From contig JAKSZP010009620.1 of NCBI GenBank assembly GCA_022478985.1, positions 1 to 64,000 on the forward strand: a stretch of DNA of 64,000 nucleotides, in the 5' to 3' direction. Shown piece after piece: positions 1 to 64,000 of this stretch (its first letter is position 1; the number at the start of each line of letters is the position of its first letter). The translations under genes and the position numbers were made by a program. This DNA is from Massospora cicadina (lineage: Eukaryota > Entomophthoromycota > Entomophthoromycetes > Entomophthorales > Entomophthoraceae). The notes under the pieces are model-generated. The model searched no databases. It was not told where the DNA came from and saw only the letters and a program-made list of their open reading frames with translations.

Positions 1-1
1 A

Positions 2-616
2 GATCCCACCCCCAATACCCACACTTACTTCAGCAGGACTATTGTGGGAATTAGCAAAATCTGTGCTGAGATTACCAATTTGAAATCGGTTGGATCTAAT
101 TTGGCTGGCAATCTGGCTGATGCCCAAAATTTGAATGACTGTAAAAGCATGAAGAATGAGTTATCAGCTGGATTGCCTGATGGTTCCAATTCAATCTCCA
201 GACTAGTTGAACAAATATTGGGCACTATCAAAAAGGGCTCAAAGTCCTCAAATAGTAATTTGGGCGTTGCATCCAATGTGCTGCTGTTGACTGAACAAAT
301 GGTTAAATGACCGAGTGTGGGCAAGTTGGCCATCCTGAACTCGTTCCTAACCAAATGGACCTGTCCCTATAAGGGATGGCCTTGGGGGATTCCCATCGCC
401 CATTGGGCCAAACGCCATCATGCTAATTGTCAGAGACATAGTCAAGCCCTGGTTTGGACGTTTGAGGTTAAACTGACAGAGACTTGGCCCGCCACCAAAA
501 TTTGTGATGTCAGTTCCCAAATAATAAACCCCCCATTCCCAAACAATGCGCCAGTTAGGCCGAATTTGTTGGGTCACAATCCCAACCCTGTCACTACCCA
601 ATTGACCACTATTTAA
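2..616 (+). pseudogene. LTR-borne ORFa (U3 segment) in LTR A
   Basis: An open frame runs from base 2 to 616 with one internal stop (TGA at 308-310). It aligns along its length with ORFa of LTR B: both have K/R-x-ICAEI, L-x-G-[LM]-PDG, then a GWPWGIP-x-AH block followed by C/R-HHAN and FEVKL-x-x-TWP. The terminal stop overlaps the TATA-like box at 609-618. No domain is recognised. It is mainly hydrophilic, with no signal peptide or membrane segment visible. Protein-level matching between copies that differ in DNA suggests it once coded, but function is unknown. The N-terminal D-L-x-H motif seen in the other LTRs would lie left of the window. Confidence 0.55.
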
Positions 617-655
617 TCAGTTGCATGGCACTGAGAAAATTGTTGGTCAATTTTA
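609..655 (+). promoter_or_regulatory. TATA-like box and downstream conserved block of LTR A
   Basis: CTATTTAATC lies at 609-618, followed about 25 bases later by TTGTTGGTCAATTTT (about 639-653). The pair occurs at the same place in LTR B and, slightly altered, in L. It is inferred to be the LTR core promoter and initiation region. The ORFa stop codon lies inside the TATA-like box. Confidence 0.45.
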
Positions 656-1325
656 TTACTTTCCTTTCCTAATAGAATTTTTGCCAAAAAATCAAATTTT
701 CTTTATTTCCCATTCTGACCGCATCCCAGATGGCTTTTCCCTGGTGGTCTGTCACCCCGCGCTCCGGGTGGGCTTTACCAATTCTCTTGGTCACCATGGC
801 TCCCTCTATCACCGATTGGGCCCAGCGAGTCTATCACTTTTGGTCTTACAACCCCGCTCTTATGAATTTCTGACAACGATATATGGGAATCTTATAGCCC
901 TATGTACAACAATGTATAGAGAGAATCCATCTCCCTGTCACCCCAATGAGTTAGCCCCTCAAGCCAAGAATCTCATTGAGACTGTCCCATTACTCCCACC
1001 TCCTGCAGTTAGAACCAGTGAACTGGGAATGGGTTCAGTGTGGTTTGCCGTTGGGACACTCCTTACCCTGTTGTTACACCACCACCTCATGGTATCACAT
1101 TTCCCAGCTCCATATCAAGTTGTACAGTTGGCAATGCCTCTGGCATTCTGGCTTGCTTTTTGGGTGTTCACACATCCCGACTGGCAGGCTAGTCTAAAAT
1201 TCTTCTGCCGTTTCCATGACAAAGAGCAGCAAAGTTCAATCAAGTGTAATAAAGATGACCATTCTTCTTATTCCTTGCCCTCCTTATTGGCATTATCCTC
1301 TCAGTTTGGAAGCACCATTACCTGA
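621..1325 (+). pseudogene. LTR-borne ORFb (downstream of promoter) running into F gag
   Basis: This is a 234-codon open frame. The last part inside the LTR (about 1027-1221) contains a hydrophobic W-F-A-V-G segment, a second segment around P-L-A-F-W and the C-terminal block HPDWQASL followed by a C-R-F-H-D ending. The same ending recurs in LTRs B, J, K, L and P. The upstream half of this copy is probably frameshifted: another frame reads a TPxxxNW-like motif shared with K and L (MAPSITDW here). The frame does not stop at the LTR end (1221); it continues 34 codons into F. A short two-pass membrane protein is the best structural guess; its role is unknown. Confidence 0.5.
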
Positions 1326-1350
1326 ATTAATTTCCAGTAAATCAAATCAA

Positions 1351-2033
1351 TGACAAGGCTATCATAGATACTAGATCCCCGGTGAATGTTGTCTCCTCCA
1401 AATTGGTCAAACGGATCAAATTAAACCCCAATATTTCTCATTATGAAGAATGTGGCACCGCCAGCCCTCAGAGTACTCGGTCTATTGGAGCTTTTTCATC
1501 ACTTCCTCTGAAAATTGGGAAATTAACCTTTACCATTCCAGCAATTGTGCTCAATAATTTGAGTTATGGCCTACTCTTGGGAACTCAATTTTCACGAGAA
1601 TTTGATGGAATTATCAACTACCCTGACTCATCATTGTCTCTCTTGGGGTATCGAGTTCCCTTACTTTTATCTGATCATGCTTCCACTCAACGTCAGTTAT
1701 GTCTGCTAGAAGGAACTAAAAGGTCTTATTCACTTCAGTATCAGGTTGAAAATCCTCATGTAAAATTACCTCCTACCATTGCTGATATTGAAGAGGGAAT
1801 GTCTATTTTTCTCCTGAGAAATTAGTTATTCCACTAAAATCACAAGTGATCATTAATACTTCTTTGCACTTTTTGATTCCCAAGGGGCATTCGATACAAG
1901 TCCAGGGCACTGTAAATCCTTCTGCCAAAGAACTCTTGCCTTGTCCTGGAATATTGGATTATGCTTATTCAGACTCTTTATATGTCTTACTAGCGAACCA
2001 TACTGATGTGCCAAAACCAGTAGATTGAGAGCA
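1351..2033 (+). pseudogene. F protease domain
   Basis: An IIDTRSPVNVVSSKLV motif begins near 1361. It is the aspartic protease signature (usual D-T-G-A) with G changed to R and A to S. Then comes the Gypsy-type FSSLPLKIGK...LLLGTQF stretch. Loss of one T near 1808 relative to G shifts the frame; ORF 1382-1825 stops there and the next frame carries the remainder to about 2026, where a TGA is shared with G. The protein would cleave the Gag-Pol polyprotein. The altered active-site triad and frameshift argue it is dead. Confidence 0.75.
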
Positions 2034-2099
2034 CCTGATTGCTTAGGTCAAGCTGTTACCCTTATCTCGTATCTATGATGTTAAGCCCTTTGGGAGTTT

Positions 2100-2960
2100 A
2101 CAAGACTTTGGATTGGAGAGTGATCAGGAAATCCTTACTGTGGGACCTGCTATCGGTAAACATCTCTCTAAAAAACAGGAGAAACAAGTGCTTTAATTTT
2201 TGGATGAGTATTCCGACATTTTTGCTAGGCATACTTACGATTTTGGGAAGATGAAAGGTGTAGTGCATACTGTTGAAACTGGTGAACACCTTCCTATCCG
2301 TGCGAAGCCATATCATAAATCCTAAGTAGAAGAAGCCCTGGTTACTAAGGAGTTGAATCAATTGCTGGAGGCTGGATTATTGAAACCCTCCAATAGTCCC
2401 TGGGCATCCCCATTGTTGTTGGTTAAGAAGAAAGATGGTTCTCATCGAGTTCTGATAGATTAAAATCGATTAAATGCTATTACCCAATGGGACTGTTATC
2501 CCTTACCTAGGATTGATGATTCTCTTAGTTTGTTGGCTGGATCCACCTATTTATCAGCCATGGACTTAGCCAGTGGATATTGGCAAATCGAACTGTCTCC
2601 AGAAGATCGTGCCAAATGTGCCCTGATATCAAGTAAAGGGTTGTTTGAACCAACTTGCATGCCTCAAGGCCTAAGCAATGCCCCCACAACTTTCCAAAGG
2701 GCCATGGACAGTATGCTCCGGGATTTAAAGCTTAATTGTGTTCTGGTATATCTTGACAACATTACCATGTTTTCCAAAACCTTTACTGAGCATTTAAACT
2801 ATCTAAAAGAAGTATTCAGCTGAGTTTGTGTTTTTCCTTAATACTCAAGCCCTCCAAGTGCTCATTCTTTTAAAATGAAATGGACTTCTTAGGAAATCAG
2901 GTTTCAGCCAAAAGGTATTTGACCCCTTGCAGACAAAGTTCAAGCCATCCAACAGATGCC
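2100..2960 (+). pseudogene. F reverse transcriptase domain
   Basis: RT landmarks are in order: SPWASPLLLVKKKDG (about 2395), SAMDLASGYWQ (about 2557), CMPQGLSNAPTTFQ (about 2656) and V-Y-L-D-N at 2746-2760. The catalytic Y-x-D-D is therefore changed to Y-L-D-N; twin G keeps Y-L-D-D. In-frame stops include TAA after YHKS (shared with G) and TAA in the VLID box (F only). A stop and frameshift near 2821 precede the RNase H part. It would copy the element RNA into DNA in the virus-like particle. Confidence 0.8.
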
Positions 2961-3553
2961 TCCTCCCTCTTCTTTACAGGATATTAAAGTCTTTCTTAGT
3001 ATAGTTGGGTATTATTGTCAATTTAATCCCAACTTTGCTGATATGGCTGAACCCTTAATTTATCTATTGCAAAAAGGAGTGTCTTTCGAGTGGGGATTAG
3101 CTCAAGAACAGTCTTTCAATTCTCTGCATACCGCCTTGATGAAGGCACCTGTTCTAATTCACCCCCAGTTTGATAAGCCTTTCTTTCTACATATGGATGC
3201 AAGCAATGTCACCATTGGGGCTATTTTATCTCAGTGTGATGAAGAAAATAAGGATCATTTTGTTGCTTACTATAGCAAAGCTTTGTCAAAGGCTGAACGA
3301 AATTATAGTGTTACTGAGCAGGAATGTTTGGCGGTAATTTTGGCCATCAAGTATTTTTGGCCCTTTTTATATGGTACCCATTTCACCGTTATTACCGACC
3401 ATTCCTCCTTATGATGGCTGCAGAATATGGAGGATCCTGATGGGAGGTTGGCCCATTGGGCTTTATGATTGCAAAATTACTATTTTTCCATTGTTCATCG
3501 CTCAGGAGCTCAGCATCAATTTGCAGATGGTTTATCCCGACTACCTATTCTGA
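2956..3553 (+). pseudogene. F RT connection and RNase H domain
   Basis: It starts with MPPPSSLQDIKVFL and GYYCQFNPNFA, then LHMDASN (RNase H first Asp) and YYSKALSKAERNYSVTEQE with CLAVI, the standard Ty3/Gypsy RNase H core. A TGA interrupts the frame at about 3412, where G has CAA. The following text continues as a typical tether (RSGAQHQFADGLSRLP). Role: degradation of RNA in the RNA-DNA hybrid. Confidence 0.8.
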
Positions 3554-3559
3554 CCTTGG

Positions 3560-4760
3560 AACCAGAAAAAGAAGAACGCTTGTATAATCTTATTGGATGA
3601 CTGGAATTATGGGATTGAGAGATTGAAGAGGATTGAGCCTATCTAAAATCAATTACCAAGGATACTATGATTCAAGATGGAACTTTGTATAAGAAAGTCA
3701 AGTCTAAGTGGTTACCCTTCCTACATCCCAACTCCAGGTTTCACGCTGTAATGGAAGGTCATGAACAAGTCAGTCATAGCGGATTAAATAAAACTCAAGA
3801 ATGGTTGAAGACTCAATACTATTGGAACAACATGACAGAGTTTATTTGGGAGACTCTTGACTCATGTCTTACTTGCAAACGTCATGGAACTGCCAACCCT
3901 TCTTATCAACATCAAGTCATTACCCCAACTAAGGCGTTTGAAGTAGTCAGCATTGATGTTGTAGGGCCTTTTCCTCGAGGAGTGCATGGTCATCAGTATA
4001 TCATTATGGCCGTTGACCATTTGACCAAATGGGGTGAGGCCATTTCAATTGCTACCCCTTCAGCTAAGACTACAGCCTTTTTCCTAAATCAGCATATTAT
4101 TTCCCAACATGGATGACCAAAGGTCCTTATGTCAGATAATGAAACTAATTTCACCTCGCAGCTTATACAGGAGTTATCAAAATTATTTAACAATACTCAG
4201 AGATTTGTTGTCCCATATAATCCATCCACAAATGGGGCCATTGAACGAGTTAATGGAACCTTGGTCTTGCTTTTAAGGAAATTGGCCTCGACTGATCCAA
4301 CTCAGTGGAATTTTTATTTACCTAGTGCCTTGTTTGCTTATCAGATAAGCTATCACCGCATTATCAAGATGTCCCCATTTAAGTGTATATATGGGCGGTA
4401 TCCTTCAGTATCCTTCTAGTGTTTAGACTATCCTTGAAGAAAGCATCCCAGAAAATTCTGATTTAGTTATGAGAAATTTGGCTGATGAGATTATCCGCCT
4501 CCAGGCTCAAGCAATGAATTCAATTGAAATCACCACTTGAAGAGAGACTCTACAAAGCAATCAACATAAACCAGTCTTACCTGAATATCAGATTGGAGAT
4601 TATGTTATGTATTATTTTTCTTGGCCAGGCAGATGGACTGAAAAACTGGGATCTAATTTGTCTAGTCCTTATAGAGTTATATTTCTAAAGAATTAGAATA
4701 TTTGATTGTTCATACTGATACTGGTATTGTGGTAAATCATATTCATCCTAGGTTTTTAAG
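3560..4760 (+). pseudogene. F integrase domain (D,D-35-E present, interrupted by stops)
   Basis: Frame 3667-4116 has a zinc-binding H-H-C-C region (HEQVSHSG ... CLTCKRHG) and the first catalytic Asp in SIDVVGPF. Frame 4129-4419 has the second Asp in MSDNETNF and the Glu in NGAIERVNG; exactly 35 residues separate them, the usual D-35-E spacing. A single TGA (4114-4116) after SQHG splits the domain, and three TGA codons lie just upstream (about 3597-3640); all four are shared with G. A GPY/F-like region follows at about 4590-4690, with no clear chromodomain. It would join element cDNA to the chromosome. Confidence 0.85.
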
Positions 4761-4788
4761 AAGTCATCCTCCACCGCAATCAAATCTT

Positions 4789-4799
4789 GAGGAGGGAAG
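4789..4799 (+). other. F polypurine tract
   Basis: GAGGAGGGAAG lies immediately before the 3' LTR that starts TGTTGGGATT at 4800. G has GAGGGGGAAG in the same position before TGTCAGG. It is the expected primer for plus-strand DNA. Confidence 0.8.
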
Positions 4800-5131
4800 T
4801 GTTGGGATTTCACCAAATTTGCATATCTCTGAAAAATCCCCTTCCTCAATTCCCCTGACATCATCAGAAGGAGCAAGCAATCTATCAAATTTGATGTTCA
4901 ATTGGATCCTGATCAACTGATTGAAGATTTGATCACGCAGAGATTAATTCATTCTGATAGATTACAAACTGTAAAAAAGCCTATAAATATTTCCTCTTTT
5001 CGAAAATAAAAATTAGGTCAAGTTTAACCTGTATTTTCTTATTTACTTCAATGCATTTTTGGAGAATCCGCCCAGTGTAAATTTGAGATATAACCTGCCC
5101 CATTGGGAGTGTAATTTAAAACTTCAAGAGC
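4800..5131 (+). repeat. F 3' LTR (short, about 332 bp)
   Basis: It begins TGTTGGGATTTCACC after the polypurine tract and has a TATA-like TATAAATA near 4983. It aligns with G's 338-bp 3' LTR to its end (CTTCAAGAGC here, CTTCCAGACA in G). This LTR type is short and unrelated to the long ORF-bearing LTRs. The exact right end is placed by homology to G. Confidence 0.75.
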
Positions 5132-5960
5132 CTTTTTAGTGACAGTATTTGCCAAGTTAGTCATAGCCTCTGCTTGTATTTGAATGATGTGCTGGGCTAA
5201 CTTTTTCATGGCTTGTTCATGGTCATTCCTGTCAGAAAAGACATCTTTGGCTCCTAAAGCTGGCACACCAGGTTCCCATCCATACAACGCACGGAAAGGT
5301 TCATTTTGAGGATATGATACTAACTAATGCAATAGGCCATAAGCGCGCATGGTAGGTAGAGATCCTAATTAAGAGGGTCTTAATTGACCATTTTTTAAAG
5401 TATAGAAACCATGGTTCCATTTAATCATTCTACAGCCCCATTTGTGGATGGATTGTAGGGGGCGGGAAGAGTTTGTGGTTATAGAAGTGGCGAGGAGATT
5501 TACCACTCTGGAGGTGAAGTTTGTCCACTTGTTGCAAAGGAGAACTTGGGTGAAGCCATGTTGAGTTAAGATTTTTTTGATGTAAAAAGGTAGTAGTGGC
5601 TTTGGCAGTATGAGCGGGGAGAGAAACAGCCTCAACCAATTTGGTGAAATGACCAATTATAACCAAGATTTAACGATTTTCCCTGTTAATCTGAGGGAGA
5701 GGACCTTACTACATCCAAACTTATGGTGTGAAAAGGTTGTTGGGGCGTCGTAGGTTGATACTGATATTGGGCCTTGAAGCTGGATTGTTTTTACAGATCA
5801 GGCAGGCATCCAAGTCTTCAATTATGGTTTCCATGATGCCCTCACTAATAATACCGCTCTTTAACACAATTGTATATTTTTCAGACTTCGCCATTCCCCA
5901 TGATAGTATGAGACTCCAGGATAACAGATTCTCGCTCTGATGACTGGAGATAGAGCAACC
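5132..5960 (-). pseudogene. C integrase (C-terminal part cut by F)
   Basis: Fragments in two frames give FTKLVEAVSLPAHTAK and then ILTQHGFTQVLLCNKWTNFTS, with PSTNGAVERLNG recognisable around 5420-5450 (the catalytic Glu). Downstream, HEQAMKKLAQHIIQIQAEAM matches the integrase tail of F and G (ADEIIRLQAQAM). Frameshifts occur near 5560-5600. The zinc-binding portion upstream (5740-5960) is too decayed to read with confidence. Confidence 0.65.
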
Positions 5961-5989
5961 AGTTTACTCCTACTTTCTTATATAACTTA

Positions 5990-6397
5990 CCACCTCCCAC
6001 CTTAGTGTTTCTGGAATGCTAAACTAGCATCTTTTGTACTGGTTCATCCTCATCCGCTCATGCGTCAAGAGTCATGAGGAGGTCATGTAACCTCTAAGCT
6101 TCACTATTGTATAAGTGAAGAAGGTCAGCCGCGCCAACCCGTCTAAATTCATATGGTAAGTTCCTTCCCGGTGCTCAATGGTCATGTCATAGTGTTGAAA
6201 CTAAAGGCTCAGAAGCCAACCACCCAGTGGAGCCATTTATATCTGTAAGCGCTTCTTGAATGCGTGGTCAGTAACCACTTTGAATGACGTCCCATATAAG
6301 AAGGGTGGTAGTATTTGACAGCAAGCAAGATGGCCAGGCACTAATTCTTAGTGACGCTATAGTTGCGCTCAGCTTTTGAGAGAATTTTGCTGAAGTA
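5990..6397 (-). pseudogene. C RNase H, distal half
   Basis: The minus strand reads YFSKILSKAERNYSVT, a stop where E is expected, then CLAILLAVKYY, the Ty3/Gypsy RNase H core. It is the direct continuation of the half ending at about 11970; the LINE insertion separates them. Confidence 0.7.
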
Positions 6398-6411
6398 GGA
6401 CACAGGGGGAT
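6398..6411 (+). repeat. Left target-site duplication of LINE A
   Basis: GGACACAGGGGGAT compares with GGAAACAGTGTGAT at 11956-11969: 11 of 14 bases match. The right copy best preserves the host RNase H codons (GINHTVS), so the left copy has drifted. Confidence 0.55.
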
Positions 6412-6730
6412 CAAAACTTTTCTCTCTAGTTGAAATCACTAATTGCAACTGATTCAATTCAAAACTAGGTAAGTTTGATAATCTCTTTGAGGAGATTAGT
6501 GTGCACCCAATGTCAGATAGTAGTTGGGCTAAAAAGTATATGGAACAGGATTAGTCTTCACACTATCCAAAGTTTGTAAACGCCCTGGTGACACTGGTGG
6601 CCTAGATAAAAATAATAAAATGGCCATGAGTACTTTATTGGAGATTTAGCCCAGCAATTGAAATGCAACTAGTTTATAAAAACTCTGCATTCCTGCTCCT
6701 GTCATCAGTGGATCATGAGTTTGAGTTTTC

Positions 6731-7640
6731 ATGGATATTAACTTAACGGCGCTTCAGGAAAAGTTCTGTGGAGATGTGAACAAACACTTCCTGGATGCAG
6801 TATATGTTGCACCACACTCCAATAACTGTGGTTAGTTATATCTCGGGTTTGCAACTAAACAAGCAGCGGACAAAGCTGCACAGGCGCATGTGGTGGTAGA
6901 CCTACTGGATGGTCAATGTGTGGTCAAGCTGAAGCGCACTCAGTGGATCAAGTTTAACCAGATTTTTTAGTTTTACTTCCTCCCCACAACGATAAAGCGC
7001 ACAGTGCTGGAGCACCACCTCATAGTTGGGCTTAGAAGCTATGTGGAACTTCACACCTCTGAAATGTAACATCTTACGTTTATTCCAGACCAGTGCATGG
7101 GCAAAGCAATTTCAGTGATCATCTCAACTGCGGTCATCATAGAAAACTTTACCCAAAACCCATACACTGCATTTGTGAACATTGATGGGCAGAAATCCTG
7201 CCCATTCTGCATTACGGTGAATAGTGCGCCCCTATCTGCACTTTTGTTGCGCTTTTGGCCACAAGGCTCGCACATGCCCTTCCAGAGAGGGCATAACTCG
7301 AAATGGAATCCTCCCTGATGCATCAGGCAGCGCAGACTCCCATTATGAACCTGTCATTGACACCAATGCCACCTTCCCGTGGGGCGCGTAGGGGTATTAC
7401 ATTCAGGTTAAACCTGTGTCCCCGCAGGAGCGCAAAGAGGCCAAACAGGCCCATAGAGCAGTGGCCAAGGCAGCAGCTATGGCCACATCCATGATCCTGA
7501 TTTCCAGGACCCAGGATGACATTTAGTCATTTGCAGCTGAAGTGGCTTGAGAATCTGCTCACCAATCAGATTGGGCCAACCAACCTGCGGACCAGATGAG
7601 TGAGTCAGATTTTCCTGAGCAAAATTACTAAGCACCAATC
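6731..7640 (+). pseudogene. LINE A ORF1 (nucleic-acid-binding protein)
   Basis: It starts at an ATG (6731) giving MDINLTALQEKF, followed by G-x-L-Y-L-G-F-A-T-K-Q-A-A. This aligns with the ORF1 of LINE B (HYIDVGFTEAALADHAA) and of the LINE at 15700 (YFDIGFHTEEYAAAAV). A zinc-knuckle remnant, CCAFGHKARTCP, is read in another frame near 7245-7280. ORF1 proteins of this type bind element RNA. The frame is broken several times. Confidence 0.6.
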
Positions 7641-7884
7641 AAAACCGATTCTTCTACCCACTTCCCTACCAAGGTTTTGTCAGTCTCCAATGATGCACAG
7701 CAGGTACACAGCAACGCAAAAAAGTAATAACAAATCATTTAAAACCAAATACATTAATAGACCCACAGCAAAGAAAAATTTTAAGGATGATTACACTCCG
7801 CCAGTGACCCATTGGCAAGAACAAAAAGCTGCTATGGAAGCTATTAAAGAAGCACAGGAAGGGCAAGGGGACCAGATCAGTGTA

Positions 7885-7919
7885 TCCCCCCTTTATTTTG
7901 GAACCACCTAGTGCTAAAA
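7885..7919 (+). repeat. LINE-B-type 3' tail inside LINE A
   Basis: The plus strand ends GGAACCACCTAGTGCTAAAAAAA. It matches the 3' terminus of LINE B (GGGACCATCTAGTACTAAAA on its own strand), including a C-rich run just before. This suggests a 5'-truncated LINE insertion between LINE A's two ORFs. A TGGCAAG repeat at about 7813 and 7923 is a weak candidate target duplication, so the left boundary is uncertain. Confidence 0.5.
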
Positions 7920-7938
7920 AAATGGCAAGGGGGCCTTT

Positions 7939-7963
7939 CCCATTGCACCTAAGGTGCAATGGG
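7939..7963. repeat. Perfect 12-bp palindrome with 1-base loop
   Basis: CCCATTGCACCT, then A, then AGGTGCAATGGG. In RNA it would be a very stable hairpin. It lies directly after the LINE tail at 7885-7919 and before ORF2 of LINE A. Function unknown. Confidence 0.7.
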
Positions 7964-7989
7964 GGGAGCCTTCACAATAGGGACATTTA

Positions 7990-8640
7990 ACTTTGCTGGA
8001 CTCTAGGCCTCGCCATCCTGGGCTAGGAAACTGAGTTTTTAAAAATAATTCAACTGTGGACATCCTGACCATTCAGGAAACCCACTATCCAAACAGTGCC
8101 AAGATATATGGGCAATCATGCTCATTTCCTCCCTTTCTTTTTTGGTTGTTGCACTGTGGGGTTCTTATATGTGTGCCTCATAGTTTGAAATTTATTTCTA
8201 AAAAATTGCACCATGATGGATGTATGCTTGTAGTGTCCTTTCATGAGATGATGAAGTGCATGCTATCATTGATATGTATGCCCCAACCTGTGCGCGGGCT
8301 CATCAGGAATTCCTCTCAGATGTAACTTCCCTTCCACTTACTCCTGATCCATTTGTAATTGGCAACCTGAACTTCTGGGCCAACCCAGCTACTAACCGCT
8401 GGCCTTCAACGCCTACCCACCACAAGGGCACATCAAACTACACGTTTTAAAAGCCACTTTAGGGATTTTTGGTACCCTCCACTAACATGCATCGCTGCTC
8501 CCCAACATGTCTCATCCTCATATGCACAACAGTCAGCTGAGGTCTATGTCTCGCACTGATCATATTCTTGCCCATTGGTCTTTCAGTCCCATATTACACA
8601 CTTTATGATGACAAAAATCGATTTATCTGACCATAGGTTG
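7990..8640 (+). pseudogene. LINE A ORF2 endonuclease domain
   Basis: VDILTIQETHYPN (from about 8056) corresponds to the catalytic QEPH/QETH box (IDIAAVQEPH in LINE B). The next frame gives IDMYAPTCARAHQEFL, VIGNLNFWANP (usual GDFN, with D lost) and, near 8620, LSDHRLV (the SDH box). Apurinic-type endonuclease nicks the target DNA to start reverse transcription. Frameshifts occur near 8250 and 8460, and the second catalytic box is altered. Confidence 0.7.
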
Positions 8641-9099
8641 GTGTCAAATTCCTTCACGTTGTCAAGCCCAGCGGCACAGGCGCCAAAGTGGTGCAAACTT
8701 CGTCCATCCAAGATCAAATCGCCCAGGTTTTCCTCATGGGTGGACACCACAGCATCGGCACCAGAGGTTGACAAATCATTATGTGCAGACCCACTTACTA
8801 CCTGGTCAACTTTCAAAGCAAACACCAACCGTCTGGTATGCCATCTCTCATCACATCGCTCCTGGGCTGCCTCAGTGGTCATTATGTGCATGCTTGCAGA
8901 AGTGGACCACCTGGAGTCTAATGTCCCTGCTGCAGGCTACAGCCTGGTTTGGGGTCTCAAGTGGGCAGAAGTGTCTGCTCATCTTAATGCACTGATAAGA
9001 CAGCACAAGAATCTTGTTTGTGTTCAGTTCAAAAAAATATGATGGCAGGTGACACATCCTCCGCCTATTTTTTCCAAAAATTCTTCATGCCGTGATAGA

Positions 9100-10170
9100 G
9101 CTTGGCCTGCACATAGGTGAGGCAGCTGGACTACTCCGTCGCAGAAACTCTAGCTGAAGTGGAAGTCAAAGTTCAAAAATATTACCCCGAATTGTATCAA
9201 TCTGATCCAGTTGTACCAGCCAAATTTGATAAGTTTCTCAATGGCGCACATATCTGCACCATTTCCCATTACCCAGAGTTCTTAAATTTAATTACTCAAA
9301 TTGACTCTGGTATGTCATTTGTAGTGCACTGCAGGAAATGCCCAGGTGCAGATAGCATTCCTTATGAGTTCTAGAAGAGATTTAAATTATTTATCTTCAT
9401 TGTTGCTAGCCTCAATGAGCCAGTGTCTGGTAGAAACGCGCCTCCTTTCAGGGGCCAGGAGGCATACACAATAACGCTTTACAGAAAAGGGGATAAGCTG
9501 GACTTGGCCAACTGGCGCCCCATATAACTTACTAATGCAGTTAATAAATTTTTTACTAAAATTATGGACAATGCCAGATATAATCTCCTCTGAGAAATTT
9601 AGTTTCATTCTCAAGTGGTCTATACGGGACAGAATACACAATGTAGCCAAAATCTGCCAATCCATGGCTACTGGGGCACTTGTTTTCTTAGACCAGCAGA
9701 AGGCTTATGATAGGGTCAACTGGGATTACCTTAAAGCCTGCCTCCACAAGTTCCACCTCCCCCATCATTTCATTAATTGGGTGATGTTGCACACAGAATC
9801 TGCCACAATGGCTGTGCGTGGCCCTGGCTTCCTCATGGATGTAGTTTGTCCTCAAAGGGTATACGTCAAGGGTACCCTTTAACCCCACTCTTTTACAACT
9901 TCAGCCTCAACCAACTTTTATGCAATGTGAATTCCCGCCTTGCTGGTGTCCATGTGCAAGGCCAAGCACCAGGTATGATGCTAGCATTTGCTTATGATTG
10001 TGTGGTTGGAGTGTCTAATAACCAAGATGCACGTGCACTAGAGGATACTATCCAGGATTACTCCAGGGTCAGTAACACTGCATTTAACGCCCAAAGACTG
10101 AAATCACTCTCCTCAGCCAGTACCAAGCCTGCTGGTCACAAGCACCTCATTTCCTACCTGCTTCAGAATT
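9100..10170 (+). pseudogene. LINE A ORF2 reverse transcriptase
   Basis: CPGADSIPYEF (9340), LANWRPI (9500), FLDQQKAYDRVNWDYL (9690), GIRQGYPLTPLFYNFSLN (about 9860) and AFAYDC (9984-10001) are the ordered RT boxes. The usual F-A-D-D is now F-A-Y-D. The 398-codon frame 9777-10973 is partly misleading: it is the RT frame to about 10130, out of frame to about 10540, then in frame again. Confidence 0.75.
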
Positions 10171-10176
10171 TAGCTC

Positions 10177-10865
10177 ATGGGTTCGCTTGCCCTGCCCACC
10201 ACAAATTGCTCGCTTGTGCTCCCTTTCATGCTAAGACCCACTTCTGGTCCAGTACGCCATTTGGGAGTGTGGCTGGAGGCAGGAGGGTATGCCTCAACGG
10301 TGATGGAGCACCATATCCTGGACAATGTTACAAAACGCATAGCTTCCCTCAAAGCCCGCCAAACTTCCCTCACAGGCAGGATAGTGCTGGCCAACTCTAT
10401 GCTCCTGTCCAAAGTCTGGTTTGTGGCCCCCACCATCGCCTTTTACCCATCTTTCTTCACCTCGCTATACGCTCTTATGCAAGGGTGGCTTTGGTTAGGC
10501 CGCCCACCATCAATGCGCCTGAAATCATGTTTGGCCCCCACTATAGTGGTGGTATGGGCCTGCTCAACTTCGAGGCCCATGCCACCAAAATACTTGGCAC
10601 TTGGATCGTTGCAGTCACCAACCCCACAATCTTAGACCAGCACTGGTCATGCGTGGCACACTCCAATTTTTCCCGCACTCTGGGCCTCTGCAATACTACC
10701 CACCCCCACTCTCTGCTTAGCTATATTGTATCGCATCCCACTTCCATGGCCCTCATGGGATGTCACCCCCACTTCAAACGAATTATCCTCTACATGCAGA
10801 GCGCTGAGTGGAGAATCAGCATCAGTGGACACACCGCCCATAGGGGTCGCCCTACTCCCCATTTC
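10177..10865 (+). pseudogene. LINE A ORF2 region after RT (thumb/connection)
   Basis: VRHLGVWLEAGGYAS and IASLKARQTSLTGR followed by I-V-L-A-N align with LINE B's FRHLGVLTNQQ and IASWNRRQITPQGR. From about 10545 the other frame resumes with GGMGLLNFEAHATKIL (LINE B: GGLGLLDTRSHATTIF). Two opposite frameshifts thus flank the 10177-10540 stretch. The region ends at the insertion point of a small LINE (10865). Confidence 0.7.
10849..10865 (+). repeat. Left 17-bp target duplication of small LINE insertion
   Basis: GCCCTACTCCCCATTTC is identical to 11123-11139. Confidence 0.9.
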
Positions 10866-11122
10866 TTTTTAGCACTAATGGTGCCCAACCCAAAAGGGGG
10901 AGTTGCCACGCATCTTTATTTGCAAATGATACAAATAAAGGGATTATTAGAAAATAAAGAAATCCTAATATAGCCCCTAACTTATCAGCCTAGTATGCCA
11001 TATCAGAAGGTGAGAAAGCTTTGAGGAACTTTTGTCCGGCGCCTGCTTTAGCTGACAGACCATGGTGGAAACATAGAGGTTGGAAAATTAGCGTCATGTG
11101 GCATAAGGAAGTATAATTGTGG
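10866..11122 (-). mobile_element. 5'-truncated LINE (257 bp) inside LINE A ORF2
   Basis: On the minus strand it ends CCCAACCCTTTTGGG-like sequence, GGGCACCATTAGTGCTAAAAA, matching the LINE B tail. It is flanked by perfect 17-bp duplications (10849-10865 and 11123-11139). ORF2 of LINE A resumes directly after the right duplication. The insert holds no recognisable domain and is probably 3' untranslated sequence. Confidence 0.85.
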
Positions 11123-11526
11123 GCCCTACTCCCCATTTCAAACAAGAAGTTCATGGGAAAGTCGTTTTGAACAACCTGGTACCCCAAAGTCCCTACCTCA
11201 TTGCCCGTGTGGACTACCTTGACAAGCTCAACATCTTGTACTATTTGGATACCCAGAAGGACATCTGGAGGTACACTTACCATCCAGTTTTACAACCCAA
11301 AATTTGCGCCCATGTATGGAGATGTCTGAGAAAAGTATATCACACGGCTGAGCGGTCCAATGCATCTCAAACTTTATGCATTGTATGTGGTCAATACAAA
11401 ATTTTAGTCCATTGCTTGGAAAATTGCCTGCCATCACAGGCAAATTGGCGAGATGTTATGCGCCTCTTTTGCCAGGAGAGTAAGCAGTCTTCCAGCCTGT
11501 CCAAAAAATCTTCACCTTTTCCATGA
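11119..11526 (+). pseudogene. LINE A ORF2 C-terminal zinc-motif region
   Basis: DIWRYTYHPVLQPKICAHVWR matches LINE B's ELWKDVYHPILSAKVSNTLWR. Then C-I-V-C-G ... H-C-L-E-N-C gives the C-x2-C ... H-x4-C finger found at the end of LINE ORF2 proteins. This stretch is in one frame (135 codons), better preserved than the rest of the element. Role in family: probably binding of the element RNA during target-primed reverse transcription. Confidence 0.7.
11123..11139 (+). repeat. Right 17-bp target duplication of small LINE insertion
   Basis: GCCCTACTCCCCATTTC repeats 10849-10865 exactly. Confidence 0.9.
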
Positions 11527-11529
11527 CCT

Positions 11530-11955
11530 CCCCTATCCACCCATTGCTCCACACTTTAATTGTTGCAATATCACTATGGACAATTTACACCATTGTCCTT
11601 GATGCACTCTCTGGCACTACCCAAACACTACGTGGAGCTGTGCATCGCTTCCATTCCCACCTCATGAATAACTTTCAAGCTTGACTGTTTGGCCACCTGC
11701 CATCCTGAAAACACCAGTTGGTGTCGTCCTGGTTCTCTATCTGGTTCCTCTCGTTGGATCCTTTCTTTCATTAGTGTTCAGTTTTGGCCCAGGCCTCCCA
11801 TGTCACTCCCCCTCTTCCTTCCACTGGCAGTCCCGCTGGCAACAAGAGGTAGCTTAGGCTCCTCTGGGATGCCCCTCGTTATTTCTTTGCGTTTTGGAGT
11901 TGGAGTTTATCAGAAGTGTCCATCCCATGGTCAGCCTTCCCCAAATAAAATTTAA
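11530..11955 (+). other. LINE A tail of ORF2 and 3' untranslated region
   Basis: No clear domain is visible. The last 45 bases (GTCCATCCCATGGTCAGC ... AAATAAAATTTAA) match 17505-17560, defining a shared 3' terminus for the LINE A lineage. Confidence 0.6.
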
Positions 11956-11969
11956 GGAAACAGTGTGAT
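11956..11969 (+). repeat. Right target-site duplication of LINE A
   Basis: GGAAACAGTGTGAT lies right after the A-rich LINE end; compare 6398-6411. Confidence 0.55.
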
Positions 11970-12985
11970 TGATCCCTTTCTCATCTAATTGAGCTAATAT
12001 AGCCCCAACGGCATAGTAAGAGGCATCTGTGAACAACATGAAGGGCTTGCCATAATCAGAGTGACAGAGGGTTAACCGTTGTTGAAATAACTCCTTTAAG
12101 GTCCCAAACGCGGCTTTTTGTTCAGTAACCCAATTAAATGGAGTGTTTTTAGCCAAAAGACGTACAAGGGGCTCCTTGATCCTGGCGAACTTGAGGATGA
12201 ATTGATGGTAATAACCCATCATGCCCAAGAATACATATATTTTTCAAAGGTTTTGGGTGCCAGCATTTTGGATATCGCTCCATTCTTGTCTTAGAGATGT
12301 TAAATATCATCTTGTGAGATAGCGTGCCCGAGGAAATCCAACCTCTTTTTGAAGAAAGCACAATTAGAGGGCTTCAGCTTGTTGTTAGATGCCCGCAAGA
12401 GTTGGAACACTTTCTTTAGATGTGTAAGGTGATCGTTAAAGGTCTTTGAAAATACTGTGATGTCATCAAGATAGACAATCACACAGCTCAGCTTAAGATC
12501 CTGAAGAATATGATCCATTGCCCCCTGAAAGGTGGCATCCGCATTGCATAACCCCTGGGGTAAACAAGTGGGTTGAAATAGGCCCTTGCTACAGATAGGG
12601 GCGCACTTCTCTTGATCCTGTTGAGAAAAATACTGCTGAAAATACTACTAACCAAGTCCATGGCATAAAAGAACTTGGACCCAGAGAGTTGGGCCAGAAC
12701 GTTATCAATATGAAGGATAGGGTAAAATCCTTCTTGGTGAGGCTATCAAGTTTATGGTAGTCCATAACTACCCAATGATCTCCATTTTACTTCTTTATAA
12801 GTAGAAGAAGGGATGATCAAGGGATTTGGGATGGCATCAGCAACCCATCATCTACCAGCTATTTGAGCTTCGTCTGCATCTGTAGCTCCTCGACTTTTAA
12901 TTTGTGGTAAGGCTTGGGTTGGATGGGATGAGCATACCCAACGTCAATAGTGTGAGTCCAACACTTCATGTGGTCATAATCAGTA
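11970..12985 (-). pseudogene. C reverse transcriptase and proximal RNase H
   Basis: The minus strand reads FYAMDLVS (about 12655), a GYAMRMPPFRG box, V-I-V-Y-L-D-D-I-T-V-F (12450-12485, catalytic Y-L-D-D intact), LKPSNCAFFKKRLDFLGH, then MGMMGYYHQFILKFA and LFTDASYYAVGAILAQLDEKG, where the LINE interrupts RNase H. Frames change near 12300 and 12520-12650. Confidence 0.8.
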
Positions 12986-13501
12986 TCAAAGGTTTAAGAT
13001 GTCGCTATAGTTCTCAAGTAGAGTATAGACCTTGTCAAGCTCCGCTGGAGTTAGTTCCTCATAGATATAGTCAGTAAGCAAATTACATATAGATTGTTCG
13101 GTGGGTAAGCCCATACCTGCCATAGACCCAATACAGTGGACTCGCTTGATGTCCTCAATGGGTATTAGCATGCCTATTCCGATCTCCTGATGCTTTTTTA
13201 CAACCATATCCTTCTTAATGAGATTCCCCATCAGGAGATTGATGGATCGCTGATAGGCTGGGTCCAATATGCCTGGAAATACTCTGAGCTCTAAGGGACT
13301 AACACCCTTACTGCTGGTTAAATGCAATAAGCTTTTGTGGGGGATTTGTAGGGTAATCTTCGTGTCAACTACCCTTTGTTCACCCACCTTGCTTAATATT
13401 TCTTCAGGTGCATAGAAAGGGATACCCTCTAGGGCGTCCACTGATTTGGGAAGCTTTTTATATTTTGCCCCAGACGTTATGTAGTGTAATGGTAAGGCCA
13501 A
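12986..13501 (-). pseudogene. C protease-RT linker
   Basis: This is a 171-codon open frame. It contains PLELRVFPGILDPAYQRSI, and ends YTLLENYSDILNL, the counterpart of LLDEYSDIFAR that precedes RT in F and G. It is mainly a spacer with no catalytic motif. It is one of the longest open frames left in element C. Confidence 0.65.
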
Positions 13502-13511
13502 AAAGGTATGC

Positions 13512-13916
13512 TCAATGGTGCAATTGTATTATTTTTTTATTAAGCTCTTCATTGGTCATTATTAGTGGAATTTCGTAGTTAAGCAGGGAGATAGACCTGC
13601 TTAAAGTTATTAACACCTTCAAATTTGAGCATAAACTGGGTACTAATGAGTAGATCATAGGTACTGTTGGCCAAGGCAACCGCTGAGGACAACAAGATGA
13701 GCTTCCCAAAACGAATGGACAAAGAAGAGTAGACTCTAACGGCGTGAGTGTTGTTTGGCCTTGCAGTCCCAAACTCTTATGTGTACTTGAGGTCAGGTGC
13801 CAGCTTTTTTTCATGAGTTTTGTTGACACAACGTTCACTGTGGACTCAATGTCAAGGATATCCCTAACCTGCACTCCATTAACAATGACCTCCACTTTGT
13901 TTAAAGTTCCACCCAA
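13512..13916 (-). pseudogene. C protease domain
   Basis: VIVNGVQVRDILDIESTVNVVSTKLM: the D-T-G-A signature has become D-I-E-S but the following V-N-V-V-S-x-K-L matches D, F and G. Two frames are needed to reach the linker, so there is a frameshift near 13700. Confidence 0.65.
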
Positions 13917-14189
13917 GTTGGGGGAAAGAGCGAGGACCTCCTTAAGATGGAGAGTAGAGGCAAGTTGTTTGGCAGGTTCAGGATATTTTTCTTAAATAGT
14001 TTTCAGGGTGTGAACACTCTGAGTGGATTAGATCAGTGTAGCAATGAGCTGGTCAGCGTCACTGGAAGTGTCAAAAATTTCAAAATCCCTCAACACTTTG
14101 CTGAAGATAAGTTTAACGGGGATCCTAGTCCTATTCACTCTCTTTGGGTTCAACCTGTCAAGAACCTCCACTTCACAGGGCGCTCTAAA

Positions 14190-15395
14190 ACTTAAAGGCC
14201 AACATCTTCACAACCCCCTTCATATTCTACATCAGAAGAGTTATCAAAGCACATCAGGGAGTCCATCGGTTATTATGCAAGTTCAGGGCTTCCTTTGTTG
14301 CAGGAGAGACCCTGGGGACACTCATCTACCCTAACAGCTTTTGGGGGAGACGTTGAAATTATCACGGCTTTATTTTCAACCTTCAAAGTAGGGGGTTTGT
14401 GCTGCCCCAGGGCTACTGGTTTTAGATGAGAGATGGCTTTAGGAGTGGGTGAGGGAGATAGAGGTAGCGTTGTGGAAGGACGGTCAATGGAACCATTTGA
14501 GAAGGCCGCCCTGGAGAAAGAGAGAAGCAAGGCAAAGGGATGACGCCTTCACCAACTTGCTTTTTTGAGCCAAAGACGAATTGGAGCACTGCCTTATAAC
14601 AGCCATTAATCTCTGGTTATCTTTATGATATGAGGAAGTTTTTTTGGGATGGCAACTCCACAGGAGCAGGTTTCTTGAAGAAGATAGCCGTAGAAGAGGG
14701 TAGAGTGGTTGGAATAGATTATTGCCTCAGAGCTCCCTGCATAGGGTCAAGTTCATAGATGTCAGCCACCACTAGAAGAGCCTCTTTGATATCCCGTAAA
14801 TTTTTGAATGTGCGCTTGACGTCAGAGATATGTATCGCCAAAGAAGGATGTAACGCCAATCCAGCCAAATTGGCAGAAATAGCATAATTTATAAGTAGCA
14901 TTTTGGCAAGCTATGGAGGTTGAGCTTCACTATAATAGTGCTTAACAAAAGAGGTGCTCGATTCTCCCTTTTATAAGCTAAGGCACATAAAGGCCTTTTT
15001 TTTGCCATTATAAACTCTGTGGGGAGCTTAATTCTTCAATAATCATTTGTTTAACCTCCGCCCAGGTGCTAAGGTTGATCATATTGTGAACCATTATTTC
15101 TTGTGTTACATATGACTCAAGCAGGGAAGGATATACTTGGTTTTTTGATGGTCAGTTTCCCCTTTCATAGCAGATTCATAAACAAAGAGGAAGGAGGAAA
15201 TACTGCCCTCACCATTGTGAACTTGTCTCTGAAAGGTGGTTTATGATTAATAGGTGAGGGCTTATAAGGGCCTTGTGAGGAGTGCTGCTCAAGCCTTTTG
15301 AGCAAGACAAAGCCCTGTCTTGTTGTATTCTAAAGCAGCTAGCCTAGGTTCTGATACAGTTGTCATCTTTATAACAGGAGATTCGTGGTGTACAG
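14190..15395 (-). pseudogene. C gag region
   Basis: It lies between the primer-binding site and protease. Several frames hold gag-like text, such as ISDVKRTFKNLRDIKEALL at about 14760-14820 (compare QSILDIKEDLLELPP in G gag) and a proline/serine-rich stretch (14273-14530). No intact zinc knuckle was found. Assignment rests mostly on position. Confidence 0.5.
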
Positions 15396-15400
15396 GGCCT

Positions 15401-15416
15401 CCTGTAGTGAGCACCG
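15401..15416 (-). other. C primer-binding site
   Basis: On the minus strand [C/T]GGTGCTCACTACAGG; the first base differs from D's site (TGGTGCTCACTACAGG at 31769-31784). The position, right after the LTR end, and the T-G-G start fit a tRNA primer site. I cannot name the tRNA. Confidence 0.65.
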
Positions 15417-15418
15417 CT

Positions 15419-15690
15419 TGGTGGAATTAAGTATATTTGATGCTCGCTGGTGCTTTGCACCCTGAATTTCAACGTTTTTTTTGTAAAACTTACACTTTCT
15501 ACTGCTGGGATAAATATTTTTAGAGATTGATCTGACAACTTATATTCAGTTTAATGGAAAGATTGATAATAACAAAAGTGGGCTTTTATAAGCTTTTTAT
15601 TGTTATTATCCTTGGGATCAAGAAGCGAACCTATTAAAACTTTTCATTCCTCTCAATCTCACTTTTAAGCGAATTCTAATAAAAGTAAAA
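15419..15690 (-). repeat. C 5' LTR, partial
   Basis: It begins next to the primer-binding site (T-G-G-T-G-G on the plus strand). The outer end cannot be fixed because a LINE copy starts near 15700. It holds an AT-rich stretch and nothing coding; the minus-strand frame at 15344-15538 is not meaningful. Confidence 0.4.
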
Positions 15691-15719
15691 CATTTTATTT
15701 TATCCACCGTCATCTGGCC

Positions 15720-16570
15720 ATGACCACTTCCCACTTGATGTCCTCAGATCTGCAGCTTGCCACCCCAGTGTGGGGCAGCGGTGCTCCACCCCTAGCATAT
15801 CCCGCCATGCTAGGAAATGCATGAAACGGGTTCAAATAGCCCACCAAACTCCTCTGGCCAATTTGTCCCCCATAGGACTTAGTGCTCCACCTAGCGCGCA
15901 TCCACTAATCTCTATACCATCTCGCCCTGCCTTGGTCCAACATTCTCTTTTGCCTCCATGTTGACTATGGGCAGTTATTCCCATATGCTGATAAAGCAAT
16001 CCTCAAGCTTGCCACCGCTGCCTTTGTGCCAGCTGGGTTTATAGATTTCCGCCATTTTAAGGGATATTTTGACATAGGCTTCCATACAGAGGAGTATGCA
16101 GCAGCAGCAGTTTTGACTCCACTTATTTACAAAATTACTCCTATCCCTACTAATGTACTTGCCTCCCTTCTAACACCACATTGGTGGCATCATTTGCGTC
16201 CCTCCCATCCCACCTTCTACCCCAACTCTTTTATGATCAGATGATGGCGGGGCTTATGGCTTATGGAACTCAGCCCAACCTCATTTTTCTGTTCCCTCTG
16301 GTGTGGAGCGCCTTGCCACCCCTCAAGCAATAGCCACCATAACCCCACACCACCCTGCCATAGCCCACCAGATCCCCCCATGCTCATATTTCAGCAGCAC
16401 CCGAGCCTTTTTTTTGGGCTCTTGTTAATAATGGTTGCCAAATTTGTCCCCTTTGCTTTGGGCTTTTTATTCAAAAAATCTTGCCCCTTAGCCACTTCCT
16501 CTGATGCAGCTTTGGAGCCCTATTCAGCGGGTTCCAAATGGGGTAGTTTGCTGCCCCCTCCCACTCAATG
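15720..16570 (+). pseudogene. LINE ORF1 remnant
   Basis: Frame 16026-16244 with its upstream extension reads ILKLATAAFVPAGFIDFRHF and then YFDIGFHTEEYAAAAV, aligned with ORF1 of LINE B (SYFAAIAETFSIN ... HYIDVGFTEAALADHAA). Further on, C-Q-I-C-P-L-C-F-G-L (about 16437-16466) is a decayed zinc knuckle in a shifted frame. Broken by stops. Confidence 0.55.
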
Positions 16571-17360
16571 ATCCCGTTCAATGGGCTAGAGTGGGAAATC
16601 AGCCCCCACCAAATCAAATACACATTAGCCCATCTAATTCTACCCCCACCAATCATAATCATGCTTGGAACACCTTTTGTATTCAAGCAGCCCATTTGAC
16701 TCCTACCCACCCAAATTCAAACTCTATTCTTGTAAACCAAAATCCATGGAACCTATTGGCCAAGATTGATGAATCAGGTAACATTATCATGAGTGAGACT
16801 CCAGTCAGCCTCTCAGCCAATTTGATTATGGTTGGGCAAAATTTCATTTCTGATTTTGACAATACCCCATCCCCAAGCGTTTCACTCCTAAACCCAATGC
16901 CACTCCTACCAAAGTGACCATCAGCTTGCCTTTGCAGCGATGGCCTCCCCCATTGCCCAAACCTATGCAAAGCAGTGTATTAATCTCTAACTCAATACCA
17001 ACTAGGGATGCACACACTCTACTACCCCTCTGAATTCCCAAAATCAGCATGCAGCAATATCTCAAAATTGTTTGTCGATGCTGAAGCTACTGTCATGCAT
17101 TTCATTAAACTAGAGGAATTTAACCCATCTACTAAAACACCTGCCAAAGTATCTCCAATTTTGCCCACCTCCCTGATGCCCACATTCAAGCTGAGCATCA
17201 CTTAGCAGAATTTGTTGAAGCTGTCTACTGCGCTACTCTAGAAAAAGAGGAGAAGAACTCACTCTACACCGCCATCCACCCATACTATGCTGAAGCCCCA
17301 ACGCCCTGGCTATCAGCTTTTATCTGCTTCTCCAATCATAATGACATTTCGTGGTGAAAA
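16504..17360 (+). pseudogene. Pro/Asn-rich open frames of LINE remnant
   Basis: Frame 16504-16917 (137 codons) is rich in Pro, Asn and Ser, followed by 17008-17205. No domain is recognised. LINE B's ORF1 also has a Pro/Ser/Asn-rich N-terminal half, so this may be the same kind of segment, rearranged. Near 17210-17300 a short AEFVEAVYC ... LYTAIHPYY stretch is unassigned. Confidence 0.35.
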
Positions 17361-17560
17361 TAACTGTAGAAAACCCGCCTGACCCCCTCACCCTCTTCCA
17401 TGGTGGGTTAGTGGTCTCCACACCCGCCTAGTTAGAAGTTTTTGTTTTGTCTTCCCATTCATTCTTCCAATCAAGTTCTATTGCTTTGTTTTAATTTTTT
17501 GTACTGTCCATCCCCTGGTCAGCATACCTCAAAGAAATTTTAATTTTAAATTTTAAAAAG

Positions 17561-18720
17561 AAGAAATCCTATTTAAAATTGATGCTTAGTATTTGAAATG
17601 TTCTAAAGATCAAAGTGAGCCAGACAGGAAATTAATTATAAGCTGGGTGCATCCAAAATTGTTAATGTAGGCTTTCAACCTATTTGAGCTCTTAGAACTC
17701 ACCTCACTTGGATATAATGGCTGATGGAGGGTCAGTATCAGGTAGGACTAGTCCATTAGGTATAGATTTAAATATTTAACCCAATTAATGGGCGGGAAAA
17801 TATTTGCACCTTTCAGGACCCCTCTAACCCTATAAAATGGGGTGATCTCCGCCTAGGAGTGTTAATTAAACTGGAAGTGGCCTGGTGAGGAACCTAAGAC
17901 ATACTCCCCTAATTCTGCCGAATGGTTGGTGCAACTAAACTGCCCAAACTCGTGCTAATTGCTTGAGAAGAATTAATAAAAGTGTTATCCCAATTTGAGG
18001 TGTTCCACCGAGGATTGAACAGGGTCTTTTGGCTGATATTTTTGTTATTTACCTCTAAAACGCTAATCTCATATATCAGACTTGTAATTGTTTAACATCT
18101 TTAGAACTGCATTGGCCACTACATTAGGAAGGTTTGTCATCCAAACGCTGCTCAATGCACTGAAGCCAGTTGACCATACTGCCATGAAGGCCAGCTAAAA
18201 ACTGATTCTGCAGGCTGAGATTATATAGTTGCCCAGACAGTGCTACAATATGATCCACCAGGGCCTCATGATTACAACGCAACTCATTATTGGTTTAATA
18301 TGGCTCCAAGGCATCTTTTGTTTGAAAACTGCATTTAATTAAAGGAATAAGGAGAGGTATTGTCCACTGAAGATACTTCTACCATTGATTCAGATAGATG
18401 AACAGACTTATTTGTTTGAATCAGTGGGCATTTTTTTAGTGAGAACCACTATTGAAAATTTGGCGCAATGAACTAAACACTCTGAAAGTTGTACAGGAGT
18501 TAACACCCACTGATACAACAGGAGAGCGATATTACAATTGTCATCCCTCAAATATTTCAATAACTTAAGAAAATAGAGACTAAAGCTCCTGGAATCACTA
18601 CCTTTAACATCTAGCAGAATCCTTCTACCATTCAACCTTTAGAATTTTTAGCCTGAAGAATTCCTCTACAGCTAACTACTAAAAATCACTTCCCCACTTT
18701 TCTTCAGTTTTCATTATATG
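17561..18720. other. Unassigned AT-rich spacer with TATA-like site
   Basis: No supported gene. CTATAAAATGGGG at about 17831 resembles a core promoter and may belong to an unrecognised LTR. The minus-strand frame 18408-18635 (75 codons, Leu-rich) matches nothing I know. The final five bases, ATATG, are the target duplication of solo LTR B. Confidence 0.4.
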
Positions 18721-18730
18721 TGTAAGTCCC

Positions 18731-19540
18731 ATGGAACGTCCTCTTGGTGTCAATTGGGCCATTTTCCCATATCCAAGCAAGAAGGCACCGAAGAGGATGG
18801 CTGTACCCCTCATTACTCAGGGCGATCTCACTCACATGGTAGATGAGCGCTGGGTAACAGCTCTCCCACTTTGGATACCACTCCCGGTACCCACACTCTC
18901 TTCAGTAGAACTGTTATGGGGGATCAGAGAAATCTGCGCTGAGATCGCCAAAATGAATTTGATCATAACCAATTTGAGAGGCAATCAGCCCAATGCTCAT
19001 ATTTTAAATGTTCAAAGAGTTATGAAGACTGATTTATTGGCTGGAATGCCTGATGGTTGCAATTTGGTTAACATGATGATTGGAAAAATCTCCCTCCTCC
19101 CAAATACATCAGGCATCACCCTCAATGGGCAGGTAATAGCACTGGACATCATCAATGAGATTTTGAAGCTTCCTATTGACAAATCAGGTGTTGCACCTGA
19201 CGACATGCTACAGACCAAATGAATGGTCCAGCGACTGAGCACGGGCGGGTTGGGCGTCCCAAACCCATTCCCAACCAAATGGGCCCACCCCTATGCGGGG
19301 TGGCCTTGGGGGATTCCTGCCGCTCATCGGGCTAAATGCCATCATGCCAACCATCAGAAACATAGCTGGGCCTTAGTTTGGATGTTTGAGGTCAAACTGT
19401 CAGTGACTTGGCCCAATGCCAAATTTTTTGATGTCAGTTCCCAGGGAACTAACCTGCCCATTTCTGAATAATTTGCTGGTTAGGTCAAATTTGTGGGACC
19501 TGATCCCGGCTTGTTTTCCCCCAAATTCACTACTATTTAA
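18731..19540 (+). pseudogene. LTR-borne ORFa in LTR B, best-preserved copy
   Basis: An ATG 10 bases after the LTR start opens a 163-codon frame (18731-19222, stop TGA), and the same frame continues 19223-19471 and on to a stop at about 19540 inside the TATA-like box. The N-terminal block has SPMERPL, then QGDLTHMVDERWVTALP. The middle has REICAEIAKMN and GMPDGCN; the end has PYAGWPWGIPAAH, KCHHAN, FEVKLSVTWP. LTRs A, J, K and L share these blocks, and E and R the D-L-x-H ... RWV part. The domain is not recognised and no membrane segment is visible. In a full element it would lie in U3 of the 3' LTR. Two or three stops make this copy inactive. Confidence 0.6.
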
Positions 19541-19580
19541 TTAGTTGCATCACACCAAAAAATTGTTGGTTGATTTTTCT
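19531..19580 (+). promoter_or_regulatory. TATA-like box and conserved block of LTR B
   Basis: CTATTTAATTAG is followed by AAATTGTTGGTTGATTTTT. Same arrangement as in LTR A (609-655). Confidence 0.45.
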
Positions 19581-19675
19581 TCCTTAAATTTTCCATTAAA
19601 AAACCTTCCCCAAATATTTAGTTTTTCATATATGTTGAAAATTAAGCCGCCTTATCCACTGACATTCTTGCACCC

Positions 19676-19972
19676 TTGGAGTTAATGGTCCTGAGCATCT
19701 GGTACTCTACCTTGTGCCTATATGAAATACTGGCTCACTGGCAGATATTGGTGGAACTCCTTTCCAGTTCCATATTTGTTATACCAAGTGCAGTGCCTCG
19801 GGCATTCTGGTTTGCCATTTGGGTGCTCTGGCACTCTGGCTGGCAGGCCAGTCTAATTCTTACTTGCTGTTCGCCTGACAATATGCACATCTTTTTGGCC
19901 ACTCTCTGTCCCATCCTTTCAGCTGCTCAGCTTCTCCAACTTCAAATCTATAATCTCATTTTTAATATATGA
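19676..19972 (+). pseudogene. LTR-borne ORFb in LTR B (shortened)
   Basis: The frame includes VPRAFWFAIWVLWHSGWQASL, the hydrophobic C-terminal signature of ORFb in A, K and L, then C-C-S-P-D-N at the LTR end (19880) and continues 30 codons into flanking DNA. The upstream half of ORFb is mostly deleted in this copy (about 340 bp between TATA and LTR end, against about 600 in A). Confidence 0.5.
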
Positions 19973-19989
19973 AAGAATTTCCGTACTTC

Positions 19990-20131
19990 ATCTAGATTTG
20001 AATCACTTGGCGTTGATTTACCTTAAATTGTATTAGATCATAAAATAATCAAAATCTGATTCCAGCGAATAACTGATGATCCGCCATCAATAATCTAGGC
20101 TTATTGACCAGTAATATCAAATTTCTCAACA
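19990..20131 (-). repeat. D-type LTR fragment
   Basis: On the plus strand CCGCCATCAATAATC then TAGGCTTATTGACCAGTAAT and CTCAACA align with the end of D's LTR (CCGCCATCACAACTG, GGCTTATTGTCCAGTCAT, GCGACA). The minus-strand LTR therefore starts TGTTGAG at 20131. The rest of the LTR to the left is truncated or too diverged. Confidence 0.6.
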
Positions 20132-21490
20132 TGTAATATACTATCACTTCCAGGAATACCTGTACATCCCATTTATTTGGGACTTTTCATGCAGTTAATG
20201 GCGTCAAGCTTTTAGGGGTTGCAGTTGTATCTCTTGTGTGTTGATAATGTGGTTTAATTACTCCATTTGGGTCTTAGATAATTATTATTTGATAGGTTTA
20301 ATTTTCAACTAAGCCTTAGCTATCCATCAGAATACATCCTCTAATTGGGTCAGATGCTGGGAAAAAGAAAGCAAAGCACATTGATATCATTAATATATAC
20401 TAAAATGCAGCTAACTTTAGGTTCCCTAATATATAGTCCTTAGTTTAATAATAATTGGTGGGTGCGTTGCAAAGACCCTGAGGCATATGAGTTAGCTGGA
20501 TTAGCCCTTGGGAGGTGGTGATTGCGCTTTCTCCTGTTTCACCTTAGGCAAATCATTATGCCAATAGTCACTTATAATATCTAGTGCAGTGAAGTATTTG
20601 GCAACACCAAATTGGTCAAGAGAATCACTGATTGTGGCACAGGGCAAGAATATTTTTTGTTGAAATTTTAGATAATTGATGAGAATTAATCACCACTCAG
20701 TTAGAACCATCCTTCGTTTTAGTGATAAATATGGGGCTAGCCAATGGAATGCAGGAGGAGATAATCATATCTTGCTGCAGCAGTTGATCAAGCATTTTAT
20801 TTTTTTAGTCCTAGTTGGTCCAAACCTAAGGGGGATACACCAATCTCTGATCAAGTATTTTCTGCACTACATTAGCTCTAAACTATCAAATAGATCTGTA
20901 ATGTATAGGCCTGACATTGTTCTTTTCAATATATAATTCTGAATCCCTGTAGCATAACAAAATTTTTTTAGTCACTAATGGTAGTATCCAAGAATATAAT
21001 TTAGCAGCACCTAGGCTTAACATTTTGCTATGATATACCTTCTAGTTGTTCTTGGGAAATTAATAAACAAACATCTGACGCTTCTCTAGCAAACCAAAGT
21101 CCAAATAAAATTTCATAATCTATATCAGAATAGATTTTTCCATGAGGTGAAACATAAAGAGGGCCATTTGCTAATTTTTCTTTGCTGTAATTTTCTGAAA
21201 GGCTAAATTAGTTAGAAGGATATAGATCTCTAAGTGCCCAGAAATGAGTAATCCTAGGGCTACATTGAGTTTGAACTGTCATCTTTCCCGCAGGGTAGAT
21301 CTCTCTCTGTAATCCTTCCAGTAGGTATAGGGCAACCCAGTGCCCACATTGTTGTTCTCCCGGGAGTAACAAATAGCTATTGACCACTTGTAATAGAATA
21401 CCCTGACTTTTGGAGTTATTAGTATGAGAAGACTTTTGGGCTTTGCCCTAGGTTAGGTGAGGCCTTGACTTACGGTTTGTAACATGTTAT
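20132..21490 (-). pseudogene. Minus-strand Gypsy pol remnant attached to D-type LTR
   Basis: RT text is readable on the minus strand: DQLLQQDMIISSCIPLASPI and FITKTKDGS (about 20700-20790), then LTHMPQGLCNAPT (about 20470-20500). It is separated from its LTR by only a few hundred bases, so RNase H and integrase have been deleted. From 20862 to 21490 the linker/protease area is too decayed to assign firmly. The E element is inserted at its right edge (21498). Confidence 0.6.
20799..20847 (-). mobile_element. Minimal LINE insertion (about 49 bp) with target duplication
   Basis: The minus strand reads GTATCCCCCTTAGG, TTGGACCAACTAGGACTAAA and an A run, the LINE B 3' tail and nothing more. Flanking duplications are TGATCAAGCATTTT (20785-20798) and TGATCAAGTATTTT (20848-20861), 13 of 14 identical. 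An extremely 5'-truncated retroinsertion. Confidence 0.75.
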
Positions 21491-21499
21491 TATTTTCTG

Positions 21500-21937
21500 T
21501 CATGGTTTAAAGATGAAATCATAATTGGGACCAACATTGATGACAAAGCTGCGTGTCAGAAGGCCAAGAAGGTGAAGTTGGTTGGCCTGCTTGACCTCAA
21601 GCATACTTTAGATCAACGCTGGGTTAAGGCGATGTATGCCCAGGTTGGTCCTAGGGATGCAAGAGAAGTTTTGCCCTGTATAGCAGATGGAGCGTTAAAA
21701 CGAACTATCTTTATGATTAACAAAAATGGTTCACTTTAGTTTCTCAATGAATGGGGTCTCGGAACCCATTCAGTTTTCAAAATTTCCGACTCAGGTCAGC
21801 CTCTCCTACAATCAATAACCCAAGTTCAGTTAATTACCAAGTACAGTTTATTATCCAATGGAAGCGTGCGCCTATTGGTGCACCTTGGCTTAGACCCACT
21901 CCCCTTAATTGATTGTTTGCCTGATTTAACTTAAATC
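21500..21937 (+). pseudogene. LTR-borne ORFa in E 5' LTR
   Basis: The frame is open from the third base of the LTR: SWFKDEIIIG, then LLDLKHTLDQRWVKAMYAQV. A TAG at 21737-21739 interrupts; the 3' LTR copy has TGG in the neighbouring alignment (F-W-F-L-D-E-W-G), suggesting Trp originally. It continues EWGLGTHSVFKIS and stops just before the TATA box. About 145 codons. The DLKH-x-x-DQRWV block matches DLTHMVDERWV of LTR B. Function unknown. Confidence 0.55.
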
Positions 21938-21972
21938 CCAATTCTCAAGACAAATCTCTCTTGTTAGTCGAC

Positions 21973-21990
21973 TTCCCTTATAAATAAAAC
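21973..21990 (+). promoter_or_regulatory. TATA box of E 5' LTR
   Basis: CCCTTATAAATAAAACCC; the 3' LTR has CCAAATAAATAAAGCCC at about 32918. It follows the ORFa stop by about 40 bases. Confidence 0.55.
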
Positions 21991-22351
21991 CCCCTGCTAG
22001 TACACCTTTTTAAGTATGTTATCTTAAACCTGTGAATGGACCTCTTTGAGGAGGTCTTGTGCAACGTCAACATCTATTTGTAACAATAGTAAATCTTTCC
22101 GACCACGCATCATTGGGCCTCCTGGTTCCCTCCAGCCTGGGTCGCCTATCCACTACCAATATTAGCACCGCAAGGTTCTATTTTGGGGTTTTCCTCTACT
22201 GATGACTATCCCCAAAATAAGTTGCTGCAGCTCTAGCACCCTCTGTATGGATCTTGTATCTACACTAATAACAACTAGTTCCCTGGCGTTTTCCCTGTGC
22301 ACCATGCACTACCACGCTGGGAACAAGAGAGTTATAGACACTTTCCTTACA

Positions 22352-23094
22352 TTAGTCTACCAACCTCTTTACTTTATATGCATGAACTTTTTTCCATGTG
22401 GGAATTTCACAAAGTGCAAACGGTGTGCTCCAGCTTTTAGTCATGGAAGCGGTGGAGCTCACCACTGTTTACTCTTTTCCTAAAGGTTGGAGCATCTCGG
22501 TATTATTTTTGCTACCTCTGACTGAAAAGTAACCACCCTTCTTGCTTGTACCTGATGGATATGGATGCTTTATGGTCTGAGAGTCAAGATTTTCCAACTT
22601 TACACTGAAAATAATAAAGTCAATTAAAATGAACTGGGTTTTCCTAAGTACCATGTTTGGATTGTGTAGACAGTATCCTCAAAGGTGGGCCTGGGGGTGA
22701 TGGCCTTGGATAAGGTCGCACAACCCATTGCTAAAATGGGAATGGGGTCATTCATGACCAAAAACGCGTTTTTAATGGTATTTCCATATTTACAACCAAA
22801 CCATATTTACTCCCTTATGGCTCAGATATGGACCCTATTTCTGTGTATCAAATTACCCCAGAGAACCCACGCTTGATCACCAAAAAGATCCGTGAAACCC
22901 AGGAGGAGGAGAAGAAGCTAAAATTACAATATAAAAACATTTATGCAGTTGCTGAAGATATTGTGGGATATGTGGATTCAGTATTAAGAGTAGCCAAGTA
23001 TCCCTTTCCATTCTCTGATTCAGAAATGTACCCTGGGGTCAGGGTAGAACTGAAGAAGAGTTTGGCGGTGAAGTGTTGGCATTGTCTGCTATGA
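22352..23094 (+). pseudogene. E leader and gag remnant
   Basis: Between the LTR and protease only frame 22828-23094 looks coding: PISVYQITPENPRLITKK followed by a charged, coiled-coil-like IRETQEEEKKLKLQYKN. It could be the gag C-terminus or the start of pol. No zinc knuckle is visible. A normal gag needs about twice this space, so a deletion is likely. Confidence 0.4.
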
Positions 23095-23357
23095 ATAAAG
23101 ATCATTCGGGGTATTGTTTGCTAACTTCCACCCTTCCATCCCCTTCAGGTAAAATTAGCACTACTATCTTGGTGGATACTGGAGCCTCAGAGAATTTCAT
23201 TGAACAAGATCTAGCCTACTACTTTTTGAGCTTAGTTACTTGTCAGGTGGTATGGTTAGTGGAGGGGCTTCTCAAGTATTCCCACCCTGAAGGTACTAGG
23301 GTTAGTGGATTATCAAGTGGGCAAGTATCTTTTGACGGACCTTTTCTAAGCTATTAA
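23073..23357 (+). pseudogene. E protease domain
   Basis: TTILVDTGASENFIEQDLA: the aspartic protease D-T-G-A-S motif is intact (about 23167-23190). The frame stops at 23357, before the second half of the domain. Cleaves Gag-Pol in related elements. Confidence 0.75.
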
Positions 23358-23683
23358 AAACCCTTTTGTACCACATTATTTTGGGAGTGGAATGGTGTCA
23401 AAAGTTTGACGTCAGGACCAACTTGAGAGACAATACCTTATCCCTAACATTAATGAATAGTCGTACATTAATTATTCCTTTGTCTGAGGCGAACTTCCAG
23501 GGCGATTTGCCTCACTAGCCCAATATCCACAACCTCAGTCTCGCTCCATTGTTGTAGCCCTCACTGTAGGTACCTTTACCTTATTTTTTGAAAGGTTTGG
23601 AATCTTCATTTGATGCAGCTTCAGCCGATGAATTACCTGCTCATTCATAGTTTGATTGTGAGCTCAAGCTCACAGTTCATCTG

Positions 23684-24666
23684 GTGCATATATCTTCTCT
23701 TAATTACCCTTTGACTGTACGGGAGGAAGAAGAATTAGATGTGTGGGTTAAGGATCAGTTAGGCAAAAGCGCGATTTTTCAGCTTACCTCCCCTGTATGC
23801 TACCCACTTCTCTTTGTGGAGAAAGCTGATGGAACTTTACACCCGTGCATAAATTATGGGAACCTAACCAATTTTACTGTACCACATCCTTACCCCATCC
23901 CTTTGAATGCACAGATTTCGCGCTATTTGGAGAAGGCTAAAGTCTTCTCCAAACTGGATTGCCTCAATGAGTTCAATAAGATCTGTATTATGAAAGGACA
24001 GGAGTGGTTAACCGCATTCTGTACCAAAAAAGGGATTTTACAGTTTTGGGTCATGCCCTTTGGGCTTAAGAATGCCCTGCTATTTTTCAACGCCACATTG
24101 ATACAGCGTTGGGGGACTTGTTAGGGGTATGAGCGGTTGCTTACATGAATGATATTTTGGTGTTTTACCCTGATCATAAGTCCCATAAAGTATACCTTCA
24201 GCAAGCGGTGGAGAGGCTAAAGACAGCCAGCCTTACACCGAAGATCAGCAAGTGTGATTTTTTTAAGTCCCAGGTCATCTTTCTGGGCAACGTCGTGTTT
24301 GACCAAGGAAACATGATAACTCCAATTAAGGAGAAGGCAATTTGTGAGTGGCCTACCCCAACTTGAGTCAAGAAATTGAGAAATTTGTTGGGGACGTGTA
24401 CGTTCCTCAAGAAGTTCACACCAAAGCTGTCTGAGGTGGCGGCGCCCTTTTATAAGGCAAATGGTGCAAAAGTGCTTCAGTGGTCACCCGTTTTGGAGGA
24501 TGCTTTCCAAGCAGTAAAGTGCACCCTGTTGTCAACGTCCGTCCTTCGCCATGTAGATCCTGATAATGAGTTCATTGTGTCTACTGATGCCTCCAACTTC
24601 GCCACAGCGGCTGCCTTATTAAAAATAGGTGAAGATGGTATAGAGCATATGGTAGGACATTTTTAA
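23684..24666 (+). pseudogene. E reverse transcriptase and start of RNase H
   Basis: Ordered motifs: LLFVEKADGTLHPCINYGNLN-like box, VFSKLDCLNEFNKI (usual DLRxGYHxI), MPFGLKNALLFF, A-Y-M-N-D-I-L-V-F at about 24139-24165 (catalytic Y-x-D-D changed to Y-M-N-D), SKCDFFKSQVIFLG, then VSTDASNFATAA, the RNase H start. Stops at 24122, 24364 and 24664 break it. Confidence 0.8.
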
Positions 24667-25321
24667 GGAAGATGTCTCTGCCTATGTTAAACTACGCCGT
24701 TTATGACAAAGAGTCATTAGCAGTGGTGGAGGCGTTGATTATTAACACCATCACTTGCATGGCTCTTCCCAACATTTCTGCATATGTACAGATCACCGTG
24801 TTTTACTGTACTACCATGCATCTCATGTCTTAAATCCACGGCAGACCCATTGGCATGAGACCCTTACCCAATTTGCACTTTCTTATGAGTTTACCAAGGG
24901 CAAGGAGAATGGGTTGGCGGATGCTTTGAGCCGCAATCCTGCATTAGCTCCCGATCCAAAGGAGGTAGAGGTTCATATTACCCAGTTTATGATTCCACCT
25001 GGTAAGATTGTGTCTCAACTTCCCTCTTCCCTGGCCAACAGGCCTGAACTCGCTCCTCTGGAAAATTTAAGAGAATACAGTATGTTCATAAAGGTAGTCC
25101 TTTCTCAGCCATTATCAGCTTATTATACAATGATCCTTAACAAGAGCGTACTGAATAAAGAGGATCTAACCAGGAGTTATCACGTAAAGGATGAGATGGT
25201 GTGGTTTCAGGGGCGCCTATGGGTTCCTGCTGGGCCCCTTCTCCTAGAAATCATATGGGACCATCATGACGGAATCACCATTGGCCATCCTGAGAAAGCA
25301 AAGACTTTGGAGCTAATTTGA
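24667..25321 (+). pseudogene. E RNase H end and integrase zinc region
   Basis: Frame 24755-25321 carries FCICTDHRVLLYYH, LNPRQTHWHETLTQFALSYE and G-K-E-N-G-L-A-D-A-L-S-R, the end of Gypsy RNase H and tether. It continues into the integrase N-terminus (GPLLLEIIWDHHDG ... GHPEKAKTLELI, the H-H half of the zinc site). The frame is damaged before 24755. Confidence 0.75.
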
Positions 25322-26140
25322 CTCACATACAATTGGAAGGGCTCACCCACGCAGGTGGGCAGGTATTGTAGAGAGTGCTTGATCTGCAATCAAATGAAAC
25401 CAAATTGACAAACACTAGTAAGGTTGTTGGTACCAGTTCAAATGGCTGAAGGACCTTGGTCTTCCCTATTAGTAGATTTCATTGTGGAATTAACTGTCTC
25501 TGATGGTTATGATGCCATAATGGTAGTGGTGGACCGTTTTACAAAGTTCTCCCACTTTATTCCCTGCAGAACTACAGTAATAGCAGCTGAGATGGCTAGG
25601 TTCTTCGTCACCCATGTGTTTGCGCTTCAAAAAGTCACCCAAGAAATTATAAATGATTTAAAACCACAGTTTACCTCAGTCTTTTGGGAAGAGTTGTGTC
25701 AGACTCTTCAGATTCGTCCCTGCCATTCAACTGACTATCACCTTCAATCAGATGGGCAGACTGAATGTGTGAACCAGTGCTTAGACAGTTTCTGTGGTGT
25801 TACACTGCCGCAGATCATTCAGATTGTGTTCACCTTCCTATGGCCCAGTTTGCCTACAATAACACTGTGCATGCTTCTATCAGTTGTTTCCCATTTTTTG
25901 CCAACCATGGTTTCAACCTCGCCTTCAACATGGAGCACATTTGTGGATTTAAAGTTGAAGTGGTGGTGGACTTTGCTTTTTACTAATAAGGAAGTACACC
26001 ATGGGGTTTCAAAAAGTTTGAAGCCGCAATGCAAATATTTAAGGAGAACCCTGATGGTGATAGACGAGTGGGTTTAGCGTATAAAGAAGGAGATTTTGTG
26101 TCTATTGATGATTGAAACATTTTTATCAAGAAGCCACGCA
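25322..26140 (+). pseudogene. E integrase core
   Basis: C-R-E-C-L-I-C-N-Q (the C-C half of the zinc site) comes at about 25365-25390. Frame 25424-26077 gives SSLLVDFIVELTVSDGYDAI (first Asp), VVVDRFTKFSHFIPC, INDLKPQFTS (second Asp) and DGQTECVNQ (Glu). After about 25765 the C-terminal text LWCYTAADHSDC ... FAYNNTVHAS moves to another frame (25765-25986). Confidence 0.8.
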
Positions 26141-26304
26141 AAAGCTGGGACCAAAGGGGAATGGCCCTTATTGCGTTGTTAGAAAGGTGGGCCACGCTTC
26201 ATATCAGTTAGATCTTCCCTCTTCGTTCAGATCTTTTCTATCTTTCATAAGAGCAAATTGATGCTGTTTGAGGGCCCTCACAAGAGACTACTGAGGTTTA
26301 TCTT

Positions 26305-26445
26305 ATGGATGGGAAACCGGAGTGGGAAGTGAAAGAAATATTAGCCTCCCACAGAGTAAAAAGAAGACTTGAGTACCTGGTATACTGGAAGGAATTTGAT
26401 GCAACGGAAAACTGTTGGGTACCAGAGCGTGACTGCTCACATGCC
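26305..26445 (+). pseudogene. E chromodomain, first part
   Basis: WEVKEILASHRVKRRLEYLV followed by YWKEFDATENCWVPERDC is a classic chromodomain: an E-V-E-x-I-L-like strand, Y-L-V-x-W aromatic cage residues and W-x-P. It defines E as a chromovirus. Element D is inserted after the codons for SHA, at ATGCC (26441-26445). In the family this domain steers integration to modified histones. Confidence 0.85.
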
Positions 26446-26940
26446 TGTTATAAAATTGGAGATATCCAAGAGATAAGCCGGTGGATTTTCACAGGGTTCA
26501 ACCCACTGAGCAAGTAGGAACAACGATATGATGATTGTTGCCCTCGGAAAAACAAAATAAACTTACAAATAAATATGGAGCACTAGCTCCCGCTACTTCT
26601 TTTATTTAATATACTTAATATTGTGGATTCTTCCTATTACACTTACTCTCAACTTACTTAACAACCAACCTTTGATCATCTCATCTCACCTATATTGTAG
26701 TGACTTCAGATGCTACCATTTATAAAGCTTAGTAATTTAATTCGCTATATCTGATTGGCTCCATCAAACTGTCATTCATTAATTTCGCCATCTCCTAATT
26801 TAAGGCAATTTCTCAATAACCTAATATTGCCTTATGTCAAGGCGTATAATTAATTGATACTCATAGTAAACTCAACGGATACAATTTATTCCGCCATCAC
26901 AACTGAGGGCTTATTGTCCAGTCATATCAGAATCGCGACA
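26446..26940 (-). repeat. D 3' LTR
   Basis: Plus-strand ends are TGTTATAAAA and GCGACA. It aligns with 31786-32279 with scattered substitutions. It has no ORFa/ORFb blocks, so it is a separate LTR class. Confidence 0.9.
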
Positions 26941-26957
26941 TTATCCCCCCTTTTGAC
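26941..26957 (-). other. D polypurine tract
   Basis: The minus strand reads AAAAGGGGGGATAA immediately before the LTR start TGTCGCG. Confidence 0.8.
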
Positions 26958-27009
26958 TGGATGATAAGGCTCCTATTGCATATATGCACGGAGGAACTTC
27001 ACATGTACT

Positions 27010-28100
27010 CAGTTGATTATCCAGCCGCTAGCAGGGTCCTTGATAGTATATGCGTCCACACCTGTCTTTTCAATAACTTCGAATGGCCCAATCCAGATGC
27101 TGGCCAACTTGTGTTTCTGGCTGAACCCATGCTGGCCATGGAAGAGAACCATATCACCTTTCTTGAACTGCGCCAACTCACTACAAAGTACATGATTGGC
27201 AGCCTGATTCCTGATCTTCTTGGCTAAGCTGAAGGAATATGCTTCTGTCTGCAATCTGATCAGATTACTTGCAAGGTTAGTCAAATAGCAGTGGGGTTCC
27301 ATCCCACCAGCATCTTCCACACATGAATAGAGTAATGCCGGAAGAGCTGGGTGTTAGCCATAAAGCAGTTGGAATAGGCTTTTCCCCATGGCGGAATGGT
27401 AACTGATGTTATAGGCGAACACATCAGTGGAAAGAAGGGAGTTCCAATTAGATGGTCAATCCATTACTAATTTGTGTAGGATATTCACCAGAGTCCCATT
27501 CACTCATTTGACCATTCCATTAGATCGGGGTGATATGGGGTCATTAGAACCCCGCGGATTCCCATGTGCTCGTTCAGTTTGGGGAGGATGTGTGAGGTGA
27601 AGTTAGTTCCATTGTTAGTGAGGGTAAACTGAGGGCATCCATGTCACTGAATAAGACACTCCATCACGAACTTGGCCACTGTAAGTGCCCCTAAATCTTG
27701 TATTGCCCTTGCTTTGACCCACCAGGTCAAATGGTCAATAGCTACAAGAATATACTTACACCGGTTAGCTCCTGTTGGCAATAGACCAACGACATCCAAG
27801 GAAACATTATGCCAAGCAAAGTGAGGTTTCACTACCTGATATGAAGTCTTATGGCGGAATGGCTTCTTCACTTGGCACTGATGGCAACAGGAAATGGTTT
27901 TGAGCACATTGAAGCTCATACTTTCCCAATAGTACCGAGGGTGCAACAACTCCATTGTCTTACGCACCACCCATGTCCAAATGCCTTGTGGGCGCTCATA
28001 ATAATTCTTGACCAGGCTGAGGGTCGTGGAAAATTCACCGTAGAATCGCCAATCTGCTTGTACAGCTCCCCATTCCATTGGAAGGTATTCGCTCTCATTT
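27010..28100 (-). pseudogene. D integrase
   Basis: The zinc region includes C-C-H-Q-C-Q-V-K-K (about 27870). The core includes NVSLDVVGLLPTGA (first Asp), [12 protein letters not shown] (second position Asp lost to Asn) and a [12 protein letters not shown] segment (Glu region). The C-terminal frame 27009-27320 has AQFKKGDMVLFHGQ and IWIGPFEVIEK, a GPY/F module, with no chromodomain. In-frame TGA and shifts near 27644 and 27420 break it. Confidence 0.8.
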
Positions 28101-28110
28101 TGTTTAACGC

Positions 28111-28560
28111 TTAGATTGCATAGGGCGGTTCATCATTGTACTTTCCACAGATCATTTTGTCAAATATTATATAACTTAAATCCACTGTAACTGCAATTGT
28201 TGGCAACCTTGATAAACAATCAGCATTCTGGTGCTTTACTCCAGGTTGATGAAGAATTTCGAAATTGTATGCTTGCAATTTAAGAGCCCATTGGGCCAGG
28301 CGCCCTTCCAGTTTTTTCAGATTTTGTAACCAGAGTAGTGAGGCATGATCTGTTACAACTTTGAATTTCATTCCATGCAGATACACCCAGAATTGCTTAT
28401 AAGCATAGATCACCGCTAAGCACTCCCACTCGGTCATGGTATAACTGCGCTCATGGCTGTTCAAGCTACAACTGCAATATGCTACAGGGTGTTTCTCTCC
28501 TTCCTCATCTTTTGGGATAGGAATGCCCCCACAGCAGAAAGGGATGCATGCATCTGAATG
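28111..28560 (-). pseudogene. D RNase H and tether
   Basis: ERSYTMTEWECLAVIYAYKQF, KVVTDHASLLWLQNLKKLEG, then HQPGVKHQNADCLSRLP. These are the C-terminal RNase H motifs (the D-H-x-S box and the N-A-D-x-L-S-R end). The N-terminal part (IQMHASLSAVGAFLSQ at about 28540-28560) has the first Asp changed to His. Confidence 0.8.
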
Positions 28561-29500
28561 GTAAACCCTTTTTTAAAATTAGGATAGCGTAACGCTGACA
28601 TGCTGGTCAGTGCAGTTCAAAGCATATCAAAAGCGTGTTGCTGTCATTCCATCCATTCAAAAGTGGTGTCTTTCCTTATTAACTCGAATAGTGGGCCCCA
28701 GATACAGCTAAAATTAGGGATGAAACGCCAGTAATATATGACCATTCACAAAGAACCTGTATATCCCACTTGCTGTTGGGTGGGCTCATTTTTCAAATGG
28801 CTTCCACTTTGGCTGGTTGAGGTCTCAGCCCTGTGGCATCAACCTCAAATCCCAGGTACTACAGCTGGTCCTTAAAGAAGTGACATTTCTGCGGTTCGAT
28901 CTTGATGTTGGACTCAGCGAGCCAGCTGAATACAGCTTCTAAATGGTCGAGGTGTTTGAAGAAGGTTTGGGAGAAAACATTAATGTCGTCAAGGTATACA
29001 AAGATGCATGACAGCTTAGGTCCCCAAGAATAGTGTCCATTGCCTTTAGGAACATAGCCGGGGCGTTACACAGCCCTTTTGGCATCAACGGTAGGTGGAA
29101 AAACCTTTAAATGTGATTACAGCGCACTTCTCCTGCTCCGCCGATAGCAACTCAAATTGCCAATAGCCTGAGATCAGGTCCATAGCTGAGAAAAAACAAG
29201 CTACCCCTAGCCGATCTAAAGCATCATTAATCTGTGGTAAGGAGTATGAGTCCTTTTTAGTGATACGGTTGAGCTTTTGGTAGTCTATTACTAAGCGGTT
29301 GGTGCCATCCTTCTTTTTTACAATAAGAACAGGAGAAGCCCATGGACTCTTTGATGGTTCAAGCATCCCTTGCACTAATAGTTTGTCGATTTCCTCCATC
29401 ACTACTTCTTCCGCCCTTTTTTTTAATTGGCGGGTCATCCTTGACCTGATGGGAGGATGAACTCCAGTGTCCAGCTTATGAACCACCCCCCTGCGCACAT
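28561..29500 (-). pseudogene. D reverse transcriptase
   Basis: Frame 29085-29498 holds SPWASPVLIVKKKDGTNRLV, YSLPQINDALDRLG and FFSAMDLISGYWQ. After a frameshift near 29090, Y-L-D-D is encoded at 28985-28996 (plus-strand GTCGTCAAGGTA), followed by GYTGSL and YYWRFIPNFS. The catalytic Asp pair is intact but the frame is not. Confidence 0.8.
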
Positions 29501-30020
29501 CCTAAATCATAGTCATCGACAGCAATACACTGAGCTATGGTGTGGAAGGCAGACCAAATTTCTCCAGTGACCCAAAGTCATGAACCAAAAGAACCTCCTC
29601 GACAGGTATTAATTGTAATTATGCCACTATTTGGTGGCGACAGATTTACAGTGGTACCATTTGTAGATTTGCGAGCAAAACTTTGATCTCCCCCTGCCCT
29701 GGTAAAATAATACCTGGAGCCACGTGGGGCTCAAACCGTGATTGCTGATATGGCCTAATAACCTCCCCATAGAGTTTGTTTAGAATTTCAATCACCAAGT
29801 CAGTATTCACTATAACTTAATGCCCAGATTAAATAGATATAGGTCCAGCAGCTCTGGGCAGCAGCCCTTGATATTCATATATCTGTTGAGGAAGGTCCCA
29901 GGTTTTTTTCTTTAACTCATGGTAGCGCACTGGAACTACTCCGTCGCTTATAAGCTAAATTAATATTCCCATATGCACTGGGCCATTTGGTACTCCACTA
30001 GAGGTTAAGTGGATTTGAAT
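29501..30020 (-). pseudogene. D protease-RT linker
   Basis: No long frame survives. Position corresponds to the spacer seen in C (12986-13501). Short stretches are readable but carry no motif. Confidence 0.4.
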
Positions 30021-30400
30021 TCGATGACCCAATATTTCAAAGTCTCACTTGTCATATCAATAGCAGCCCCATAGTGTCGCTTGAAGGCAGTTTCAATTAA
30101 CAGATCAGAATTTCTATTTGGTTACACTATAGCTGGAGCTAAACCACGACAATAGAACCAAACCTCAGCAGAAGGGCACTGTATGCACCCTCAGAGACCA
30201 TATTTTGCACTCCAGCAGTGCATATATATACCATCCGGTGTTCCACATCCAGTTTTAATTTCAACCTGGCCACCAATTTGGTGGAGACTATGTTGACAGG
30301 GGCGCCAGTATCTATGATGGCATTAACTCAGGTCTTAGCTACAACCAGGTCACAGTAAGTACATTCAGTTTAAGATGCATCTCAACTGTTGATAACATGG
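30021..30400 (-). pseudogene. D protease
   Basis: AIIDTGAPVNIVSTKLVARL: the D-T-G-A motif is intact (plus 30292-30312). Downstream text has stops. Confidence 0.75.
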
Positions 30401-30559
30401 ACATCTAAAGTATCTCTGTTTCCAAGGAAACACGCAATCCCTTCACCAATTCTGGGGTATTGTTTTATAATAGTTTCGACTGGGAGAGCGATGCTTACTG
30501 CTTGCAAGGAAGGGGCATCTGAGGAGGGGTCTAACTTTTCAGGGGATACTTGGTCAAAC

Positions 30560-30975
30560 ATTTGATAGGGTTACAGCTTGACCTGCATCTGAGACCCCTT
30601 TTCCCCCATAGCCGCTGGCTGTACTTGTGTCAGAACATTTACCCCTATAACCAGCTGCTGATATAAAACTGACTCATGGTGTAAGGAAAATTCCGCTGAA
30701 TATTTAAATTTGGAATCAGGTGGGACGTTTGGGTTTGGTATAGCGGAGATAGAGTCTCTTTTCTCTACTCTGCTCTTACTTTTCCCTTGCCATATTGTTC
30801 TGGCTGTACACAAGAGACCAGTTGAGTAGGGCACCATTGTGCCAGATGCCCTTGATGACTGCATTTGAAACAGCGGACCCCGTAGGGCCCACGTCCCTGA
30901 TTAATGTGATACAATTCATGGTGAGAATTGGGCTGGAAGTGATCAGCATAAACAGGTCTAGTGCGGTAGTGGACC
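30560..30975 (-). pseudogene. D nucleocapsid with zinc knuckle
   Basis: C-F-K-C-S-H-Q-G-H-L-A-Q-W-C on the minus strand (plus about 30832-30872) is a perfect C-x2-C-x4-H-x4-C knuckle that binds genomic RNA during packaging. Downstream, frame 30571-30864 is a Ser/Gln-rich tail. Confidence 0.8.
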
Positions 30976-31730
30976 TAAGGATGATAAGCAGGTATGGGGT
31001 GGACGTTTAACTGCTTATAATAACTTGGTGAAATCTGAACTGGACTGATAGAGTTCTCCAAATATGATGGTTCAGCAGTTATAGCAGTAGGATTCTGATT
31101 GGCATTAGGTGGAGGAAAGTTGGCTGATATGCGCTGCAAGAAATGAACAAGTTTAAGCAAAGGTACATCCTCATTTAATAATGGGGCCATAACGTTATGT
31201 AACTCACGGTATGACTTTACAGCAGAAGTTATCGCTATACACACATCAGCTTTGGATAAAACTCTGGCCCCAATTAGCACATGAGCTTCCGCCATAAAGC
31301 TCTCAGCAAATGCAGTGAGAGTTTCATTCCTCTGAAACATGATGGTCAAAAACTTGAACTTCCGCTGGGACATCTTTGCAGGTCCACCAAACAAACGCAG
31401 CACCATATTTTTGACTCTTGGTATATAGGGGAACTACCTGAAAGGTAACAGACGACTTAATCAGCACTTTCAGCATCCAAGGAAAAAATTTAACAACTTT
31501 TCTCTACATTGATCTGAGACTCCTTCAGTTGCAATCTCAAATTGCTTAAAGTACCCATGAATATTCCCTTCACTATCAAATGGGGGCATCTTAGTGCAGT
31601 GAACCTCCTGGAGCAGCTCATCTTGTTTCTAAGCACAGCATCCAACGCCACTTTTAGCTCCGCATAGGAAAATGACCCAGAAAGTTGGGTAGAATATTTA
31701 TCAGAACAATATTGATGCACCATCGCTGAA
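30975..31730 (-). pseudogene. D gag (capsid region)
   Basis: Frame 30975-31406 (143 codons) includes RNETLTAFAESFMAEAHVLI and VCIAITSAVKSYRE, the counterpart of RNESIKDFAHWFYQDAQTLV in G gag. Frame 31490-31723 starts MVHQYCSDKYSTQLSG and is probably the N-terminus. A frameshift near 31450 separates them. Capsid of the virus-like particle. Confidence 0.7.
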
Positions 31731-31768
31731 AACTGAGTTTTTATTATTTATAATTAATCAATGGGCCC

Positions 31769-31784
31769 CCTGTAGTGAGCACCA
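31769..31784 (-). other. D primer-binding site
   Basis: The minus strand reads TGGTGCTCACTACAGG, one base from the LTR end. The same sequence, with one change, is in C (15401-15416). Confidence 0.8.
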
Positions 31785-31785
31785 C

Positions 31786-32279
31786 TATTATATAATTGGC
31801 AATATCCAAGAGATATGCTGACAGATTTGCACGGGGTTCAACCCATTGAGCAAATAGGAACAACAATTTGATGATCTTTGCTCTCGGAACAACAAAATAA
31901 ACTTACAGATAAATATGGAGCACTAGCTCCCGCTACTTCTTTTATTTAATATACTTAATATTGTGGATTCTTCCTATTCCGCTTACTCTCAACTTACTTA
32001 ACAACCAACATATGATCATCTCATCTCACCTATATTGAGGTGACTTCAGATGCTACCATTTATACAGCTTAGTAATTTAATTCACCATATCTCATTGGCT
32101 CCATCAATTCATCATTCGTTAATTTCGCCATTGCCTAATTTGAGGCAATTCTCAATAACCTAATATCGCCTTATGTCGAGGCGCCCAATTAATTGATACT
32201 TGTAGCAAACATAAATGATCCAATTCATTCCACCATCACAACTGAGGGCTTATTGTCCAGTCATATCAGAATTGTGACA
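31786..32279 (-). repeat. D 5' LTR
   Basis: It aligns with 26446-26940; one terminal TG has become TA. The flank ATGAC at 32280-32284 is the target duplication. Confidence 0.9.
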
Positions 32280-32284
32280 ATGAC

Positions 32285-32368
32285 CAAGACCTGATTGATG
32301 TTTGCCACAAGTGTTTTCCCCATGCTGCCAAACCTCAGTCAAAGCAAACCGTTGCCACAATGAATTAG
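32285..32368 (+). pseudogene. E chromodomain end and pol C-terminus
   Basis: Directly after D, QDLIDVCHKCFPHAAKPQ completes the chromodomain helix (usual D/E-L-I-x-x-F/C-H-x-R-x-P), ending at TAG 32366-32368. Joining it to 26445 restores the expected order without a frame change. Confidence 0.8.
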
Positions 32369-32441
32369 CCCCAGAACACAAGAACTTTTCCCTAGCGCAA
32401 GCCCCTGGAGGGGGTGGAGCCACAAAAGGATGAGAGGATAA
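32369..32441 (+). other. E 3' end with candidate polypurine tract
   Basis: AAAAGGATGAGAGGATAA (about 32424-32441) lies immediately before the LTR start TGCCATGG. Confidence 0.5.
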
Positions 32442-33297
32442 TGCCATGGTTTAAAGATGATGTCATAGTTGGGACAGCATTAAGGACAAAGCTGCATGTC
32501 AGGAGGCCAAGAAGGTGAAGTTGGCTGGCCTCCCTGACCTAAAGCATACCTTAGATCAACGCTGGGTTAAGGCGAGGTATGTACAGGTTGGTCCTAGGGA
32601 TACAAGAGAAGTTTAGCCCTGTATAACAGCAGGAGCGTTAAAACGAACTAGCTTTGCAATTAATGAAAACAGTTTATTTTGGTTTCTTGATGAATGGGGT
32701 CTCGGAACCCATTCAGTTTTCAAAATTTCCAGCTTAGGTAAGACTATCCTACAATCAATAACCCATGTTCAGTTAATTACCAAGTACAGTTTGTTGCCCA
32801 ATAAAAGCATGTGCCTATTGGTGCACCTTGGCTTAGACCCACTCCCCTCTATGATTGTTTGCCTGAATTAACTTAAATCCCATTTCTCAAGACCAATCTC
32901 TCTCATTGGTTGACTTCCCAAATAAATAAAGCCCCTCACTAGTACACCTTTTTATATATGTCATCTTGGACAAACCTGTGAGTGGACCTCTTCAAGGAGG
33001 TCTCATGCAACATCAATCATTTAAATGTACTACCTTAAATCTTTCCGCCCATGCACCTTTGGGCTGCCCTGGTTCCCTCCAACATGAGTCACCTAACCAC
33101 TACCAATATGAGCACCACTTGGTTCTATTTTGGGTTTTTCCTCTACTTATAACTACCTTGAATTCAGTTACTTCAGCTCTAGCAACCTCTACAGGGCTGT
33201 AGTAACTTTACTACTTATGACTAGTTCCCTGGAGTTGGCCTTGTGCACCATGCACTACCACGCTTGGAACAGGAGAGTTGTAGACACTCTCCTTGTA
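32442..33297 (+). repeat. E 3' LTR with ORFa and ORFb remnants
   Basis: It matches the 5' LTR. ORFa begins P-W-F-K-D-D-V-I-V-G; a 1-base deletion near 32493 shifts it, then LPDLKHTLDQRWVKARY and DEWGLGTHSVFKIS follow. At the right end W-F-Y-F-G-F-F-L-Y and SLELALCTMHYH correspond to the WFAVG and PLAFW segments of ORFb in A. The divergence between the two LTRs (many substitutions and indels) says the insertion is old. Confidence 0.8.
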
Positions 33298-34140
33298 TTT
33301 CCCTCGACTTCATTTATAATTTTTAAAAATTTAATTATCATTTAATGCTTTCTCAAGTTTGCGGCCTAAAACATTATCATTTAATTGTTGATCAACGCTT
33401 TTTTAGATCTAATCCCCAAACATTATAATTACTATCAATTGATGCTTTATCAGGACAAATTTCTGAAAGCATTATTATTATTTGGTCAATTAATGTTTTA
33501 TTGGTCCAGATTCTTGAAATTAAAGTATTTTTATATTTTTAAGCACTAAATATATTATAAAGCCAAAATGCCTCAATAAAAGGATCTAAGATGACTCATC
33601 TTTAAGTGCTCTACTGGAAATTATGAAACAAAGTTTTGATTTACCCTTTTCTCTCCTTATTCCTAACTATATTTTAACAGTTATACCCTCTATACATTAT
33701 GTGAAATTCATTCATCAATATAAAAGTTCTAGGATAGTAAATCCTAGCCCTCCTTATGCAGATGTTTTCCTGAACTCAAGACAAAGATAACATGAGGTAT
33801 AATAGAATAATTTGCCAATTCTGTACTAAAAAAAAAGATTGCTATCTCTGAATCAAAAGCATACCCCCTTGAATCCTATAATTATTTTTATTGATTAAAT
33901 AAAGGACCTTTCCTAACTCTTTTTATCTTTATAAAATATATATACTGTGACTTTGGTGCTTTTCAATATTTCTTAGCTTTCTAAAAATACTAGCACCAGA
34001 GAGCAACTAACCTGGAACCTGACAGGGACCACACATGGTGCCCAACCTGCCTATAATGGATTTAAAGTACAACATTGGTTAAGTTACAATAATAAAATGT
34101 TGCAGTTAGCAAGAGAACCTTTTTCTTCTCATGAATAGTT
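33298..34140. other. AT-rich spacer, possible unrecognised LTR end
   Basis: No coding sequence. Direct short repeats of ATTATCATTTAAT occur near 33335-33390. TATAAAATATATATA at about 33931 is TATA-like, and 100 bases on the sequence CACACATGGTGCCCAACCTG looks like an LTR end plus a T-G-G-starting primer site. With no partner LTR this is only suggestive. Confidence 0.3.
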
Positions 34141-34900
34141 TAGAGGCAGAAATTGGCCAAGGCATTTGAAACATTGTCTTCATAATTAAGGATGGCTCCA
34201 TAGAGCTTAAGGAAGCCGGTATCAATCAAAAGATTATAATCTCAACTAGACAATATAATAGCTTGCGATTTGACTTGTAGGGAGCTAAATTTCATTGGTA
34301 AAGCATTAAAAGCTTTTCCACTAATTGTTCTCTCAGGATCACTGGTTTCATAATATTGTTGAAGTTAACACCAGGTAAATCTTCCATCTCCTTGTGAAAT
34401 GACTTGAGATTAAATTCACTGGAGCACTACTATCAACTATTTCTCAGACTGAAATCTTATTAATATGTATATTAGCATAAGTGCAATCATAGGATCAGTT
34501 GAATTTAAGTATAAAGAAAGTATGATTGGAGCTTCAACTTGGTCAACCATGGTCTTGAGTTTTTTCGCCAGACTCTAGAAATTTTGTGCGCAATGTAACT
34601 TGGGGCAAGGCCACATTAAATCCTACATAGGGATGCTAATCATAGTCCCTAACTTCCCCAAAATCATTTTGCTCCACAAGTTGTGTGACATGTTTAATAT
34701 AATTTGTTTTAAATTCAGAGAAACGCGTTGGCTCTGATTTAAATCTAATACTTGATTAGGTATACCAGCACTAAATGACAGGAGTGATCTTTGGGTAGCC
34801 TCTTCTTTGTGCTTCAGACTAATATAGTCACTAAAACTGTAATAGGGTATCCCTTCTCTATTATGGCTGCCTTTTCCATGATCCTTATTTTCCATGGGGA
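34140..34900 (-). pseudogene. Gypsy H protease and linker remnant
   Basis: The minus strand near 34410-34440 reads IVDSSAPVNLISSHF, the D-T-G-A-P-V-N protease motif with T and G replaced by S. Frame 34623-34895 (90 codons) precedes it and contains no motif. RT and the rest of pol are absent, since sequence to the left is unrelated. Confidence 0.5.
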
Positions 34901-36370
34901 GACCACATAGTTTATGCTAGGTCTCTTCTTTGGGCAGGTTGCTTCATAGTCGCCCTTGAAGTCAAATTACCATCAAGTTGCTTTGGTAGCTCCACATCAA
35001 GGCTAAGGGATTTATGTCAGGATAACTGAGCCATATTATATCTAAGCGTTAACTGAGCATTGATTAGTGTGGTTCTCGAGTTTTGACTTTAGGTGACCCA
35101 AAAATGGTCTCACACGGTTTTAAAAACTCAATCACAAATAAGGTATCCATCACCTGAACCAGCGCAGATAGTAGTGACCATTGCAACTCAAGTAATCCTT
35201 AGTAGCATTCTGGACGACAATCTTCACATTAAAATTTACCATCACGTTTGCTTTAGTAAAACCTAAGGCTTAATGATAGAATTGGTCAACAAACTCATAG
35301 ACGGTCTTGTTTTTTAAAAATTTGATAGTCATGTACTTGGCCTTGCAAGTAGTCATTTGTATGGGACTACCAATCTCTATTATCATGGCTCTTTCAAAAT
35401 CCACAAAACTCTGATCATCTTCAGGCAGGTAAGACATAACTAGGTCATTAATTTGATCGTCCAAGCAGTATACCATAGTGGTAGCCTTAAAAAGTCATCG
35501 CCCCCATACATATTCAACTTGAACATTATGATAAGCTAATGAATGTTCTAATGTGAATTAAATTTAGGTAAGTTGGCAGTATTGGAAAGCTGAAAGGTCA
35601 GAAAGGGTACGCTAAAACAGCAGTATAAAAAAAGCATCTTGATAAGAGCTAACTTGGGGTCCCAGGTTGCTGAGGTCACCAGCATGACTTCAGTGGCGAG
35701 GTGGAGGCCCCAAAAAGTGAGTCAGGGCCAATAGTGCGATTGGCATAGAGCATTAATGCTGAGTTAGTTTGGCCAGAGAAGACTCTACTTCAGAAGGTTC
35801 TTCTTCAATTAATCTATCTTTCTTGAATTTAGACTTGGATATCAAACTGACAATGACCATAGCAAAAACAGACCTATACACCGTTCCCAATTCAACTGAT
35901 TTTCTCAATATGGACAGTTGTTTTTTGAACTAATTCAAAGTGACAACCTCTGCAAATACTCCATAATTAGGGACTAGAGTTCAGCCTTCCTGTTTTTGAC
36001 CCTCGTTGACATTATGTGGCTCTTGCATGGTTTAATAGAGATCGTTATTCTCCTGTAGGACATCCCAAAATCATTGTGTAGTGTGACACAAGTTTCCTTC
36101 AAGGCTTCAATGTCTTGACGCATTGTGGTATGTTGCCTCCAAAGTTGTCTCAGTACTCCTGGAGGGCATTGGTGTCTTCAGTGAAACTACCAGTGTTGAG
36201 CTGAAATTCTCATCTCTTGTTGTGTGTACTGACTAAGTTCCTCCACCAATCCATCTTTCTGAGCTTCTGTTTGTGAAGCGTTTATAGTATCTCTGGACTC
36301 TGATTGAAATTAATTCATTTTTGTACCAAAAGTATCGGTAACGTCTCTCTCATTCATGGCTTATCAACTG
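34900..36370 (-). pseudogene. Gypsy H gag remnant
   Basis: MNERDVTDTFGTKMN begins at about 36357 and is followed by EAQKDGLVEELSQYTQQEM, a coiled-coil-like gag N-terminus. Frame 35270-35476 has FLKNKTVYEFVDQFYHQ, aligned with RNESIKDFAHWFYQ of G gag. A knuckle-like C-x-x-x-G-D-Y-E-A-T-C remnant lies near 34940. Frames are broken throughout. Confidence 0.5.
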
Positions 36371-36419
36371 TATCAATTATAATTTTGGTTCAATTGCCCA
36401 AAGAGCTCATCCAGTCGCT

Positions 36420-36620
36420 ATGTCATGTCTAAATGGCATTATAGCTGGTACAGATTGCAAAAACAAAGCAGAGCGTAAAGAGGTCAATTGGAGCAAGCTG
36501 ATGAACTTGTCTGACCTGAAGCATACCCTGGACCAACGCTGGGTGAGGGCAAAATATGCCAAAGTTGGTTCAGGGGGTGCGTGTGATGGACAAGGGGGCG
36601 TTACAGCCTCAGCCTTGTAG
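36420..36620 (+). CDS. LTR-borne ORFa in LTR R (66 codons open)
   Basis: The start codon is made of one flanking A plus the LTR's own TG. The product begins MSCLNGIIAG and contains NLSDLKHTLDQRWVRAKYAKV. It stops at 36618-36620, but homology with E continues in the following sequence (YILNKDGSLHLVGKLGFETR), so the full ORFa was longer. It is the cleanest copy of the D-L-K-H-x-x-D-x-R-W-V block. No known domain. Confidence 0.45.
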   Translation: MSCLNGIIAGTDCKNKAERKEVNWSKLMNLSDLKHTLDQRWVRAKYAKVGSGGACDGQGGVTASAL

Positions 36621-37140
36621 TGCACAAGTTACATTTTGAATAAGGACGGATCATTACATTTAGTGGGGAAACTGGGCTTTGAAACGCGTTCAGTTTACAT
36701 ATTTCCAAATCTGGCAAAAAACATTTGCATAATCCACTAAAGTTCTTGCATACTTAAGTCACCTTATTGCAAATGATGGCAGTTTACAACGATTGGTTAG
36801 ATTGGGAGCATTGCATCGCCTAAGAGAAAAGGACCCCTTTGACTCCTTATAATTATTGTTTCACAACCAACCTTCTTTGTTGTTTGGCAGGTTTATTAAA
36901 AGAACCCCATTCGTTTATTTTATTTTAGTTCACTTGTTTAGTTTAATTTGCCTGCCTCAATCAGGTCCAAAATAACCAAATGTATGCCACCCTTGCTTTG
37001 GGGCCTCTGTGCACCGTCCTTCATTGAAGTGCTTTATTTACTATATTCTCAGCGGAGTGTCCCTTGTAGTGTTGTGGGCCCTCTACTGGAATTGGATCCT
37101 TACAGAAACGATCCCAAAAATCCAGTCTCTAGGAGATTTG
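36421..37140 (+). repeat. E-type LTR 'R' (right end approximate)
   Basis: It starts TGTCATGTCTAAATGG, aligned with the E LTR start TGTCATGG-TTTAAAGATG, and the match continues through ORFa. The hydrophobic SLVVLWALYWNW stretch near 37050-37090 corresponds to ORFb. No matching pol lies to the right, so it is probably a solo LTR. I could not place the right terminus or a target duplication. Confidence 0.6.
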
Positions 37141-37149
37141 GTGGCTAAG

Positions 37150-37900
37150 TTTGTGTTTTGTGTCAATGGCATATTGTACATCTTGGAAGCTACTCTATAA
37201 CTGGTTGTGCAGGTAGCGCATAGCATCCAAACTTTGCTGGATTTGTTGAAATCCCCTATATAATTGAAGCACGATAGTGAACTATAGTTATCTGAATTTG
37301 CGTACTGTAGGTTGCAAACACCTTTATAATATAATGACCCAAATGTTCGTTGCTACTTAGTAAGGATATTATTAGACTATAATTCATGCTCCAGAATCAC
37401 TTGTAACTTTGCCATAACTGTTCAATAATGGATTGGTGGTAGAGTAGGGAGTATACTTTGTTGGTCGTTTATTGGCTAAATAATTTAAATCACTATGAAA
37501 ACATTTGACAAATCTTCTGAGTCTGATCCAGGTAACCGTAATTATCAAATCTTTTAAAATTAAGGGGAGTAGCTCCATCCTATCTCAGATCAGACCTACT
37601 GAGAAGGGCTGGGCTGATTGACATGGTATATTATGGCTTGATTGTCTCAGTTATCTTCTTCTCCTGCGTTAGACTCCATTGTGTCCTTAAAATGATAAAA
37701 AGTGAACGTTCCTCCTGTAAAGTGCACTACAATGTAGTGCGAGGTATTGCACACTACTGCACAGCTAAGATTTCTATTTAGAAACTTGATGGATACTCTT
37801 GATCTATTGAAGTATATTCTATTAATCAGGTCTGTTCCTAAAATTACTGGTATAGGATGATCTATTTCATGGAGAGATTCCAAAAATGCAAACAAAATTT
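37150..37900 (-). pseudogene. Gypsy S protease-like remnant
   Basis: Frame 37647-37895 reads DHPIPVILGTDLINRIYFNR, resembling the second half of a Gypsy protease domain (the I-L-G-x-D-x-L/I motif). The rest is decayed. No LTR is assigned. Confidence 0.4.
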
Positions 37901-38800
37901 CTTAAAAAAATTAATTAAATTAAATAATAAGTAAAATATTATTAAGCAATTATTTTGCCTTGTAACAAGGAAGTCCTGATTAGGGATTAATTGCTAGAAA
38001 AGACAATGGATATAAGGGGAGGATACCCCAGTAATAGAATACATACTCACTGCCACTGCCTCCCCAAGTTCAATCCCAGTAGTGAACTCTGGGTAGGGGA
38101 CAATTATGACTGTGTTGTATTTGTGCATCGATTCCCCAAACCAAGATAGAAAATAGTAAAGGTGATTTATGGAGTTCCTGGCCTATCATATGCTGTGCAT
38201 GGATGTTTTCTGGGTTTTATCCTCCTTTCCTATTTCTTTGATTCCTCTTAATTGGTGCAGTATTGTCCCCAGGTTGGGCCCTCAAATAAATTTCACATTT
38301 AAATTCAAATACAATTGATATGATGAGTACAATAGTACTCAATTCTAGAGAAATGACTCATTAAAATCAAGGACTGACGCATGATAATTCCAGAAGGGTT
38401 GGGGGCTCATTGGGAAAGGTGGACTTCAATGAAGTAGCAATTATTTTCCAGTATTTTTTATAAAGGCTTAATGGGAAGAGCCAACGTACTTGACTGCTTG
38501 AGCCTAAGTTTATATAAATTGACAATATCCTATATTCTGGAATGATGAGGTAGCTTATTTTGAGACAGAATCTGTGCTCCCCTCTCTCTGCACACCTGGA
38601 ACATTGAGGAGCACAATGTCCCACTTGCAGTGGATACCCAGATCCAATAACTTTGCAAAACTCATCAAAAGTATCTATAGTTATCCATGTTCTTCAAATG
38701 ATATCCCATCATGGGTGGAAAACTATGCCATATGCGCGGATTTTAAGTTACTTTAAACTAGAAGGAAGTTGCTCTTGCAATCCTGAAGCAGCCCATAAGA
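37901..38800. other. Unassigned decayed sequence
   Basis: No supported gene. Short frames on both strands at 38367-38756 look like overlapping noise. The plus-strand end (38760-38850) leads into an integrase remnant and may be its upstream linker. Confidence 0.3.
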
Positions 38801-39400
38801 CCTTGGATTTCAGTTTCAGTTAATTATTGCAAGCTTCCCTCCTCAAAAGGATTTTGATTTAATTATGTTGTTATCGGTTAATTCACTAAGTTCTCATTTT
38901 TTATACCGTGCAACACGCTCATAAATGCGCTTGAAACTATGAACTGTTTGTCTTTAATGAATCTTAAATGTTCAGCTCCCAAAGTAGAATAAGAGTGAAT
39001 GGGGTCCATTATACACCACTTAGTTTTTTATGCACTCCTGGCATTTCTTAGCATCAGAAACTGTATATCAATTGCTTACCATCCACAGTTTGATGGGCCA
39101 AGTGATAGGGTTAAACAGGTCCTGGAGCAATAACTGCATTATTCTGATTCCGCTTCCCATGATGCTTGAACTATGGATTTTAATCTAGCACAGTTTGCAT
39201 AAAACAACGCCTCACACGCTTACACTGGATTTTCCCCTTACAAAACCTACCTGGGTTATAATCCCACATTTCATATTGGTCCATTGTAAGTATAGTCTCA
39301 AAAACTTTCCTGTTCCCATAGAGATGAGGGAAACCCATCACCCAAGAATTAGGAAGAAACTATTAAAGAAAATTAAACAAGGTCACAAGAAATAGAGCTG
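38800..39400 (+). pseudogene. Gypsy I integrase core remnant
   Basis: The plus strand reads FTKFSFFIPCNTLINALE (about 38880-38935), matching FTKFSHFIPCRTTVIAAE of E. Then SIAYHPQFDGPSDRVKQVLE (about 39065-39125; the catalytic Glu replaced) and FNLAQFA followed by NNASHAYTGFSPYKT. It is the same family as E but far older. No chromodomain is readable after 39400. Confidence 0.65.
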
Positions 39401-40536
39401 ATGTTAAAATGGCTCAAAGATACCAAATAATAAACAATAAAAGCATAGGAGCCAAAGGATCACACAAAATTTGTAACATGGAAGTCTAGACCAGGCAAAA
39501 CTTCAATTTGATGCAGTTTAGACTCAAACAATAATAGAATAAAATTCTGCATTAAACTAAAAAGATATATAATGTCTAACAATGTTTAAGACCTCCTTGA
39601 GGAAATCTAAGGTTTTGACAACCCAAAAGTTTATCTGATAAGGGTTAAACAGATTTTTTGTTAAAGAAACTCAACCAGTAAGTGGTACACCAAGAATGTA
39701 TATTTAAAAATTGGGAAGCCCCATATTTAGCTCAAATTAAAACTAAGGCAAAAATAGCCAAGTAATTTAGTTTACCATCTCTTGTGGTGACATATATCAA
39801 GTAGAACAAAACAAGTTTTTATTGCAAAGCAATAAGTTAAGATTTAGGTATATTATATCTGGAATGGAACATAAAACCCATTTTTAATTAAGTGCGCCGT
39901 CCCATTTTTCATAGTAAAGTAACTTGTAGATTTCAAGACCATGGATGAAACGCCTGAAACCCCACCAGGAGACCCTGTGGTACCAACATGTGCATAAATG
40001 TTTCTTACCCAACGTTTTTCTAAGGTATATTTTTTGATCAGGGAGGGAGGCTAACTTGATAGCCTTGGCCTTAGTAATCTCCTCCTTGTTTTTACGGTTT
40101 TTTCTTATAATAATGTCATGGGACATGATATCCAAACATTTTCTCAGTGTTCCCCACAGCAGAAGACCGCATAACTATCATTTTGGATACACAGAAACTT
40201 GTATAAGAGCATTAATCAAAGGCAATTGAGGACAACATGGTGTTTGCTGACCAGAAGTGGCACCTATGCCATGATATAAAGGTTGCCTCCCTTATCATGT
40301 AAGGTATGTAGAATCTTAGAATGACGGTTTCCACATAGAAACTGGCATTAAACTCTTAGGTCCCTAAGAAGTTAAAATGATATAGGTAATGAAACTTTTT
40401 TATAAAGCTCCCTACGCGCTGGAAGCACCATAAATTGTGCCATACCTCTCAGCTATATCCTTTTAATGAGGAGATGCTAACTCATCCAACCTAATAGTTT
40501 TGGGAACTTGCAGAAGGTGGAAGTATAAGCAATTAT
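39401..40536. other. AT-rich spacer
   Basis: No supported gene. A minus-strand frame at 39884-40135 (83 codons, Lys-rich) matches nothing I recognise. It ends with ATTAT (40532-40536), the target duplication of LTR J. Confidence 0.4.
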
Positions 40537-40540
40537 TGAA

Positions 40541-40732
40541 AATCTGGAGACCCAACCTCTTGGGTTGGACCGGGAAAAGGTCACTTATAGGAAGAAGAAG
40601 GGACCTAATGCCCCAGTAGAGCCAAGGGCTCCACTGGGGCACTTGGGACATTTGGTTGGTGAACGTTGGATAACCACATTGACCCCAAAAATCCCTCCAC
40701 ATAACCCCTTTGGCTGCTTCTTCCCTTGTTAA
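40541..40732 (+). pseudogene. LTR-borne ORFa (N-terminal block) in LTR J
   Basis: There are 63 open codons: NLETQPLGLDREKVTY, then KGPNAPVEPRAPLGHLGHL and VGERWITTLTPK. It aligns residue by residue with K (SPGDQPLQLDREQ ... KGPKAQVDPLSQLSDLVHV, VDERWVTALP). Stops at TAA 40730. Later ORFa text up to the TATA box is not readable in one frame. Confidence 0.55.
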
Positions 40733-41216
40733 AAGCATAAAGGAGGTTTGTATGGAGGTAATAAAGGCCAGAAGTCAACAACAGCACCTCCTCCATTCAC
40801 TAGCCCCCACCCCGCCATCCCTCACTTCCTTGGAAAGTAAGAAAATCGGCCTCAAAACATAGCAAATGGTTCCTGAGTCAGGACCCAGTCTAGAACACGA
40901 AATACAAAATTCCAGATCTTAAAAAGCCACTATGAGTCAAGAAATCCGTTTTTGAAAAATTTAAAAAATCTTTGAAAAATTTGTCTTAATTGACCCTGGT
41001 AAAGTCCAATTCTACTGCCCCTTTGATCCAAGTAAATTTTCTCAAGTTTGGATCAGTGAGGGTCCCTCCTTAGCAGGTCAGATAATTATGTTGCCAGAGT
41101 TTTTATGACCTTTGCATAAGCTGGATGATGACGCCCCAAGTCCAGGCTGAGTACCCATGAGTGCGTCAGCTGCCACTGTCTAGGAAACAAACCCACAGAC
41201 CCCTTTTCCCCATTTT

Positions 41217-41255
41217 TCATATATAAGGAAACTGCCTCTTGAAGGGGCAGTTGTT
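41217..41255 (+). promoter_or_regulatory. TATA box and conserved block of LTR J
   Basis: TCATATATAAGG followed by GGGGCAGTTGTTGGTCCATT. K has the same block (GGGGCAGTTGTCAGTTCGAT), M a close variant. Confidence 0.6.
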
Positions 41256-42059
41256 GGTCCATTTTCACTCTTAGCTTTAATAAAGCTGATCTCTACCCAA
41301 ACAACCACGGACTCCATCTCTTTTTCTAAAATATTTTCGCTTAACTCAGAAAAGTATGCAGCGATCTGGGTTTTAGGGCCAATGGTCATCAAGTGGGCCC
41401 TCCAAGCCCTCAATCTTGTGGTCAACCAGTTGGTGATATCAATGATCAAAGATTTCGCCATGGGCATAGGACGTCAATCCACCAATTCCAAAGAGTTTTT
41501 AGATCAACTGAACTCTTCACATCAATTTGCTCCTCCTTTGGCTCCCAGCAGACAAGCTACAGGTCTGCCTCCCACTTCTCAAAAAAGTTGAAGAATTTGG
41601 ACTAATTCACCCCACCAATCTGCTGATGGTTTGGCACAATTTGGGCAAAATGATACCATCTCCACTAATTGCAATTCTCCATTAAGAGGCTAGAAACAAT
41701 TGTCCTTACAACTGCGAGGTGGTAATAAGCACCAGACTATCTGGGCCATCTCGCCAAGGGCCAATCCAGCCTAAAACAGTTTATAAAATTTATCCGCCAT
41801 CTCAGAAATGTCCCCAATCCCCCAACCCATTGCAAAACACCACAACGGGCACAAGGCAAAATCCAAGGCCTCCCAGTTGTTGAATTGAATTAATTTAATT
41901 GATTTTCAAACCCTCTTAGCATTTCCAAATTTTAAAAAATTTAAATGATTATCAGATTTTCTATTATGATGAAATAATACCAGAATGTTTGGAAGAAGAG
42001 CCCAAAGAGCACTAACTGCAAACCCAGAAGGCTTGGTCATCCTCCTTGCCTCTCCCACC

Positions 42060-42291
42060 CTTAAGAGATGCCCCAAAAGACCCACGGTTGCCCCATTGTA
42101 GCAATTTGGTTTGCTATAGGGCCTTTGGTATGTTCTTTAACTTTTATTTCCCTCACAAGAATCATAGAGGATCCCTATTACAACTGCTCAGAACTTCTTT
42201 GCTATTGGTATTCTGCGCTTTTCACTATTTTTACACACCCAGATTGGAAGACCAGTCTTACTTTAATCTGAAGATTCCATGCCAATTATAG
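42060..42291 (+). pseudogene. LTR-borne ORFb (C-terminal block) in LTR J
   Basis: Frame 42068-42271 contains IWFAIGPLVCSLTF and ALFTIFTHPDWKTSLTLI, aligned with K (IWFALGAFSMLMNL; WVLTQPYWEPSLIL). The two hydrophobic segments resemble two transmembrane helices. It reaches the LTR terminus at 42284. Confidence 0.5.
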
Positions 42292-42564
42292 CCTTTATAA
42301 AATCCCATCATCAGTCCAGTTTTCAATGGCATGGAAGGGAATTATTCTTATGAATACAATTTTGGTAAATGAAAAGATTGTATAAATTACAAGAAGATAT
42401 TGGAAGTCTTTCACGCAAATTCACCTAGAAGCTCTTCATCCCCCTCCGAAGTTTGCAGCCATTATAGCCATCAAACTCCCTTAGAAGCACAAGAATTACG
42501 CCCTGGTCCATGCCTCAGGTGGAGTAATCCTTTCTGTTATATTATTAAATGATAGTAAAAGAGC
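42290..42564. other. Spacer between LTRs J and M
   Basis: No gene seen. The left edge is the target-duplication flank of J. Confidence 0.4.
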
Positions 42565-43700
42565 TGAAATACAGTCCTTCCTCCTGGGACACAACCAACA
42601 ATCTTTCAGGCTTAAAAGGGCTTATAATGCTCCAGTGGCCCCTTGTCATAGTTGAGTGACCTGGCGCATGTAGTTGACGAGCAGTGGATTAATGCTCTGG
42701 CTCCTATGGATCCATCTCTTAGACCACTTTCCCTATTCTTTTTTGTTGAAAATGATGGAAATTTTGTAGGGAGGTAATCCAGTCCAGAGGCCTCTGGTAG
42801 CGCCCTAAGGCTCATCCCACACCCACTCAGTTAAACCAAAATTTCCAGAAAAAGCCAAGATCACCCCATTTACTAAATATCATTTATAGAGTCAATAAAC
42901 CTGGATTAAGTCATTTGAAGTAAAGCGGGCTGCATATTAACTTTCTGAATCTTAAAGACCTTGACTAAGGATACTCTGTTTGTTTGACTATCTGTAATGG
43001 ATTCCTGTAAAACTATCCTTGCTAATGGACCAATCCAAATGTTTTGTGACAAATAGATTCTATAATTTTGATATGTACCCTGATTAGTAGAATCCTTTAT
43101 AAAAATATACATTTTTACCCAAAGCTCTAGAATATTTTAAAATAATTTCTCCTACATTAATCCAACTAATTGTGATGTGCCTTTTTTAGCTTTAGGCCCA
43201 GGATAGTTTTTAGGTTTCCTTCAATTCTCCACTTTCCCAAATATAAAGGTAACAGCCACATCTAGGGACTGTTGTCAGTTCATTTTTATATCTGAACTTT
43301 CCTTGGATAAACTTTTCAGCTTTTTGTGGAGGAGTGGTAGCATAGCAGGGTGGTTCCTGCTCCACTCAAAGTCAAGTTTTGATTGAAACAGAATCCAAAA
43401 ACAGCACAGGATAAAAAACTAGCGTGGTATATTTGTCCCAAGGTTGACCCAACTTGCTTACTTTTTTAAAATTCTTCAGATTTTACTCTGTTTCTGAGGA
43501 GCCGCCAACTGCACCTTTTTAAAAAATCATATTGATCCAGTAAAGCACACCACCGTTTGTGTTTTATACTTGATTATTATTTATTGAGCACTCATTTTCT
43601 TAATCTGACTACTCAGCGTGCCATTACCAAGTTTGTGAGGAGATACACCATTGATAATGAGCACCAATCCACTGCACATGCAGTAAACCCTTAAACCAGT
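42565..43700 (+). repeat. Degenerate K-type LTR 'M' (ends approximate), with SINE-like insert
   Basis: ORFa reads LSDLAHVVDEQWINALAP (42647-42712). The TATA box CAAATATAAAGG (43239-43250) and GGGACTGTTGTCAGTTC follow as in J and K. After the SINE-like insert (43329-43457) a K-like stretch resumes (ATCATATTGATCCAGTAAAGC, compare K at 46173-46196). The start is estimated from the K spacing; the 3' end was not found. Confidence 0.5.
43329..43457 (+). mobile_element. SINE-like repeat, copy 1
   Basis: It contains TAGCATAGCAGG (43338-43349), a perfect fit to the RNA polymerase III A-box consensus, then TTCCTGCTCCACTC and a diverged B-box-like GTTTTGATTG. The tail GCGTGGTATATTTGTCCCAA followed by GGTTGACCCAACTTG matches copy 2 at 55229-55355. 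It is inserted in LTR M. No clear target duplication. Confidence 0.5.
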
Positions 43701-44329
43701 ATTTGATTTGCTGAACCACTACTGTCTTGGTGCAATCCGTCTATTACATGCCCTCTAATTATGTCAGCTCTAGAAATCCTCTTGTTGATGAAGGGTGCTC
43801 AATTACTAATCTATTTGGGCTCCCATACATCGAGGTTATCTGAATCATCCTATCAGTGGGAGCCTGCCCCTGCCTATGCAGGAAACTTAATCTGCCATCT
43901 TATCTCTGCCATAAACCCTAGGTGGAAATTTGAACTAAGTTATCAACTTAAACCTATCTTGAAGCTTAACATGGATAAAATTGAGCCACTTCAATTTGAT
44001 TTAAGATACTGAGAACCCAACCCATATGCTATGTTTTCCAGTGCCTACTTCCTTCTTTCTTATAATACTGCACCATCCTGACATTACCCAACAATCTTTT
44101 TGTTGAGAGTATTGGGCTCTTAAGCAGAGAAATTTTCAACTAATACGTCAACATGACATTTTACTCCAAGTAAGACCCTCTATACTTCTGCCCTTTTTAC
44201 CAAAATTTTCTCTGTTAGAAAATTTACCAGATGAATTTCTCCCAATAATATCAGAATTAGGGGTATAGGTTAGTCAGCTGTGATTGCGGACTAATCGCCT
44301 AGTTCAATATTTTAATTTTTATTTACTGA
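43701..44329. other. Unassigned sequence
   Basis: Frame 43761-44012 (83 codons, plus) is Leu-rich and not recognised. No other supported feature. Confidence 0.3.
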
Positions 44330-44890
44330 TTAGTGCTCTCCATTTGGGTGGGTTGAGCTCTTTTGAAGTATTGGGGATAATCCATAGTAGTTTAATGTTA
44401 TTAAAAGATTGCCACTAGTGACTGAAGCTGAGGATGTCAATTGTTCAATTACTAATTGTTCAGGTTGCAGCATAATCCTTTGACACCAGATTCCAATTAT
44501 CTGGTCATTAAGGGATTTTCTGGAAGAAAGTCGAGGATCTAATATGAGAGTGAGCGAGGATGATTTCTTCAACTAAAATTCCGAGTAGCAGCAACTAATG
44601 CCGAGGATATTTAACAATGTTTATAATAGAAGTACATATATATGACTATCTGGTGACTAATGCCAAGGATGGGTCAACATAATATTTGATGTTTGGGAAG
44701 GATGGCTTAGGAGGGAATCATTTCTGTGGAAGGATAATGATTGTATGAGGACATGGCTGATATTGCAAAGGGGCTTTGATGGGTGCGGTAACCTAGTATA
44801 AATAGTTGTCATTCCCTCCTAAATAAAGAGCTCTCTTTTGGCCACCTTTGTTTATTATTGGTAGTAAGAACGGCTAGATTGGTAAAGGTG
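44330..44890 (+). promoter_or_regulatory. LTR-like region 'Q' with short repeats and TATA box
   Basis: Variants of ACTAATGCCGAGGAT recur at about 44412, 44525, 44592 and 44652. They are followed by CCTAGTATAAATAG (TATA box, about 44792) and AATAAA at 44822. The order, short repeats then TATA then poly(A) signal, is LTR-like. No ORFa or ORFb is present and no partner LTR was found. Confidence 0.35.
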
Positions 44891-45268
44891 GGACTAGTGA
44901 ACCCTAAGGCAGGCGCGGGGTGATGCACCTAGAGTGGCCAACACTACCAGCTCCCATACTTCAGCCCTACAAGGAACCTCAAAAAGAAACTGGACAACCA
45001 GCCACTAACAATGAGGGGCTGATGGCCGTCAGCCATGAGCTTGTGTAGCGTAGGAGCCATGCCCCCAAGATGGGGATGGACTTGCCAGTGTACAACCAAG
45101 AGGGGCTGGCTATTGGTCATGAGGGAGAAGGAGCAAGGGGTCAGGCTGCCAAGGAAGGGGCTGAGGACCACCTGTGCACTCCCAAGAGGGGCCAATGGCA
45201 CTAAGGCGAAGTTTTTGTTCTGCTGGGTTGGTGGGTTGGACGTGGACTTGTAGGGGTTGGTACGCCTA
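44891..45268. other. GC-richer flank of LTR K
   Basis: Open frames on both strands (minus 44944-45339; plus 45035-45253) overlap each other and match nothing I know. The last five bases, GCCTA (45264-45268), are K's target duplication. Confidence 0.4.
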
Positions 45269-45272
45269 TGTA

Positions 45273-46050
45273 AGTCCTGGGGACCAGCCCCTGCAACTGG
45301 ATAGGGAGCAACACCCCTTTCGGACAAAAAGGGGTCCAAAGGCCCAAGTGGATCCCCTGTCGCAGTTGAGTGACTTGGTGCATGTGGTAGATGAGCGCTG
45401 GGTGACTGCCCTTCCCCCTAAAGACAACCAGGTTTCTCCCTTTCCCCCTCCTCAACCCTGATAAGGCTAATAGAGGGGGCTTGCCAGAATATTATGCAAG
45501 CCAGGGGCCATGGGCAGGCCCCTGGGACCACTCACTCACCAGGGAAACATGCCAAAATTTTGAGGAAATAGCTAGTCTTAATGTCAGAGCCTGATCTGCA
45601 AATTCCAGGCTGGAGGAGCCATTCTGGACTGGCTGGGGCCAGAAATCAGATTGGCGCATGATTTGGATTTTGAACCAGGTTGCAAGTGACTTGGACCAGT
45701 TGCCCCTAATCCCTGGGACAGATCCAGGAAGTTTAGATCACGCAAATAGTCAGATCAAGAGTTTGAACCAGGTTGTAAACAACCCAGCACCATGGCCACA
45801 GTCTCTCAGGACAAATATGGGGAATCCAAACTGTGTGAACAGGCTGACTCAAATGGTCAGGGCCTGGATTGGTACCATTGATCTGGTTTGGCCCCAAAAA
45901 TTCAAAAGTCTGCAAAAGTTTTTTTTTAATTTTTGCCAAGATTTTGGACATCCTCCCGCCCTCCTCCCCAACAGCCAACCAAATCCCATCGCCAATCCTC
46001 AATCACCCAATCCCTCAGCATCCTCACTATGCGATTCTCCCCATACTTAA
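45273..46050 (+). pseudogene. LTR-borne ORFa in LTR K
   Basis: The first block, 45273-45461, has SPGDQPLQLDREQ and LSDLVHVVDERWVTALP, ending in a Pro-rich PFPPPQP. The second, 45658-46050 (130 codons, shifted frame), has DSNQIKSLNQ-like Asn/Gln-rich text and a Pro/Asn-rich end whose stop (TAA) lies in the CCATACTTAAGG TATA-position. No domain is recognised. A one-base frame offset separates the two blocks. Confidence 0.5.
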
Positions 46051-46085
46051 GGCAACTTTCCTATCAAGGGGCAGTTGTCAGTTCG
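46041..46085 (+). promoter_or_regulatory. Core promoter region of LTR K
   Basis: CCATACTTAAGG, a degenerate TATA box, then AAGGGGCAGTTGTCAGTTCG, matching J and M. Confidence 0.5.
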
Positions 46086-46159
46086 ATCTAATCTTCCCAC
46101 GCTTTGCGCTAGATAAAACTTGAATACCCCAAACACCTTGCCGCAGCCTCCTCCTGTTT

Positions 46160-46951
46160 ACTTTTTTTGAAATTCCATGATCAATCTGGCAAAGCATGCC
46201 ATTATCCAGAAACTCACCCCAATGTTCGCCAACTGGGTCATCTGGTCACTGGACCCCACCACGTGGCAGTGGATTATATCCACCATAAACAGTCTCTCAC
46301 CCCCAATGATGAAGTCACTTCTCAGTCCACTTTAATAGATCCATCTAACGTGAATCCATCCACTTTCGCGTATCCATCTAATGTGAATCCGTCCATTCAC
46401 TCCATCACTGGGATCTCTAAAAACGCTCCCCTGTTGAAGCTCCAGGGCACCCCTGCTCCAGTGCTTGCAAACTTGGCCCCCAAACCTGGCTCGCCCGCCA
46501 CTGACCCCACCCACCTGAGGAACCTGGAGCACCCCGCCCAAGGGGAGCTCAGCCCTAACTCTCACCGCGGGTCCATTTCCCTCTCCACCCACACCCCTGT
46601 TCACGCGGCAGCCCCTGTGCTGCCCCTTGCTGGTGCACAGACTTACCTGTTCAAAGCCAAAGGCCAGCAACCGCAAACCCTGGAGGAGTCATAATCATCC
46701 CCACCTCTCCCACCCTTGGGGGTTTCCCCACAAGACTCGCGGTTGTCCCCATTGCAACCATCTGGTTTGCCTTGGGGGCCTTCAGTATGTTAATGAACCT
46801 TTACTTTCCTCACATCCCCAATAAATCTCAACTACTTCAATTCACTTGGACTGTTGTGCCTTTGGCATCCTGGGCTCTCCACTGGGTGCTCACACAACCA
46901 TATTGGGAGCCTAGTCTAATTCTTAACAGCCGCATCCATGACAGCCTATGA
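46160..46951 (+). pseudogene. LTR-borne ORFb in LTR K
   Basis: The early part reads HAIIQKLTPMFANWVIWSLD (L has ITPTLVNWIHH, A has MAPSITDWAQR). A low-complexity Pro/Ser/His stretch fills 46167-46694. The last frame, 46691-46951 (86 codons), reads AVVPIATIWFALGAFS, VPLASWALHWVLTQPYW and SLILNSRIHDSL, with two hydrophobic segments. It runs past the LTR end (46943) by two codons before TGA. Frame changes occur between blocks. Probable small membrane protein of unknown role. Confidence 0.5.
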
Positions 46952-47217
46952 AGGAGAAACAGCAAGTGTCAGGAAGTCATCATACTGTTTGGCCTGGAAC
47001 ACTGGCGGAGCCCTGATGTAGCAGATTGCAAATTTTATGAAATTCTCATTTCTAAAAAACCTGAAATCCTAAAATTTATCTCTATTATAAATTAACGGTA
47101 CAATTCTAAGATTGTGCTATGAATTTAATTTCCTAGCTGCCAATTTTACTATCCCTTTTACAAAGTTCTACAATATTCTTACAAACTTACCTATGACAAT
47201 TGAATGCTGGGCCACTG
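46944..47217. other. Spacer between LTR K and LINE B
   Basis: No gene. It starts with K's right target duplication. Confidence 0.4.
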
Positions 47218-47234
47218 CAGGTGGAATACGTCTC
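47218..47234 (+). repeat. Left 17-bp target duplication of LINE B
   Basis: CAGGTGGAATACGTCTC, identical to 53680-53696. Confidence 0.95.
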
Positions 47235-47290
47235 TTTTTTTTAGTACTAGATGGTCCCAACCCAAGGGGGATTCATCGATGTTTATTGAA
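47235..47290 (-). other. LINE B 3' tail (family signature)
   Basis: On its own strand: AATCCCCCTTGGGTTGGGAC, CATCTAGTACTAAAAAAAA. The same tail ends the insertions at 7885-7919, 10866-11122 and 20799-20847. It is probably recognised by the element's RT. Confidence 0.8.
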
Positions 47291-47304
47291 TTATGCCTGG
47301 GCTC

Positions 47305-47961
47305 CTAAGAGCCTGAGGCGAGGGAAGGGGAGGGAGGAGGCATCGAGAAAGGGAGGGGGTTTGCGCGCCAGAGCCGTGCTGCAGTGACAACTGAGCGGGG
47401 GAGGGTTGGCGACATAGTGCAGACCTTCAGGGCCATCTCAAAGTGTACCTGAAAGTGGGTGATCATGTGTGGAAGGGTCCACACCTGCTGGTCAAAGGCA
47501 GCACGAAGGAAGGAGTTATGGATGGTCCAGATGGCTGTGGCATAGGCGAGGACACGGAGGGGTCGGTGGCAACCAGGCAATATCTGCTCAAACATGAGGT
47601 CTTGCACAGGGTGTCCAGACCAGGGCTGAGCATGGAGGAGCGCGCGGGCCTTTGGCCAAAATGCGGCGACACCTGGACAGGTGAAAAAACGATGGAGGTG
47701 AGAGTCAATAGGCTCCACACAGCGGGGGCATCTTCAGTGCTGGAAGGTAGGGCCAGTCCGGTCCCCTGTCCTGTATGAACAGTGGAGCACCCTCCATAAG
47801 GTGTTAGACACCTTTGCTGACAGGATGGGGTGATAGACGTCCTTCCACAATTCCTTAAGGTCAAATCTCACGGAGGGAGGGAGGAGCTCAAGGAGTCTTG
47901 GGCGGATGGGAGGACGATCTTGGGGGTTGAGGCGAGTTGTGACAACTTGTCCGTTGTGCAC
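47305..47961 (-). pseudogene. LINE B ORF2 C-terminus with C2HC finger
   Basis: FDLKELWKDVYHPILSAKV, a TGA, then R-C-P-R-C-V-E-P-I-D-S-H-L-H-R-F-F-T-C, a C-x2-C ... H-x-H-x4-C arrangement. The TGA at 47734-47736 stands in frame between QH and RCPRC. The final 137 codons run to 47305 and end SPSLASGS. LINE A has the same region (11119-11526). Confidence 0.75.
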
Positions 47962-48130
47962 AATTGCATGGCGGCGGGGGCTGAGGCCAGGGCCTTCCCT
48001 TCTGTATGGGAAGGCATGGTGGATCCTCGCGCCTATTCGTTTCAGGGCAAGGAGAGCCTGGTTCCAGTAGGGGGATGAGGATGGTTTTGGGCGATGGCCT
48101 GGGTGGTTTGTGAGCCACTCCCTAATGAGG

Positions 48131-48709
48131 TCAGAGATGCTCTAGGAAGACCCAGAGCTGCTGACACTGACTGGCGGAGGGCGGGCGCCCATTGGGGCAT
48201 GGGGTCGTGTCCCAGCAGACAATCGGCCATAGGAACTTCAGGAAGATTGTGGTGGCGTGGGATCGCGTGTCCAGAAGCCCTAGGCCCCCTTCATTGCAGG
48301 GTCGGGCAATGGTTGAGAGGGCCATTGGTGGATGGTTTGAGCCCCAGATCCAACAGCGGAGGAGTACATTGAGCCGCGTATAAAAGGCATCTGTGAATGG
48401 GCAGACGTGCGCTAGGAACCAGACTTTGGAGAGGAGGAACACATTGGCCATCAGAGCTCGACCCTGGGGGGTGATTTGCCGCCGGTTCCAGCTGGCAATC
48501 CTGGAGTTAACTGCTGCAAGGAGCAAGTCCTCATTGTCTTTTAGCGCAACTCCTTGTTGGTTGGTTAGAACGCCCAGGTGACGGAAGGTACCGCGCTCAG
48601 GTTCAATACCAAATGGTGGGGGGAAGGTGGGGGAGCCGACCTGTACAACTGTTGTCTTGGAGGTGTTGACCATGGCGTTGGACGCCTTGGTGTACCTCTC
48701 AATGGTCAC
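48131..48709 (-). pseudogene. LINE B ORF2 region after RT
   Basis: A 192-codon frame: TFRHLGVLTNQQGVALK, NSRIASWNRRQITPQGRALM, NVFLLSKVWFLAHVC and GGLGLLDTRSHATTIF. This is the thumb/linker typical of LINE ORF2. It is separated by a frameshift from the RT frame and from the next downstream frame (47961). Confidence 0.8.
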
Positions 48710-48729
48710 AGCAGCGAGGGCAACATCCC

Positions 48730-49979
48730 CAGGGCAGCCAAATGCAATGGCGGGTCATCTGCAAATGCCATGGTGCGTGTGGGGGCTTTACCTGGGACCA
48801 GAATCCCTGTTAGCTTGTCCTGTAAGGAGGCCAAGAGGGGTCAAGGGTGATGTTAAAAAGGATAGGGCTCAGGGGGTCCCCTTGCCAGAGACCTTGTCCA
48901 ACTGGTATTGCCACTGTAAAACCCATTGGCGCCAGGACTCTGGTGTGGAGCTGGTCATAGAGCGCTGATATCCAGCGCCTAGCTGCGGGTGGGAGATGGA
49001 AGCGGGCCAGGGAAGCATCAATATACTTCCAGGCTACCCGATCATATGCTTTCTCCATATCCAGGAGAGCCACAAAGCCATTCACCTTATGAGAGTTAGC
49101 AGTCAAAGTCACGTGAAGGTCATTATAGTTGTCCCATAACGACCTCCCCGGAATAAAACCGTGCTGGGATGGGGAGAGGCGAGGTGACACCCATTTGGTG
49201 ATGCGGTTGGCCAGAAGCTTCGTGAAGAGATTGTGGTCTGTGTTGATCAACGCTATGGGGCGCCAGTTCGCCAGGTTCTCACGGTCTGACTTCTTGTGAA
49301 TGAGGGTCGTGATTGAGCCTCTGAAGTCGGGGAGGACCTCGCCATTCACCAAGAGTGCAGCGAAGAGGTCGCGGAGGGTTCTGGCTATCACTGCAGGTTC
49401 CAGAAGGTACACCTCAAAGGGTATTCCGTCTGGGCCTGGGGCTTTAAGCCGTGGGGATTTCAGAAGGGTTTCCATCACCTCCTGGATGGAAATAGGCGCC
49501 AGTAGAGCCTCATCAGCCCGTGGGTCAATGGGCGGCTCTGGAGCCCGCCACAGGAAGTCTTGGATGTCCGATGGGTCCACCTGGGTGGCATGGAAGAGGC
49601 TGGAGTAGAAGCGGTGTAGTTCCTGCGTGATTTCCTCCTTGTCTGAAGTGGTTGTAGTGCCAATCTTCAGTGCAGTAATATCCTGCGCTGTTGACCGGAC
49701 TTTCTGTTTCTGAAAGAAGAAGCGGGTGGGGCGTTCCCATTGAGCATAGTAACGTGATGTTGTAAAGTTTGCTGCCCGTTCTTCCTTCAGTGTGAGCTCC
49801 AAGCGGAGTGCTTCCTGCGCCGCTTCCCAGTCTTCCAACCATCTGGGAGAGGGCGAAGGCTGGCAGTTTCGCTCTAGATGTCTGATTCTGGCTTCCGCCC
49901 TTTTGACTCTGGCGCGAGCTGCAGTCATCTGGGCTTTGGCACAGTTGTAAGCAACGCGGGTGATGCCCTCCTTGGTCAC
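48730..49979 (-). pseudogene. LINE B ORF2 reverse transcriptase
   Basis: Frame 48810-49979 (389 codons) has KAPGPDGIPFEVYL, LIHKKSDRENLANWRPIAL, GFIPGRSLWDN, VALLDMEKAYDRVAWKY and QGDPLSPILFNITLDP. F-A-D-D, the catalytic site, is encoded at 48755-48766 (GCATTTGCAGATGAC) but in a shifted frame after about 48830. All catalytic residues are thus present at DNA level, broken only by small indels. Confidence 0.88.
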
Positions 49980-50833
49980 CGCCCATCTAGCCTTGTGGTC
50001 AAGCAGGTGGGGTGGGGGGAGGTGAGAGTCTCCCGGATGGTCATAGACAGCTTCTCCTTAGTGGAGGGGTTGTTGAGAAGAGCTGGGGCAACCCTAGGCC
50101 AGAACCTACGCGACGGTTTAAGTGTGGTGGTGAGGACAACGGTGAGTGACCTGTGATCACTCAGATGGTTGTCACGAGAGATGGGAGAGGAGACGCGGCC
50201 AATTATCAGGGGGCCAATCAGTGCCATAATTATGCGTGACGCTGACTGGAAAGCTCCTCCATTATACTGGATCCTAGTCATGCAACCTAGGCCAGACGCG
50301 GAGGGTGGAAGCGAATCTATAAAGCCACTCAGGCGAAGGAAATCCCGGAGGCGACTTGATCCAGGGCATTCCTTTGCTGCAGGGGGGTAAGAGTCACGGG
50401 CGCGACTTATGGTTGTGTTGAAATCTCCTAAGAGAACTGTATTCCGTGGGAGATTGAGTTGGAGGAGCTCTTCCAAGAGCCTATTTTGCTCCTGACCTGC
50501 ATTAGGCAGGTAGATGCTTGCAGCGAAGAAGGAGAAGTCAGGAGTGGTGAGTTTGGCCAGTATGAGGCGGCCACCTAGATATTGTGAAAAAGAATGGGTT
50601 TTAACCTGGGGATTCAAAACAATGAGGGCGGCATGGTTTGTCCAGAAGGAGTTGCCTCCAAACTGTTCATTCCATGCAGATTGTTCGTGGGGGAGGATAT
50701 GGGGCTCCTGGACAGCAGCGATGTCAATTTGTGCTGACCTGAAGTTTCGGAGGAGGCGGGCTCTCCGCTTAAAGTCCCGCAACCCATTTGTGTTGATGGA
50801 TTGCAGGGCCAGGGTGCTGCCATGGGGACTCAT
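49976..50833 (-). pseudogene. LINE B ORF2 endonuclease
   Basis: A 285-codon frame, from MSPHGSTLALQSINTNGLRD (S-I-N-x-N box), IDIAAVQEPHILPHE, FAASIYLPNAGQEQN and VLLGDFNTTISRARD, to a DNHLSDHRSLTVVL box. These are the catalytic N, E, D, N and SDH residues of the apurinic-type endonuclease, all present. One frameshift near 49980 separates it from RT. ATG at 50831-50833 is a plausible ORF2 start, but the gap to ORF1 holds another frame (50871-51377). Confidence 0.88.
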
Positions 50834-50870
50834 AGCTGTTCACCTCCATGTCCTGGGTGGTTACCAGCGC

Positions 50871-51377
50871 TTAAACCTGCTGCTGTGAGGCGGCTAGTTT
50901 TGAGTCCTTTAGCTTGACTATTAGCTGCAATCCGTGAGGAGCGTCGAGGGTTTTGAGGGGAAGGAGAGGGTGGGGGGCGGAGGACCCAGTAAGCCAGCCT
51001 AGGATGCTGCCCCCGCTCCGTTGCAGGGGAAGGACCTGAGGGTGCTCAATGGTGACCTCCGCGGTGTTCCCATTTGATGAGTCTGAGTCCATATTCACTT
51101 CCTCCAACACTGCAAAGGATCCGCGAGAAATGGACTGTGGGGTTGGGGTAGGACTCTTTGAGTTGGCACTTCTACCGCAGGCCGCGGGTTGCCAGTCTAT
51201 GCTGGTGGGCATAGCTCCATTGGGAGCTGAGGATTGATGCGATAAATCGCTGGTGGAGGTTGGTGGGGGTGCCGCGGAGCCCTGAGTGGGGATGGCTGAT
51301 GAGGGGCACCCTGTGGGAGATGCCTTGCGCTTGGTGAGAGAGGGAGTTGACTCTGGGAGATTGGAGGGGGTGCCCAT
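50871..51377 (-). CDS. Pro/Ser-rich frame between ORF1 and ORF2 of LINE B
   Basis: A 168-codon open frame with Pro/Ser-rich composition (ESTPSLTKRKASP, then STSDLSHQSSAPN) and a final hydrophilic stretch LQLIVKLKDSKLAASQQQ. It may be the C-terminal part of ORF1 after a frameshift, or linker sequence. No domain is recognised. Confidence 0.45.
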   Translation of the reverse strand: MGTPSNLPESTPSLTKRKASPTGCPSSAIPTQGSAAPPPTSTSDLSHQSSAPNGAMPTSIDWQPAACGRSANSKSPTPTPQSISRGSFAVLEEVNMDSDSSNGNTAEVTIEHPQVLPLQRSGGSILGWLTGSSAPHPLLPLKTLDAPHGLQLIVKLKDSKLAASQQQV

Positions 51378-51554
51378 TGGAAGGGGGCATGAGCGCGAAG
51401 GTATCCCATACCAATAGTGGGGTTAGCTGTTTCAACTGCTAGGCGTAAGGCCTCAGGGGACAGGTCTTGAACGGGAACCTATTGTGTGGGTTGTGGAATT
51501 GCTGCTGCAGCCAAGTGGGATCGTTTTTGGCTGGTTTAGGCCCCTGGGTGGTGG

Positions 51555-53552
51555 CTAAGAGGGCTTTCGAGCTGTGCAGCCACTATACAAGTGTCCAAGG
51601 GCGTTACACCATGAACACCGGGGGCGCGCCTGATCAGGGTCGACAAAAAAGATCTCAGGGCATGCCCTAACTACCGCCACACGAGGAATAACCTCAATGT
51701 TGCGGGATACAGTGGGGGAGGGGATGAACGACGCCCTAGCAGTGCGAGCTCTTTTAGTGGGAGCATAGTAAGAGGGGACGCTAAAGTCCACTGAAAGAAC
51801 AGACCCAAACTCCATTAAACCACGATGGAGTGTCAGTTTAAGAGACTCAGGATCAACAGTCGTTGGTAGGCTGGAAAAAATAACCCATGAAATTTTCTCC
51901 AGGTGAGAGCGTGTGCGGGAGATGCGAAGAGATCCGCGTGGAATAATGACCTGGAGGGTGGCAGCATGGTCAGCAAGGGCAGCTTCAGTGAAGCCCACAT
52001 CGATGTAGTGGCCCTCCACTGATTCATGGATGGTGGTGTTAATTGAAAATGTCTCCGCAATTGCTGCAAAGTATGAGAAGTAATCCTCTGTATAGAATTC
52101 AACAGGGTTATGCCCATAATAAAGGCGAATTGCGTGGGAGAGGGTTGGGCGAGGTAGAGCTTTTTGCGCTCTAGTTTCAGCCCATTTCTTCTTAACATCA
52201 GCAATAAACGCCACTTCACGGGGATCAGCTTTGGGTAGCGTTGGTGCCAGAGGTTTTTGCCACGCCCCAGTGGCTCCTTTGGTACGTTTTTGTTTGCTTT
52301 GGGCTGCAATTGCGGGTTGAGTGTGAGCTGGTGGTTTGGACAAATTTGCGGAGTTCCCTTGTTGCTGGAATGTTACAGCAGTTGCTGGCGTCATATTAAA
52401 TTGAGGGGCGGTTTGTTGGGCCTCGCTAAATTGGGGAGGCCCATCCAGATTGGAATTAACTCCAGCCAGTTGGGAGGAGGGAGATGTTTCTTCACCATCC
52501 TAATCTATTTGGGTAAATTCAGCCCGAGTATTTGCTGTGATTTTGTGGGCAAAACTCACTGGATGATTGGTGAATTGGTCGCTTTCACCATATGGAGATA
52601 AAGTGCCAACTTGAGAAGTGCCGATTATGGGGTTTAAATGGGACGGGTGATATTGGAAATGGTGTGAAGTTCCAAAATCTGAACCATTTAAATCCCCATT
52701 GGGAAGAGTAGATTGTCCCAATTTGGTGCTTAGTGAACCAGAATGTGCAGCTAATCCAACCTTACATCCGAGGGTTTGGGGGCCAGGTGATTGTTGAGCC
52801 TCGCTTAATTGGGGAGTCCCATCCAGATTGGAATTAACTCCAGCCAATTGGGAGGAGGGCGATTTTTCTTCACCCTCCTAATCTATTTGGGTAAATTCAG
52901 CCCAAGTATTTGCTGTGATTTCGTGGGCAAAACTCATTGGCTGATTGGTAAATTGGTCGTTTTCAGCATATTGAGATAAAGTGCCAACTTGAGAAATGCC
53001 GATTACGGGGCTTAAATGGGACGGGTGAGATTGGAACTGGTGTGAAGTTCCAAAATCCGAACCATTTGAATCCTCATTGGGAAGAGTAGATTGTCCCAAT
53101 TTGGTGCTTAGTGAACCAGAATGTGCGGCTAATCCAACCTTACATCTGAGGATTTGGGGGCCAGGTAGCTGGGTATCGCCCCTCATGGAGGGAGCCAGAA
53201 ACACGGCGTCAGCAATAATAGATGGGGCTGAATTAGCTGACACAATGGGGGAGGTGAATGCCTGGATGGGCTGAGTTGCATTCAACTGAGCAGACGCCAT
53301 TAAAACAGCGTGAGTGATGGCCTCCTTGGTTGGAGGGGGCCCAGCGGGTTGGTGGGAGGCAGCGCACACAGAGCTGTTAGGCGTGCAGGTTGCAGAAGTG
53401 CGATCAGGTGAACTGGCGCTAGTTGGAGTAGCTCCAGGTTGGGGGTGGTGCCTGCTTTCATGGCTGCTGCTTGAGAGCGAGTGATTCTGGTTGACCCTGA
53501 GGTGGGTACCGAGGGTTGCTTCATTTGGGGGTGGTGCTGGCTCGTTTGGCAT
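51555..53552 (-). pseudogene. LINE B ORF1 with two in-frame TAG codons
   Basis: ATG 53552 opens a frame that stays in register to 51555 (666 codons) except for TAG at 52878-52880 and at 52500-52502. The N-terminal half is Pro/Ser/Asn-rich (NEPAPPPNEATLG). The C-terminal half (279 codons from M at 52394) has the conserved SYFAAIAETFSIN and HYIDVGFTEAALADHAA blocks and a zinc knuckle, C-S-W-C-N-A-L-G-H-L-Y-S-G-C (C-x2-C-x4-H-x4-C). It probably binds element RNA. Both stops end duplicated units. Translation could alternatively start at 52394. Confidence 0.8.
52421..53175 (-). repeat. Tandem 378-bp duplication inside LINE B ORF1
   Basis: Unit 1 is about 52421-52798, unit 2 52799 to about 53175; period 378 bp (126 codons, frame-preserving). 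Both units carry GCKVGLAAHS-type text (CKVGLAAHSGSLSTKLGQS), FGTSH-x-FQ-x-HPSHL and the end FTQID followed by TAG. The units differ by many substitutions, so the duplication predates this insertion. Confidence 0.85.
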
Positions 53553-53679
53553 AGCCTGCGGGTTCTTTTGCGGGGTTTCTCGCCATATTTGCTAATAGTT
53601 TTTGTAAATCTCTTTAGTGGAGCTAAATTTCAGGCTGAATTGATTTTCAAAAAGTGATGCTTAGCAGAAAGAGATTCTC

Positions 53680-53696
53680 CAGGTGGAATACGTCTC
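53680..53696 (+). repeat. Right 17-bp target duplication of LINE B
   Basis: CAGGTGGAATACGTCTC, identical to 47218-47234. Confidence 0.95.
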
Positions 53697-54139
53697 ATTG
53701 GAAATTTATTAAAAGTTTTGAATAGCTTAATTTGGGAGAATACAATCTTGGCATGCCCCATCACACTACCAATCCAAATTCTTGAGATGATTTTGCAATT
53801 CTGACCCTTCCTCATGTGCACAATCATGGATACACCACAACTGGAAAGATACCACAGGTAGTATTTAAAGAACATAACTGCTGCCCACCAAACTCTAGCT
53901 CCTTTATATAGACCAGTACCCTCGCTTGTGAGGATAATGGCCTAATTTGCTTTCCTTGCTTCCCTGTTTTAATTAAACTTTGATGTTCCAATTTGTTTGT
54001 TTTTCCATTTTTTGGCAGCATCTTGAGCATTATAGTATGAATTGTGTCCAAAATGCTCCCACTGGAATGGCTTACCATTGGCAGAAATAGTGCTTAGGGG
54101 CTGTCTAAACCTGTTTTCTTTGTGACACAAAGTTTTTGG
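53697..54139 (-). pseudogene. Possible Gypsy protease remnant
   Basis: The minus strand reads IKLFKTFNKFPMRRIPP next to the LINE B junction, weakly like KAFNALPMKF of H and FSSLPLKI of F. Frames 53630-53875 and 53824-54078 carry no catalytic motif. Low confidence. Confidence 0.3.
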
Positions 54140-54540
54140 GAGCTATGCAGTGCTCGCCAAAGTGAACTTGTTTTCCACCACGTTGTAAATCATAAATTTG
54201 GGTAGTGGAAGTTCCACAATGACTATGTGAGTTCTAAAACTAATCCCGTCTATCAGGATAATTTTTAAAGGCCAGCAACTGCAAAGCCCAGAGAAGTTGT
54301 CATCTTCTATGCCTTTCCCATCCTTGTGATTGCCACTGTAAGACCAGTAGTGCCCCATTACAGCCATTTAATTTGCCTTAGGGATTTTGTACAAACTAAC
54401 TATATTTTCCTCATTTGAATGCTAGAATGTCCTCCTCAGAGTTGTTAGAACTGTGCCTCTGATATTCTGGGTGCTCCACTAGGTTTTGGTGTACCCAGAC
54501 TGTAAGCCAAGGATATTTTGATTATCTGTTTGCATGAAAG
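54140..54540 (+). repeat. LTR 'P', 3' part of a K-type LTR
   Basis: CAGTGCTCGCCAAAGTGAAC and CCACCACGTTGTAAATCA match K (46212-46275), and the ORFb end reads ITAI-x-FALGILYKL then VPLIFWVLH-x-VLVYPD, as in K and J. It ends near GCATGAAA (54538). The 5' part is missing or unreadable. Confidence 0.55.
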
Positions 54541-56290
54541 GACTTTTTAAGGAGGTCTTTATAAATATTAAACATTATATGTCTTAAAGTTTTATAGGTT
54601 TTATACAGATTCTAATTCACCATTAGTGAGTCAGAACCACATTAAATCTAAGATCTGCCTGGTCTAGACCCCAACTTTTCCTAAGGTAAGGCCTTTGCTG
54701 GATACATTTCATTTTGTTTTTGTCTTAGCTGAAATGTTTGAGCCACTTTGATGTTGGCACCAATTAAGGTGTTTTCTTTCCATTTGTTTAGGTATCGTGT
54801 TCCCTAAAAACTTTGATGGTAGTTTCTATCACTTTTATGGTAACAGGAGAGTTATAGACAATCTTCTCACATATGAAACTTTAAAAATTATGTGTTTGTA
54901 GGTATTTTATTTGAGTAAAATAATTTTAAATATGGTTACAAGATTTAGATTTTTACCCATTTTTAGATTTTTGTAATTATAATCTCGCTTTAAAAAGGTC
55001 CCTTACCTATTTGTCAGCCACACCCCAAGCTGCATATACATAAAAATTATCTATGTAGGTTTTCTGGGGTCTTAAAATAATCTAAATGTAATCTAACTAC
55101 CTAGAATTTTTTATAATATAAAATGTTAAGTTTAATTAAAAACTGACTTCTCAAATCGTAACTTTTTAAAAGTAACTCATCTTTTTAATGGAACCAAACT
55201 AATGTATATAACATCCATGCTAAACAAAAGGGTGTTTGGTCTGGCAGGGTAATCCTGCTTCACTCTAGTGCAGGTTATATTCAACATGTGTTTGAAACCT
55301 GTAATGGCTATAAAAATTTTAGTGTGGTATATTTGTCCCAAGGGTGACCCACCTTGATAAGATAATATCTATGCTAATTTCATATCCCTAGCTCTTATAG
55401 TTTAAAAATCTGCTGGAGAAAACTGGCATATAATGTTACAACCTTAAGTAACAACTTGAAATTTAAAAATCAATATTTACTTAACTAAACACCCTATAAG
55501 AAAATTAGAAGTTCAATGAAGTGATAAGAATGTTCTAAAGACAAATAGTTTAATTCTTTCAATAATTTCCCAGTTCAATTCTTGGAGGAATCATTTAAGT
55601 CATAGTAAACTTTTAATCCTAATGTCCAGCTGAATAAATTAGCTCTTAGCATGCTGACTTTATAAACCTCCAGAAAATAGGCTTACTATTGGGGAAGTCT
55701 GCATAAGCACTGATGCCAATTCAGTGATACAGCCTAAGAGTGAGCTATCCCTATTTATAGACCTGAAGAGGGCTCAGGGAGGTGCAGATATATTACTAGC
55801 TGATCATTCACTAAGAACTCCAGTAATCAGCTGAACTAAAATTTTTTTTTCACATGGCTGACTGGTAATATTATATTAAAATGCTACCTCATGGTGCTGT
55901 CATCCCAGCTGACAATCTAAACTCCACAATGAAAGCCTTGTTTAGGTGAAAAGTTTCTTGAGATTACAGATAAATTGTCTTAACATTTATCTAAATTGAG
56001 CAACTGTTAAAATTTAGGGGCTTTGCTGCTCATTCACAAATATTACTCCTAAATTGATAACTTGCACAGGTTCAGTTTATGCGCCCTTTTTGTTGTCTAA
56101 CAATATATGATATATGAATGATGATAGTATGAAGACTATTATCTATAGTTGAATAGATAACCAGCGTTGGTCCAATGCTTAACCAGTATTCCCCCTCAAA
56201 ATACTCTATATGTCTTCAAAAGGAATTTATACACTTATCCACCTAACTTAATCAACACTCAGATCCTAGTTTACAGCCTTTCTCTGGTAT
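54541..56290. other. AT-rich spacer with SINE-like copy
   Basis: No gene is supported apart from the SINE-like repeat at 55229-55355. Open frames are short and mostly random. Confidence 0.4.
55229..55355 (+). mobile_element. SINE-like repeat, copy 2
   Basis: GGGTGTTTGGTCTGGCAGG gives an A-box-like TGGTCTGGCAGG (one mismatch). CCTGC and GCAGG around 55253-55275 could form a tRNA-like anticodon stem, and GGTTATATTCAAC is B-box-like. The tail TAGTGTGGTATATTTGTCCC then AAGGGTGACCCACCTTG is shared with copy 1 (43329-43457). Confidence 0.5.
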
Positions 56291-56291
56291 C

Positions 56292-56570
56292 ATGAAGTTG
56301 GCAGCAATTCCCAACTCAACTCAGATTCACTTTTCAGGATCCTTGATCCTTACTCTTTATCCTTCTAAAGAGTCCTCAATTAAAGCACTCAGCAATAACT
56401 GCCTGAAGATGAATAGAACTAAAACCAATAATGAATTCTGCTACTTTGGGTTTTTTGTGTTGAGTTTTTTTTGGTTTTTATTAAGTGAATTATCAGGGAA
56501 ATTTATAGGGGAAATTGGCACCCAACCCTTGATTGGTGCCTCAGCCTTGAATTGCAGCCATTGCTATTGA
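56292..56570 (+). CDS. Unrecognised 92-codon open frame
   Basis: Starts MKLAAIPNSTQIHF and has one strongly hydrophobic stretch, YFGFFVLSFFWFLL (about residues 53-66). There is no promoter or homologue in the window. It may be chance or a decayed element piece; I would not call it a gene without homology. Confidence 0.2.
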   Translation: MKLAAIPNSTQIHFSGSLILTLYPSKESSIKALSNNCLKMNRTKTNNEFCYFGFFVLSFFWFLLSELSGKFIGEIGTQPLIGASALNCSHCY

Positions 56571-56599
56571 ATTATCCTTTGTCATCTCATCAGTGATGA

Positions 56600-57120
56600 T
56601 ATTCCCCATATTGGCTAGAATCCTTCATCAGACTTCCTCAAGACCTATTATGGAAAGAGTCAGAAAATGTGTCCCTAACGGTTTCCACTCAATCTCAAAA
56701 AACCAACTATATTTGGCAAACGACCTGCCTAGGCAATGGGCTTGTTACCCACTATTCAGGTTGTAAACCAACTGATCAATTTGCTAGTTTCATGTAGCAC
56801 CACTCGCTTCACAACTTGTTCCTTAAATTCACAATCAGTTGGTGATGAAACATAACCAATCCCAATTGGTACACCTGATAGTTAATAATCAATCAAATAT
56901 CAGATGCCACATTTCATTGGCAAATCTGCCCAATGAGATCTTAGCATTCACCCATATCAATCCTCAATGGACCTGAACCAGGCGAATTACCTAAAATTCC
57001 CTGAACATTAATAACCCAAAATTTGGGGTCAACCAATATTTAATTTACTTGCTATAGGGAATTTTCCCCTAGCAATCCATGGTAATCTAAATGGCTGGAA
57101 ATGTGGCAAAAGAACCAACA
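56600..57120 (-). repeat. Probable LTR 'N' (minus strand; far end unknown)
   Basis: The minus strand reads AAGAGGGGGGATG, a polypurine tract (57121-57133), followed by TGTTGGTTCTTTTGCC starting at 57120. The arrangement is that of a Gypsy 3' LTR like D's. No partner LTR is seen, and the other end is only a guess. Confidence 0.45.
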
Positions 57121-57175
57121 CATCCCCCCTCTTGCCTAAATTTCCAGTGAGAATAGGATTGGGATAAAAAATATT

Positions 57176-58656
57176 TGAAAGTCTAGGGGAACGTCCTCTT
57201 TACATGGATCAGGCGACTTTCCATTACCAAATAAGAAGGGTCTGAAGAGGAAGGCTGTACCCCTAGTCACCCAGAGCAACATTGCCCATGTGGTAGACGA
57301 GCACTGTGTAACAGCGCTCCCTCTGAAGACTTCTCCCCTAGTCCCTGCACTTGTCTCCGCTGAACTAGTTTGCTGAATTGAGAAATCTGGGTAAAATCAT
57401 TTATAACCATCTTTTCTTAAGCAGGAGGGACTTTATAAAACTGTCAGCGCTGAATTATCAGAATCAAAGCCGGAATGTCTGAAACCAATGGGAATAAAGA
57501 CCAAGGGTTGAAAAACTAATATTCAAAAAGAAACAACTATTGAATTATTAGCTGGAATTGTCAATGACATCAAGTCATTGAGCAGTATAATTGCTGATGC
57601 TAAACTTCCCTCAAAACATCAGGAACAATACCTTATGAGCAGGTATCTCAATCAGGTACAGTCTCCAATAATTTGAAACCCCTATTTCAAGAGTCAGGAA
57701 TTGTGCCTGATGTAACATATTTGGCTGAACGAACGCCCCAGCAACTGGGCACAGGCGGGTTGGCCATCTCAAAACCATTTCCAACCAATTGAGACCACCC
57801 CTATGTGGGGTGGCCAAGGGTTTCCCATTGCTCGTTGGGCCAGATGCCATCACACCAACTGATGCAAATATAGTCGAGCCTCAATCCATACATTTGAGGA
57901 CAAACTAACAGCGACTCAGCCTGCCACTGAATCCTTTGATGTTAGTTCAAATTGAAATTATTTCCCCCTTCCCCCAAAAATTCTCTGGGTTAGGTTGAAT
58001 TTGAGGGCCCTGATCCCTGATTGGACCTACTACCAAATCCATAACTATTTGAATCAGTTGCATCGCACTGAGAAAATTCTTGGTCAATTCTCTTTACTTT
58101 ACTTCCCAATAAACCATCAATACCAAATTTATTTTTACTTTAAATTCTTCTTGCCAAATTCCCAATGGCATTAACTTGGTAGCCCTTCAGTCCCTACACA
58201 GGATGGGATATACCAGTTTTGATGATTACAATCACTCCCACCCTAGTCAACTGGATTCATCATGCAAGAAATTTCTGGGTATTTAATCCCATCATTGAAG
58301 CTATCCGCTATTATGATATTGGAATCAAGTGCCTCATATTTCTCACTTTGAAGCAAAAAACCGCCCCCTTGTCTCTTCTTTGGTGAGGAACTCTTCCACC
58401 GGTGATCCTGAAGTAGTTAACCCAGTAGCGAAATCCCCTGCAGCAAGACCCGCAGGGTCTGGGGTTGTTTCTGTTAGGTTTATTACTGGGTTTCTTTTCA
58501 CACTCATCCTACATCAACGAGCCATTATTACCCAATTTCCAGCTCCATACAACGTCATTCAAGCGGCAATGCCGCTGGCATTCTGGTTTGCTTTTTGGGT
58601 GCTTATGCATCATGACTGACAGGCTGGTTTAAACTTCTTCTGCCGTTTTATTGACA
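57176..58656 (+). repeat. Long LTR 'L' (A/B type)
   Basis: It begins TGAAAGTCTAGGGGAACG (aligned with B's TGTAAGTCCCATGGAACG) and ends TTGACA. Flanks are ATATT (57171-57175) and ATACA (58657-58661), only 3 of 5 identical, so solo status is less certain than for B, J and K. All the ORFa, TATA and ORFb blocks are present. Confidence 0.75.
57185..58050 (+). pseudogene. LTR-borne ORFa in LTR L
   Basis: Frames read LGERPLYMDQATFHYQ, KRKAVPLVTQSNIAHVVDEH (C in place of R-W), CVTALPLKTS, ERTPQQLGTGGLA and HPYVGWP, matching B. At least three frame changes occur. At the place of B's internal TGA (19220) this copy has no stop, so that stop is not universal. Confidence 0.45.
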
Positions 58657-58700
58657 ATACAACCTCAGACACTGGGTCAGATACTTCTTGGGTGCTAGCG
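58150..58700 (+). pseudogene. LTR-borne ORFb in LTR L
   Basis: MITITPTLVNWIHHARNFWV (about 58222-58282) matches K and A. Frame 58329-58619 gives RFITGFLFTLILHQ and AAMPLAFWFAFWVLMHHD, then a TGA (W in A) and QAGLNFFCRFIDN at the LTR end. Two hydrophobic segments. Same unknown family. Confidence 0.5.
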
Positions 58701-59129
58701 GAGCACAGTCAATCTGTACTCAACACTGCTCAGGACAACCTTTGTCATGTGGTTCTCTTCCTCTTCCTCCTTGCTACCACATACTCAGAGCATGGTCCCA
58801 TGATCTTCTGTCATGCTGGGCTGATCAATTTACTTGTGACAATACTGATCCCCGGATCTGGGTTTCCCCAATCAGGGCATATGACTACTGTCAAATTCAG
58901 GACCCTTAATCCAGCATACTCGATTTCCTGATTTCCTTCTCATCCTTGACAGGAGATTCTTGCCATCTTTGTTCATTTTGCGGCTTAATTAAGAATGCTC
59001 ATTTATATTTACTCTAGTTATTTTCTCATAATAACTTCTTAACTCATATCATTCTTGATTCCCCTTAAAAGCTTATCCCATTAATTTTGAGATTAATTTC
59101 TCCAAAATTAGAGCTTAATTGATATGAAG
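58657..59129. other. Spacer between LTR L and element G
   Basis: Frames 58688-58931 are open in two registers and match nothing known. The sequence could be the start of an element internal region or a host flank. Confidence 0.35.
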
Positions 59130-59467
59130 TGTCTGGAAGTTTTGATTACGCTTCCAATGGGTCAGGTTGTATCTTGAAGTTACACTGGGCGGATTCTCCA
59201 AAAATGCAATGAGTAAATAAGAAAATACAGGTTAAACTCGACCTGATTTTTATTTTTGAAATGAGGAAATATTTATAGGCTTTTTTATGGTTCATAATCT
59301 ATCAGAGTGAATTAATCTCTACGCGATCAAATTTTCAATCAGTTGATTGGGATCTGATTATATTAACTGTGATAGATTGTGATAGATTGATTACTCCTTC
59401 CAATGATGTCAGGGGAATTGAAGAAGGGGATTTTTCAGAGATATGCAAATCTGGTGAAATCCTGACA
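59130..59467 (-). repeat. G 3' LTR (338 bp)
   Basis: The minus strand starts TGTCAGGATTTCACC and ends CTTCCAGACA, with TATAAATATTTCC inside. It aligns with F's 3' LTR. Confidence 0.85.
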
Positions 59468-59477
59468 CTTCCCCCTC
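59468..59477 (-). other. G polypurine tract
   Basis: GAGGGGGAAG on the minus strand immediately before the LTR. Confidence 0.85.
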
Positions 59478-59499
59478 AAGATTTGACCACGATGGAGGA

Positions 59500-60620
59500 T
59501 GACTTCTTAAAAACCTAGAATGAATACAATTTACCACAATACCAGTATCAGTATGAACAATCAAATAATCTAGTCCTTTTTTACATATAACTCTATAAAG
59601 ACCAGACCAATTAGTTCCCAGCTTTTCAGTCTGTCATCCTGGCCGATAATGATAATACATAACATAATCTCCAATATGATATTCAGGTAAGACTGGTTTA
59701 TGTTGATTGCTTTGTAGAGTCTATCTTCGAGTGGTGGTTTCAATTGAATTCATTGCTTGAGCCTGGAGGCGGATAATCTCATCAGCCAAAATTTCTCATA
59801 ACTAACTCGGAATTTTCTGGGATGCTTTCTTCAAGGATAGTCTAAACACTAGAAGGATACTGAAGGATACCGCCCATATATACACTTAAATGGGGACATC
59901 TTGATAATGCGGTGATAGCTTATCTGATAAGCAAACAAGGCACTAGGTAAATAAAAATTCCACTGAGTTGGATCAGTCAAGGCCATTTTCCTTAAAAGCA
60001 AGACCAAGGTTCCATTAACTCGTTCAATGGCCACTTGTGGATGGATTATATGGGACAACAAATCGCTGAGTATTGTTAGATAATTTTGATAACTCCTGTA
60101 TAAGCTGCGAGGTGAAATTAGTTTCATTATCTGACATAAGGACCTTTGGTCATCCATGTTGGGAAATAATATGCTGATTTAGGAAAAAGGCTGTAGTCTT
60201 AGCTGAAGGGGTAGCAATTGAAATGGCCTCACCCCATTTGGTCAAATGGTCAACGGCCATAATGATATACTGATGACCATGCACTCCTCGAGGAAAAGGC
60301 CCTACAACATCAATGCTGACTACTTCAAACGCCTTAGTTGGGGTAATGACTTGATGTTGATAAGAAGGGTTGGCAGTTCCATGACGTTTGCAAGTTAGAC
60401 ATGAGTCAAGAGTCTCCCAAATAAACTCTGTCATGTTGTTCCAATAGTATTGAGTCTTCAACCATTCTTGAGTTTTATTTAATCCGCTATGACTGACTTG
60501 TTCATGACCTTCCATTACAGCGTGAAACCTGGAGTTGGGATGTAGAAAGGGTAACCACTTAGACTTGACTTTCTTATACAAAGTTCCATCTTGAATCATA
60601 GTATCCTTGGTAATTGATTT
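59500..60620 (-). pseudogene. G integrase
   Basis: Frame 60150-60599 (149 codons) is identical in protein sequence to F 3667-4116, with the H-H-C-C zinc site and first catalytic Asp. TGA after SQHG is shared with F. Downstream, 59849-60157 carries VAIERVNGTLVLLLRK (catalytic Glu) after a frameshift; LMSDNETNFTS is encoded in the neighbouring frame (about 60115-60145). Confidence 0.85.
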
Positions 60621-61320
60621 TAGATAGGCTCAATCCTCTCCAATCTCTCGATCCCATAATTCCAGTCATCCAATAAGATTATACAAGCGTTCTTTTTTTT
60701 TCTGGTTCCAAGGTCAGAATAGGTAGTCGGGATAAACCATCTGCAAATTGATGCTGAGCTCCTGAGCGATGAACAATGGAAAAATAGTAATTTTGCAATC
60801 ATAAAGCCCAATTGGCCAACCTCCCATAAGGATCCTTCATATTCTGCAGCCATTGTAAGGAGGAATAGTAGGTAATAATGGTGAAATGGGTACCATATAA
60901 AAAGGGCCGAAAATGCTTGATGGCCAAAATTACTGCCAAACATTTCCACTCAGTAACACTATAATTTCGTTTGGCCTTTGACAAAGTTTTGCTATAGTAA
61001 GCAACAGGATGATCCTTAATTTTCTTCATCACACTGAGATAAAAATGTCCCAATAGCAACATTGCTTGCATCCATATGTAGAAAGAAAGGCTTATCAAAC
61101 TGGCGGTGAATTAGAACAGGTGCCTTAATCAAGGCAGTACATAGAGAATTGAAAGACTGTTCTTGAGCTGATCCCCACTCGAAAGACACTCCTTTTTGTA
61201 ATAGATAAAATAAGGGCTCAGCCATATCAGCAAAGTTGGGAATAGATTGCCAATAATACCCAACCATACCAAGAAAGACTTGAATATCCCATAAAGAAGA
61301 GGGAGGAGGCATCTGTTGGA
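60620..61320 (-). pseudogene. G RNase H and RT connection
   Basis: Frame 61016-61312 begins MPPPSSLWDIQVFLGMVGYY and includes FLHMDASNVAIGTFLSQ. Frame 60799-61098 has YYSKTLSKAKRNYSVTEWK and SSLQWLQNMKDPYGRLANW. Three TGA codons between RNase H and integrase (about 60625-60670) are shared with F. Confidence 0.8.
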
Positions 61321-62010
61321 TGGCTTGAACTTTGTCCGCAAGGGGTCAAATCCCTTTAGCTGAAACCTGATGTCCTATGAAGTCCATTTCATTTTGAAAG
61401 AATGAACACTTGGAGGGCTTGAGCTCTAAGGAAGAACCCCAAATTTGTCTGAATACTTCTAAATGGTTTAAATGCTCGGTAAAGGTTTTGGAAAACATGG
61501 TAATGTCGTCAAGATATACCACAACACAAGTAAGCTATAAATCCCGGAGCATACTGTTCATGGCCCTTTGGAAAGTTGTGGGGGCATTGCTTAAGCCTTG
61601 AGGCATGCGAATTGGTTCAAACAACCCTTCACTTAATATCAGGGTACACTTGGCACAATCTTCTGGAGACAGTTCGATTTTCCAATATCCACTGGCAAAT
61701 TCCATGGCCGAAAAATAGGTGGATCCAGCCAACAATCTAAGAGAATCATCAATCCTAGGTAAGGATAACAGTCCCATTGGGTAATAGCATTTAATCGATG
61801 ATAATCCATTACAACTCAATGAGAACCATATTTCTTCTTAACCAACAACAATGGAGATGCCCAGGGACTATTGGAGGGTTTCAATAAATCAGCCTCCAGC
61901 AATTGATTCAACTCCTTAGTAACCTGAGCTTCTTCTACTTAGGATTTATGATAGGGCTTCGCACGGATAGGAAGGTGTTCACCAGTTTCAACAGTGTGCA
62001 CTACACCTTT
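61320..62010 (-). pseudogene. G reverse transcriptase
   Basis: SAMEFASGYWKIELSPED, RMPQGLSNAPTTFQRAM and V-V-V-Y-L-D-D-I-T-M-F (Y-L-D-D at 61505-61516). A TAG lies nine codons or fewer before Y-L-D-D (DL-stop-LTCVVVYLDD). TAA after YHKS is shared with F. Confidence 0.82.
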
Positions 62011-62945
62011 CATCTTCCCAAAAGTGTAAGTATTCCTAGCAAAAATGTCGGAATATTCATCCAATAATTGTAACACTTGTTTCTCCTGTTCCTTAGAGAT
62101 ATGTTTCCTGATAGCAGGTCCCATAGTAAGGATTTCCTGATCACTCTCCAATCCAAAGTCTTGTAAACTCTTAAAGAGTTTAAAATCATAGATACAAGAT
62201 AAGGGTAACAGCTTGACATAAGCAATCAGGTGCTCTCAATCTACTGGTTTTGGCACATCAGTAAGGTTCTCTGGTAAGACATATAAAGAGCCTGAATAAG
62301 CATAATCCAATATTCCAGGACAAGGCAAGAGTTCTTTGGCAGAAGGATTGACAGTGCCCTAGACTTGTAGCAAATGCCCCTTGGGAATCGAAAAGTGCAA
62401 AGAAGTATTAATGATCACTTGTGATTTTAGTGGAATAACTAATTTCTCAGGAGAAAAAATAGACATTCCCTCTTCAATATCAGCAATGGTAGGAGGTAAT
62501 TTTACATGAGGATTTTCACCCTGATACTGAAGTGAATAAGACCTTTTAGTTCCTTCTAGCAGACATAACTGACGTTGAGTGGAAGCATGATCAGATAAAA
62601 GTAAGGGAACTCGATACCCCAAGAGAGACAATGATGAGTCAGGGTAGTTGATAATTCCATCAAATTCTCGTAAAAATTGAGTTCCCAAGAGTAGGCCATA
62701 ACTAAAATTATTGAGCACAATTGCTGGAATGGTAAAGGTTAATTTCCAATTTTCAGAGGAAATGATGAAAAGGCTCCAATAGACCGAGTACTCTGAGGGC
62801 TGGCGGTCCCATATTCTTCATAATGAGAAATATTGGGGGTTAATTTGATCCGTTTGACCAATTTGGAGGAGACAACATTTACCGGGGATCTAGTATCTAT
62901 GATAGCCTTGGCATTGATTTGATTTACTGGAAATTAATTTGGGTA
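62010..62945 (-). pseudogene. G protease and linker
   Basis: Near 62875 the minus strand reads IIDTRSPVNVVSSKLVKRI, the same altered D-T-R-S triad as F. Then frame 62359-62718 gives LLLGTQFLREFDGIINYPD and SIFSPEKLVIPLKSQVIIN. The D-T-R-S change therefore predates the split of F and G. Confidence 0.78.
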
Positions 62946-63180
62946 ATGGTGCTTCCAAACTGAGAGGATAATGCCAATAAGGAGGGCAAGGAATAAGAAG
63001 AATGGTCGTCTTTATTACACTTGATTGAACTTTTCTGCTCTTGCTGCGCACTCACGTCATTATCAAGGTGAAGAATCTTATTGGTCTTATCTCTTTTTTT
63101 CATCTGCTTCTTTTTTAAAACAATGATCCTCAGTATGAAAGTAGCGATGAAAGTAATTACACTGGATCACTCTAGTGTTC
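62946..63180 (-). pseudogene. G nucleocapsid, knuckle with one Cys lost
   Basis: C-N-Y-F-H-R-Y-F-H-T-E-D-H-C (plus about 63128-63170) fits C-x2-C-x4-H-x4-C except that the second Cys is Phe. A Lys-rich tail follows. The segment up to 62950 is shared with F from base 1222. Confidence 0.65.
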
Positions 63181-64000
63181 TCAAGCATGGCAAAGACTTT
63201 GGGTAACTAGGTCTAGGAGACTCATAAACTCGTGGTCTTTCGGTGAATTGAGGGGGCAACTCCAATAAGTCCTCCTTAATATCTAAAATACTTTGGAAAT
63301 TCTTTTTGACACTGATCAGATAAACTTGCATTTGCCTCCTAGTAGTAAAAGCTGACAGAACTGCGGTTATTGCATCGTCCAAGTTTAACTGACCACAGGC
63401 TACAAGAGTTTGAGCATCCTGATAGAACCAATGAGCAAAGTCCTTAATAGATTCATTTCGGTGGGGCTGTATACCCATAAAGGCCTGTTTTTGCGAAGAT
63501 AGGGTCTGCTCACTTCCAAATTCTTTGGTCAAAGCTTTTTTGGCTTGAGCCCAAGTAGAGCAAGTCATTAAGTGGGGAACCATAATATCTTGAGACAATC
63601 AAGTAAGGCAATTAGGCAAGTAGTTCATCTTTTGGTGATCCGTGGCCTCACTTAATTCCTTTTCATACAGATATAGAAAGGCAATAATGCTGCCTTCCCC
63701 TGGGGAGTATTTGTCCTTTAATACTGGCTTGAAACTCAGGGGATCATTGGTAGTCAAAACATGCACTCAAGGTTGTTCAGATTGAGTAGACACATAAGAG
63801 GCATAATCTGAAGCTTGAGAAGAGAATTGAGGGTAAGGACCAACAGCTTCAGTCCAAATTTCATTAATCTGTCGATTCAGGTCTGCATGCCCTACTTTCT
63901 CATCTAGTTGGCAAGATAGCTTAAAATCTGTTCCCTTTGTGCATTGTACTTGAGTTCCAGAGTCTCAATTTTCGCTTGGAGAAATTCCCCTTTTGATTCA
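63167..64000 (-). pseudogene. G gag (capsid), open to window edge
   Basis: Frame 63167-63598 (143 codons) has AQAKKALTKEFGSEQTLSSQ, RNESIKDFAHWFYQDAQTL and QSILDIKEDLLELPPQF, typical Ty3/Gypsy capsid text. Upstream (63600-64000) stops interrupt a coiled-coil-like N-terminus (QAKIETLELKYNAQREQ at the edge). No functional frame spans the whole region. Confidence 0.75.

Follow-up and report, generated by a model that had tools for sequence, protein, structure and literature searches.

This locus raises the question of whether LTRs, in this case those of a 64,000-nucleotide stretch of the Massospora cicadina genome (the window), code for protein and, if they do, for which protein. According to PMC9584336 this genome is approximately 1.5 Gb in size and 92% of it consists of transposable elements, 73% of which are Ty3. 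The first-pass annotation of the window had proposed that chromovirus LTRs carry two conserved protein-like sequences, ORFa upstream and ORFb downstream of a TATA-like box, and that these encode separate accessory proteins.

LTR units and the class of the elements

The window contains three solo LTRs, each flanked by a perfect 5-bp target-site duplication and all on the (+) strand: B (18721–19880, ATATG), R (40537–42284, ATTAT), which sits inside another chromovirus, and K (45269–46943, GCCTA). These duplications, together with the LTR pair of element E (5′ LTR at 21498–22352 and 3′ LTR, with ORFa, at 32442–33297, both (+), 85% identity), demonstrate that the LTR units recognized earlier are real. 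LTR A (1–1221, +), of A type, has lost its 5′ end at the window start and ends with TGACA; compared with the LTR pair of a full-length element in L020, it shows 83.9 and 84.7% identity. LTR L occupies 57176–58656 (+). Two further E-type LTR starts with ORFa, degraded in the second, lie at 36421–37300 (+) and 39201–40125 (−); the 3′ end of the LTR is undefined in both.

Internal parts of E are also on the (+) strand: the primer-binding region (22353–22369), read in the ORFb frame, pol with RT, integrase and a chromodomain interrupted by a nested element (23651–26442), and the end of the chromodomain region with the polypurine tract (32280–32441). RT (23651–24124) precedes integrase (25409–26077). 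The matches to RVT_1 (1.6e-4) and rve (5.3e-06) are both under the Pfam cut-off in this decayed copy, and its chromodomain was identified by similarity; in L020 the C-terminal chromodomain of integrase matches PF00385. Protease followed by RT, both above cut-off, are present in one frame in L027. The LTRs have TG...CA ends and are flanked by short target-site duplications in B, K, R and the L005 copy (AAGAG). By their sequence, the elements are of the chromodomain Ty3 type (chromoviruses).

The ORFa motif was present in LTR A (later part only, 2–307, + strand, stop TGA at 308–310), B (18722–19219, +, 166 codons within the LTR, stop TGA at 19220–19222), L (57177–57373, with a frame change), K (45270–45458), R (40538–40729, +), E1, E2 and the 36421 (+) and 40125 (−) units; in the 5′ LTR of E it extends over 21503–21937 (+) with one internal stop. 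ORFb was found in A (730–1221, +, the N-part starting at ATG 730 and the C-part, in another frame here, reaching the LTR end), L (ATG 58165 to 58656), K (C-part to 46943) and R (C-part 42101–42280, +). In B its C-part (19679–19867, +) is degraded, and in E ORFb is weak. The earlier observation is confirmed for ORFa in these units and for ORFb in A, L, K and R.

Selection at the codon level

Coding tests were performed on the window copies and on further copies taken from a 240-kb portion of scaffold C1. When the N-terminal part of ORFa was compared pairwise among 8 copies, mismatches were most frequent at the third codon position in 28/28 pairs; omega was 0.11–0.52 in the 19 calculable pairs, nine being saturated, and 0.54–2.32 in the other two phases. 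E-type ORFa (7 copies) gave the same picture in 20 of 21 pairs, with omega of 0.13–0.38 in 14 calculable pairs, six saturated, and 1.02 in E3/E10, the single recent E-type pair. Over positions 2–290 of A, omega for ORFa was 0.51 and the third position was highest in 12/12 pairs. ORFb was compared in 12 pairs: pooled omega was 0.18 for the N-part and 0.37 for the C-part, and the third position was highest in 12/12 and 11/12 pairs, respectively. In LTRs of B type the constraint on ORFb is weak (omega 0.82 for B/B10a and 0.64 for B/L5), and the leader test on A/B copies comprised one pair only. With branch-independent pairs, picked by judgement without a tree, the ORFa and ORFb test sets gave p = 0.0006, 4e-5, 0.0025 and 2e-7. 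Both the omega values and the phase-specific codon-position bias favour coding, as proposed earlier, and the comparisons confirm that the LTRs hold two coding sequences under purifying selection.

The GWPWG block, previously assigned to ORFa of A, B and L, behaved differently. Its A/B mismatches are distributed 29/32/31 by codon position, the codon bias is not significant (p = 0.054) and the block sits behind a stop at nearly the same site in A, B, A20a and L023a; it was therefore rejected as a part of ORFa and is not backed as coding. That it is conserved without significant codon bias is what would be expected if the conserved blocks were non-coding regulatory LTR DNA with frames open by chance, and, over the initial 160 nt of 12 LTRs, a reverse frame contains 11 stops versus 13 in the ORFa frame. 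For ORFa and ORFb, however, such an explanation is close to inconceivable, since their third-position excess is phase-specific and is missing from the E control block and the promoter block, and since open frames span domains. We rejected it for both sequences and retain it for the GWPWG block.

ORFa and the 3′ border

ORFa corresponds to the Pol tail that follows the chromodomain, the frame crossing the polypurine tract without a shift to enter the 3′ LTR. In L020 the Chromo domain (PF00385, E 1.6e-10) is in the same open frame as ORFa. Genomic copies of this border, as of the 5′ border below, were ranked with border-spanning queries, so that the ranking favours unbroken frames and the counts are not rates. 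For the A/B type, one frame crosses the border in 150/150 best-scored copies (best 150 of 52,056 first-look candidates), 96 of them stop-free, with open frames of up to 640 codons. The E type gave one frame in all 150 best-scored copies (best 150 of 26,209 first-look candidates; 138 stop-free; open frames of up to 574 codons). Both counts include the query's own copy. A genome search with ORFa of LTR B was likewise scored for the best 150 of 54,974 first-look candidates. The window's own K/R-type 3′ end, which belongs to another element (42296–42640, +), has the chromodomain end in frame into the LTR, in ORFa phase; the LTR probably starts near 42565, and the frame contains one stop, followed by a frame change. 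This in-frame continuation of Pol agrees with the earlier placing of ORFa in the 3′-terminal part of the transcript.

The E type is less uniform. Pol and ORFa are out of phase at the border in E2 and E11′ and in phase in E3′, and all three have an ATG at the polypurine-tract/LTR border, as would fit a separate short E-type ORF that starts from an AUG across this border and overlaps the end of Pol. We consider this unlikely, because E3′ and 150/150 best-scored copies are fused in frame, though the ranking prefers fused copies.

ORFa contains a basic stretch, the D-L-x-H-x-x-D-x-R-W-V block and a predicted helix. The AlphaFold prediction for ORFa (8 window rows) had a mean pLDDT of 56 and a pTM of 0.29, helix 61–88 being its only fairly confident part. 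Pfam and PDB sequence searches with ORFa and ORFb gave no match, in agreement with the earlier statement that neither was recognized. There were 0 hits among 660 candidates in the single-sequence protein search with ORFb, 0/232 candidates at E 10 in the long-protein search with the Pol tail, and 0 matches in Rfam.

ORFb and the 5′ border

ORFb comprises approximately 164 codons, from the first AUG past the predicted RNA start in the 5′ LTR to the LTR end. The RNA start was placed using the primer site and a TATA-like box located some 30 nt upstream of a motif; the box is present in 5/6 copies and missing from B8f. The ORFb ATG is the first one after the RNA-start motif in 6/6 A-group copies, two of which are from one element; in LTR A the motif is at 640. 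A further ATG lies between box and motif in A, A20a and A20b, and for these the term "first AUG" assumes that the RNA starts behind it.

The LTR end and primer-binding site are crossed in one frame in 150/150 best-scored genomic copies (best 150 of 14,650 first-look candidates), 144 of which are stop-free, with open frames of up to 852 codons. A single frame of 253 codons leads in the C4601 copy from the ATG through ORFb and the primer site to the start of Gag, and changes within Gag. In the C3443 copy an unaltered open frame of 852 codons contains the end of the ORFb N-part, the ORFb C-part (which together make up the last two thirds of ORFb), the LTR end, the Gag region, protease and RT. Its Gag region is 82% and its protease 86% identical to L020 (RVP_2 1.2e-06, above cut-off), and its RT is 50% identical to that of the window's E (RVT_1 1.3e-22). 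In C3443 the first ATG past the motif, reading MAF, is in phase with the 852-codon frame and lies 48 codons upstream of it, with two stops in between. The Gag region is named from its position; a Pfam search with it gave no match.

In 6/6 single copies aligned, the N and C parts of ORFb are in different frames. These breaks are 1-nt indels which differ among copies, and a copy uninterrupted across both parts exists; an intron or programmed frameshift within ORFb was rejected on these grounds. The hydropathy profile reveals hydrophobic segments that continue beyond the LTR. Both the first-AUG position and the hydropathy peaks bear out the suggestion that ORFb lies in the 5′ leader and is hydrophobic.

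With both borders described, the proposal of separate accessory genes can be weighed. MMTV sag and lentiviral nef are U3-coded separate genes with their own expression. ORFa and ORFb resemble them in that both lie in the LTR and neither matches a known family, and in E2, 36421 and 40125 an ATG arises from an A before the TG of the LTR. Against this, real copies are in frame with Pol and with the Gag region, protease and RT, E2 and E11′ being the out-of-phase exceptions, and no start codon specific to ORFa is conserved across the A/B/K/R types. We rejected separate accessory genes as highly improbable. What remains of the earlier proposal is that chromovirus LTRs code for protein, which the domain matches, the selection and the border frames support.

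Discussion

The sequence data very probably mean that the gag-pol frame exceeds the internal region at both ends, and that ORFb and ORFa are the ends of the polyprotein. The frame would open in the 5′ LTR at the first AUG past the predicted RNA start, encode about 164 residues of ORFb, cross the primer-binding site, go on through the Gag region, protease and RT, run past the chromodomain and the polypurine tract, and, in the A/B type, stop about 166 codons into the 3′ LTR, in ORFa. Because the frame crosses both borders, each LTR would carry the two protein ends on either side of the promoter. The start would come from the 5′ LTR and the end from the 3′ LTR; in solo LTRs both would survive as fossils.

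Hydropathy and position suggest that the hydrophobic segments of ORFb would bring the Gag precursor to a membrane, at which particle assembly takes place. From the same features ORFa, as an integrase tail, may help to hold or aim integrase on chromatin. Tentatively, Gag would have an LTR-encoded N-terminal membrane-spanning domain, inserted into the membrane during synthesis, with particles assembling there, and the same LTR would also hold the chromatin-side tail of this protein. The same coding layout is compatible with another function, in which protease cuts off both ends to give a free membrane protein (ORFb) and a free small protein (ORFa). Retroviral and Ty polyproteins undergo processing, and ORFb itself contains hydrophobic segments. 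Against it, no site of such cleavage is known, and we regard free ends as a serious possibility but not as the probable outcome.

Polyprotein ends within LTRs have a precedent on each side. In plant CRM chromoviruses the gag-pol frame also enters the 3′ LTR. The CR motif of CRM, however, is downstream of the polypurine tract, in the 3′ LTR, whereas in these fungal elements the chromodomain is upstream and the LTR codes for a further tail; the accounts of CRM considered here report no coding in the 5′ LTR. On the other side stands Ty1 of Saccharomyces cerevisiae, a copia-type element with integrase before RT, whereas in E, of Ty3 type with a chromodomain, RT comes before integrase. According to PMC5454406, Ty1 RNA starts in the 5′ LTR with a 53-nt 5′ UTR before the GAG AUG, and the primer-binding site coincides in part with GAG codons. 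The start of R and U5 at 241 of the 334-bp LTR, as given there, places this AUG inside the LTR. The gag start codon is thus in the 5′ LTR in Ty1 as it is here, where the RNA start is a predicted one, but only about 40 LTR nucleotides of Ty1 belong to GAG, compared with approximately 164 hydrophobic codons in our elements. An element with both ends in the LTR was not found in the literature searched, as far as its accessible text goes, nor was a report on LTR coding in Entomophthorales, subscription papers being mostly outside this search.

Plant LTR-retrotransposons can also have conserved extra coding sequences, of env-like or antisense kind. Those described in PMC7264820 belong to the internal region, for the most part to the interval from pol to the 3′ LTR, and are separate, whereas ORFa and ORFb are within LTRs and in the polyprotein frame. 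An env-like membrane protein would be expected behind pol; here the hydrophobic part precedes the Gag region. As in Tf1/sushi elements, which are self-primed through complementarity of the primer site to the RNA 5′ end, the sequence after the LTR does not start with TGG; its best LTR match was at the predicted RNA 5′ end in 2/5 elements and elsewhere in 3/5.

LTRs are usually treated as non-coding in element finding and annotation, and here about 165 codons would lie on each side of the promoter. Dividing such elements into LTR and internal parts would consequently truncate a real protein on either side, and solo LTRs would resemble small genes. The elements may offer a natural case of Gag with a hydrophobic N-terminal domain and of an integrase tail behind the chromodomain. 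If this is true, the evolution of the promoter would be coupled to both protein termini in families that are very abundant in the genome.

LTR copies and their genomic setting

Self-comparison and border searches of the window identified the LTR copies B, K and R as solo LTRs, each with a perfect 5-bp duplication, and the LTRs of element E as a pair. DNA divergence between the LTR types is strong. Further copies were sought on C1, another contig of the same genome, first in 20 segments of 10 kb each and later in another 4. These contained a full A-type element (L020; LTRs 90% identical, internal part 4,470 bp), E elements (L003/L022 and L011/L023), solo LTR copies (L005, L008/L024 and L023), an R-type copy (L025/L004) and a shortened element (L010). 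K2P distances between the LTRs of one pair (A20 0.108, E 0.171, E3 0.073, E11 0.051; ~805 bp) agree with the Ty3 activity, extensive and not recent, stated for this family of fungi in passages of PMC10515909.

Genome-wide searches covered an assembly of 1,469,884,898 bases in 16,968 contigs. For the MCPNR19 assembly of Massospora cicadina, passages of PMC9584336 give 1.489 Gb, 19,694 scaffolds, 41.13% GC and a transposable element content of 92%. Because the assembly was built on nanopore reads, single-base indels may reflect sequencing error or decay. A single query with a border or LTR sequence returned 14,650 to 54,974 first-look candidates, of which only the best 150 were scored, and these families look extremely abundant.

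Other elements were also seen in the window. A second LTR element lies inside the chromodomain codons of E (26443-32279, minus strand), with LTRs at 26445-26940 and 31785-32279 (88.9%). A Ty3 internal region is present twice in opposite orientation (1222-5129 and 59132-63042, 93.8% identical); the first copy lacks gag and sets in sharply where LTR A stops, which looks like an insertion of LTR A into it. A 378-bp tandem duplication (52413-53166, 93% identical) looks to be situated in ORF1 of a LINE, the RT of which (RVT_1, 5.3e-23) is at 48810-50057 on the minus strand.

Coding constraint in ORFa and ORFb

Mismatches per codon position and NG86 omega were determined in all three phases on DNA alignments of ORFa, the conserved frame at the LTR start upstream of the TATA-like box, and of ORFb, downstream of it. 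The first-pass annotation had taken both for protein sequences, and the dN/dS and codon-position check bears this out, with a third-position excess and low omega in the coding phase. In all 28 pairs from the N-terminal part of ORFa (8 copies), changes in the coding phase were most numerous at the third position; omega, calculable for 19 of these pairs, was 0.11-0.52. For E-type ORFa (7 copies) the third position was the most changed in 20 of 21 pairs, with omega of 0.13-0.38 in 14 calculable pairs; the lone exception, E3/E10, is a recent pair whose omega of 1.02 is expected from decay after insertion. The phase signal was absent from an E-type control block (LTR 440-640, 10 pairs). Pooled omega over 12 pairs was 0.18 vs 0.55 and 1.46 in the other phases for the N-part of ORFb, and 0.37 vs 0.83 and 1.55 for its C-part. 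The middle of ORFa gave 0.51 vs 0.68 and 0.57, with the third position highest in 12/12 and 25 stops vs 119 and 214; the promoter-to-5′ UTR block gave 0.70, 0.77 and 1.03 by phase. When pairs were picked as branch-independent by judgement, without a tree, third-position shares were 81/179 for ORFa (p 0.0006), 141/320 for E-type ORFa (p 4e-5), 82/189 and 116/234 for the N- and C-parts of ORFb (p 0.0025 and 2e-7), and 46/140 for the E control (p 0.58).

Two observations argue against the coding reading. B-type ORFb is weakly constrained (omega 0.82 for B/B10a and 0.64 for B/L5). When the first 160 nt of 12 LTRs are compared by frame, stops number 13 for ORFa (A20a, L and L5 account for 11), 11 for one reverse frame and 25-47 for the others. 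Neither ORFa nor ORFb had a match in family scans or PDB sequence searches; a protein search with the ORFa alignment found only one protein among 2,420 candidates, an M. cicadina hypothetical protein of 79 residues (E 7.1e-4).

Extension of the Pol frame into the 3′ LTR

In L020 the chromodomain frame (PF00385, 1.6e-10) is open across the polypurine tract into the 3′ LTR, where it continues in the ORFa frame, in keeping with the position at the 3′ end of the transcript previously proposed for ORFa; this copy shifts frame deeper inside the LTR. The same reading, with one stop, was found in a K/R-type element at window 42296-42640. L010 has two frame changes before the border and regains the ORFa frame at it. 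At the Pol/ORFa border the two frames agree in E3′ and disagree in E2 and E11′.

The A-type border was searched with 121 residues from L020 (chromodomain, polypurine tract and 21 LTR residues). All of the best 150 scored among 52,056 first-look candidates align in one frame from residue 1-3 to 120-121; 96 have no internal stop, and open frames reach 640 codons. With an E-type query (70 residues from L022), the border was spanned in 150 of the 150 best-scored of 26,209 candidates, 138 of them stop-free, in open frames of up to 574 codons. These counts, of which the stop-free totals are our own and each list contains the query's own copy, differ from an overall frequency, since the best copies were scored and the query itself spans the border. 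They show that fused Pol-ORFa frames are common among well-kept copies. The position of the ORFa stop hardly varies among A, A20a, B and L023a; in B it comes 166 codons into the LTR.

An LTR start T-GTAAGT, which we take to read as a 5′ splice-donor consensus, lies inside the Pol-ORFa frame at window 18721 and 45269 and in L005, L008, L010, L020 (3′ LTR) and L023.

The conserved GWPWG block is located at window 310-610 and in the matching U3 blocks of the A, B, L, L020 and L023 copies. It is conserved, A and B being 74% identical across an alignment of 355 nt that has 3 gap columns, and in the ORFa frame omega is 0.45 vs 0.68 and 0.64, with the third position highest in 9/12. The block had been regarded as a continuation of ORFa, a view we abandon: it is downstream of the ORFa stop, and its codon bias is not significant (third-position share 83/214, p 0.054).

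Continuation of ORFb into Gag, protease and RT

The ATG of ORFb is 82-98 nt downstream of the presumed RNA-start motif in A, A20a, A20b, B8f, L023a and L, with no intervening ATG in any of the six copies, which supports the earlier placement of ORFb in the 5′ leader. The TATA-like box is 30-32 nt upstream of the motif in 5/6 copies. An extra ATG is present between box and motif in A, A20a and A20b, and would precede the ORFb start if transcription begins earlier. In single copies the N- and C-parts of ORFb are in different frames; the 1-nt indels in the alignment vary by copy, A20a and A20b sharing theirs.

With the ORFb N-part as query (66 residues), the best 150 scored of 16,981 candidates all cover at least residues 2-63, and include pairs of matches 5.8-5.9 kb apart on six contigs. 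At C4601, the 5′ LTR of one such pair, the unaltered sequence has one 253-codon frame running from the ATG through both ORFb parts and on over the LTR end (codon 164), the primer site and the start of Gag; the frame changes after codon 253. A query of 57 residues from L020 over the LTR end and primer site gave 14,650 candidates, and the best-scored 150 all cross this border in one frame, 144 of them stop-free, with open frames of up to 852 codons. The 852-codon frame (C3443) takes in the last portion of the N-part of ORFb, its C-part and the Gag region, together with protease (RVP_2 at 1.2e-06, which passes the cut-off) and RT (RVT_1, 1.3e-22). Its Gag region is named by position and had no Pfam match. 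In this copy the first ATG that follows the motif lies 48 codons upstream of the open frame and in phase with it, and begins the sequence MAF; two stops separate it from the open frame. Among E-type 5′ LTRs, the ORFb frame passes the primer site in E1 and E11 and not in E3.

An inverted repeat, CCAACCAACA...TGTTGGTTG, is found near the inferred RNA start in L006 (about LTR position 460) and in E-type LTRs, and resembles the primer-site sequence behind the LTR. In only two of five elements, E11 and B10a, does the primer-site sequence itself find its best match there, which gives no more than a lead towards self-priming of reverse transcription.

Possible roles of the LTR-encoded regions

In Ty1, according to part of PMC5454406, a leader of 53 nt precedes GAG in the RNA and GAG overlaps with the primer site; passages of a review of plant LTR elements (PMC7264820) place additional ORFs in the internal region. 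The portion of a survey of fungal LTR elements seen here (PMC3248453) contains neither 'Entomophthor' nor 'zygomycete'. Our literature search found no report of coding LTRs in these fungi and none of an element with both protein ends encoded in its LTRs.

Overall, the open frames at the two borders show a gag-pol reading frame with its start in the 5′ LTR and its end in the 3′ LTR. Over 19-residue windows, the hydropathy of the C4601 frame has peaks of 1.4-2.1 at codons 13, 98, 126, 170 and 195, three of the five peaks starting within the LTR, which suggests a membrane-bound start of Gag. ORFa has a basic stretch and a D-L-x-H-x-x-D-x-R-W-V block; a helix is predicted at residues 61-88 of B (pLDDT 71-87 by block) in a model that is poor as a whole. 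By its position ORFa would be an integrase tail, and a natural guess is therefore that it may act in binding to chromatin or in aiming the integrase at it.
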